This document shows positions 1 through 64,000 of a DNA stretch of 64,000 nt, piece by piece. A program made the position numbers and the translations under genes. Each line of letters starts with the position of its first letter. Position 1 is the stretch's first letter. Below the pieces are notes generated by a model. It made no database searches. It was not told the origin of the DNA and worked only from the letters and a program-made list of their open reading frames with translations. The stretch is from Struthio camelus. Its lineage: Eukaryota > Chordata > Aves > Struthioniformes > Struthionidae. Where the stretch lies: assembly GCF_040807025.1 (NCBI RefSeq), contig NC_090967.1, positions 432,001-496,000 of the forward strand, written 5' to 3'.

Positions 1-258
1 GCCCCAAACACATTTGCTGCGTACACAGCTGCTGGCCCTGTGGCATCACTGGTGGCACTGGGGGAAGGGGGGGTATTGCTGGGACTGGCACTGTCCTGCC
101 CCAAAAGTTGCACCTGGGGCTGGGGAAGGGCCCAGGGAACTGTTGGGTCCTGCTCTGCCTGGCCTGACTGCGTGCTGCAGGGACGGCTACCAGTCCCAAT
201 TGGGCCACAGAGGCATCACTGTGGTTTCTCATCCTCTCCCTCCTCCCCCACCACCTAG

Positions 259-640
259 GGAATACGAGCGCAATGCTGTCAGGAAGAGGTTCACACGGGC
301 CCGGGACGACTCGGACCAGGACGAAGGCTATGAGTGGGGCCCAGCTACAGATGTGTAGCTGGGTAGGCTCAGCACTTGCCTAGGAAGGCCTCGTGCTGCT
401 GTGCTAGCCTCTGCCACGCGGCAGCCAGGCCCCTCCAGCCAGCCCTGCCACAGCCCCACACCACTGGCGCCTGTTCGAGTTATAACCGAGGCAGTGCCAT
501 GCAGCATCCTGCAACCAGGCCGGGCTGGGCCTAGTCCTGCTGCACCCATACCAGCTGGCACCTCCAAGTGCCTCTGTCCCCTTTCAGCCATAGCTTTGCC
601 TCAGCTGCTGAAATAAAGACACCATTTTAACACAGGCTGT
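259..640 (+). CDS. TJP3: TJP3 (ZO-3) last exon, partial gene
   Basis: Final coding exon and 3'UTR of tight junction protein 3, a MAGUK scaffold linking claudins to actin. The acceptor AG is at 257-258 after a C-rich tract. Coding runs from 259 (last base of an Arg codon) to TAG at 356-358, giving EYERNAVRKRF, then an acidic DDSDQDEGYEWGP segment and the terminus ATDV. The ZO-3 family ends in a comparable acidic tail and a TDL-type PDZ-binding motif; here the last residue is Val. AATAAA lies at 612-617, so the transcript should end near 635. The rest of the gene lies left of the window; bases 1-258 are intron. Identity rests on recall of the ZO-3 tail plus position next to APBA3, as in human 19p13.3. 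Confidence 0.8.
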
Positions 641-930
641 TTTCTTGTGTGCTGGGTGGCCGTGCATAGGGGAGAGCCGCAGACAGATGACCTGGCTAGG
701 AACCATGCTGCCTTTGGGGCTGCGATGCCCTGCCTGCTCTGGGTCCTGGGCCTGAGCAGCACAGGCCAGTGCTGAGGGCACTGCTGCAGGATCAGGCTTG
801 GGGCAGCAAGGTTGTGCTAATACCAAGGCTCACGGAGAAACTAGGCTGTGTCCTCCAAAGAGCTGGGCTTTCTCCTACGCAGCCTAGCTGCTTCTCCCTA
901 CCTCAGCCAGGGTTCCTTGCCCAGAAACAC
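641..930. other. intergenic gap between convergent TJP3 and APBA3 3' ends
   Basis: About 300 bases separate the predicted TJP3 polyadenylation site (signal 612-617, + strand) from that of APBA3 (AATAAA on the - strand at 959-954). No coding or repeat signal was recognised. Confidence 0.5.
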
Positions 931-953
931 AGCTGCCAACATCTCCCAAAACT

Positions 954-959
954 TTTATT
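954..959 (-). terminator. APBA3: APBA3 polyadenylation signal
   Basis: TTTATT on the + strand (AATAAA on the - strand) about 1 kb after the APBA3 stop codon. It is the first such signal downstream and implies a 3'UTR of about 1 kb. Confidence 0.6.
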
Positions 960-1941
960 TTTACATCAATCAAGCACACAGGCAAAGTTGTGTCAGCGCT
1001 GCCTTGGCCAAACAGGCCCAGGGAACTGCTCAGGCAATATGCATCCCCGGGAAGCCCTCATCTCTGGCCCGGACCCGGGGCTGCCTTGGGGGGGGGGGTG
1101 TGCATGTCACCACCCAGGACAAGAGCAGGGCTGGGCAGTGCCATGTGTCCCCCTGTGCGGAGGGACAGTCCTGAGGGCTGGGACCCAGTGCTGGGGGGGG
1201 GGGGGAGGGGGGAAGCACCGGGCTGTGCATGCAGAGCGATTAAAGGCACACCCAGGGAGGCAGAGGTAGTTTCCCAGCTGGGTACAACAGGTCTAACAGG
1301 GACCGTGTACCCCAACAGACCACTGGCAAAGCCAGGGAGGAGAAGCAGGTGCCAAGGGCCCTGCTGCAATACAGGCTGAGTTTTAGAGCGCCCAGCTCTC
1401 TCTTGGGGGGTGCCAGCATGTGCCCACATGCTGGTTCAAGGGGTATAGCGCTGCTCTGGAACTGTGCCAGGACAAGCCCCAGGAGTTGTGCTCAAGCACC
1501 GTCCCTTTTGGGGGAAAGGCACAACTGGTGAGGGAAAAGCACTACTGGGGGGTGATTGGATGAGGCAACCTTTCATGCTGGGTCCCCCTCTCCTTCTGCG
1601 AGCACCAGGTCAAGGAGAGGGACTGCGTGAAGCAGTGGAACAGGCACTGTACAGCCTCAGTGAAGCAGAGATGGATGAACAGAGGTCAAGGAGAAGGGTC
1701 AGGGACCCAAACCACGGCACCCCATGCCGAAACACTGCTCAGGCTAGGCATCATGCCCTCAGAGTCTCTCACTGGGTCCTGAGTGAAACAGAAACGGTGC
1801 AGGATTAGGCCCTGCTGGGGGCCAGAGGGCTCCAATGACAGTGCTGAGGCAGGAGGCAGAGCACGTTCTGCCCTCGCAACCCCAAGCTCACTCCAGCCCG
1901 GCCCCAGGCACATATAGTGACAACCAGGCACAGTCAACAGC

Positions 1942-4900
1942 TCAGAGAAAGATGGGCTGCTCCTGCCCTGTCAGTAAGCGGTACGTGGAAGCTGGCATCG
2001 TCTTGATGTGGACCTAAGGCAGAGACACAAACATTACTTAAGAGAGATACCAAAGCCCAGGCTGGAGGGTGCTGGGGCAAAACCCTGAGCATGGCATGCT
2101 ACAATGTTTGGGTTTGGGGAGGCCAGGACATCTCTCTCCCTAACAGCAGGTTGGACAGACAGGCTGATCCAACCCAAACATCCCCATATCAGCAACATGG
2201 ACTGAGGCACAAACGCTCCTGCCTGCCACCATGGAGAGGGGTCTCCTCAGTGTCATCAGAGCACAGCCAGTCCAGCCACCTCCAGATGCCATGAGGGCAG
2301 TCATAGGGAGCAGAGGGTGCAACTGCAGCCTGACCCACAGCACAGGAGCCCCAGCTGCCACTCAGCCTGCGCCCAGCTCACCTCGCTGACTGCCTGCGTG
2401 AGGATCTGGATGATCTTTTCATGTGGTGTTGCCACCACGCTCTGCCCGTTGATCTCGATGATGCGGTGCCCCACACGGATGCCACCTTTTTCTGCAATGC
2501 CCCCGCGCATCAGGCTGCAGATCTGGAGAGCAGAGTGTGCTGGTAAGAGCCGAGCTACTCCTGCACCGCAGTGCTGTGCTCAGCCACCCCATGAGCCCTT
2601 GCATCTAGGCAGGCTGCTGGCAAGAGCTCTAGGCATGGGTGCCATCTCCTCCAGCCTGAGGGTGCTCAACAGCAGCAGGGACTTCCCCTCACATTGGTGC
2701 AACTGGACCGACAGCCTGAGCTGCATGCCAAGGGCAGCCTGCAGGTTTTCAGCCCCCCCAGCCCACACACAGCTCAGCTCCCCTTGTCCACAGGTCTAAC
2801 CCTCGTGCTCACGTTAAGCCTGGGATACAGAGCAAGAGCTGCTCCCAGGGGCAACAGCTCCCACGTGTCTTTGGAGTAACCATGCCTCCAGTCACACTGC
2901 TGGCATCTATCGGTCCCCCATGCAGTGGTGTTTCCTCTTCCCCCCCACCCCCTCATCTCCTGCTGATCTCGAGAACACACTTCTCTGCCTTTCCTGGGCA
3001 TATCCAATGCAGTCACTGTGGAGTCCAGAGCAGGGAGTGGCTGGGACGGTGACAAATGTCACTAAGGACACGCAAACAAGACAAAGAGAAAATCACCACC
3101 CCCAATGCAAACAGCTAAGGAGTGCCAGGGAGACCGACCCAACTGCCAGCGCCTCAGGAGAGCTACAAGGGCACTTTGCCATGGCACAGCACTGTGCCAG
3201 GGCAGCCCCAGTGAAACCCCAGCCATGGCAGAGGCAGGGAGCACAGGAGCTGCAGGCTTCTCCACGCAGACATAGCCAGGGCTGTGTCCCCCTCTGCCAG
3301 ACTGGCCACGAAAGCCCTTGGCTGACCCCGGTCCAGCTCTGCACATTTTGCCCCAGGCACTCACCACGCCATTCTCAACGCAGAAGCCCAGCTGGTACTT
3401 GGAGTCGGGGCGCCGGATGACGGCCGTGGTGACAGGGGGACAGTGCACTATATTCAATGTCACCTCTGTCTGGTGCTTCAGCTCCTGGGAGAGAGGAAGG
3501 ACAACCGTCAAAGCCTGGGGAGCCATTCAGGAGGTTGGGAAGGGAAACATATCCACGTTGCTCACAGGAAGGTGAGCTGATGGGTTGAGGATTGGTAGTT
3601 TTCAATGGGGAAACTGAGGCACGCACCAGGGCACTGACATGCTCAGCTCAGAGAGAGAAACTCGTAAATCCAGTCCAAAGTGCTCCACTCCGTCCCTCAG
3701 GCCACACTGCCCTTGTTTTCAACTCTCTCCTCCCCAGGAGGGGAAAGGTGCAAGAGGATCCCCCCAGGATGCTCGACCACATCCTGGCAAAGCCCTGCTT
3801 CCTCACTTATGCACCTCCCCAGGCAGGGCCCTGCCCGCACCCTGGTGCAGAAAGTTCAGTCTCTGACTTCATCACTGCCTTGTCACATCCTTCCCTCCCG
3901 AGGACAGAGACCAGGGACCACCACAGCCCACAGGATGGGTACAGCCCCCCATACTCCTCTGGTATCCTGCACTCTCTGCCCCTGTAGCCTCCCATCACCC
4001 AACCCCTCCCCAGCATGGGAGAATTTGAGGGGACCCTGGTGCTACAGACAGTCCCAGACATGTTCAGGCCAGTCTCCACCTCTGCCTAGCACTCACCCTC
4101 CTGCCAAGGTGACCAGCCTGGCCAGCGCAGCAGCTCTGGGTACCCCGAGCTGGCCAGTGCTGGAGGCAGGAGGAACCTGCAGACCCAGCCCTGGCTCACC
4201 CGGATGATGCTCTGGCACGTGGTGAGGGGCAGTCCCACCAGGCTCGTCCCGTTGACGGACATGAGGCGATCCCCAATGCTCAGCTCGCCTGACCTCTCCG
4301 CAGGGCCCCCATGCATGAGGTTGGCAATGACCACAGTGGGCAGGATGGAGCCCCAGCCCGACTCCACGATGGCGATACCCAGGATCTCCCCCTTTTGTTT
4401 CCGGATGCAGACCTGGGAGGACACAGACAGGTCACAGTCACCAGGATGGGGAGCCCAAGCCTTGGGCATCTGTCCCAGCTCCAGCACAGGTGTCCCTGAC
4501 TCAGAGCCAGCTGGGATGCGGCAAAGGGAACTCAGGTACCCAGCCCTCCTCCAGGCACCCCATGCAGGCAGCTCTGTGGGAAGCACTGTGGCTGCTCAAA
4601 GAGCCATGCAGGGAGACCGGGAGGACGCAGTGGGCACTGTCCTGCTGTCCCACGCTGTCCCCACCCCTCCAAAGCAGCTCTTACATCCTTGCAGTTCTCC
4701 TGCCTGGAGAAGTGTGTCAGCTCCGTGTTATAGTGCTCCTGGTCCTCGAGGGCACGGCTGTACTGGCGAGGGCTCAGCTCACTTGGGTTGATGCTGTTGG
4801 CCTCCAGAAAGCGCTGGTAGGCCACACCGAAGGCCTGCCCGATGGCCTGAGCAATGATCTGGGCCTAGGGGAGGAGAATGGCAGACAGCTCAGGACCATG

Positions 4901-7900
4901 GTGCCATAGCCAAACATGACCCACAAGCCCCCAGAGCCAAGCACAGACGAAGCCTTGGGAACTCCAAGGTCTCCTGGTTCCTTCCCTACCTGGCTGGGCC
5001 TCTTCCTGCACAGATCTCCCTTCTCTAGCTGAGCCCCTCTTTGTGGATAGGGTGTCCAGGCAGGGCACCTTCGCCCTCCTGGCAGCCATCAGGAGCCCCT
5101 GGGTGTGGTGCTGGCACAGGGCAGCCCAGCCGCCTCCGCAGATACCCAGAGCACCCAGTCATGGCACCGCCACAAGAGAATGGAGCCCAGGACCCCAATG
5201 CCACCCTCCCCTCCTGAGGGCATCATCTATGGCCTCACATCAGTTGAGTGGAAGACATGGCAGAGCATCTTGTAGAGCCGCTTCTCCTCTGAGGCCTCTG
5301 CCCGCCGGGGCAGTTTCCGGCGCGCCATGAGCACCACAAGGGAGCCGATGTCGGCGATGTAGGAGATGGTCTGCAGGGAGTGATCCATCATGGCCTCCTG
5401 GCAAGGGGACAAGGGCAGAGCAATGTTCAACCTCCCTGGATTGACTGTGGGCAGCCTGAGAGCCAGCCAGGCACCACTGCAAACAGGGAAGGGTTTGTGT
5501 TCAGTTCGATTCAAACGCTGGCTCCACCAGTATGCAAGTCAAATGCCTAGCACATACTTGGGAGAAATCATGTCTGTGTTAAGACACAAGCAGTTCCTTC
5601 AGTTGATGGCTCATTTGCATCTCTGCATGCTGCCAGGGGACAAGACAGCCTTTGCTTCTTACTATAAAGAAGAAACTAACCCTGAGGCAAACTGCTGCAG
5701 AAATTTCGAGACTAACTCCCCGAACTCAGCCTTAGAGCCCAGCTGTGCAGTTTGAATGAAAAGCCCTGTGCAGCCATGTAAAGACAGCCAAGGGATGCAC
5801 AACACGTCCACGGGGAATGGCTGGAGAGTGACACATCTCTTCCTGGCTGCCTGCCCTTGCCCACAGGCCAACCCTGGGCACGACCCCCCCCTGTGTAGGC
5901 ACACGTGGGCACAAAGATAAGATTCCAAGGTCAAGAGAAAGGTTTCAGCAGCCCCAAAGCAATGTGGGTACCCTTGTTCCCACTCACCTGCGTGTCAGCT
6001 GTGAGCACCTTGATCCTCTGCGTGGAGACAAACAAGTCCACTTCTGTCATTGGCTGGGACTCCCCCTCTGGTGCCTGTAGGGTGAGGTGTCCAGGCAGGG
6101 TTACTGCTGCTGCCAGGACTCCTGGGCTCCTGCCCCAGTTCTGCAGAGAGCTGGGAAGTGCTCTCCCTGCAGACCCCAGGCCTGAATGCTGCCCAATGCC
6201 CATGAGGGGCCAGGCTGTGCCAGGCTGGTAGCGACTGTGCCCCTGCTACTCTCCTCACCTTGATCCTGTCCACAGCCTCTTGGGCCTGTGCCATGCGGAC
6301 ACTGGTGGGGGGGTTTCTCTCCGAGACAAGCTGCGTGGAGCCCAGGTACTTTGCCCCAAAAATCACACCGTCCAGCAGATCCTCTGGGTCGCAGGGGCCT
6401 GGAACTGATACATCCATTAAGCAGTGGAAAACACCCTCCCCCATCTGCAAGGACTGGGGTACCAGCTCCTACTGCCCGTTGACTGTGTCCCTACACACAG
6501 CAAAAGAGCTCTACATTTGGGAGACAGGCTCATTGCATCACCAGGGGACCAACACTGATCCCAGGGCTGCCTCCTCCTTTGCCAAGCCTGAGGCACACCC
6601 TGACTTCCCTCCTGCTCCCTTTCCCAAGCCTGGGATCCCCTTTGGGCATCCCTGGAGCCCCCACTGTACAGCTGGTAAAGGGGGAGTGGGGATTGAACCA
6701 GTCATCTGGAGCTGGTAGCCCCATCCTGCCCCACCTGGCAATAACCCCTCTGTCTCTAGAAGAGCCCCTTTTCCAGCCTGGCTGCAGAGCTGGGTGCTCC
6801 CTTGCCGGCCGGGATCCTGGAACACCAGCCACCCCCAGACTAACGGTCAGAGCCGGGGTCAGTGCACCAAAACTCCTGGGATCTTCTGCTATTCAAGCAA
6901 AGAAGAACTCACCCTCTTTGAAGGCTGGATAGGAGGAGCAGGATTCCTTATTCTGCAAAGCAACAAGAGGGTGGGTGAGAGTCTGGATAGGAGCCTGGGC
7001 ATTTATAGCCTCCAGCCAGGCTGTTTGGGTGACGGTGCCAAGGCTTGGCACTGCAGGGACCAGACTCCAGAGCCACCCAGGGACAGAGGGGAACCCAGAG
7101 CACCAGGAGAACGAAGGCTGAGGGTCCAGGGGCTGTGCAGCCTGTTCAGACCCACTGGCCTGTTCCCCAAAGCATGCACAGATCAGATGGGCACGCAAGC
7201 ATCTCCCCCACACTCTGGGCAGCAAGAGCCTGTAGCCAGTACTGAGGGTCTTCTCTGGGCACCTCCAGCAGTGCAAGGCCCTGTAAGACCCGAAAAGACA
7301 ACCCTCACTGCCCTCTGTCCCACTCAATGCCCCACAAGGGAGCGGAGCCAAGGGGCACTTCCCAGCTCGCTGCCACCCCACTACGGCCTGCACGCAATGC
7401 ACTCACAGCCACGCTGCCTTGGGGCAGCTGCTCTGCCTCCTGGGCAGGAGCAGAGGACAGGGCCACCCACGCCAGTTCTGGGGAGCTGTCCTGATTGTCC
7501 ACGCAGGTGGAGTTGACCTCGCAGAGCTCCTCTCCATAACACCAGCCACCAGAACGTCCTTCCTCTGAGCTCTTTGGCCTCCCCAGCACTTCAGGTGCCT
7601 CCAGAGCGGCTGGTTCCTCTTGAGCCTGCAGCATCTCCAGGTTAGTCCCAGCCAGGACATCAGAGTGGGCCAGGGGTGTCTCGGTGCTGGCCTCCGGCAG
7701 CCCCCCCTCATAGCACAGGAGGCTCAGCAAGTCCTCCCGATCGGCCTCGGCAAAGAGCAGGCCATGGCAGGGCCGGGAGCAGGCTGAGTGCTGGGCGCAG
7801 CAGGGCCGCGTCTCCAGGCCTCTGCCTGTGGCCACGTGCAGCGGGCAGGGCCGGCACTTGCCCCGGCACGCTCCATAGCCCTGCGGGGTCTGCTCGCCCA

Positions 7901-8495
7901 CCGGAGGGACGGCGCTGGTGTTCGAGGAGAGCAACGGTCCCTGCTCTGAGGTGGACGAGTTGTCGCAGAGGTTGGTGTTGAGGGTCTGGAGCTGGGCCAG
8001 CAGGCCTTGGATCTCTGAGGGCTCACCCTCCGCGTCCTCGGCCCACTCGTCCCTGCCCAGGCAGGCGCCGGCCTCAGGCTCCTCGTCCAGCTCCATGCCG
8101 GCCAGCTCGCCGCCGCTCGGGGCTCGGGGGGGCCCCGTCTCCTGGGAGGTGCTCCCTGCACTTGGTTTCCAGTCTGCAGTGCCCTGCGGCTCCAGGGTCA
8201 CCTCCTCTTCCATCTCTCTTCCCAAATCCCGGCAAAGCTCAGCTTGCACGTCCCCACCTCCTTTGAGGTCCGAAGCTGAAGCAGGCCCCAAGACGGGCCC
8301 CGGGCCCCTCTGCCGACTCTTGGGGAGAGGCAGGTCCTGCCCGGAGCCACGGCCAGAGCGCGAGGTGACGAAGGGGGGCCCCTCCGGCCGCCCGTCACCC
8401 ATGCTGCGCTCAGGGGCGCCAGGCCCTTCCTCCGTGTCCATGGCCGGCGGCTCCGGGGCTTCGTCGCTGCCGAAACTGGGGGCCTGGAAATCCAT
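1942..8495 (-). CDS. APBA3: APBA3 (X11-gamma/Mint3) adaptor, complete
   Basis: Cytosolic/Golgi adaptor of the X11/Mint family that binds the APP tail through a PTB domain and other partners through two PDZ domains. Ten coding exons read on the - strand: 8495-7407, 6952-6913, 6398-6259, 6074-5988, 5397-5239, 4864-4685, 4412-4200, 3484-3365, 2522-2382 and 2013-1942. They sum to 747 codons (746 aa), all with GT-AG borders. Residues 1-363 form an acidic, low-complexity N region starting [12 protein letters not shown], like human MDFPTIS. The PTB domain (about 380-545) carries [22 protein letters not shown]1 (about 566-650) has [19 protein letters not shown]2 (about 654-735) has [19 protein letters not shown]. 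The C-terminus [14 protein letters not shown] matches the family ending QPVYL. It is longer than the 575-aa human protein, mostly in the N region. Confidence 0.95.
3607..3622 (-). repeat. MIR-like SINE remnant
   Basis: The 16-mer GGGGAAACTGAGGCAC matches the reverse complement of the MIR consensus GTGCCTCAGTTTCC. Flanks are too decayed to extend. The same word occurs at about 29507-29522 and 45424-45439. Confidence 0.3.
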
Positions 8496-8520
8496 GGTGC
8501 CCTCCGGGGTGCGGCTCTGG

Positions 8521-8524
8521 CCTG
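8521..8524 (-). promoter_or_regulatory. APBA3: acceptor of APBA3 first coding exon
   Basis: On the - strand a C-rich tract ends in CCACCGCAG just before the 26-base leader and ATG at 8495. The coding exon is therefore preceded by an intron, and at least one non-coding first exon lies upstream. That intron would contain the G-rich minisatellite. The upstream donor could not be fixed. Confidence 0.45.
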
Positions 8525-8560
8525 CGGTGGGGGGAGCGTCCGGCAGGAGGACAAAGGAGA

Positions 8561-9405
8561 GAGGGGCTGGAGAGGGGCCGGGCGGGGCTGTGAGGGGCCG
8601 GAGGGGGGCTGGAGAGGGGCCGGGGGGGGGGCTGGGAGCAGGGGGGGGCTGGAAGCAAGGGGGGGGGCTGGAGAGGGGCTGGGGGGGGTTGGGAGCAGGG
8701 GGGGGCTGGAGAGGGGCCGGGGGGGGGCTGGGAGCAGGGGGGGGCTAGAGAGGGGCCGGGGGGGGCTGGGAGCAGGGGGGGCTGGAGAGGGGCCGGGGGG
8801 GCTGGGAGCAGGGGGGGCTGGAGAGGGGCCGGGGGGGCTGGGAGCAGGGGGGGGCTAGAGAGGGGCCGGGGGGGGCTGGGAGCAGGGGGGGCTGGAGAGG
8901 GGCCGGGGGGGCTGGGAGCAGGGGGGGCTGGAGAGGGGCCGGGGGGGGCTGGGAGCAGGGGGGGGCTGGGAGCAGGGGGGGCTGGAGAGGGGCCGGGGGG
9001 GGCTGGGAGCAGGGGGGGGCTGGAAGCAAGGGGGGGGCTGCGAGGGGCTGGGGGGGGCTGGGAGCAGGGGGGGGCTGGAGAGGGGCCGGGGGGGGGCTGG
9101 GAGCAGGGGGGGGCTGGAAGCAAGGGGGGGGGCTGGAGAGGGGCTGGGGGGGGCTGGGAGCAGGGGGGGCTGGAGAGGGGCCGGGGGGGGGCTGGAGAGG
9201 GGCCGGGGGGGGGCTGGGAGCAGGGGGGGGGCTGGAAGCAAGGGGGGGGCTGCGAGGGGCTGGGGGGGGGCTGGGAGCGGGGGGGGCTGGAGAGGGGCCG
9301 GGGGGGGGCTGGGAGCAGGGGGGGCTGGAGAGGGGCCGGGGGGGCTGGAAGCAGGGGGGGGCTGGAGAGGGGCCGGGGGGGGGCTGGGAGCAGGGGGAGC
9401 CCGGG
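8561..9405. repeat. G-rich minisatellite upstream of APBA3
   Basis: Roughly 0.85 kb of tandem units, each of the type GGGGCTGGAGAGGGGCC followed by a run of 6-9 G and GCTGGGAGCA, with a variant GCTGGAAGCAAGG. The + strand has dozens of long G runs, so strong G-quadruplex potential is expected. Long open frames across it on both strands are low-complexity artefacts (Pro/Ser or Gly/Ala). Confidence 0.9.
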
Positions 9406-9605
9406 AGCCGGCGCGGAGACGCGGGGGAGGCCGGAGGGCCGCGGAGGGACCCGACGCCTCTGCCGGCCGCCGGCCCCGGCGCTGCCCTCGCGGCGCCCCA
9501 GCCGGGCCGGAGCCGGGGCCGCGCTCCCCGCTCGCCTCGGGCGGAGAGGCCGGGCCGGGCCGCGGAGTCTCGCTGCCGGGCGGCGCCGCCGGCCGCCGGG
9601 GCGAT

Positions 9606-9643
<38 letters not shown>

Positions 9644-9790
9644 GCTTCCGGGCGCCGCCGCCGCGCATGCGCGGGCCGCCGCCGTGGCCGCCGCCGCCAT
9701 GGCCGCCCGCGTGCTGGGGCGGGCGCTGCGCGCCGCCGCCTGCGCCGGGCCCGGCCCGGCCCGCGCCTACGCCAAGAAACCGGGTGAGCG
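9400..9790. promoter_or_regulatory. shared CpG-island promoter of APBA3 and MRPL54
   Basis: Extremely GC- and CpG-rich DNA between the divergent genes APBA3 (-) and MRPL54 (+), whose ATGs are about 1.2 kb apart. No TATA box is visible, as is usual for housekeeping CpG-island promoters. A (GCC)n run lies inside it, and a palindromic GCATGCGC, an NRF1-like element, is at about 9665-9672. The bidirectional role is inferred. Confidence 0.6.
9605..9643. repeat. (GCC)n triplet repeat
   Basis: About a dozen uninterrupted GCC units inside the CpG island, some 55 bases upstream of the MRPL54 ATG. It probably lies in the 5' leader or core promoter. Confidence 0.9.
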
Positions 9791-11365
9791 GGGCCGGGGC
9801 AGCGGCGGGACCCGGGACCCGGGACCCTCGTCCCCGCCCCTTGCGCCCTGCTCCGGGCCCCTTCGGCCCCCGCCCCGCCTGCGCCCTCAGCGCCTGCCCC
9901 CGGCCCCGGCCCCGGCCCCGGCTTGTCCCTCTGTGCCCTGGTTTGTCCCACGTCTTCGCGGGCCCCTGCCCCGGCTGTGCCCCTGCCCCTCGTCCCCTGC
10001 CCCGGCTGTGTCCCTGCCCCGGCTGTGTCCCTGCCCCGGCTGTGTCCCTGCCCCGCCGCCCCGTCCCTGCCCCTCGTCCCCTGCCCCGACAGTGTCCCTG
10101 CCCCACCGCCCCGTCCCCTGCCCCGGCTGTGCCCCTGCCCCGGCTGTGCCCCTGCCCCTCGTCCCCTGCCCCGGCTGTGTCCCTGCCCCGCCGCCCCTGT
10201 CCCCTGCCCCTCGTCCCCTGCCCCGACAGTGTCCCTGCCCCACCGCCCCTGTCCCCTGCCCCTCATCCCCTGCCCCGGCTGTGCCCCTGCCCTGGCTGTG
10301 CCCCTGCCCCTCATCCCCTGCCCCGGCTGTGCCCCTGCCCCTCATCCCCTGCCCCGGCTGTGTCCCTGCCCCGCCGCCCCCGTCCCTGCCCCTCATCCCC
10401 TGCCCCGGCTGTGTCCCTGCCCCGCCGCCCCCGTCCCTGCCCCTCGTCCCCTGCCCCGTGCTCTTGTACCCCGCTGTGTGCTTCTCCCTGCCCCGGCCCT
10501 GACCACGCTCTGGGCCCCGCAGCTGCGAAGTCCAAGGGCAAGAACGTGGCAAAGGAGGACCTGAAGGGGCCAGAGGTGTGCACGGACCCCGTTATGCTCA
10601 CCACCTACGCCATGGGGGTCAATATCTACAAGGAGGGGCCCGAGGTGGCCCTGAAGCCTGACTCTGAGTATCCCGACTGGTACGTCATGCCTGGCTCCCT
10701 TGCTGCGAGTGCAGGGGGGACCTAGTGTTAGAGCAGGGCCTGGAGGTCAGGACTGGCCTGGGTGCGATCGGCACAGGTTTCCTGGTCCCTGGCAGGGAGC
10801 GGTCCTCGCAGGAGGGTTAGCATGGGGGCATTTGGTCTGTGCAAGACACCTGGGTACTCTAGGAAGGCCGCATAAGTGGGTTCCTCCTGGGGTGCCCATC
10901 TCTACAAAGGTGTCACCTTGGACTGGCCTCTCTGAAGCCCTGCACCCACACAGGTAGGGTGTTTCTGGGGAAGGTGGTGCCTGCTTGGGCCTGGAGGCAC
11001 TGATGAATGAAGGAAAGATGGGGAGCTGCTCCCCATTCTGGGAAGAGGAAACCAGTGTTGGTCTGCAGCCCAGAGACCTTCCCTGAGACCTGGGGGAGGA
11101 AAGCAGGCTGCACCATGGATGTGGTGGAGGAGGGACCTGGACACCCTGATCACACACAGCCATTGCTTTGACCCCTGTCTGTCCCCCTCCCCTTTCCTGC
11201 TGCAGCCTTACACATTCTGCGTTCACCCCTAGGCTCTTTAAGATGAATCTGGAGCCCCCCAAGAAGCTAGAGGAGCTGGACCCTGAGTCGCTTGAGTATT
11301 GGAGGCGCCTGCGGAAGTACAACACGTGGCGCCGCAACAAGCTGAAGAAGGGCAAGAAGCTGTAG
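9699..11365 (+). CDS. MRPL54: MRPL54, mitochondrial ribosomal protein L54 (mL54)
   Basis: Large-subunit mitochondrial ribosome protein. Three exons, 9699-9783, 10523-10679 and 11233-11365, sum to 125 codons (124 aa; human 138). I chose the ATG at 9699, which has a GCCGCC Kozak context, rather than the in-frame GTG upstream. The basic, Arg/Ala-rich N-terminus ([19 protein letters not shown], then RAYAKKP) looks like a mitochondrial targeting peptide. Diagnostic blocks match the human protein: [40 protein letters not shown] and a Lys-rich end GKKL. Exon 2 ends in a split Trp codon (TG|G), matching the DAEYPEW context of the family. Intron 1 holds a C-rich minisatellite. AATAAA at 11483-11488 ends the gene. 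Confidence 0.95.
9960..10470. repeat. C-rich minisatellite in MRPL54 intron 1
   Basis: Tandem, imperfect units such as CCCCTGCCCCGGCTGTG and TCCCTGCCCCGCCGCCCC, arranged in a higher-order pattern across about 0.5 kb. The repeat makes long spurious open frames in all three + frames. Confidence 0.9.
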
Positions 11366-11482
11366 ACCCAGGCCCTGCAGTTCTCAGAGGTGCTGGGAGC
11401 TGCAGTGAATGTCAACGATGGAGGATGCTGGGCCGAGCTGCCCTCTCCTGCTTTTAGTCTCTTATTCTTGCTGTAAACTGAT

Positions 11483-11488
11483 AATAAA
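11483..11488 (+). terminator. MRPL54: MRPL54 polyadenylation signal
   Basis: AATAAA 118 bases after the MRPL54 stop codon. The transcript end is expected near 11505. Confidence 0.8.
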
Positions 11489-11509
11489 TCTATGGCCATG
11501 CTGATATCT

Positions 11510-13960
11510 GTCCCTTCCTGAAGCTGTGGCGAGCGCAGAGACACCCTGTAAGCTCAGCGCGCAATGTCTCTGTGGTGACCTGCGTGTCTCCCCTCTGTGC
11601 CCAGGGCCTGCCCCCAGCACATGTACGTCCTGCTCTGAGGATCTGCTGGTGCGTTTGCAGCTGATCGTGCCCCTTGCTGCTGGTTACCCTCAGGCAACAA
11701 ATTCTGGGTGTTGCTGCTAAAACAGAAGCTTCATTTTTTTGCTCATAGAGGAACCTAAGCTGCCAAACCAGCTTGGCTCTGTCTTCTGTGTGCTGCAGGA
11801 CCTGGGGAACTGTTTGAAGAGCCTGCAAAGGAGGCAGCAGGTTTGCCGTAGGGAATGCCTCCACGGGCATCACCTTGTCCCCCTTGGGAGCAAGGGGTTT
11901 GTAGGACTGGGCAGCTGTTGCTCCCAGGGCCATTTCCCTCCCTGGGGGAAAGATGGGGCTCTGGCAGTGCCTGCGGAGGCAGCAAGTGAGGTGAACAGGG
12001 GCATCATGGTGCCTCCTGCTGGGGTCATGTGCTGGCCTCCCCAGGGCCCAGCGCCTCCGCCCCCACTCCATGCTGTCGCTTCCTCCTCCCACTCAGCCTC
12101 CCAAATGGGGCCCGTGGGGGAGGCGTCTCCATCACACCAGAGAGAAGTGTGTTCTTGGTACTGAAGATGCAGTGTCTCGGCGTTCCGGAGGGCCAGGGCT
12201 GCTAGGACACCTGGGTTCCCAGCTTACCTTGCTGGGCTGTGGGGTTATATCAGAGTCCCTGGCCACATCTCCCCTAAATGCACAGCAATGAGGGCTTCTT
12301 CGCTGCCCTGTCCCCATACGTCCTCAGCCTGAGAGAACCCATCAGCTTCCCTGTGGCTGTCTTCTGCTTTCAGCCCTGATCTGCACACGTGGACCCTGGT
12401 GGAGAAGCGCTTGTGTCCTGCCTTAGCGAGGAAAGAGCATTGGAGCCACAGCCCGACCCACAGGCCCGACAGCGTCCCCTGTGCCCTGAACCCTGTGGGG
12501 CTCAGGGTGGCCAGAGGTGCCAAGCTTTCCCCAGGGGCTGCAGGGAGGCCGGGTGAGGAGCTGGCAGGCGCCCACGCTCTGCAGCACAGGAAGCGGTTCA
12601 GGAAAGCAGAAGTGCTGTGTGGCGTAGGAAGGGGGCTTTTGCTTTTAACCTTCATTTCCTTTGCGTGGGGCTCGGCGCACGCCGAGCTGCAGCTCAGAGC
12701 TGACGGCTCCGGGCAGGCTCTTCCGGTGGGATCTGTCTTGGAGGCTCGGGCCAGGCGGTGTCTGGAGGTGAGTGCCCTGTGCCTTTGAGGCACTATCCCC
12801 TCCGTTCCCGTGCTACTGCTTGCCTTCCCTGCACCACTCTCCAGTGCACCCGGCCCCTTTCTCTTCTCCTCCCTGCCAAATCCAGGGCTGCACCGGGTGG
12901 GCAGAGAGGGCAAGCAAGTCCCTGCCCTCCTCATTCAAGCCTCCGCTGCCTCCTGACTCTGGCATTGGTCAAGTGTCAGCCTGCCACCACGGATGGGCTT
13001 GCCCTGGGAACAAGTTCCCACCCAGGATGTCTCAGTGAGGAGAGAGGAAGGGACCCCTGGGAAGGAGGGAGCCCATTTCCTGGTGTGGCCCAAGGCCGGG
13101 CAGGGCAATTCCCACGCGAGGGGCGGGTTGGTGCGTACTGACGTTCCCTTTGCTGCCAAAGCCTTTGCTGGAGCCAAGGGGTTGAGGGGAGCTGAGACAG
13201 GTCCTGGCCCCAGCACTAGGTGTTTGCCCTCCTTGCTGTCCCCTGCATGCAGCCTGCATGGTGCCCAATCCTGCTCTGGGGCTCAGATTCATCTTCCCTT
13301 CCCCTCTCCTGCCCCATCAGGCTTCTCTTGGTGCCCTGGCAGGGTTTTGGCTGGCTCCTGCCAGCTGGAGCCACCACCAAAGTGATGGGCAAGGGGTTGC
13401 CCTGGTCCAAGGCTGGGCTGATGTGGCCCTGGCTCTTTGCGGAATGCCGGGGGTGAGCTGAGTCCCCTGTGCTGCTGGCACAGCCCTTGTCCTCCAGGTG
13501 CAGAGGGGGAACTTGTGGCATATCTGGCTGGCTGCCTGCAGGCAGCGCCCAGCAGGGCTGCCCAGCCAGCTTCCCCCTGCTCCTGGCGCCTCCCCAGTGT
13601 GACTGGGGGGACCAAACCCCTGTCGAGCTCCCTGCAGAGGAGCACGTCCACCTCACTTGGCACCTCACACCCGCGAGAGCCATGCAAACATCCCAGACAA
13701 CCTGGGCACCTCTGTGCTGCCAGCTGGGATGTGTTGAGACTTGCTGGGAGCTGATATGACCCTGATGGACTTGTGCTGGGTCTTGCTGATGTTCTTCATC
13801 CCAAGCCATCCCGTATCCCAGCCCCATGGGTCCTGACCAGCCCCACTTGCCAGAACAATGCCTTGCTGCGCCACATTGTCCATGAGAAGCTCCTGGAGAT
13901 GTCCTGAGGGGTGCAGGCACCTCTCATGTCACTGCAGTGATGGCTCATACCCTCCACACC
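11510..13960. other. MRPL54-paracaspase intergenic/5' leader region
   Basis: About 2.4 kb of unique-looking GC-rich DNA with no recognisable coding exon. The only gene-like signal is a candidate first-exon donor at 12767/12768. Confidence 0.5.
12640..12767 (+). promoter_or_regulatory. candidate non-coding first exon of the paracaspase gene
   Basis: A strong donor, CTGGAG|GTGAGTG, sits at 12767/12768 after a CpG-containing stretch. A good acceptor, CCCTCCACACCCCCAG, ends at 13965, 57 bases before the paracaspase ATG. Together they would make a leader exon and a 1.2-kb first intron. The 5' limit is a guess and there is no TATA box. Confidence 0.3.
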
Positions 13961-14021
13961 CCCAGGCAGGTGGTGGCTGGCAACGCCGCTTGTGGTGCTG
14001 AGACTGGGGCAGCTGGCCAGA

Positions 14022-17000
14022 ATGGCGGACTGGAGCATGCCCATCAGCTCCCTGAGCGAGGACGTGGTGGCCAGGCTCTGTGAGCTCCTGGACAATGCCA
14101 GCCGGGGCTGGCGCAAGCTGGCAGAGGTGGCTGGGGCTGAGAAACGCTTCAAGTGCAGGTAGGAGTGTGGGGGCTGTGGGCAGCAGCTGGGTCTGTCCCT
14201 GCAGGAGGCACGTCCAGGGAGCACTCATTGTTGACAGGTTGATGGCTCCAACCATTGTCAACCTCCAGGTGACAAAATGCAGTGATGGGGCACAACCCCC
14301 CAACAGCCAAGGGCAATGGGGCTGTGCAAGAGCTGGGAGCCCTTCTCCATGCATGTGAGCACAGCCCTCCCAGAGGCTGAACAAGGGTGCCTGCGTCGCC
14401 TGTTCACCCTGTTGTAGCCACAGCCTGGGGTGGGAGGCGATGTCAGGTCCTCTGGGCATTGCTGGACCCCAGGGAGGGAGGCTGTGCTAGGTCCCCATCC
14501 TCCCCTGGTGCCCATGTTGGCCCTGGCTACCCCGGAGCTGGGCTGTGGCACTGACCACTGGGGCCACTTTGCAGTGAGGAGGAGCTGGAGATGTGCTCGC
14601 TGAAGGTGCTGGAGTCCCGTGGCAGCCCCACGCAGTGCCTCCTGCAGCTGCTGGCCGAGCGTGACTGCAGCCTCAAGTACCTGCTGGGCTGCCTGGACAA
14701 GATGGGGCACACGCAGGCCTGCCAGGTCCTCAGCGGTGCTGGTAGGGACTGCCATTGTGGTCATGTGGGGCCTGGAGATGGGACCAAAGATGGGGACTCA
14801 GCAGAAGAAAGGCAGGGAGAGAGGAGGAGCAGCTCTTCCTATTGATGGTCTCGTGCTGGCTAATGGTGCCCTGGCCAGGGTGGGATGGGATAGGGTGCAG
14901 TAGGATGGGATATGGCATGATAGGATGGGGTGGGACAGAGAGTGATAGGATGGTTGGGATGGGTCAGGGTGAGATGGAATGGGAGAGGCTGGGACAGGAC
15001 AAGGGTGTGTTGGGATAGGATGGGGCAGGATGGAATGAGATGGGGATGGGACAGGGTGTGTTGGGATGGGATAGGAAAGGATAGGAGAAGATGGTTGGGA
15101 TGGGACAGAAAGTGAGAAGATGGGGCAGAATGGGATGGGATGGGACAGAACCAGGTATGATGGGATGGTGTGGGATGGTGCAGGATGGAGGTCTCAGCCA
15201 GCCTAGGTGGTTCTCTTCTCTCCCGCAGTCCAAGGCACAATCTGCATCACGGTGCAGCCAGAGTCGCATATGGTGGCAGAGGGGACGCGGGTGTCTCTGA
15301 CCTGCTTGGCGACAGGCCCACCGGGGCTTAGTTACCAGTGGTTCTGTGGGAAGAAGGAGGTGAGATCCCACCGTGGCTGCAAGATGCCAGGACAGGCTTG
15401 ACTCTACTCCTGGCACACAGAGTAGCTTTGGGCAAGTTCTCCTGGGGGCTCCTGGGCCCAATGCGTGGCAAAGGCACCCCAATTGTCTCTGGACCAGCTC
15501 ATGCTAGGACGGATGATCGGGTGGGATGGAGCGCCCAACCTGAGCTGTTTGAATTCTCAGTCCCTGACGTCTCCCTGCTCTCTCCTAGCTGCCCGGAGCC
15601 ACGGCCCCAGAGCTGGTGATTGACACGGCCACCTCGCAAGGCCAGCCTGGCTGGTACATCTGCCGTGTGAATTGTGGGGTCAGCTTCGTCTTCTCCAGGT
15701 GGGCCCACGTCCAGGTGGAGAAGAGCAGCAGCCCCAGCTCAGGTGGGCCCCGAGATCTCTGTCCCCAGGCTGGTTCCCGCAGGGCATTGCTCTCCCCATC
15801 AGGCCCCAGGCTGGCTCCTGCAGAGCATCATTCACCCTGTTGGGCCCTGGCTCAGCTGCGAGAATCGCTGGGCTTGCCGGGGTAGTGGTGCCCATGGAGG
15901 AGCTGAATAGACAAGCCCTGGTTGTGCCCAGTCCCACATCCTGCTAGTGCCAACTGGCTCATGGCCAACACTTGCATGGCATGCCCCAGCACCCTGGGTG
16001 CCAGGGCCTGCAGATTGGTGTTTTGGAGCCCGGATGGATCTGTACCAAGGGCTCAGCCCCAGGCTCTGCCCCATATGCTGAGCATCCTTGTGTCAAGCCA
16101 AAGGGCCCCAACACAGCACGAGGGCTCTGGTGTGCCTTGCCTTGGTTGGGTGACGTATTTGGTGCCCTGTCCCCTCTCCAGCGAGTGGGTACTGCCCGAC
16201 CATGGCGGGGCTGCAGATCCTGCGGCAGCCACGGCCCTGCTGCTTGGCCGAAGGGGATACTCTGGTGCTGGAGTGCAGAGCCATCGGCAACCCGCCGCCC
16301 CAGTACCAGTGGTTCAGAAATCGGCGCCCTGTGGAGGGCGCACGAGCACCCCAGCTTCAGGTACTACCACAGGCCCCCTTGCCCAGCCTGCCACCATGCA
16401 GGCTGTGCTTTGCAGCGGTAGCCCCCAGTTCCCCTCTCTGTCCCTGGCAGGTGAAGCTGGTGACGACAGCTGAGCGGGGCAGCTATTCCTGCCGCGTGTT
16501 CAACCTCTTCCATGAGATGTGGAGCCAGGAGGTGGACGTGGAGATTGGTGAGGGCTTGGCGCTGTGCCTATGGCCAAGACGAGCTCCCAGGTGGGGTGCC
16601 AGCCCCATCCAAGAAGTGACAACCTCCATCCCCTCCTGTTCCACCACTCTAGTGTGGTGTGCCCTGGCTGCGCCAGCCTTGTCCCCCGTAAAGCCTTCCT
16701 GTGGCCTCTCCTGGGTGTCCCATTTTTATTGGGGAGCTCCACTCCCATCCTGGGATGTGATGATCATGGTGCATGGTGCAGTGCAAGGGTTGCTCCAACA
16801 TGTCCCCATACAATGCCGAGGTCCCCCCCAGGCCACTGGCCTCTTCAGTGCCCTCTGGCCCTCGTGTGTGCCCTCTGGCTCTCTCTAGCCTGACTCCCCA
16901 CTTTGTACTGCCACAGGCCCGCGGCTCTTCACCTCCGGAGGCTCCTGGCAGGACGGGGATGGAGGTACATGTGGGGTCTGTTCCTGCTCCTCTCCTTCTT

Positions 17001-20000
17001 GGAACGGCACAGCCCTGCCTGGACTAGGAAATGGAGACGGGGAACGGTGTGAGCCGTGGCAGGCTGCTTGCTGCCTGGCTCCCAGGCAGTGGGGCCCTCC
17101 CAAGGGGTTGGCCTCTGCATGTTTGCTTCTGGGGACAGCCCGCACAAATACTCTCCAGGGAGAGAGTGGTGCTCAGGGCTGTGGCATGCATGTTTCTGTC
17201 TTGTCAGGTGCCCCGGAGTGCTGTAGCCCTGGCCAGCTGTATGGTAAGACTTCTTCTAGGAAACAGCCTGTCCCAAATGGCTTGGTGACACTGGGGCTGT
17301 CACTGTCCTGGTCCCTGGTCCCCAGCATCACTCTGCAGGGTCTCCTCCGCTCGACTGGGCTCGGGCATGGAACACTCTGGGCATAGCACCCTGGGGAGAC
17401 CTGAGCAGAGTCAGGGACCTGTGGTGCCCTGGGAGTACCCCAGGCATGAGGAAACCAGGCACAACAAGGTGTCACCTCCATAGGTGGGGGGAGCAGGGGA
17501 ATGTTCCTGACTCTGTCCCCAGCACATCCCTCTCTCATCTTGCAGCCACTGACAAAGTTGCCCTGCTGATTGGCAACATGCACTACCTGCACCACAAGCA
17601 CCTGAAGGCCCCCATGGTGGACGTTCACGCGTTAAGCAGCCTCCTCCGCCAGCTCGACTTCAAGGTGGTCTCGCTGCTGGACTTGTGCAAGGCTGAGATG
17701 CAGATGGCTGTCAATGAGTTCCTCCTCCTCCTTGACAAGGGTGTCTATGGTACAGTGGCTCCTGCTGTGTCTGTGCCCCTGCTGCCTGCCCGCAGCCAGG
17801 TGTCCCCCCACTCATTAGGGCATCTCTAGCCCTGGAAGTACCAGGACAGTTTGGGGCTGGTGAGGCCTTGAGGGGAAGTTGGGCAAGGAATAGCCTAAAC
17901 CAGGGCAAGAGCAGAAGCTCAGGGGTGGGTAGTGCAGCCCAAACTGGAGGGAAGACCCAGGCTGTGCAGAAGCTTACCCTTCCATCGCAATGGGCCATCC
18001 CAGGGCGAGTGGGAATGGGGATGGCATTACAGAGTGGGTTGCTGAGGTGGCCCTGGGATGAGGCAGACCCCTGAGAAATGGGGACATGTGAGGAGGGAAA
18101 AAAAGTCATCCTTGTCCCACTGTCAGGTTTGCTTTACTATGCCGGGCATGGCTACGAGAATTTCGGCAACAGCTTCATGGTGCCGATCGACGCACCCAGC
18201 TCCTACACCTCAGCCCACTGCCTGTGTGTGCAGGGCGTGCTGCGGAGCATGCAGCAGCGCCACACTGGCCTCAACATCTTCCTGCTCGACATGTGCCGCA
18301 AGAGGTGACTGAGTCCTGGCCGCGAGGTGTAAATCTGACAAGGCGAGAGGTCCTGGGATGTGGGTGCCCACTGCCAACAGGGTGCCCCATTGGGTGCTGA
18401 GACTCAGGGGAGGAGAACAGGGACCCTGGGGTCCCAGGCAGGAAGTAAGCACCCAGTAGGCACCCCTTGGGTTCATCTGGGTACCCCAAAGCCATGGGTG
18501 TCACAACTGAGCTGGCAAACCCCACTGTGGGCAAACTGGTGTGTGCAGGGGGACACTGGGCAGGTCCTTAGTGCCTGCCGCAGGGCCTAGGCTTGCTTAA
18601 GGTGGGTTTTGGGGAGCTGCAGCCCCTGGAAGGAAGGAGTCGGGGAGACACAGCTCCCAGGGAAACTAGAGTGCACCCCGTGGCTGGCTCAGATGGGCTT
18701 GCTGCCAGTAAATCTCCCAGCAAGCTGGCTCCCTGGGCACAGGGGAGACTGCCCTGGCATGTTCGGGGAGGCAGTGGGCGCCCCCAGCTACGCCACAACC
18801 CACCACACTGGGTCCTTCTTTTGCAGGAACCTCAACGATGATATCATCCCGCAGGTTGGGGCGTTGCAGGTCACAGCCAACATTGTCTTTGGCTATGCTA
18901 CGTAAGTTCCCATATCTGCCATCCTTTGGGCATGCAGGCAGCGGGGCTGAGTCCAGGCAGCCTTGCTTGTGTTATACCTTGCTTCAGGGCTGGTGGGACA
19001 TGTCTGTCCATAGCCTGGAGTGAGGACAAGGACCAGTGCTCCAACCGAGCCTTTCCCCATACCTGGACGTGCTGTGTGTAAGCAGTATCACTCTAGGTCA
19101 GATTGGCTCTCTCCTGGTTGGTGCCATCAATGCTGGGGGTTGTGAGGGGAAGTCTTGGCCCCAAACTCCTTAGCGGGAAGGGAGAATCTCACAGTGGTGC
19201 TTGGGCCGATGGTGTCCAAGGGAATTCAGTACTGAGGCTTCTCTGGAGCACAGGGATTTGGGTTGATGATGCTCTATGTGCCCAGGATCCAGCCAAAGCT
19301 CCTGCTGCATCCTGGCATGGCTGTTGGGTGGTTCAGGCCTTGGGCTCAGCTATGTCCAGCTCTGAGGCTCGAGTCTGGGTCCAGCCCCATGCTGGGGACC
19401 TGGCTCAGGGCCCAGGTTCCTGGAGGAGTATCACAGAGGTGGGAGGACCCTAGCCATGGAGCCCATACCTGCCTGTCTCCCTCCCAGCTGCGCGGATGCT
19501 GAAGCCTACGAGCTGAGCCAGGGTGAGCTCTCCAATGGCATCTTTGTCAGCTTCCTCAAGCGCTGGCTGCTGGAGGATGAGAAGATCACAGTACTGCTGG
19601 ACAAGGTGGCTGAGGGTGAGTGGCGAGAGATGGAGGGCAGCCAGCGAGGCTCATGGCCTCCTCCAACCCCCTCCTCCTTCTGCAGATATGGGCACGCTGG
19701 AAATCACCCGGGGCCGGCAAGCCTTGGAGCTGCGTAGCAACCTCTCGGAGAGACGAGCCCTCACAGACCCCATCCAGCCGCCTGAGGGCCAGGACGAGTC
19801 ATCCGTTAGGAACCTGCAGTGGGCCAAGGCCCATGGTGAGTGTTGCGGCCACCCTGTCCCAAGCACATGGAGCTGGGACCCATCCCTCTTGGAAAGGGAG
19901 GTCCAAGAGATGGTGGAATAAGGCAATGGGCAGCACTTCCCAGGACCTTTCTCCCAGCCTTTCCTCTCTGCTCCAGGAAGGAGAAATCCCCGAGCACAAC

Positions 20001-21091
20001 CCCTGTGGAAGCTGCCCGCCCCAAGGCAGGGGCTTCAGGGTGGGGGCCTTGCTCCAGGGAAACCTGCTTTTGCTATCAGGGCACTGCAGCAGCTGCTCCC
20101 TTGTGGCTGAAGCACTGGCCCCAACCCTGAGTACCCCCAAAGGTGCCAGCCCCATGCTCGCTGTCTCCTCAGTCCTTCCAGAAAGCCGGCACCTCCACTT
20201 TGACTGTGGGGTCACCATCCAGCTGGGCTTTGCCGCTGAGTTCTCCAACATCATGATCATCTATACCCGCATTGTGGCCACCTCAAAGGACATTACCAAG
20301 TGTGAAGCCAAGCTCACAGACATACCGGAGGTGAGGGCTGGTTTCTAAAACCCCTGGGGATCTGCACTTGGTGACGTGATGTCGGGCAGGGGTCCCGTTG
20401 GGCCTGCAGTGATTTTCATGCCCAGGCGTTGTCTGTGGCAGGAGCTGGATGTGGATCTCAAGTTCACCAACAAAGAGAGCCCTGAGGAGGTGGGCAGCCC
20501 GCTGTCCCCAACCTGGAGCCTCAATATCCCCTCCTGCTGCCTCTACAGCCGGCTCTGCGGCCTGCAGAAACTGCGGGTAAGAGCTGTGCTGGGCAGGGGG
20601 GCAGTGACACTGTTGCTGCCTAGTCACTGTTTTCAGGGCTGGCTCTGCCAGGATCTGGTACAGGTCTGCCCATGCACCCAGGGCCACCTTGAGCCCTGGG
20701 GCTAGGCCAAACGGCCCTGGCCGTGGCAGTGTTGGGGCCAGGCCATCCTCATGAGCTTTGTGCGCATGCTGCTGGTGCTTTGCAGCAGGAGCTGGTGTTC
20801 ACCGTGTGCCTGCAGTACCAGTACCGGGGCATGGATGACTTCGTGGAGGAGAGGCAGACGGTGAATGTGGGGAAGCCGCTCATTGCCAAGCTCAACCTGC
20901 GGCTTGGCAACGGCCTGGATGCCTCTGCCCAGTCCAACCTGGATGTCTCTGTCTCGCTGCCAGGCTCGGAGGCCTCGGGCAGCCCCCTGTCCGGCTTGTC
21001 CCCGGGCAGCTGGGCAGCCGCTGATGCTCGCTGGATGAACACCCCCGAGGAGAACCTGAGCCCTGAGATCCCCAGCTCGCACTCCCTGTAG
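14022..21091 (+). CDS. MALT1-like type 1 paracaspase (PCASP), complete
   Basis: Cysteine protease and scaffold of the MALT1 family, which in MALT1 couples CARD-BCL10 complexes to NF-kB and cleaves after arginine. Sixteen exons: 14022-14158, 14575-14741, 15229-15359, 15589-15742, 16182-16360, 16451-16547, 16917-16964, 17208-17243, 17546-17749, 18127-18304, 18827-18901, 19488-19615, 19686-19835, 20173-20330, 20442-20576 and 20786-21091. They total 761 codons (760 aa; human MALT1 824). Domain order: death domain (about 1-100), Ig1 (YQWFCG), Ig2 (YQWFRN), paracaspase p20/p10 (about 318-511), Ig3 (about 560-690) and a divergent tail. His392 (YYAGHGYENF) and Cys441 (LLDMCRKR) form the dyad. Asp342, Asp439 and Glu474 match the S1-pocket acids of MALT1, and Trp557 matches its allosteric Trp580. 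It lies between MRPL54 and RAX2, so it is a paralogue, not MALT1 itself. PCASP2 and PCASP3 are described as lost in mammals; I cannot say which this is. Confidence 0.95.
14880..15190. repeat. GGGATGGGATAGG-type minisatellite in paracaspase intron 2
   Basis: Irregular tandem array of purine-rich GGATGGGAYAGG-like units, ending about 40 bases before the exon 3 acceptor. Confidence 0.85.
16917..17243 (+). other. two in-frame micro-exons in the Ig2-protease linker
   Basis: Exon 7 (16917-16964, 48 nt, encoding GPRLFTSGGSWQDGDG) and exon 8 (17208-17243, 36 nt, encoding GAPECCSPGQLY) both start and end in phase 1. Either can be skipped without a frame change. In MALT1 this linker contains a 33-nt alternatively spliced exon that alters TRAF6 recruitment. 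Alternative splicing here is inferred. Confidence 0.7.
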
Positions 21092-22154
21092 ACGGAGAGG
21101 GCAGCCCCCCTCTTCCCACTGCGACCCCTCTCCCCTCCGGCAGCCACGCACGCCACATCAGTGCCACGTCTGTCCAGCCAGGGGTGCCAGGAGCTGGAGG
21201 GAGCAGAGGTGCCGAGGATGGAGCCATGCATCAGGGGGGCCTGAGCCCCGTCCTGCCCTGTGTCGGGGCACCCTGGGACACCAGGGGTGCAGGACTTGCT
21301 TCGTGGCACCGCCAGGACCCCGAGCGCCAGCAGGGTGCCACTGAGGGCGGGGGTCTGGGCTGCGGTGCCTCAAGTGCCTGGGCAGCGCCGCCGGGGGTGG
21401 CCAGCAGATGAGCCCAGGGTGGTTTGGGGCTCCCCAAAACATTTCAGCTGTGTGTGTTTGGGCCCTTTAGGGATGGGGCAGCCACAGTGTTTCACTGGGG
21501 TGATGCTCAGGGCCATTGCTAGCCCTGTGTACGGGTCATATCCAGCCCTGCGTCCCTGGGCACTGCACAGCCACGCCGGGCCCCGTGGGCATCGGTGACA
21601 CGGGGCTGTCACGGGCACTGCCCGGCCCCGGCCAACCCCAGCGGGAGCCTGGGGGGCAGAGTGCCCAAACCCCACGGCTCAGCCGCCACGCAAGGCGTTG
21701 CGCTGGGACGAGATTGGGTTCATTCAGGCCTAGAAGAAATAGAGAGAAATAATCAGATTACTGGGCAAATCCAGAGGGGGGGGGGATTAAAGGGGTGGGA
21801 GCAGGAAGGCTCCTGCTTTGCAACCAGGCAATCTCAGCGGCCGAGATAAGGAGCAATGTCAAACAGCCCAGTGCTCCCAGTAGGACCCCGAGAGCAGGGC
21901 TGTGCCAGCCCGGTTGCCCTGGCTGCGCAGGGAGATTTCAGTATGAGGTTGAAAGCAAAGGAAAAAGATCTTTTTGGTTGGGTTTTCCCAAATATATGCC
22001 CTCGCTGTCGAGAGGTGAGGACCGAGATAAGTGCACACACTACCAGCCCTGCACATGTGCCGGTGTGCCGCAAACAGCGTGGGGCCAATGTGCCGTGGTC
22101 GGGGTGGCCCAGGGACGGCTCACTTGGCTCTAAAATGGGGGGGGGGGGGAAGTC

Positions 22155-22160
22155 AATAAA
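22155..22160 (+). terminator. paracaspase polyadenylation signal
   Basis: AATAAA about 1.06 kb after the paracaspase stop, preceded by a run of 12 or more G. It is the first canonical signal downstream and gives a 3'UTR of about 1.1 kb. Confidence 0.55.
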
Positions 22161-22935
22161 AGTAGAAGGAAGATGGCTCAGTTCTGTGGGACTGCGGCTA
22201 GCGGGGAGGGGCTGGCTCAGACCCTGCAGGGAGCGGGGAGGGCTCTGAGGCCGGGCACGGCGTCCCCGTGTGCGTCACAGGCCCTGGCACCGCTCGGTGC
22301 TGCAGGCTCCGAGGTGCTTTTTTGGGTCGCTGTATCCCAGGGATGTTCCTGCACTGGCAGCTGAGGCAGGCTCTGCCGCAGGGACCCATCGCAGCACCCG
22401 CCGGGGCGGTGGGTGAGGACTGGTCCGTAATGGGTCGGGCCAGCACCGTCCCAGAGCTCTTTTCCTCCTGGAGCAGAAAATATTAGGAAAAAAATGCCAA
22501 ATGAACAAGACTCCTGGAAAACACTTAGTTTCTTTCCCACAAGAGCAACAAACTTTTTATTGCCATTCATTAGAATGAAGTTCATGGTTTTTTAAGGTAT
22601 TTCTGGGTTTAAAAGGCGTTTTTTTTTCCTGCTGGAAGTACTTCCTGAAAAAGTTTTTGCACTGAGGAAGGGGCTTTACTGGGAAAGGGGTACATTTCTG
22701 TCTGCCTGTCATGTCGGGGCACCTTGCAGACACAGAATAAGAGAAAGGACCTTGGAGTTGTTAACGACGGGGGATAATTAGCCCCCTCCTGGAGGCTGTA
22801 GCATGAGGGGACCCGACCTTGCCCGAAGTCCAGCCCCCTGCAGATGTGCGGGGCCATGGGGACAGCAGCGGCAGGACGTCGCCGGTGGCGCCCACGGCTC
22901 GGGTGCTGCATCATCACCTCCGCACCAGCCACCCC

Positions 22936-22966
22936 ATGCAAATCAGCTCATTTAAATAGTTTGCAT
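22936..22966. promoter_or_regulatory. paired inverted octamer motifs
   Basis: A perfect POU-type octamer ATGCAAAT at 22936-22943 is followed by TTTGCAT at 22960-22966 on the opposite orientation, with ATTTAAAT between them. The arms form a 7-base inverted repeat with a 17-base loop. Confidence 0.5.
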
Positions 22967-23130
22967 AAACGCCCAGCCCGGCTCCGATGCCTTGTGGTGC
23001 CACCGGGCTGAGCTGCGCCAGGTGCGCGCGGCTCCCGAGCGAGACGCGTCCTCGTCCCAGCGCACGTCGTGGCGCCGGGCGCCGGGTCCCCCCTCTCCGA
23101 GCCCTTGCTTTCGGGCCGGGGCCGTCGCCC

Positions 23131-24246
23131 CAATTAGGCTCCAATTAATCGGGGCAGGGAGGCGGGAGGGCGCCAGCCCCCGGCCCCCCGCGCCGGCCGC
23201 CTTTTGTTGGCGCTTGAAAGGCCGAAGCGGGCCGGGGGCGCCCCGGCGGCCGCCCGCCCCGTTGGGGCCGCCCCGGCGGCGCCGGCCCCGCTCGGCCTCT
23301 CCAATTACGGCCTGTGAAAGCCGCGGCCCCCATTCAGCGCGTCCCTTCCCCCGGATCAAACCCCATTACTTCCGCGGCCCTTGCTTCATTATCTCCCCGC
23401 CGGAGCGCGCCTCTCGCCGCGGCCCGTCAAGCTCAGCCCGGGGCCCATTAGCCGGGCTGGCGAGCGGGGGGGAGCATCGATTATGCGTTTAATGGGTTGT
23501 TAAGGGTTTAATTGTCACTAACGAGGCGGACGGCCCCAGCAGCCGGGTCTGACCGGGGTCAGCGGCCTGCCGGAGCCGGGGGGACGGGCTGCCGAGCCCC
23601 CTCCCGGCGCGGCCTCCCGTCCCTGGGTGCCAAGCCGGAAAACTGCGGGGAAACGTTTCCTTTTGGTCCGGTACAGGTCGCTGTCTCGCCTGCTTCGCCC
23701 CCACCCCAGCAAAGCCCCTTGGCCCCCAAGGGTGGCAGGACGGTGCCGGCCCGGGGTTGAAGGCTGAGCCCGGCCACGCTTCCGCTCCGTCGGGGCCGCG
23801 CCGGCACCGCCGCCCCCGCTCCGGGCGGCTGCCCGGCCCGGGACAGGCACGGCCGGGGCGGCGGGCAAGCGGCACGGGGCTGGTGGCCGCCGCTGTCCGG
23901 CCGCGGGGCCAGGGAGGAGGGTTTGGGGCGGCGGGCAGAGGGGGGACGCCCCGGGGACGCGGCACATCCGCCCCCGCCGGGCAGGGCAGGACGGGGAGCC
24001 CTCGGGGAGCACCAGCCGCGGGCCGCCCGGCCGAGGACCGCCCCGTGGGGACGCCGTGGGGACAGCCCAGCCCGCAGCCCGGCGCCCCCCCCGCTCCTCC
24101 TCCTCCTCCCCCCCCGGGGTGCGTTTCGGGGACGCGGGGGCCGTTTCCTGCCGCTCCAGCTGGGTCTCTCCGCCATTCGGTGTAATTACGGCGGCTTTGG
24201 GCGTCCGGCATGTGGCCTGGCAGGCGCCGCTGGAGAGCAATTAGGG
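23131..24246. promoter_or_regulatory. cluster of TAATTA/CCAATTA homeodomain-type sites
   Basis: In strongly GC-rich DNA, AT-core motifs recur: CAATTA 23131-23136, CCAATTAATC 23141-23150, CCAATTAC 23301-23308, TTTAATGGG and TTTAATTGTC around 23488-23516, TAATTA 24183-24188, and CAATTAGGG 24238-24246. Such embedded islands are typical of conserved developmental enhancers. RAX2 is the nearest developmental gene. Confidence 0.45.
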
Positions 24247-24719
24247 AGGGCAGGCCCCCCGGCGGCCCCCTGCGCTTCCCCAGAGTGATGGGAGCCCAGA
24301 TTCCCCCTGACAAGCAGCCGGGGAGGCGGCAGCGGCACCGCACCAGCCCCAGCCCAGGGCCCGGCCCGGCTGGGCCAGGCGCGCGATATGGACGGCGCAC
24401 CACGGACGGCAGCGGTGCAGCGGGGTGGGCAGAGCGTGGGCGAGAGGAGCCCGGCGGCGGGCGCGCTCGCGGCCGGGCATCGCAGGGCGGCCCCGGTGCT
24501 GGCCGCTGCCCGGGCGCCCCGGCAGTGGCCCCAGCGGGTCCCCGCCGCCGGGCAGCTGGCCGGCAGCTGGCACCCGAGGCAGCGAGCGCCCCAGGACGGC
24601 TCTTCCCATCTCCGCCGGGATGCAAAGCGGAGACAAGGGAAAGTCGATTTCCCATGAAAGCTCCTTTCCGCCGCCCGGCTCCCGGACCGTGGCCCGGCCC
24701 AAGGCATTGCAGCTGCAGC

Positions 24720-25020
24720 CAAAGCAGCATCCTAATGACAGCGCCGCTAATGAGCGGCTGTTGCCGCTACAGCATCATGGGTCAACTGGCAGGACCCGAC
24801 TCCGGAGCACGCAGCAGCGATTCAAGTTATCTCTTTACTCAGGATACAACCATCTTCTCTGTGCTGTTTGATCTACCTGCACAACCGACATCACGCCCCG
24901 ACACAGCTAAAAAAAAATACCCCTCGAGTATTCCCTACGAAACTAGAGCTTTTCTGTTTGTTTTTGTTGAAATCTGCAGCATAAAAAAAATTAATAATAA
25001 AGGGAAAGGGAAGGGCTGCA
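24720..25020. promoter_or_regulatory. AT-rich island downstream of RAX2
   Basis: TAATGA-type motifs at 24733 and 24748 are followed by a run of AT-rich sequence inside GC-rich surroundings. It may be a RAX2 3' enhancer or part of its 3'UTR. No coding potential was recognised. Confidence 0.3.
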
Positions 25021-25576
25021 TGGGAAGGAAATGCCTTCGCTCCCATGGGCCCGGGAGGGCACCGGGGGCTCCAGAGCTGCTGGGAGCCCCAGGTTTGGGT
25101 CCTGCCTGGCCCCACTTCCCAGGCACAGGTTGGGGGCGGCCTGAGCCAGACCTGAGCTGTCCCCTCTGTCCAGGGGCGGTGGTGGCCGAGGGGACATTCA
25201 GATGGAAGATCTGAAGGATCCACGGCTGAGGATGGCGCCTCGGCTCTGGCTGCTTTACACATCTGCAAATGTGGTCCAACGTGGCGCAGCTTGGAGGGGA
25301 CACAGAGGGGCTTTGGGAGGCTGCCAGCGTGCTCGCCCGCAGCCGGGAGCTCACCAGCACCCTGGTTTGCTTCCTTACCACTGCCGGTGATGGCTCAAAT
25401 GGGAGGTGCAGATGTGGCCAACATCTCTGCCCCCGGCACTGCCCTGTGCGCCAGCATCATGACCAGGAGCATCCTGGTGTCACCCTCCTCATCCACCCTG
25501 AGGATCGCCCGTGCTGGGGCCAAACCAGGCACTGGGGGCAGGAGCCAGGGGGATGTGGGGAGGAGGGGAGCGTTCA

Positions 25577-28500
25577 TCAAATGGGCTGCCAGGTTTTGTC
25601 AATGGTCTGAATGTGCTCCTTGGCTTTCATGCGCAGCGAGGCGATGCTGGAGCTCCTCTGGTCAACATCCTCCAGTGGGTACTTGTCCACAAAGGTGGTG
25701 CTGCACTGGTAGGCAGCGGGGGCCATGGGCTGCATGCTCTGCGCCATTGGCGGAGGGGTGTTGAGGAAGGAGTGCCCACCATAGGGGGGCTGCAAGGCCT
25801 GGGGGGCGCCCATGAAGCCGGGGATGCTGTGCACCGTGGTGGCGCTGGAGATAGGTGACGTCAGCCATGGGTCCAGTGGGAGGGAGTTGCTCATGGGGCC
25901 GACGTTGGCTGTCATGGGGGGCCGGTTGAAGGACAGCATGGGGGTGTCATGGAGCTTCATTGAACTGGCCTCCATCTTCTCCTGCCGCCTCCACTTGGCT
26001 CTCCTGTTCTGGAACCAGACCTGCACAGGGAGAGGTGAGACAGTGACCTTGCAGAGACCACACTGTGCCCAGCGTGTCCCACACGGGATGTCACACACAG
26101 CATGCCCATGCAGGGTGCCCCAGGCAGAGTGCCCTGTGTACTGTGCCCACATGGGCGTCCCATGCAGGGTGCCCATGAGCTGTGTCCCACACGGGATGTC
26201 ACATGCAGGTTGTCTCATGAGCTAAGTCCCATGCAAGGTGTCCCATGCAGGGTGTCCATGAGCTATATCACAGGCAGGGTGTCACATGCAGGGTGTCCCA
26301 CATGGAGAGCCCTGTGTGCTGTGTCCTATGCAGGGTGCCCCACGTAGGGTGTCCCATGCGCTGTGCCAGACATGCGGTGCTCCATGGAGGGTGCCTCAGG
26401 AGAGGTGCCCCATGTGCTGTGCCCCACGCAGGCTACCTGTGTGCTGTGTTGCCGACGGGGTGCCCCCCACGGCTCCAGCAATCCTGGGGACGCCATGTGC
26501 CTCTGTTAAACCTCTCCCATGAACCCCAGAAATATAACTGCACGTGTTGAAACGTGAGAGGTGTCACCCAGGCAGCCTTTGCGCCCACTGCTCTGCGTGG
26601 ACCCTCTCACAGACCGAGGAACCGGCCCAGACAGTTGTTATAACGTTACTTAGCCTTCAAAAGCCCCTTGGTAAGAGTTTGTTTTAATGAGCTAGCCCGG
26701 GGCAAAGATCCCTGAGGGATCCCCATTTCTGAGGGCAGAAGAGCAGAGAGATGGGACGGAGAGAGCTAGAGCCAGCACCCAAAAAGCCACATGGGGACAC
26801 CAGCGGGATGCACATGAGTGGGTTTTGCTGGTCACTGTGTCCCCAAAGCCCACAGCAGCACAGGGCTTGGTGCTGAGGAGGAGCAGGGCAGTGTGAGAGG
26901 TCTCCTCCACCCTGTCTGGCAAAGCAGAGACAATAAATATTAACTACTGGGCTGAGAAGGGGGGAGCTGTCTCCTACAGATCGGTCACAGTTGCTCATGG
27001 ATACTGGAATATACTGGTGCAAACTGCTTGTTGCTTAGATGGCTCCATGGAGATGTCCCTCTCAACTGACCCTCCCAGACAAAGACCACATCATCTTGGC
27101 ATTTTCTGACCTGTGCAAAAAAGGATGAAGTTGAGGCCTGGGACACTCAAATCACTTGTAAGGAGATCAGTTCTTGTCTCTCCCGGTTATTTTGACACTT
27201 GTGATTCTTCCATTTTCTTTCCATTTTCCTTCAATTTGCTTGCTATCCTTTGTCCGTCTGACCTGAATACCACAACCTCCTCTGGCTCTGCGTGCACCTA
27301 CCTGCCTGTCCTCCTCCTTATGACTTCCTATCCAGTGGCAGGAGGGATCAGGGACTTTCTGACCGTCCTCCCCTGTGTCACCTAGACACAGGTGGCCAAA
27401 GCAGAACTGGCAGGCAAGTGAAAACTGAAGAGATGCCTTGTCCTCTCAGTTTGCTCAGGATACATTTCTGTCAGCTTGGATGGGGCCATCTCTACCCTGC
27501 AGTGCTTCCCAGGACAGACCTGCAGCCGGGAACCATGCGATGGTCATCATGGATGCCAGCAGGGCTCGGACATCGCTGCTGCGTGGATCCAGCCTTGGGG
27601 ACAGCTCTGGTGGCAGGGACAGCTCAGCACCAGCCGACCTGCAGCTGTTTGTGCCCAGGTTGCACTGGTGGGACCTGGCCCCAAGGACACTGAGCCTGGA
27701 GCTGATCCGACTGAAAACCGACTTGATTAAAAAAGGACACACTTGCACTCGGAGTGGTTCCCCGACCTGACTTGTCATCTGGCTCTGGGAGCACTGGGAC
27801 CAGCACAGAGGAGAGAGGGGATGTCCAGAGATAGTCAGATCACGAGGAACTGTAAATCCCTGCCTGCACTGACAGCAGGACCTTCTTCTGAATGAGCCTT
27901 GTACCTAGAAGCTTTATCCTGAAGCCCAGGAAAAAAAAAGAAACATTTCCAACCTTTACAAACGTTCCATATTCCGGGAACTGTCACACTCCAGAATGTC
28001 TAAAATGCCCAAATCTTTGAGGTTCTTTGCTTGCCCGCCCTAAAGACCTGAAAGAGATCACGAGTGGCTGGAGTTTGGCTGCTTTCCCACGATATCAGCC
28101 AGACTGATTAAAAACAACTACCCAGCAGGACCTGCCCTCCCCTAAAGCCATAGGCACTGCAGCAGCTCTGCTCCAAGACCCTGAAAATCCTAAATCCATG
28201 AAACCCTAAGAGCCTCCACACACTGAACCCTTCTCCAATGGAGAGCAAGGCTTCCTCCAAGCAGGAAACCTGGATCCAACCCTGCTTTCCCACGGTGTCA
28301 CCCTCTCTTGTGTGTCACCAGGGGCTGCAAGCAATGAGGCACCGCATGGGCCCTGCCTGGATGTCACTAGCCAGCCAACGAGGCTCCCCTGCGGTGGCTT
28401 AACATCTCCCCAGCCTGCACAGCCGCCGTCCCAGCAGTGAGCTCTCCCCCTTGTGCTATGTCTTGTAGGAAAAATGTACTAGGGAAAACTACGGGAGCAA

Positions 28501-29932
28501 AGCTGAGACCTTTTTTTCCCCCTCAGTCCCACTGCCTCCCTGCAGACCCTGGACATGCTCCTTCCTTTCTCTGCCACCATTTCTCTGCCTGTAAAATGGC
28601 AATAAGGCTGTGCAGGCTGTCTAGTGACTGGCTGAACTGGAGAGTCCTTCGCGCAGTGTATGTGTGCTGATAATTAGCTCTCCCTGTTTAATTAGGGTGT
28701 TTCCAGAGGAGAGAGGTGCTGTCTGGCTCCACTTTGGTGGAGGCCAAGCCGCCTGCCCTGAGCCTTCACCAGGCCCATGGCAGCGCCGACCTGTCCAGCC
28801 AAATCTCTGCTCTTCTCTCCCATCCTGAGACCTCACACGTGGGGGTAGGACCATCTCCCTAATGCATGGCCTATGCGGGGCAAGCGTCTGCATTGCTCCA
28901 CAGCCATCCTGGAGCAGAAGAGGGGGCTGGACCCCCACAGGCCCACGGCCAAGCCCTGGAGGTGGCCCTGCTCTGAGCACATGCAGCCCTGGCCGTGCTT
29001 GGTCCACACGGGACCAGCTGCAAAGCTCAGCAGCCCCATTGCGGCCAAGATCTTGGCAGTTTCTTCAAATCATCAATTTAACATGGTTTTCATTTTTGGT
29101 GCTAAACTAACCCATGATCTTGCTCTGCCACCCCAGAGCTGGTTGCATTTCAGCACTGAATTATTTTAGTCTCCCAGGACTGCAGCCCCATAGCTTTTAT
29201 AGACTGGCTCTGCAAAAGCAGCCTGCAGGACACCAAATGTTAAAGTGCCATTATTAGGACTGGGTAAAATACTTCACAGGCCTCCTTGAACGGAGGCAGC
29301 TGGTAAAATTCCTAGGAAAACTCTGAGCCAAAACGCAAAGAAGTTTTGTCCTTAAAAGCAGGAGATGGGAAACGGAAAGCCAAGCTTTGGGAATTTTTTT
29401 GGTCTTTCCTCTGCTTTTCCACCACTTGGAGCAGTGAAACCATCCCTTTCACCCAGGCGGCTAGGTGAGGAGGAAGCTGGAGACGTGACTCCCTCTTCAA
29501 GAAAGGGGGAAACTGAGGCACAGCGCGAGGCCACGGTGGTAGAGCTGGGAGCAGAGCAAAGCTCTCCTGAGCCCAGGTGGGTCCCTCGGCCACCCCCTGC
29601 CACTGAGCAGGGCCAGACTTAACCTGGCACAGATGTGCCGCACACCGGCCGTGCTGACCCCGCCGAGAGGCGCCGGGTGCCCTCCCTACCTGCACGCGGA
29701 CCTCCGGCAGGTTGACCTTCATGGCCAGCTCTTCCCGGCTGTAGACGTCGGGGTAGTGGGACTTCTCGAAAGCTCGCTCCAGCTCATGCAGCTGGTAGGT
29801 GGTGAAGGTGGTGCGGTTCCTGCGGTGCTTCTTCTTGGGCTGCTCCTCCTCGGCGGCGCCCGGCGGCGTGCCCTCGCCGTCCCCCGGCTTCCGCAGCTCG
29901 CCCAGCTCCCCCTCGCACTTATTCAGGAACAT
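25577..29932 (-). CDS. RAX2: RAX2 retinal homeobox transcription factor, complete
   Basis: Paired-like homeodomain factor needed for photoreceptor gene expression. Coding exons 29932-29690 and 26020-25577 give 229 codons (228 aa). The ATG follows an acceptor (CCTTTGCAG, exon start 29940), so a non-coding first exon lies upstream. The start [12 protein letters not shown] resembles the MFL start of human RAX2. The homeodomain (about 36-95) includes [19 protein letters not shown], and recognition helix [15 protein letters not shown] with Gln50. The intron falls between Q and V of VRVQ|VWFQ, the conserved site. An OAR domain ([16 protein letters not shown]) lies near the C-terminus, which ends in TWQPI. 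The middle has the proline-rich RAX-type segment. Intron 2 (26021-29689) holds a minisatellite and MIR-like fragments. Orientation and neighbours match human 19p13.3. Confidence 0.95.
26080..26470. repeat. minisatellite in RAX2 intron
   Basis: Irregular tandem units built on CATGCAGGGTGTCCCA and GTGCTGTGYCCCA, about 0.4 kb long. It begins about 60 bases inside the intron from the last exon. Confidence 0.85.
28575..28607 (+). repeat. MIR-like SINE remnant in RAX2 intron
   Basis: TTTCTCTGCCTGTAAAATGG followed by CAATAA resembles the MIR segment TTTCCTCATCTGTAAAATGG. About 0.9 kb away, at 29507-29522, is the GGGGAAACTGAGGCAC word in the opposite orientation. Confidence 0.3.
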
Positions 29933-30249
29933 GTCGGCACCTGCAAAGGGGACGGCGGGGTCAGCCGGGCCGCTCGGCACGGGTGGCATCGCCCCCCCCA
30001 GCCCGGGCTACCCCAACCCCGGGGCGAAGCGGCGCTGGAGCTGGACGTTTGCGGACCAAATTTTGCTTTCGCCTCTCCCCATGTCGAGTCCTGGCGGTGA
30101 TGCCCAGCCTGGAGCTGCCGTCAGCCCGGGGACCCCGTCCCGCTGCGGCGCCGCCGCGAGCCCCAGGACCCGCTGCTGCACCCCGGGCAGCGCTGCGCCC
30201 TGGCGCCCGGCGAGGCCCCCGCGGGGCCGGCAAGAACTGGTGCAGAAAC

Positions 30250-30305
30250 GGGGCGCCCAGCCCCTCCGCGCCGGCTCTTTATTCGGTTATGCAAAGGCCT
30301 AATCC
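30250..30305 (-). promoter_or_regulatory. RAX2: candidate RAX2 proximal promoter
   Basis: On the - strand GGATTA (30305-30300, an OTX/CRX-type site) is followed by TTTGCATAA and an AATAAA TATA-like element (30283-30278). Transcription would start near 30250, some 310 bases before the first coding-exon acceptor. The donor of the leader exon was not found, so this is tentative. Confidence 0.3.
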
Positions 30306-30309
30306 TCTC

Positions 30310-31500
30310 TCCTGCCACCACACTTATCCCAGGGCGGCCCGGGGTGGCGTTACCCAAGCGGATTTACGCGGGCAGCGCTGCCCAGTGGGTCGCGCGGTGC
30401 CGGGGCTCGCCGGCGCGGGGCGGCGGGGCACCCCGAGGGGAGGTGTGGGCAGGGCGCTGCCGTGGGTCCCGTTGGCGCCCGGCGCCCCGCACCAACCCCA
30501 CGGCGACACAGGGCTGCTGGAGGGGCCGGCAGCTCTGGGAAGGCTGCCGGAGCGAGGGCTGCCGGCCCGGCCTCCGCCGCGGCGCGCTGTGACGCTGCAG
30601 CCCTGCCTGAGCGCCTCGGCTGGCAACGTTGGCTTTTCCACCTGCATTTTCCATAGCGGTGTTTCCCAAGCTCTTCCTCAAAAAAGGCACTGGAGCACAT
30701 GGGATTAGAAGAAATAATGCTACAAATGCCAAGAGGATAATGCACCAAGTCAAAGCTTAAAAAAGAAAAAAAAATTGTATTTCACCTAAAACCTCCATGG
30801 GATTTTATTAAACCACTGACTCTGAAAAATCACTGCAAACATGTCTCTGTACTGGCGTGAACGTGAACCAATGTGAAGTTGCCTTCCTCTTTCCAGCCCC
30901 AAGACTCTCCCTCTCTCTTCCCAATGGGCCTTGACCCATTGACACGGTTGGGGGGGGCCCTCGGCGATGCCTGTGCCGAGCAACAAGATGTCGCAGGGCA
31001 AATAAGGCTGCTATTAAACTCATTTCTTCCCATAGCAGTGGTTCGGGGGTCCTTTTTTAAAACATGAATGCAAATCTTGAAATGACTCTAAAGCATCAAC
31101 CCCCAAACCCAAGTACCAGGAGGAATTGGTGTCATCCCCCGGCGCTTGACCCAAAGCGTGGGGACGGAGACACCTGGAGCGACGCGCCGCCAACACCGCA
31201 GCTCCGTCCCCCAGCTAATAACCTTTTTCTGCACGTTTATAAGCGTTTTCAACCCTTGCAATGTTTCATCTTTAAGCTTTTTATCCAGTATCTGAAATCT
31301 TTCTGCAGTATTTGCCAGGGATTAAGGGCCCCTTTCTATCGCGGGGATCTAGTCAAACATGGAAATCAGGCAGAAATACATAATCCTGGGGCATTTCTGC
31401 TGAGAGAAAGGTGCTTGCAGCAGAGCTGGCTGCTTTGCCTGTTTGCAGAGATCCCTTGGCAGAAACCTTGGGAAAAATGCAGCTCCCACCAACCGAGCAT
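30310..31500. other. region upstream of RAX2
   Basis: GC-rich to 30.6 kb, then mixed. No exon was recognised. AT-rich patches lie at 30.70-30.80 and 31.20-31.33 kb. Confidence 0.4.
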
Positions 31501-31509
31501 GGAGCTGGG

Positions 31510-32895
31510 GTGCACGTGCGCGCTGTGCACGTTTAGCGCAGTGTGCCGTGCGTGTGCGGTGGATGTTGTACGTGTAGAGCTGTGCGCAGTATGCAGCACA
31601 TCCGTGTAAGCATGTGTCGGACGCCGTGTGCACCTGGTTTGTGCTTGTGCACTGCACCATGTGAGCGCGGCAGAGGTACGCAGTGTATGTAGTTTGTGTG
31701 TGTGTGTGTGTGCGCGCGCGCGCGTGCACACGTGTGCAGTGCAGCTTGCGCCAGGGGTATGCACTGTGTGCAGTGTGTGTGGGACATGTGTGCAGTGCAC
31801 AGCGTGTGTGTAGTGTCTGCGTGCAATGCGCGCATGCAGTGGTGCATGCATAGTACAGTGTGTGCATGTGCAGTGTGTTCGCAACGTGCGCACCGTGTGT
31901 GCGTAGGGTGGGTTCACTATGCGCAGCACCTGTGTGTGCACAGTTTGCGTCGCATGCAGTGCATGTGCAGTCTGTGTGTATTGTGTGTGTGCACAGTGTA
32001 CAATATCTGTATGTATGCAGTGCCTGCAGTGTCTTTGTGGTGAGTGTGTGCAGTGGCACAGCACATGTGCAGTGTCTGTGCACACGACTGCAGTACGTGC
32101 AGTCCACATTGCTTGCATGTGTAGGTGCGCAGTGTTTGTATGGCATATAAAGTGTGCGCACACTGCCTGTGTGCAGTGCCCAGCCTGTCTGCAGCATGCA
32201 CAGTGTATGTACACTGTGTGCACTCCCTACAGTGCCTGCATGTGCTGTGCCTACAACACACTCAGTTTGGGCACAGTGCTTGTCTGCAGTGCCCAGTGTT
32301 TCCAGTATTGTCTGCACACTGTGTGCAGTGTGTAGAGTGCAGCGTGCAGTGTTTACATAGTGTGCACATTACATGCAGTATGTGCCCAGTGTGTAGTGCC
32401 CAGTGTTTGCAGCATGCGCAGTGTGTGCGCAATGCTTGTGTGTGCAGCATGGACAGTGTGTGCAGTGTTGTGCAGCATGTGTGCTGTGTCTGTGTGCAGT
32501 GTGTGCAGCGCGTACAAGGCATGTGTAGTCTCTGCACAGTGTGCACTCAGTGTTTGTTTGCGCAGTGTGTCCAGTGCTTGTGCGGTGTGAGTGGGTGTGC
32601 GCAGTGTGTGGGGGGCACAGTGTTTGCAGCATGTGCTTGTGCAGCATCTGTGCATGCAGCGCATTCAGTGCGTGTGCAGTGTCTGTGTCTGCAGTGTCTG
32701 CAGCTGTCTGTGTGCAGTGCGCGTCATGCACAGTGTGCAGCAGCACGTGCACTTGCAGTGTTGGTGCGCGCAGCGCTTGCGGTGTGTGCACAGTGGCTGT
32801 GTGTGCAGTGCCTGTGCAGCGTGTGTGCTCGTGCACTGCAGCGGCTGTGTGCGCAGTGTGGGTGTGCAGCGTCTGTGCATGCAGGGGGGGCAGTG
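31510..32895. repeat. degenerate TGTGCAGTG-type array
   Basis: About 1.4 kb of (TG/CA)-rich satellite-like sequence built from TGTGCAGTGT and GTGCCTGCAGTG variants. It includes a 44-base perfect purine/pyrimidine alternation at 31695-31738. Open frames here (Cys/Val-rich or His/Thr/Cys-rich) are repeat artefacts. Confidence 0.9.
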
Positions 32896-33104
32896 GGGGC
32901 CGATGCCGCTCTTGCTCACCCTCTTCACATTGGTGCAGCGCAGCATCTGCAAGGGAAGGGAGAGAAGCGAGAGGGAGTGTGAGCCGCAAGCGCCCAGCCC
33001 AGGGACCCCCCCCCACCGCTGCCCGGCCCCCACCGGGGTCCCACGTCCTCCCTCGCCGGCGATGCCCCAGGGCCGGGCACGGGTGGGGGGTTCCGGAGAA
33101 GAGC

Positions 33105-33610
33105 AAGGTGGGGCAAAAAGGGGGGGGAGAAGGGGGCAACGTGGCGGGGGAGAGGGGTGAGATGGGGGAATGGGGGGTGAGATGGGGCGACAGGGGGATG
33201 GGGTGAGACAGGGCAATGGGGGGATGGAGGTGAGATGGGGAAATGAGGGCAGGGATGAGATGGGGTAACGGGGGGGCAGGGCACGACGGGGCAATGGGGC
33301 AGGGAGGGCGAGATGGGGCAGCTGGGAATGGGGTGAAACAGGGCAAAGCGGGCACAGGGATGAGACGGGCAGTTGGGTGGACGGGGCTGGCCAGGGCAAC
33401 GGGGGGGCAAAGGGGTGAGATGGGGAAATGGGATGGGGATGAGACAGGGCAATGTGGGGACGGGGGGGGGGTGAGACGGGGCGACGGGGGGCACAGGGGC
33501 GAGACAGGGCAATCGGGAGACGGGGGTGAAATGGGGTGATGGGGATGAGATGGTGCAATCGGGTGTCGGGGCGAGACGCGGCAATGGGGGGGAAGGGGCG
33601 AGATGCGGCC
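33105..33610. repeat. GAGATGGGGCAATGGGG-type minisatellite
   Basis: Tandem purine-rich units of about 20-35 bases with GAGAYGGGGCRAYGGGG cores, about 0.5 kb long. It gives long spurious Pro-rich frames on the - strand. Confidence 0.9.
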
Positions 33611-34354
33611 GTGGGGGACGGCCCCAGGGCCAGGGCCCTCGGCCGAGATGCAGGGCCAGGGCATGCACACGGCGAGTCTGCCTGAAAGCAAAGGAGGCCA
33701 AAAAAACACCCAGAAAGAAGAGACGAACTAATCCCTGGAGTGGGAACAGGAATCAAGGGAATTAAACGAATAATGGAAAAATAATGAAGCCAAAAATAAA
33801 GAAGCAGGAGCAATAAAAACAGAAAGTAAGAGAAGGAACTCAGTGCCGAGCAGGGCAGACGCACACAACGCTGCCGGAAAGGGTCGACCCTCCCCGCGGG
33901 TCGAGCGCCTGCGGCCGGAGGGCGGCTCGACGCCTCCGCCACAAGGGGCCCCATCTCCCCCTCGGCTCTCGGCTAGACAGCACGCTCTTAAAAAGCCCCC
34001 CGGGACAGTCGGGTTTTCAGGACCCTCTTGTTTCCCGGCGGCAGCGGGGCGACGCCGCGGGGTCCCCGTCCCCTCGTGGGCCGGGCTCCCCTTTTTTCCG
34101 ATTTCGTCCCTCTCTGCAGACGCTCTCCATGGGAAGACGTTCGTCCCAGCAAAAATAAAAAGCCGCCCAGCCCCACAAGTGCTTATGTGAAGGGCAGGGG
34201 TGGCAGAGGGCACAAACCCCTGGGGCTTTCCCCACCGCTGCCACCAACGGCCGGTAGATGGAGGAGGTCAGGCCTGGGACGCCAGCGCCAGCCCGTCCCC
34301 GCTCCTGGGCCGCCCGCCCCCGGCTGGACCCCGAACTCTAGCAAATCGCCCTAA

Positions 34355-34800
34355 AGAGAAGAAACTGCCACTAATTCAAAGTGTCTTAGCAGTAATTCCT
34401 AGAAATTGGAAGAATTATTAAGCAGCTAATGCAATGGCAAGAGCTGATTCCCTTCCCTTTGGCAGATCTGGCATTTTCTTGTGGCCTTGGTGGCCACAGC
34501 AGCAATTTTGGAGGTTTAAGCACTTAAGCTTTAAAACTGTAGGGGAAACTGCTGAGATATAACATCTCCGGCAGATTTTCCTCTGTCCTGCTTTATTCTT
34601 GACCACACTTTTTTCCCTCTGCAGGGACTGGAGCTATTTGTTTGTCATTAAAGAACCCCAAAAAGTGAACAAACGCAGCAATGAGCCCTGGCTGAACTGT
34701 GCAAAAACCCTCTCTTTCGGGTGTGAGAAAGCAGTAAACACTGAGGAGGAATAAATAACATTATCCCTCTTTGGAGCCCGTCAGTCCCTGGCCTGGGAAC
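34355..34800. promoter_or_regulatory. AT-rich putative conserved element A
   Basis: An AT-rich, non-repetitive island within GC-rich DNA, with CTAATTCAAA, AGTAATTCC and TTATTAAGCAGCTAATGC. It has no coding potential. It is considered regulatory by composition and position between RAX2 and the complexin gene. Confidence 0.35.
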
Positions 34801-35229
34801 CCTGAGCGCACCCAGATCAGTAGGGACATCCCTGGTGCTTTAGCAAATCTATAATTTTGTGTTTTTTTGGCTTTCCAAAACAATCTTTCCTGAAGGCAAG
34901 TGAGGGAAGGGAGCCACGAGTAAGTGCCCAGCTTGGGACTTACTCGGATGAACTGTCTCTAGCAGCCGGTGGGCGAAGTGGGGAGCAGGGGCAGGTTTTG
35001 CCCTCCAGCCCCGGAGGTGACTTGAGAGGGCGCCCCGGGGTGCTGCGCTCGGTGCTGCAGGGAGCAGCACCCTCCCGGCAGGGCCAGGCTTATGGGTCAC
35101 CGCTCCGCGGCTTTCGGGGCCCCGGCGCCCGCTCCCGAGCCCCCGGCCGGGGTGGTTCCCAGCCCCCTGCAACGAGTGCGCCCCGGGGCTTCCCTGGGGA
35201 GACATGATTTCTTTTTAAGCATCTGCCCC

Positions 35230-35580
35230 CTGCGCGTTCTACCAAATTTGAATAAAACGGCATTACCTGCTGGGCCCAACTTGGATTTTCCAGGAGTATT
35301 TAACTTTGACGGTCCCTCCTGGGAACCAAACAAGCGGCTCAACCTCACCAATCTTGCAGCTTGGCAGCCAAAGTTCCCTCTAGTCTTCTTATTTGTCACA
35401 GAACCACCGCGCTAAGGCTCGGGAGAATCTTTATTTAGTGTTGCAGATGTCACCAGGCCCCGCAGATTGGAAATGAGTCCAAAGGATTAAGACGAGGTTA
35501 TTAATTGGAGGCCTTCCCCTTTAAGAATGATTGACAGTTACTTTCTGGGCAAGTAATTGCTCTAAATGTCCCTCCAGTGC
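35230..35580. promoter_or_regulatory. AT-rich putative conserved element B with OTX/CRX-type site
   Basis: Contains GGATTA at 35484-35489, then TTATTAATTGG and AAGTAATTGC. Flanking DNA is GC-rich. It is a candidate retinal enhancer; conservation was not tested. Confidence 0.4.
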
Positions 35581-36044
35581 AGGGGCGGGGGGGGGGGGGT
35601 CTGGGGATGGACAAAGACGGGGACTGCCTTCCCCACTCAGATTGTCTCCCTACAAAGGCGTCCTGCTGGAGTTTTCCTTGTAATCCCCTCATTATTGGAG
35701 AGGAAAAGAATTAGAAACATAGAGAGAGGAGAAGAAAGGCAGAGGGATGGTGGGGGGAGGAGGGAGAAAGAGAAACAATTTCCTTTGGCTTTTCCAGCAC
35801 CACCGAGCTTTTCCCGGGCTTAGGGATTCAGGGAGCATCCCTGGCCCTGGGGAAAGGCACCCTGCGGGGATGGGGGACGGGGTGGCAGGAGACGATGGGC
35901 TCGGGGACCCACTTTGGTGGCCGGCATCCCCCAGCGAGGCCATGGTGAGACGTGAGGCCGGCCCCGGTGGCAGCTGGTGCGGCCCCGCACTGGCCCCGTG
36001 CCTCTGCGGCTGTGGGGCTGGGCTGGGGACCAGGCAGGGGGACC

Positions 36045-36290
36045 AGGCATAGGGAAAAGCCATGGGGACCTGCCATGGGGATCAGGCATGAGGACCACAT
36101 GAGGGAACTGGCCATGGGGAATGGGCAGGAGGATCAGGCATGGGGACTTGGCATGAGGCCCAGAAGTGGGGACCAGCCATGAGGACCGGGCACGGGGACC
36201 AGGCACGGGGACCAGACATGAGGACCAAGTTTGGGGACCAGACATGAGGACCAGGCATGAGGAACAGTTGTGGGAACTGCGCACTGGGAC
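36045..36290. repeat. GGGGACCAGGCATGAGGA-type minisatellite
   Basis: About ten tandem units of the form GGGGACCAGRCATGAGGACCAG with substitutions. Confidence 0.85.
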
Positions 36291-36299
36291 TGAATATGG

Positions 36300-38210
36300 G
36301 CATGGGGTGGGGGGACCAGGTGTGGGCAGCTGGGGCAGAGGGCAGGTTCCCCCCTTGCACAAGGCAAAGCAGAGGAACCACGAGGCTGGGAAGGCACCGG
36401 CACCACGGCAGCAATCCCCGCATCCATCCCCGCCAGAGCCCGCTGCCAGATGGAGGCCAAAGAGCTGCATGGTGCCACCACTACCCCATGTGTCCTTGCT
36501 GTGGCAGGGGGGTCTCTTGGATGGAGCTGCCGCCATCCCTGCCTCTCCCCCATGTCCCATCAGAGCTGGGCCAGGCCTGTTGTGACAGTCACAGGCAGCA
36601 AGGGAGCCCACAGGCCGGGTCCGCAATGGCCCCTTGGTGTGATGGAGGTGTCACCTCCAGCCCTGGTGCAGCTGGGTGACATGTGCAGGGTGCCTGGTGC
36701 TGCACGTGTCAGAGCTCAGGTCACCCTGCAGCTCCCCCTCGGACCTCCCCTCCCCAAAGGTCCCACCCTGCCCGGCCGCTCGCTCGGTCTCTTTTTGCCC
36801 CTTTTTTTCTGCACGCTTTTACTTTCTTCTGAAAGCCTCTTCCTGCCACCTGCAAATGCTGCAGTGCTCAGCTGGCGTCTCGGCTTCCTCCCACTTCCTC
36901 TTCTTTGCACAGTTCCCCTTTTGGATGCTCAACGTCACTGAGGCGCTTTCGGACGCCCTCCCTGGGGGGCCGACCCCCCCACGCCGGCGGGTGCCGCGGC
37001 ACCGTGACTGCGAGCGGGTCTGTGGGGCGCCGTGCGTCCCTGGCTCCTCCGGCTCGCTGGCCCACGGCGCTGCTGCTTGTGGGACCCTGCAGCCACCTCG
37101 GCACCCCGACTTGGACCCCACAGCTGGCCCTCAGCACGCCACCGCCCTGGGGACAGCATGGTCCCACCCTGGGGATAGCATGTCATCGTGCCAGGGGCAG
37201 CATGACATCCCCTTGGGGACAGTGTAGCACGCTGGGGACAGTGTGACACCTGCAGCCACCCCACCACTGCTGGCACCTCTGGCGGGGGCTGCGCAGGAGG
37301 GTGCCGGATTCGGGGAGCACCCGGGGGCGTTACGGGAGCACCTGCCTCTCCCTCGTGCTCCCCAGCAGTGAGACGGCCCTGGTGCTGGTGCCGCCCACCC
37401 TGGGGACACCCTCGTGCCTGGGGATGACGCATGGCACCGGGCGGCCACCGGCTGGAGGTGCAAACGGGCATCTCCATGGCGCACTTGCCCTGGCACGGGC
37501 TGGTGCTGGCGGAAACCAGCCCGTTTTCAGGCCACCGCGGCGGGAGAAAAAGCTGAGCAGAAAGCCGGTCCTCTGCTCCAGCGGCCCTCAGTGGCTTCCC
37601 AACACAGCCATGGGGGACGTGACACGTGGACGCGTCCCAGGGGACCCCGGGCACCCCGTGCCAGGCCGACCTGCAGGGCAGCGGAGGGACGACGCTGGGG
37701 GTAGCCCCGGGGAACAACGCGCCTCCAGGAGCCGGAGCTTTTGCCCAAATCCTGCAAGAGTCAGGTGAAAATAACCCGGCGCAGCGGCAGCGGGAAGGGG
37801 CGGCGGGAGGGAGGCAGGCAGCAGCTCCCCGCCGGTCCCTCGAGGGCGGTGCGAGCGGCCGAGCGGCCGCGCAGCGGCGTGCGGGCTCCGGCGGGAGCTG
37901 TTGGGCCCAAAGCTCCCGTGGGTCAGAAGACGGATTCAGTCCCCCCAAAACGGCTAAACCTGAGGATGCCCAGGCATCGCGCCAACCCTCCCGGCGCGGC
38001 CCTCACCCTGCGTCCCCCCGCCGCGCGGGGGCACCCGAGTTGACAGTGCGCCCCAGGAGGCGTGGGGCGAATTTTCGGAGCTGGGGGGCTGCAGTCGCCG
38101 GCCTGCCCAGCTGCCCTGCCCGGCCGCGGCCCGGATTTGGATTTACCCACCAGGGCCGTGCGCGGAGCCGGCCCCGCTAACCGCCTTAAGGTGTTGGCTC
38201 ACACGGGAGG
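36300..38210. other. GC-rich intergenic stretch
   Basis: No exon, RNA gene or mobile element was recognised. It contains a short GGGGACAG-type repeat around 37140-37250. Open frames on both strands follow from base composition. Confidence 0.5.
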
Positions 38211-38215
38211 AGGGG

Positions 38216-38470
38216 GAGGCCAGCAGGCTTATTTGACAAATGATTATAATTGCCTTTTAGGAGCAGATAGCAAATTGATTTGCTTCCTCGTTCGAGGCCT
38301 GTAATCGCTTCATCACTTTAAAATATTAATGCTATACTTCTTTGCTAGTTTCCCAATTACCCTAATTGAAGGCAAATTGGTTAAGAAGGTGCAATGCAGA
38401 GTATCAGGGGGTTTAGTTCACTCAAATGACAGTTTTAAACCTCCCTAATCCTATTAGGAGGCAAAGCTGC
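38216..38470. promoter_or_regulatory. AT-rich putative conserved element C
   Basis: A sharply bounded AT-rich island with dense homeodomain-type sites: TAATTG 38247-38252, GTAATCG near 38301, CCAATTAC 38353-38360, CCTAATTG 38361-38368 and TAATCC 38446-38451. The surrounding DNA is GC- and CpG-rich. It lies about 8 kb upstream of RAX2 and is the most enhancer-like piece in the window. Confidence 0.5.
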
Positions 38471-38479
38471 TAACGCTTA

Positions 38480-40770
38480 GAGACGCTGCGTCAGCTTACC
38501 GGGGCGGTGGGGCCGGAGGCGGGGGTCGGGGCTGGGGGTGGCCGGGGGCCGCCGGCCTCACGTGACCAGCTCGGCCGGGGATTTATCACTTTTTTAGTTC
38601 ATTAAGAGGCCTTGGGCAGGCGGGGAGGCGGCAGGAGTGACCCAAAAGGGTGCCGAGCGGGAGGCAGGTGGCAGCGTGGGGACGGCGGGGGGGGCAGGAC
38701 GATTAGCCGAGGAGACCTGGCGGAGGGTCCTGACCCGAATCCCCCGGCGCCGCCGGCCCGGGCCCAGCCTGCGCTGGGAGCCCACGCGCTGCCCCGCTGG
38801 GAGCACTGGGAGCCGAGCTGGGGTCGGCGCTGCCCCTCGTTTCACCGCCCCGGCGGGACATGCCCCGAGCTGAGCGGGGCCGGAGGAGCCTGTGCTGGGG
38901 CGTCCCGGCGGGGCTGGGGCGCTGCACTCCCCTCCGCCCCCCTGCAAAATACTCCTTTCGGCTGGCAGCGCTCCGGGCTGCCTCGTCCCCTCTCCCAGCA
39001 TCGCTTGCCTCGGCCACCAGGACATGAGTGCCGGGGACGTCGCTGTGCTGGGGACGGGGGCCAGCAGCCCCTTGGCGCCACCCCAGCGCACGGGGCTGGC
39101 GTCGGCACGTGGCCGCGCCGGCCCGGAGCGGTGCCGGTGCTGTTGAGCGTCGTCCCAGCGGCCGCACTCGGCGTCAAGCCCGAGGGGAGCGGGGGACGTG
39201 GCGTGGAAACGGGGCGCCGGCGGGTGCTAACGCGCTGCTGTACGATCGAGCCAGGGACATGGCCCCGTCGCATTCAACAGAGCCTGATTTCTGTCCCCAA
39301 ATGGAAGATTTGGCAAGTCTGGCAGAAAGGCTGGATGGAGGAAAGCAAGGATGGTAGGAACGACAGGGACAGCTGGGACAGTAGGGATGGCAGGGACAGC
39401 AGAAATGACAGGGATGGCAGGGACAGTAGGGACAGCAGGGGCGGCAGGAATGAGGAGCCCTTCGTGCTCCAGCCATGCCGTGCATGGCATGCTTCTGCAG
39501 TCAGCGGCCCCCTGGACAGGCCAGGTGGATCTCCATCCTGGCACCTGCTGGGGAGAAGTGACACCTCAGCGGGACTCCCCCTGCAAGCCCTGGGGCTACC
39601 GTGGGCTCACCCCAGCCTGAAATGCAACCTCATGTAGCCTCGGAGACCATCCTGCCCTCTGGGGCTCCCTGGTGCCACCTGTCCTTTTCCCCATGAGGCT
39701 GGGAACCCCGCGGGGCCAGGTACCCCATGCACTTGGAGACCTCCTTGCTGGAGCTGGATGACTCCCACAGGTGCTGGGTTGCTCCAACTGAGAAAGCTGA
39801 GGCCTGTAGCTCTCATGGCAGTGATGAGCTCAGCTGCACAATCCCTGTCTCACCCTAGAGAGGAAAACACCCCAAATGCCTGACTGCAGCTCCAGGGATC
39901 TCTCGGTCAGGGTCCACAAGGACTGATCAGGGCTGCCTGGACCTCGGGCTCCTCCTGCCCTTCTCCTGGGCTTTGCGGGCTAAGAATACCTCACCCGGCA
40001 TTGCAAAACCAGGTGCTAGGTAGGAAGAGATTACAGACATGGAGTGGGGACGTGCCATGAGCAAGTGTCCTGGCTGGGGATCGCTCTGTCCTCTCCTTCA
40101 TTCTGGCTATAGGATAGTCATGCTTATGCTGGTGGCTACCAGAAGCCAGCAAGAAATGTCCTACCCGGGCTTGGAGTCTGCCACAACTGGCAGAGTGGTG
40201 GATTTGGGCACCACCTCCTGGCCCTGCCACCGGTGCCAGGTGCCACAGGAGCTGTGGAAACCTCGAAGGGAGCGACGTCTCGGCAGGCCTTCTGGAGCAG
40301 ATGGCCCTGGCGTGGGGCGGACGGAGGCCCCTGTGCTGGAGCGGCTTGACGCGTCCTTTCTTTCATGCAAACACAGCGTGATTCCCCCAGGCCCCGGCTC
40401 CGGCTGGGAGGTGGCGTTTGGGGCCATTCCTGGTGGTACATTTTACAAGGGTTCAGCTAGCTTAGTCCTCGGGGACAGGCGACTCAGGCAGATTAGACCT
40501 CACTAAAATAAGCAGGTATTAGTGATCTCAGCAGCCTGCAGCCTTCCGGGGCTGGGTGTCTGCAAGGCAGCATTTAAGCCCGTGCTACCTGCTAAAATGA
40601 ACATAAAAGGGGAGATCTCACCCAGTAATAACCCCGGGATGCACAGGATAATCTAGCCATCTTTCAGAGGGATCCCTTCGCTGCCAGGATTACTGTTAAT
40701 TGCCATGAACCATCCCAGTGCTGCTCCCAAGGGATGCTCTGGTCGGGGCAACAGCTACCGCAGAAACAAC
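38480..40770. other. intergenic DNA between element C and the complexin 3' end
   Basis: A GC-rich first half with a small GACAGGGATGGCAGG array at about 39355-39440, followed by mixed-composition DNA. Around 40.45-40.65 kb there is a moderately AT-rich patch (GGTATTAGTGAT, GCTAAAATGAAC). No gene was recognised. Confidence 0.5.
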
Positions 40771-40794
40771 ACCCAGTTCCCGGCAAATGCTGCC

Positions 40795-40800
40795 TTTATT
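40795..40800 (-). terminator. complexin gene polyadenylation signal
   Basis: TTTATT on the + strand (AATAAA on -) about 0.77 kb after the complexin stop codon. It is the first canonical signal downstream. Confidence 0.6.
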
Positions 40801-41573
40801 GAGCCAAATGGTGAGAGACGCCCCAAAGCTGTTTCCCTGTAATAAACAGGGCCGATGGGAGCAGCAGGGCCTGCTGTCCGCCCCAGGCAGATAGATGCTG
40901 AGACAGCCCTGTTCCAGGGAGCTCGTAGGAGAGCAGAGCAGGGGACACTGTGGGAAGGGACGTGTCCAGCAGCACCTGGCTGGATGGGACCCAGGTGTCA
41001 TCTTAGCAGGCAAAACCAGTGATGCCTGGGAATGTTTCTGGAGAAGAAAAGGTGATGGCTGGGGGCAGGCCGAGGGCTGCGGGACCAGTGCCCAGCAGCC
41101 AGGATGACGGATGGCTGTTCTCATGGCAAACACACCGTGCCTAGACCTGGTCATCTCTGGCTGCCCGGCAGGCTTGGCCAAGGGTATCCGTATGGGACAG
41201 GCACCCATTCACTGCCTGGCACCCATGGATGGGATGTCAGGGCTGGGGCCAGCATCCCTAGCAGAGAGGAGGGCTGGGGGCCAGTTCACAGGCTGGGGGG
41301 CCACCAGTGGCCTGCTGGGCATGGGGATGGCCAGTGGTGCCCCGTGCTCACCATCAGCATGTGATGGGACCCCTCTGTGCCAGGCATCTGTAATACCTAT
41401 GTCCCATCAGTTCCCCAGGGGTTCAGCAAGGGATTTAGGGGAATTTAGGAGCCTCGGTGGAGCCTTTGTGGAGCTGGGGCTGAGCCCCAGTGCGGCAGAT
41501 CTCACCCACAGGGTCTCAGATCGCTAGCACCCATGGGTGGAGGTGGCATCCGGTCCGAGCAGGCAGCCTGGCA

Positions 41574-43399
41574 CTACATCATGGAGCATTTCTCCTTCAC
41601 CTCCTCCACCGTGTCCTGTGCCCGACCCCTCAGAGCCTGGAAATCCACCTCGCGCAGCTTCGTCAAGAAGGAGAGTGCCCCATCTTCCTCCTCCTCCTCC
41701 TCCTCCTCGCCTTGCACCATGGCAGCTAGCTCCTCTGGCAGCTCCACGGAGCCGCCTGCCACGTGCAGCTGGGCATCGTCCCGCTCGTCCTGCAAGTGGG
41801 AGATGGCGTCAGGGCCGCAGCCAAACCCCGGCATCTGCCAGCCACAGGACAGCCCTCAGCATTACTCTGGGTGCTCCCTGGCTCTGGGGCACCTGGAAAC
41901 ATGGGATGCTTGGGAGGACACTGGAGCTGTCTGGTGCTGGGTTCGGACTGTGTGCGGGCAGACAGGATGGATGGAGACAGCAGCTGTTTGCTGCCCCCTT
42001 CAGGAATCACCTCCCGTCCCAGGGCACTGTGGGGACACCGGGCAGCCATCCAGTCTGGGGCTGTTCTGCAGGGCCAGGGGTCTGGGAGCCCCTGGGACAC
42101 CAGTGTGAGGAGGCAGAGGCAGCACCCTGCTGAGGTTGGCTGGGGCCTGGCCTTACCTGCGCCAGGTGGTATTTGTCACGCAGGTGCATCCGCACAGCAG
42201 CCCGCTCTGCTTTCCTGTGCGCAAAGGCCTTGTCCCGCTCTATCCTGCAGCAGAAAACGTGACACTGCCACGGCAGCTGTGGCCGAGTCCCTGGCACACA
42301 GCAGTCCCCGCCGAGCATCGATGCCTCAGCTGCAGCATGCGTGCACACGGAGGCAATGATGCTCTGGTAAAGGCATCGCCTCTTGCACTACCCTCCCATG
42401 CAAGCGTGTGGTGCATGCACATAGGTGCACAGAGCCTGTGCTGGGCACACACAGGTGCTCACACAGCCGCCCACCAACAGGCCTGCTCCAGTGACGCCTG
42501 GGACTCACAGCCACCCGGCTCCAGCTCCGTGTCCTGCCCCAGCCATGTGGCTGTGGTAGCCCTGGTCCAGAGGTGAGGCCAGAAGGATGCAAAGGCACCG
42601 TCTGAGGGTTGCAACTGGAGGCTTTCATGGCAGGGCACTCATGGTGGCCCTCCAGCTCCAGGGCCCAGAAGAGATGCTCAGGAAAGGTGCTCACTGGAGA
42701 GACCTGCTCCTTCCCCCATGGCCTCTCGCCTCCCTGACACTGAGCCAGCAGGTCCCCAAATCACCAGGACATGGGGAAGTCAGACCTTAGCACAAACCTG
42801 CGATGGCCTGTGCTGTCTCTTGGAATCCTAGGTACTGGGGTAACAGTGGTGCTGGACATCTGCTGCTCCAGGACAGTGACAGCCAGGGTGCCCCCTGCCA
42901 CCTCCAGCAGAGCCAAATCACTAGCTCTGCCCTGTGCCAGTACCCATGGCTGTATGGCTGTATGGCAATGCTGGGACCTCCCAAACCATAGGAAGGAGCC
43001 TCTGAGAGGCGCAACAAACCTCCGCATGCCCATGCTGCTACTGCCCCTTGCCACAGCTGCCTCCACCCTCTCCCCTTCCCACCCCTGGGATTTGCTGTTG
43101 CAATCTCACCCACCAGGACCCTGGGGGCCAGGCAGGGAGACAGGGGAACCCCAGCCTGATCCTTCCTGGCGCATGGGGGACCCTGCTGACACTGCTTGCA
43201 GGGGAACCGCTACCCTGAGGAGCCCGGTGCCCCAGGTAAAGCCTTACTTCTCCTCCAGCAGCTGCCGCTGGTACTCCTCAAACTCCTCGCGGGCCATGCC
43301 GTTGGGCAGAGTAGCTGCCTTCCCTTCCTTGGGGGGCTCCTTGGGCTCCTTCTCGTCCCCCCTGAAGCTCTTCAGGGCTGTGGTGAAAAAGGTGGCCAT
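41574..43399 (-). CDS. complexin of the 3/4 class (CPLX4-like paralogue), complete
   Basis: Small SNARE-binding protein that clamps and promotes vesicle fusion; complexins 3 and 4 act at retinal ribbon synapses. Exons 43399-43248, 42244-42157 and 41789-41574 give 152 codons (151 aa; human CPLX3 158, CPLX4 160). The start MATFFTTALKSF resembles MAFFVKNM. The GMAREEFEEYQRQLLEEK accessory helix and the central helix ERDKAFAHRKAERAAVRMH with DKYHL match the family. VAGGSVELPEELAAMV, an eight-Glu run and the C-terminal CSMM CAAX box (farnesylation, as in CPLX3/4) follow. Introns split LLEEK|IERD and LAQ|DERD. Human 19p13.3 has no complexin. The gene next to RAX on 18q21 is CPLX4, so this is probably its duplication sister. 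Confidence 0.92.
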
Positions 43400-43404
43400 G
43401 GGTG

Positions 43405-46105
43405 GAAGGCTGTGTGGCGCCCTGTGCCCCCGCAGTGCCCAGTGCCGCCAGGTGCCTGTCCCAGGCCTGCCGACTGCAAGGTCAGCGGGATCGGCTGCCC
43501 CAGGGGCTCCCGCGGATCAGGGACAGATTAAGGCATTAGGAGGGGAAGCAACAGACACCTGTGTGGAAAGATCTTCTTGCACTGCTCTCTGCACCCAAGG
43601 GTGCTCCTGGCCTCGGGGGGCAGATTTTGGGCCAGCCCAGAAACCCAGGACAGCCTTGAAGTGACAACCTCATGCATGCAGCACCCTGCAGCACCCACTG
43701 CCTTGGGGCAGGGATGGCAATGTGGGGGGGTAGCAGGGTCATGGGACATCCTGGGGGGCTCCGGGAGGAGCCAGTGGGTGCAAGGGGAAGCCTGGAGTGA
43801 GCCCTTGGCCACAGCAAGGCTCAGCCCAGATGGGGCCTCAGATGGCAGAGCTGGGCAATGTGGACTTGGAGGGAGCCAACAGAGCCCAAGTGCTCCCTGG
43901 GTCCAACTGAGAAATGCTGAGAGCGGATGGAGGCCAGGCCAAAAAACCCCCTCCTGCCATCAGAGAGGCCCGTTAGTGATGGATAGACACATGGCTGCAT
44001 CCTAGCCAGAGCCATCGGTGATGCTCCTCTAGCTGCATGAGGCAAAGTCTCCCCGCAGCCCCCTTGCACAAGTCCCTGGCAGAGGACAGTGCCCACAGGG
44101 CTGGATCCAGTTGTGGAACCCCTGCACTGTGGGCCCATGGGTGCCCAGAGCTGCCCCTGCCTGCTTCGAAAGGTCGGAGGTGCAAGAAGCCAGCGCAGGG
44201 GACACAAGAGGCTTAGCTGGAAAAACTCAATCAAGGGTTGAAAGACTGGAAGGGAGACAAGGCACTGGGCTGACACACACACACACATATGAACACATAC
44301 CCCTGTGCCCCTCTTAATCTATGCTCCACAGAGACATGGAGATTGCTTGCGAGTCAGCCCATGGCTGGGGGCTTCCCACGGCCAGGAGGACGTGCCTTGC
44401 TCCTGTAATCTATATGCAAGCAATTTCCCATACAGAGTCTGATTAAAAGAATAATCCCCGGCCGCACACAGCTGCAGCTCTGAGACGAGAGTGGCCGGGC
44501 TGTGCACGGAGAGGATTCGAGGGCCAAATCTCCAGGGTTCCGCCCAGCCCCTGCAAACCTTTCCCTTTGGCTTTGCTGGGAAGCCAAGCACTGTGCTTGG
44601 CCCCGAGCTAGACAGCCCAACAGTGAGGAATAGGCCTAATTTGAGCCCAGAAGCTTAAAGATGCTGTTGAACTAATTTCTTTGGTTTAATCAAAAAAACC
44701 CAAATCCGGGTGTTTAGCTGGCTGTGCTTGGTGACGCCATGCTGGCTGGGAGCCACTGGCCATTGTGGGTGTTAGGCTGTGCCGAGAGCAGGGTTTTAAT
44801 TTTCAAGAAAGCTGACATGTCCCAGCCCCACCACCAGGGAGGTGCTGCTCTAAAATGGTGGCAGTCCCTCCAAGGGACCCTCGCGCATTTGCAACCCACC
44901 TCTGTCACCTGCCCCAGCCCATCTTTGGGCAGGGAAAACTCCTGGTGGCACCAGGGGTCCTGCGCCACCCAGAGCTTTGGAGGGTCCATTGATACCCCAG
45001 CCATCAATACCCCAGCTACGAGCACAGCTTGCACCCAAGCTGCAGCTGGCAAGTGGTCCATGGAAGGCACTGCAATGCCATGGGTGACGAGGGCTCCTTG
45101 TTTAGGGTCAGACAACAGGGTAAGCGCTGAGGGAAAGCTGCCCTGTGGCAGGACATGTCCCATGGCTTCTCATAGAGCCTGGCAGGACAGACCAGAGAAC
45201 CCCCAGCAGTGCTCAGCCCTGCTGTGTCTCCCTGCAAGAAGTCACAGCGGGTCCAAATGCTTTGACTGGGTGCAGGCAGCTCATGTACAGGCTCACATAT
45301 TTCCACCATTCCTCCCCATCTCCTGCTCAGCACCAGGACATGGGCACAATCCCAGTGGACGTTAACACTCTGGCACACTGGCAGCACTCACTTCTTAGTC
45401 TTGCAGCAAGGAGCCTGTATAGAGGGGAAACTGAGGCACAGGTAGAGCATGAGGTGTGGGCAGAGCACAGGTCTCAGCACAGAATGCTTTGGCCTGCCTG
45501 GCTACCTGTAGGAGCACGGCCAGAGCACCCAACCCAATGGAAACCCGGAGCAGTTCTCCGTTATCCTTGGGGTTTGGCAGCTAACAAAAGCAGCTACGTG
45601 ACACACATGCCATGGCTCTGGCGTGTGCATGTGGCTGGCCTATGGCAGAGGGGCCATGCACAACCAGGACAGTCACGCTACGCTGGGGGATGAATCAGGC
45701 AAAGACAGGCAGAACGAGCCTGGCCACGGGTACCAACCAGCCCAGCCTGGTTATCTGGTGCGCAGAGGAGCTTTGGGGGCCACTGGATGTGTGCATCCCT
45801 GCTTTGTATGAGGCAGGTCCTTCCCCTTGCTCCCATCAGCCTCCCCAAGGTAGGGCACAGTCTGCCTGGGCTCCATTCCCACCTGGCCACAGGGCTGGGA
45901 GCTGTCAGGACAGGCTTTAGCCTGGATAACAGGCAAATGCCATTCTAGGAGGCCCAAACCGTGGGCACCAGGCTATGTGTGTTGTCCCCACAGGTGAGAG
46001 GTGTGTGCAGAGCTCGTCAATGGAGAGGTAGGAAGAAGGACCCCTTATCAAGACAAAGCAAGGCCGTTGCCTCCTCTTCAGGCATCCTGGAGGAGGAAAG
46101 AGCCC
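43405..46105. other. complexin-MATK intergenic region
   Basis: No coding exon was recognised. It includes a short (CA)n at about 44272-44286, an AT-rich patch at 44400-44460 and a MIR-like 16-mer at 45424-45439. The complexin promoter should lie in its left part. Confidence 0.5.
44395..44460. promoter_or_regulatory. AT-rich patch with OTX/CRX-type site upstream of the complexin gene
   Basis: TGTAATCTATATGC and GATTAAAAGAATAATCCCC, with TAATCC at 44452-44457, about 1 kb upstream of the complexin ATG. A photoreceptor regulatory element is inferred. Confidence 0.35.
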
Positions 46106-46126
46106 TGCTGGAGCTGCTGTCCCATC

Positions 46127-46132
46127 TTTATT
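46127..46132 (-). terminator. MATK: MATK polyadenylation signal
   Basis: TTTATT on the + strand (AATAAA on -) 135 bases after the MATK stop codon, giving a short 3'UTR. Confidence 0.65.
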
Positions 46133-46266
46133 GGGAGACACAAGTGTCCTGGGCCACCACTCTGCTCAGACGCACTGTGCTGCTCTTGCTGAGCTGTTTC
46201 CAACCCCGGTGGGTCCAGAGGGTTACTGGCCATGAGCCCTGTGCACTCAGGGAGGGTGACAGTGGG

Positions 46267-53216
<6,950 letters not shown>

Positions 53217-53274
53217 GCTGGCTGGGCTGGCAGTGCATCAGCAACTCCTTGTCTTCTCCCAGCGCGGCAGTCAC

Positions 53275-56200
53275 CTGGGGAAAAGAAAGGAAACGGGGCT
53301 GCAGAAGGATGGGGAAGCCAGGCCACCCCCCTGAGCAGAACCACCCCAGTGAATGTCCTAACAGGGCTGCGTCTGCCATGGGGTCTCCCTGCAGAAGGAC
53401 CAGGGCTGAGCTGCGGCACCATCATCAGCCTTGTCCCAGGCTGCTCCTCCTTTCCCCACAGGCTCTCTCCTGGCCAACACTACCTAGCACAGCTCCTCGC
53501 AAGGCTCTCCATCACCCACGCTGGCCCAACATTATGGGGAGGGATAAAAAAGTCCAGGGTGCTTCAGAGTGCACTGCCAACCCTCCCTGCACTGTGCATA
53601 TCCCGAGGAGGCTCCTGTAGTCCTGTGTGGGAACAGGATCGAAGCATCCTGGCCCCTGCTGCACGCTCATGCCTCGAGTGAACCCCTTTCTCTCTGGGTT
53701 GCACCCATTTCTGTCAAGTTCACAGCTGTGCCTTGACTCTGGAGCCCACCCAGCCCCCTGCCAAGGCCCAGCTCAGAGCATAAGGAAAACCTACCGCAGC
53801 CCCAGAGCGGGGTAGGAAACCAAAGAGGCATTTCACCACCCACCAGTGCTGCTGTCGCTATGTGAGGCCCTCACAGCGACTGCAGGGCCTGGGGGGAATG
53901 TGGTTTTACTAGGAACTTGCTTTCTCATCTTCTGTTTCAGCAGCTCCCAGTCAGCAGGGTCATGAGGGCCGGGGCTGGGAGATGCACCAGCTGCAGGGAC
54001 CCTGCTGATGTGGGATGCATCAAGCAGCCAGGCCAGTATCAGGGCTGCCTGGAGCAGGGTTGTTGATGGGTTGACTGTGAAGGTGACTGAGCACTGGAAC
54101 AGGTTGCCCAGAGAGGTGGTGGAGTCTCCTTCCCTGGAGATATTCAAAACCCGCCTGGACGTGATCCTGGGAAATATGCTCTAGAGGACCCTGCTCAAGC
54201 AGGGGGGTTGGACTAGATGATCTCCAGAGGTCCCTTCCAACCTCAATTCTGTGATTCTGTGGTTTAAGTTAGGATGAGGCAAGATTGTCACATCCTCAGG
54301 CTGTGGGATGATATTGCAGGCCCTCCCATGCTACCTGTCACCAACTCATCACTCTGGGAATCCCCCACTGCACATCTGCCACATCGGGTGACGGAGATCC
54401 TCTGAGGGGTCCCACGCTCACACTCAGTGAAAGTCCAGGCAGAGAAATGGGGTCCTGGAGGATGCACAGAGCAGGGGCCTGGTTCAACAAGGCAAAGAGC
54501 TTTGCCCATCTTGGCAAAAAAATGCTCTGGGGCAGGGATAGGGCTGCCTTGGGTGGAGAGTGCGTGGCAGGCAGTCACCCAGAACTGGGCTGGAAGCACC
54601 CAAAGCCCGACCAGCATGTCGCTGGGGACCCCAATACTGGGGTCAGTGCCTACTCTGGGGAATACGCGTGTCCAGTTTCCACTTCAAAACTGTGGGGCTT
54701 CAGCTGCCATCATCCATCTCTTCTTATCCCAGGGCCCTTCATCTGCAGTGTCATCTCTCTGGGAAGATGGGGGGGGCTCCATGTGCAAACTCTTTCTTTT
54801 AAGCCAGTCAGTGCAACCCTGAGACCCTGCACAGCACCCTGTGCTGGCAGAGCTATACAGCCTGGCAGGCTGGAGGAGACACCTGTGCCCTGGGACAGCA
54901 CAGGGTACTGGACTGTGTTCACTGTGGCACTGCCCAGCCTCCTATAACCACAACAGAACGGGAGCATATCGGGCCCAGCAGCTCCCCAGGTCACAGCATC
55001 ATCCAAAAAAATCACTAGGCTTTTAAAAATAAAGAAGGGGGTTCCTTAAGTTTTCTTCTGAGTTCAGAGCCCTTTCTCTGGCTGTTTCGCTGGTTTAAAT
55101 TTCTCTCCATCACTTCAAAGCAGATGCTTTCTTTCCTTTTCTAAAGGAAGATGAGGATTTCTCATGCATTCACATGACTCACATGCTTCAGGCTTTATAA
55201 AATATGCCATCTGATGAGACCCACGTTCCACGTAGGCGAAGCTGAGTCGTGCCCACCTTGCTCCTTCCTACCCAAGCACTGGAAAGTGTGAATCTGTCTC
55301 AGGAGCTCAGTGCTTCTCTGTTTTCAAGACCTCAAAACGGCCAGAGAAGTGTCAGCTTCCAAAGAACGGGAACGTGTGAGGAGGGGGGAAGTGATTTTAT
55401 TTGTGCACTGATCTTGGTGCTCAGCTAACACAAGAGCCTGGCCATGTGTGGCAGGGACCCAGCACTATCTGCACCTCTCTCTGGAAAATCCAGTTGGAAA
55501 ATCTACTGTTGCTTGGAAACTTCCAACAAGGACGATGTTTCCCCTGCTCTCTTGGCCTTTCTCCCTTCAGTTCGGTTTCCCTTCCCCTCCAGGGCACTGT
55601 CAGCGTGGTGTACCCATCCCTGACGGCGAGGTCAGGCCTCCCTGCACCGGCTGACGAGGGCTCTCACTTCCAGGAGCCAGGCTTCCCTTCTCCCGCAGTG
55701 ACGCCTCTGGCATCTGACTGAGCAGGGGTGGGAGGCAGCACCCCAGACGGCTGGGAGAGGTGCGGGGCTCAGTCAGCTCCTTGGAGCAGAGATGACAGTC
55801 TTTGCTCTATTCCTCTTTTGGAGGGTGAGTCACGGTCACTCCTCTGCATCACAAGTGGTAAAACCCAGCCTGTCTAGGTGACTGCGACGATGTGAAGACT
55901 TACCATGCCAGCTTCCATCTACCCTCAGCCAGAATCCAGAACAAAGTGAAGATCCACAAAAAGGGACAGCTGCAGCTGTTTCAAGGCTAATATTAGTGGC
56001 TAGCAGTTTTTTTCTATTCCAGAAGCCATCTTCACCTAGTACAGACATCCTTTTGTCCTGTAGCCCATCTGTGCCACATATATTATCTTGGTGGACTAAA
56101 GCTTCTGGGCAGAGACGCAAAGCCAGCAGCCCTCTGAATATTCCCCCACAGACACAGCCAAAGTCCTACCTGCTGGGATGCAGGTGAGCTGTGTAACACA

Positions 56201-57319
56201 TCCAGTGTGGGTGAGGATCATCTGGGTACAGGGCTCACAGGATAGGAATCACTCCATCCCCCATGCTGCAGGGCAACCCAGGTCTCCACAGGAACACACA
56301 GGACCGATGGACTGGCTGCCCCCACGGTACTGAGAAAGGATATGCCACCTCAGCTAGGAGGGACAATAGCTGCCCTGGTGGTTTTCCTTCATCTTCTGCT
56401 CCTCCAGGACAGTCATTTCTGGTGCAAAGCAACAGCTCTTTGCTCAGTCCTGCCTCCATGTGTGCGGACTGCGGGTGGCCCAGGTGCTCTGGGCTAGGCA
56501 CCCAAGGGCATGTCTTCCTCTCTTCCCAGCTGACACATCTGGTGAGCCTGGTTTGGTAAAGCCACTGCAAGGGCTAAGAGAGGTACACTGCCAGATATAC
56601 ACCGCCAGATACCTGTCCCTGGGCAAACTTGGAGACCCTTTGGCACATCAGCCCAGACACCAGCTAGCATATAGGTGAATCATATTCTTTCTGGTGCCAC
56701 TCACATACCTTGTTGTAAAGCAACTGTTATTCTTGGAGATGTTTGGTCCATGTGGTTCCCATCACTAGAACGTATGTTCCCTCAAGTAGGATGTATGGGC
56801 AGAAAGCCTAGGAGGAGACATTTGCCCACCCACATCCCCCTTTCCGGAAGCTATTCCACAATTTTTTAAACCAGCTAACCTGTATATTTGCAGTGAAGTG
56901 CAGAAATACTATGCATTTCAGTTCTGAACCTCCCCGACCCTGACTGAAGAGTTTAGGCTTGTTTCCAGTGCACAGAGTGACTCCAGCTGAAGAGCTACCA
57001 TGACCCAACCGCAGTGGTGGAAGAGGGCACACACACATTAGCAGACTGCAACTTCTGCACTGAAACTTGAGACGGATATATTGCACACGCACCTTTGAAA
57101 TACAAGCTGGAGAAGTTCTCCTGTTTTACAGATACGCCATCGCACTAAAGGGTCACTTAGACAAATGCCGAGTATAGTTCATTTGTTGAAGAACAGGTGA
57201 CACCTGGCTGTTTACTCCACTGACCACTACACTAACACTACATTCATCTCTCTCCACCAGCAGAGCAGACATGACAACATCACCTGCTCTCAACAACTCT
57301 AATAGACCTTTGCACTTAC
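53275..57319 (-). other. MATK: MATK intron 1 (predicted)
   Basis: Predicted first intron, from donor at 57320/57319 to acceptor at 53275. Apart from a CR1 fragment at 54.08-54.26 kb, I see no genes or known elements in it. Composition becomes AT-rich from about 55 kb. Confidence 0.4.
54079..54262 (+). mobile_element. CR1 LINE 3' fragment
   Basis: Truncated 3' end of a chicken-repeat-1 non-LTR retrotransposon. It carries the diagnostic segments GAGCACTGGAACAGGTTGCC, ATTCAAAACCCGCCTGGACG and TTGGACTAGATGATCTCCAG, and ends in two ATTCTGTG units. Only the last about 180 bases remain, as is typical of 5'-truncated copies. It supports a sauropsid, most likely avian, source. Confidence 0.9.
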
Positions 57320-57530
57320 CTCCCAGAAATGTCCATGCAAGGCCTTGGGGGCAACGATGTCTCAGGGCTGCTCACGGCTAAGCCGGGACTCAAATCCCTG
57401 AATTCCTGGAGAATAAATCCCTTTTCATACGGAGCAGCAAAGCTTTATTTTCAAGGACACGCTCCCAGAAAGAGCCACTGCGTTATTTCCTGATTTCTCT
57501 TCTGGTTAGCGCTGTAGACGCAGAGCGTCC
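57320..57530 (-). promoter_or_regulatory. MATK: candidate MATK leader exon
   Basis: A strong - strand donor, TCTGGGAG|GTAAGTGC, at 57320/57319 lies about 235 bases downstream of a TATATA box. This suggests a non-coding first exon that would splice to the ATG exon at 53274. The exact start is inferred from the TATA spacing. Transcript data were not available. Confidence 0.45.
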
Positions 57531-57553
57531 TGGAGGTCCTAGTGCCTGCCGCC

Positions 57554-57585
57554 TATATAGTCAAACATTAATCAGAGATGACTCA
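57554..57585 (-). promoter_or_regulatory. MATK: TATA box with AP-1/NF-E2-type site
   Basis: TATATA occupies 57554-57559. The palindromic TGACTCA/TGAGTCA core is at 57579-57585, 19 bases upstream on the - strand. TGAGTCA sites are used by AP-1 and by NF-E2, a megakaryocyte factor. Confidence 0.45.
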
Positions 57586-57599
57586 TTATTTGACAACGC

Positions 57600-60500
57600 T
57601 TACCCCAAAATGACTTTTACCCTTCAATAGCACAAGTACACACCCTCACTAGAAGAGGCATTGGAGATTGCCAGATCTCACATCCTACTGCATTGTGTAG
57701 CACTCACAGAAAATTAATGATCAACTACGCAAATAGAGTGAGATTCGCTGATACAGCCTTGATTACCATGATCAGAGCATCTTCCTGAGCAGCAGGTGAC
57801 CGTGAGTAGCAGCTGCTCTCTAGGGGGAATGAGAGACTCAGAAAAGGACACAGCAGGACCACGGTTCCTGATGTCTAACCCTGTTTCAACATCAACTTGC
57901 CTGAGACTTAAGGGAGGTTGATCCAGGAGCATGTATGCGCCTTGTCCACTCTATATGGGATGAAAACCACTCACAGACACATCACAGGCTGAAATGGGCA
58001 ATTGTAAAGCCCAGAGAGATCCTTAAATGCACAATGCTGTCAAATGGCAGGGGCTTATCTATATCCTCCAGCATCTACAATTAGAGCAGAGGGAACAGTT
58101 GCCTCTGCAACTCACCACACTAGCCAAAAACCTGGAGACCAGTTTTACCCTAACCTTCAACATTTCCAATTTTCTGAATAAAATGGGTTTAAAAAAAAAA
58201 AAAAGCAATCTCAGGCAAACACAGTTAATTTGATCTTTTTAATTTTTTCTCTAATAAAATGGTGTTTAATCCTTTAAAAATACTGGCAATTCAAAAGAAA
58301 AAGTAGTTTTGAAATAAATACGTATTTGTTTAAAGAATGAACCCAGAGCATTTCAATTCCTCCCATCTCCCAGTAGGATTCCTCAAAATTGTCTTCTTCC
58401 CTTCTTTAATACACAGCTCTACTCAAAGTTTTATACAGCTCTCCTTTGCCTACTCAGTTCTCTTCAGTCCCCAAGTTGACAATACAGTTGGATTCATCAG
58501 AAATGCAACAACTTCTCCGCCTGAGAAATCTGTCCCACATTTCAAGCATTCAAAAGGAAATCAGAAAATGGTGACACTTGTCACAAAAGCAGGCAAATCT
58601 TCCTACCTTGCCTCCATGGCAACTTAGGGGTTTCATTTTACCTCTCCTTTTAGCGTCTAAAGCCAAGGATCCATGTTGCCTTTGGCTTTCTCTACAGCCA
58701 AAGGAAAAACAGGCACCTCCAGAATGCGACGCAGCTGACCTGGTTTCAGATGCCAACCTTGAGTAAGTCAAGCTATCCTAGCAGCACCGCTTTCTTTCTG
58801 TTGTTCATAAAGGCAGCACAGGAAGGCTTTCTCAGCCTTTGACATCCAACTTCAGACATTTAAAAAGAACATCACTAAGTTTAAATGTCCCTTTTTAGAG
58901 CTAACATTTTTATATTTAGAGCCAGACTTCTCACCAGTGATACCACCAATTCAACAGCGATGTTGGGAGGACCATTTAAGTGGACATTTCCCCCTAGGCA
59001 AGGACTGAACCTTTAAACACTGCTTTATCTTATCCTGCTTACAACAGGTGACTACAGAAAATAGATACATCACTAGGTCCAAGTGCTGTTATGCATCTCT
59101 ATGCTACTTGCATGGCAATCCCGCAGGCAAGTGGGCTGCAGGAGCCAGACTGACTGTTCCAAGAAGAATTCCCCTCCTTCCCCCAGTCAGGAGCAGTGTA
59201 GACAGCAGAGATATTTTCACTAAACCCTTAGAGAGCAGATGGCATTTGCACAAATCTACACCCCAGTGAGAAAGTAGATTTTGTGGGAAAGCCCTTGTCC
59301 CTGTGCTCAAGGGACAAGTGGAAGATGTGCTGTTACAGCTGACAACCTCAGTTCATTACACTAGGTCTCGGCAGCGGTTTTATCTAGCAGCACCAGGCCC
59401 TCACTGCAGTGTCCGTGTTTGTGTCATGACTGAGGGGGGGATGCGCAGCACTCAAAGGGATGTTTCATATCTGGGTTCTTCGTTGTTACAGGCATCCACA
59501 TCAGCTATCCTGTCACGTCAGTTAAACTTATTTTTAGCACTGGTGACTTTTCCTTCAATTCTGGGGGTACTTGTAGCACTGTTTAATGTTTTTACTTCCT
59601 AATTTCTAATGAGAGAAGCTCTTTGGAGTGGATGCACTGTTGTATCCTCTTTTCTGCTCTGACCAAGGTAAAAGGCTAGAAACCGTACATGGTATTTCAA
59701 CACTCCCCAATCTTGCTGAATTACCAGCAACAGATGAAGTTAATCATAAGGCAAAAGGTAGATCAGAATCAAGGCTTCCGCCCACGTGACGTTATTGAAC
59801 CTCTACTGCATAAACGTACAGAAGGATGTCAGCAGCTCCAGCAGAGCCAGTTAACTGAGTAACATTCAGTTCAGAACAAATGGCACAGTACTAGTTAAAT
59901 ACATTGTACCTGTTTAAACAATTACAGAAACACTTAACTGCATCCCTCCTCAAATATGTGTTTTTGTTCCATTTATAATTCTTAAGCCAGAATGTTTAAA
60001 GGGAAACTGCTTTACCCTCCCCTCCCCAAACAATTTGCACTTTCAAGGAAGAAGCATTTGATGACAAACTAACAATACAGAAACAAATTTTTCAATAAGT
60101 CCTAAAAAGCAGTGGTTCAAAAAACTCCAAACAGCCTGAAAGAATATGAATAGAGATTTAAAAAGTGAAGCTTAAATGTAGAACATAAGTATGAAGTGTG
60201 TGACAATCTGTTAGCTAACCAGCAACATCACATAGGACAGAAGTGTGCAATTTCATTTCTTTTTCTCCATAGCATTACAACAAGATAGCATTACAAAACA
60301 TTAAAGCCACATTACAGGCTCTCCTTCACACATTTGGTTGGTCAATTGCAAACAAATAACAACAACCAAAAAAACCCCAATCAGTTATATGTCTGTACAA
60401 TTCAGCATCCACATCACTGCTCCTAGGTGGGAGCCCACAAAGTGCAAGATCCCTCTCCAAAAGCGGAAAAGGCCCTATGCCAATTTCAACTGCTTCAGAT

Positions 60501-60890
60501 CAGGCTAGAAAGTGCCTGATCAGGGCTGGAAATCTAAAATAATACAGAAAATATCTAAAAAACAAACCGCAAGCTTGTGCTTTGCTTTGTACACCACATA
60601 GGCAAACATCAGAGTTTAATAGTATCTGCCTCTGTCTACCTATTTTGCTGCAGGAAGTGTTTCTTCTAGAGTAAGAGAGTGGGAGGGGAAGGAGACATAA
60701 CAGAAAGGAAGGAACTGTTGCTATAGGCAACTTCACTCTTAAGGAATGGTGCAATTTCTGTAGTGATTATAGTACAATTTAAAATTATCTACAGTACATT
60801 ATATAAAGGAAAAAGTTAATAAAATTGTCAGACTAAAACAAACTTGCATAAAAATTGGAATAACGTGAACGTTATCTTACAAATGCAATA
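57600..60890. other. AT-rich region, probably ZFR2 3'UTR and spacer
   Basis: About 3.3 kb with no recognisable exon or named repeat. It lies directly downstream of the ZFR2 stop on the - strand, so part is probably 3'UTR. No polyadenylation signal stands out. An A-rich run is at 58190-58204. Confidence 0.4.
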
Positions 60891-60896
60891 GCATTG

Positions 60897-61055
60897 TTAG
60901 GCAGCATCTTCCTCTTTTTTGTCCTTCCCATCTCCCTTGTCCTCTGCCATTTCAGCTGTCTCTTCTTTTTTTATTGCACGCATTAAATGTACTTTTAGGA
61001 GGTGGCAAGGGGTCCATTCCAAGTACGCTGCATATTTTTCTGAAAGCCAGCATTT
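60897..61055 (-). CDS. ZFR2: ZFR2 last coding exon, partial gene
   Basis: The C-terminal end of the DZF domain of a ZFR/ILF3-family RNA-binding protein. After an acceptor (ACATGTTTTAG, exon from 61055) it encodes MLAFRKICSVLGMDPLPPPK, matching ILF3 LAFGQLHKVLGMDPLP and ZFR LAFRQIHKVLGMDPLP. ZFR2 rather than ZFR is chosen because the match diverges after PLP and because ZFR2 follows MATK on human 19p13.3 in the same orientation. The exon continues NACNKKRRDS to TGA at 60954-60952. In the +1 frame after an A7 run it would instead read KKEETAEMAEDKGDGKDKKE and end at 60899-60897; the ZFR tail is similarly Lys/Glu-rich. Upstream exons lie beyond the window. Confidence 0.75.
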   Translation of the reverse strand, partial: KCWLSEKYAAYLEWTPCHLLKVHLMRAIKKEETAEMAEDKGDGKDKKEEDAA

Positions 61056-64000
61056 CTAAAACATGTTAGGAGAAGGAGGAGATAAAATGGCAAGAACCTT
61101 AATAGAATGAAGACAGCAGTTAGAAGGAAATGCACAGATGTCCTCAGTTCTTCTTGCACATACTATGGAAGCTGGAAAGTAAAGTTATTTAGAAGATCAC
61201 CTTCATCATATACACCAATACACAGTAACTAGGATTATACTGCAGAAAGGGATTCAACCTCACCTAGAGCTAAGGTAACCAGCTACTTTGAAAACCAGAA
61301 TCAAGGATTTTGTATCCAAGCTGAAGTTTACTGAAGTCCTTCTAGGGAAGATGTGACGAGCTTTGGACCTTGTGTATGACAGCCAGAAACCTCTGTGGGG
61401 TATAAGGTTTTGTAGGGGGGAGAGTTTTTATTTCTTCAAAGCAAGAAAACGAGTGCAATTAATAAGCTGCAGTCTTCTAGAAAATATGATGACCTAGCCT
61501 GAAAAAATTCCCCTCTTGCTATAATTAAAAAAAGTGAGTTTAACTTTCCCCATCCCCTGCATCTATGCACGTACATCTTGCAGAAGTATTCTGCTGCTGA
61601 ATTATTGGACTATCACAACATTTCCTACTTCATTCCTAACAAGCAACAGGGTTAATAAATAGGACAGAGAGATGCAAGTTCAGAGTGACTGTACTTGTAA
61701 AATTGTTCCACATGATGCTAATGTAAATTTCTAAAACAAACTTCTTCATTTGGCCACAAAAGTTTCAGGCAAAGCTAACTACACAGCGGTCGCTTGTAAC
61801 TCAGTCTAATTCTCCATTCTCTTTCCTCATATTTAAGATGAGTAGCTACAGAATTTTAATGTTTGCTTATTCAACATTGGTCAAGAAAGTCAGTGCTATC
61901 ATTGCAAAGAAATAATACGGTCAGGCACATTTTAAGCATTAATGAAAAAGAAAAATGCAGACCACATCTCCCTCACAGTAGTTTAAAAGTGTTAGTTGCT
62001 GTGGGGATCTCCAGTATACCACTCACAGCAACATTTACTGAAGTGTCCCTTCTTAATAGATATTAACTGCTATTTTTTTTCTACTTGTATACTGACTGTG
62101 ACATCTTCTCATTCCTTATGGGTCACAGTCTCCAAAACATCCAACTTAGCTTTCCAGTGGGGATCTTCCAGCCCAGGTCTATCTGACAATGACAGAAATA
62201 AGGAATAAAACACATTACAAAATAAATATACTTCAGTCAGCTTTTTAAACAGTGAAATTCAGGGGAAACAATTTAAAAATTCAATTTAAAAACTATTTTA
62301 GTACTTCTGGAATTTTGCTTTACTTCAAGTAAGAAAGTGTGAGAAACTGATCAAGCTTTAGATTCTCAGGAATGAGCATAAAGTTATGGAATTTGGGACT
62401 TCCCTTAAATTTTTTTCCTAAAATACCGTTTGCAAGTGTTCAAAAAAGCAATAATATGAGCTTTGTAAAAGCTAAGTGTGGGTACCAGAAATACATCTCT
62501 GACAAATTTAAGCACTAGTCTTTCCTTGCAAATCAGAAGGTAGAGATAGGTCTCTCCTTACTGGAAAAAAGTATTGCTATCAATATTATTTTAACAGAGC
62601 AGCTGTGCAGTACAGAGGAATCATAACATCACACTTCAGCAGTGCTTACATAAGAAAACGACCAAGAGGCAGCAGTACTGAGGGACAATATCCACAGCCC
62701 AAGCTACCGTTCCGAAGATTCCAGCGAGTCTCTTGCATGCTTCTGTGATACTCACCTGTCAAAAGCATTCCTGACAAGGCACATTCATGGTGTTGCCAGG
62801 ACTTAACAGGCTTGGTGCACTACATAAGCCTTTTCTACAAAAAGTTCCCTTGCCTGTGGAGAGGATAAAAGTGACTTTAATTTAGAGGAGGGAGGAAAAA
62901 AAAAAAGGCAGCCAAATATGGCTTTCTTAAGGGAGTACTATATGGTCTTTAACCAAAACTGTCTGCTTCTCTAGACTGAAGTCTTTTCTTGGGACTCTGA
63001 TTTGCGTTTAGAACTTGGAAATTAAGACTCCAAGCCACCAGGAATGTATCAGCTTCTATGATAAGTTCTTATTTGGCTATTTAAATGATGAAAAATATCT
63101 TCGCTATTTTACCATCAAAACAGCCAAAGGAAAAAAAAAAAAACCTTTTGACCTGCAACTATGACAGATAACTTCATAAGGATGAAAAAAGTGAATAAAG
63201 AGGTCAATTAAGAGCTTCCTTCTAAAAATTTTATATTTCTGTGAGACTATTGAGCATATGCAGGATTTTATAGTTGCCTGGTAATCTTCTTAAGGATGCC
63301 TGCAGTAACCATACAAGAAGTTCTCCCTCCAAAGCACAAAGAATCACAGAATATATCACCTCTGTCATTCAGATTAAGTTTTTTGAGGGGTCTCCTTGGA
63401 TATTTCTGCTACTTACTGGCACTTTTCCATCACTCAGCCATGAGACTGTATTGCAGTCATAGGAGGCTATGCAACAGAAGATTTTTTTCACCTCTTATCA
63501 CATTTTTTATTATGGTGGTAGAACTTCAACACTACTATCTGAATAATTAAAAAAAAAAACTGAAAAACTGAATTTGAAGAAAAATAACAAAGATCCTTCT
63601 TCCTGAAAGCTGCAGAGGTAGCTGCTCTGAGATATTCTGGAAAAGCGAAAGTCTAGCTTTCCAAGTAGATAGCAGGATAAGATGAATGTTGCTGTCTCCT
63701 CAAAAAAAAAAAAAAAAACACTAAAACAAAAAACTCCCCACCCTTTTCCCAGAATGCTGATTTCCATTACAACTTTCAGAACTGAGGGCTCAATTTCTAC
63801 TTTTCTTTTGAAAGAAACCATGGGAATATTATTAATGCCAACACTGAACCTGTTCTATATCAAATCACAGGCAACTCCAAGCCATCGGAATCAAAGCTAC
63901 AATGCCTCACATACCTATTACTAACGCTCCTTAAGTGAGCCTCTGCTCTACTTCTGGTAACAGGAGCACAAAGAAAACTCCATATGGTGTCCTGGATCTG
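61056..64000 (-). other. ZFR2: ZFR2 terminal intron (partial)
   Basis: AT-rich sequence 5' of the last ZFR2 exon on the - strand. The expected preceding DZF exon (a DPCE...MTLQE-type segment) was not found in any - frame. The intron therefore probably runs past the window edge. Several A-runs, such as 63703-63718, are present but no named element. Confidence 0.5.

Follow-up and report, generated by a model that had tools for sequence, protein, structure and literature searches.

What is the origin of the row formed by a paracaspase, RAX2 and a complexin in the ostrich genome, and does it represent an ancient sister of the MALT1-RAX-CPLX4 neighbourhood or a later copy of it? The question is raised by a window of 64,000 nucleotides from Struthio camelus, which corresponds to C26:432001-496000 in the ostrich genome searched here (1.45 Gb in 262 contigs) and in which a sequence-only reading had seen a block left by whole-genome duplication. 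As shown below, we regard it as highly probable that an ancestral neighbourhood survives in at least three copies, of which the window carries one, these copies most likely deriving from the two genome duplications early in vertebrate history.

The first and the last gene of the interval, the paracaspase and the complexin, begin with their start codons at 14022 and 43399, respectively. The paracaspase occupies 14022-21091 on the plus strand, where 16 coding exons encode exactly the NCBI Struthio model P0001 (760 aa) with GT-AG borders at 15 of 15 introns, and among the matches listed from a database of about 5.8 billion proteins the best is from Struthio camelus itself. Pfam, run on an earlier 14-exon reading of 729 aa, reports the caspase domain PF00656, MALT1_Ig PF18703 and Ig domains in this gene; moreover, the death-domain structure 2g7r of human MALT1 aligns to residues 8-99. 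In fact the gene possesses the full domain set of type 1 paracaspases, namely the death domain, Ig domains, the caspase-like domain and Ig3, and its alignment to human MALT1 structures reveals that the active-site His and Cys are kept. Both catalytic motifs are present in all 120 proteins listed for the window-paracaspase search, and the TRAF6 motif PVETTD is present in none of these 120; among the 112 proteins new in a second protein search, PVETTD is found in 104 and TPEETG in 106. The window gene falls in a clade separate from the MALT1 (PCASP1) orthologues and lacks a PVETTD-type motif; it is a type 1 paracaspase other than MALT1 itself, a putative PCASP2. Judging from domains and known relatives, on which the functions predicted for the three genes are based, PCASP2 should be a MALT1-like protease and NF-kB scaffold that is recruited by BCL10, minus the C-terminal TRAF6 motif.

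The second gene, RAX2, is located on the minus strand (exons 29932-29690 and 26020-25577, span 25577-29932) and encodes 228 aa with a homeodomain and an OAR in Pfam; in the search of the ostrich genome, the RAX2 match falls at this very position on C26. Little sequence precedes the homeodomain in the protein, and no octapeptide-like word came up when the minus strand of the window was scanned for motifs, so that the gene combines a paired-type homeodomain and an OAR with the absence of the N-terminal octapeptide, as is characteristic of RAX2. It is predicted to be a retinal transcription factor. The third gene, also on the minus strand (exons 43399-43248, 42244-42157 and 41789-41574, span 41574-43399), encodes 151 aa with the Pfam domain Synaphin; its middle exon, the second coding exon, has 88 nt and its C-terminus is CSMM, and these three features (Synaphin, a C-terminal CAAX and the 88-nt exon) are those of the complexin 3/4 subfamily. 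This complexin is probably a prenylated regulator at ribbon synapses; in the genome search, a bird CPLX4 query has a weak match at its locus (E 5.4e-6). The sequence-only reading had placed a paracaspase, RAX2 and a complexin of the 3/4 type here on these strands, and the exon structures together with Pfam confirm all three.

To the right of the complexin lies MATK, the CSK-homologous kinase (46270-52605, minus strand), of which 11 exon pieces were read. The joined pieces have their best match in full-length CSK with 520 bits; the SH2 exon at 51495-51713 scores 122 bits with MATK structures versus 80 bits with CSK structures. To the left are two genes with provisional names: MRPL54 (9699-11366, plus strand), read by eye with tentative exon joins, and an APBA3-type gene (1945-6369, minus strand) with eight exon pieces, among them PTB and PDZ exons, where Pfam reports PDZ in one ORF and further 5' coding sequence seems by eye to extend to about 8.5 kb. 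The row left of the paracaspase is presumably MRPL54(+), APBA3(-) and the end of TJP3(+), and we take MRPL54 to be the left neighbour in human 19p13.3 as well.

Within the same genome, a counterpart of the trio is found on C40, where MALT1 (C40:69,899,857-69,944,488, plus strand), RAX (C40:70,109,154-70,110,964, minus strand; the second-best genome match after RAX2 itself) and CPLX4 (C40:70,122,808-70,141,892, minus strand; 91-98% identity to bird CPLX4) show the order and orientation of the window genes. Because MALT1, RAX and CPLX4 keep that order on C40, the sister block is established within one genome. The proposal that the window has the order and orientation of MALT1-RAX-CPLX4 therefore holds, with the correction that the three genes are not consecutive in the counterpart: on C40 a gap of about 165 kb separates MALT1 from RAX, with an exon at C40:70,020,049(+) that we assign to ZNF532, and we assume that MALT1 and RAX are likewise not consecutive in human 18q21. 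A near-identical MALT1/RAX/CPLX4 set is carried by C41, and the two contigs are candidate Z and W chromosomes. As to the identity of MALT1, its exons are 83-93% identical to human MALT1 over human residues 340-637, from the caspase-like domain into Ig3, versus 64-80% identity to the window gene in the corresponding stretch; N-terminal of residue 340, ostrich MALT1 is 47-75% identical to human MALT1 versus 44-51% to the window gene.

A third block is present on C12. CPLX3 (C12:23,396,378-23,398,874, minus strand) was found by the genome search, and its three exon matches have 88-99% identity to bird CPLX3 versus 42-60% to bird CPLX4. CSK has exons at C12:23,409,001-23,414,238 (minus strand, the lower bound being the end of the examined piece), and its SH2 exon scores 155 bits with CSK structures versus 84 bits with MATK structures. 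The same contig has a third paracaspase with strong matches at C12:25,979,197-25,992,504 on the minus strand and weaker outer exon matches from 25,998,602 to 25,977,990 (E 0.002 to 0.2); it keeps both catalytic residues, is more distant than the window gene, and is a candidate PCASP3. Its linkage is loose, with 2.6 Mb between it and CPLX3; one rough calculation by length gives a chance of 0.019 that an unlinked gene lands on C12. Among the 150 of 196 candidates scored, none on C12 was recognised as a RAX, the sole homeobox match there being weak (E 6.7e-4, 30% identity). A further paracaspase match at C11:29,237,062-29,237,253 (E 9.8e-4), likely from an unrelated Ig gene, was left out because it covers an Ig stretch alone.

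Altogether, a paracaspase and a complexin are each found on C40/C41, C26 and C12, a CSK-type kinase on C12 and C26, and RAX or RAX2 on C40/C41 and C26, and the complexin(-) is followed by the kinase(-) in the same orientation on both C26 and C12. The gene structures, their order and orientation, and the three-fold linkage are all observed in one genome, in which several linked families are duplicated onto the same chromosomes, as in an ohnologue block of the two early rounds (2R).

Could the window genes instead be recent copies of MALT1, RAX and CPLX4 that arose in the bird lineage? For the paracaspase, a tree was built from 24 rows, namely 12 of the 120 listed proteins of the window type (including P0001), 10 of the 112 from the second search, and the two ostrich paralogues, both read exon by exon. 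As far as they are named, with a few rows nameless, the proteins listed by the searches are from birds and mammals, and for this reason the tree is without fish, frog and turtle; lamprey and invertebrate rows are absent from all trees. With the third ostrich paracaspase as the root, itself a long branch with 49% of the columns filled, ostrich MALT1 groups with the 10 mammalian MALT1 rows (97/98), and the 12 rows including the window gene make up the opposite side. A tree in which ostrich MALT1 is constrained to the window-paracaspase clade is worse by 7.2 log units (AU p 0.037), by which a bird-specific copy of MALT1 is weakly rejected. For the complexin, the tree comprises 36 of 120 listed proteins and the window complexin. 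The split between CPLX3 (23 rows, ranging from sharks to mammals) and CPLX4 (13 rows, all from amniotes) has a support of 96/100, and the window complexin falls in neither group, with a branch length of 2.6; a rat CPLX1 was tried as the outgroup and dropped because its branch was 9 long. In AU tests, the penalty for placing the window complexin is 7.5 log units with six rows of bird CPLX4 (p 0.119) and 4.3 log units with nine rows of sauropsid CPLX4 (p 0.174), and joining it to all CPLX4 (p 0.462), to sauropsid CPLX3 (p 0.443) or to tetrapod CPLX3 (p 0.611) costs less than 0.6 log units each. The branch is too long for its position to be determinate, and it is due to this very long branch that nesting in bird CPLX4 goes unrejected; this nesting, for the complexin alone, is what speaks for a recent bird copy. 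Against it, the window complexin has just 45% identity to bird CPLX4 (48% to bird CPLX3), as compared with 84% between bird and mammalian CPLX4. Moreover, the text available of PMC7137802 reports this arrangement from shark, gar and coelacanth. Thus recent bird-lineage copies are highly improbable as the source of the window genes. A recent copy had been the finding that would speak against the original proposal; with modest support it is excluded in the case of the paracaspase, whereas the complexin data only make it unlikely.

A more serious alternative comes from Kon and Furukawa (2020, PMC7137802), according to whom, in the text available, elephant shark, gar and coelacanth have all kept Malt1-Rax-Cplx4 and its paralogous counterparts. 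The authors favour the segmental duplication of one small region, Malt1-Rax-Cplx4, early in the jawed vertebrates, and leave room for two rounds of genome duplication or for delayed rediploidisation. Their evidence is that the Rax of lamprey and hagfish, one being found in each, branches outside the Rax and Rax2 genes of jawed vertebrates, a placement that speaks for a later duplication; the same text notes composition bias and delayed rediploidisation for the Rax trees. However, a small segmental duplication leaves unexplained that a third paracaspase and CPLX3 share one further contig, and that the window pair complexin-MATK and the C12 pair CPLX3-CSK are neighbours in the same orientation. 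It is because of this third block of CPLX3, CSK and a paracaspase that genome duplication is favoured from the ostrich data over one small segmental duplication, the mechanism preferred by those authors, which we consider unlikely. Chance clustering of three unrelated duplicates finds no point in its favour and is the least probable account of all: two blocks of one genome are alike in order and orientation, with a partial third in addition, and it is very unlikely because the gene orders match. Of the original proposal, then, the ancient sister block is supported by order, orientation and the paracaspase tree, and genome duplication as its source becomes the favoured reading by way of the block on C12.

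Under genome duplication, which we take as the probable cause of the three copies, the ancestral neighbourhood would have contained a paracaspase, RAX, a complexin 3/4 and a CSK-type kinase. The two early vertebrate genome duplications would have multiplied it, and the copies would then have lost different members, so that the window copy would retain PCASP2(+), RAX2(-), the complexin(-) and MATK(-), the C40/C41 copy MALT1(+), RAX(-) and CPLX4(-), and the C12 copy CPLX3(-), CSK(-) and, 2.6 Mb off, the third paracaspase(-). The human chromosome regions 15q, 18q and 19p also share paralogues of TCF, ONECUT, MEX3 and ATP8B. When published neighbours are joined, the ancestral row may have read paracaspase(+), RAX(-), complexin(-), LMAN(-), CSK(-). 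In the text available of PMC2941751, CPLX3 follows CSK and LMAN1L, and CPLX4 is located between LMAN1 and RAX. The window differs from this LMAN-complexin 3/4 unit in that Pfam detected no lectin domain in the three minus-strand ORFs examined between the complexin and MATK. The same source reports an invariant 88-nt middle exon for cplx3/4 genes, and its zebrafish cplx4c resembles the window complexin in having three exons, with 88 nt in the middle one, and in being a third, divergent representative of the 3/4 subfamily.

As for the paracaspases, type 1 genes are described in the text available of PMC5978004 as triplicated in jawed vertebrates, mammals having lost two of the three, and PVETTD is given there as a motif specific to PCASP1. 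The ostrich set resembles PCASP1-3 of that study in its three paralogues, in its MALT1-type domains and in the confinement of PVETTD to MALT1; what is added here is the ostrich set itself with its chromosomal neighbours, as the terms bird, chicken, Gallus and synteny are absent from the main text of that paper. Likewise, the main text of PMC7137802 is without the terms bird, chicken, CSK and paracaspase, and by the term counts of a full-text literature search it has no CPLX3 either; of the four papers found there with at least two of MALT1, CPLX3 and RAX2, none has all three. The arrangement in two blocks is largely known; the three-fold linkage in one bird genome is the new element.

To sum up, it is probable that paracaspases 1-3, the complexins (CPLX4, the window type and CPLX3) and MATK/CSK go back as ohnologues to a single ancestral row, and that Rax and Rax2 therefore derive from the early genome duplications rather than from a small segmental duplication, with birds keeping three paracaspases, of which one lies beside RAX2 and another on the chromosome of CPLX3 and CSK. 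The ostrich thus provides a test within one genome of a disagreement in print over how Rax and Rax2 arose, in which the CPLX3-CSK-paracaspase block favours genome duplication. Moreover, it places beside RAX2 in birds a paralogue of MALT1 with an intact catalytic pair, of a type that according to the literature has been lost in mammals.

At the place where MALT1 has the TRAF6 motif TPEETG, the window paracaspase reads SPEEVG (Ig3 region, near 20.5 kb), and a pattern scan found a PEE site in 108 of the 120 proteins listed as its matches in the database search, mainly in the form SPEEVG (77) or SPEELG (23). These forms in the window paracaspase and its listed relatives differ from the TPEETG which, according to PMC5978004, is carried by all three paracaspase paralogues.

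After the second Ig domain and ahead of the caspase domain come two small exons of 48 and 36 nt (window:16917-17243), both of which are included in P0001, the NCBI ostrich model of this paracaspase; in P0005, another database protein, the intron between them is read through. Their position is the site of the MALT1 isoform exon.

Besides the paracaspase, the left side of the window has a long G-rich, minisatellite-like tract upstream of the APBA3 start and adjoining the MRPL54 start (window:8580-9400). Towards the right end, G+C drops from 0.57 at 52-56 kb to 0.37 at 60-64 kb, and no gene was identified in window:56000-64000, where Pfam was run on one ORF only.

For complexin-3, two horse entries (P0280 and P0283) bear the name 'lectin, mannose binding 1 like'; these names are annotation fusions, probably because LMAN1L adjoins CPLX3.

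As for the sister block in the ostrich genome, tandem repeats form long open frames between MALT1 and a ZNF532-like exon (G000:C40:69,985,000-70,007,000). Moreover, a search of this genome found MALT1, RAX and CPLX4 each in two near-identical copies on contigs C40 (70.4 Mb) and C41, and the two contigs probably represent Z and W chromosomes that, as in a palaeognath, have differentiated little.
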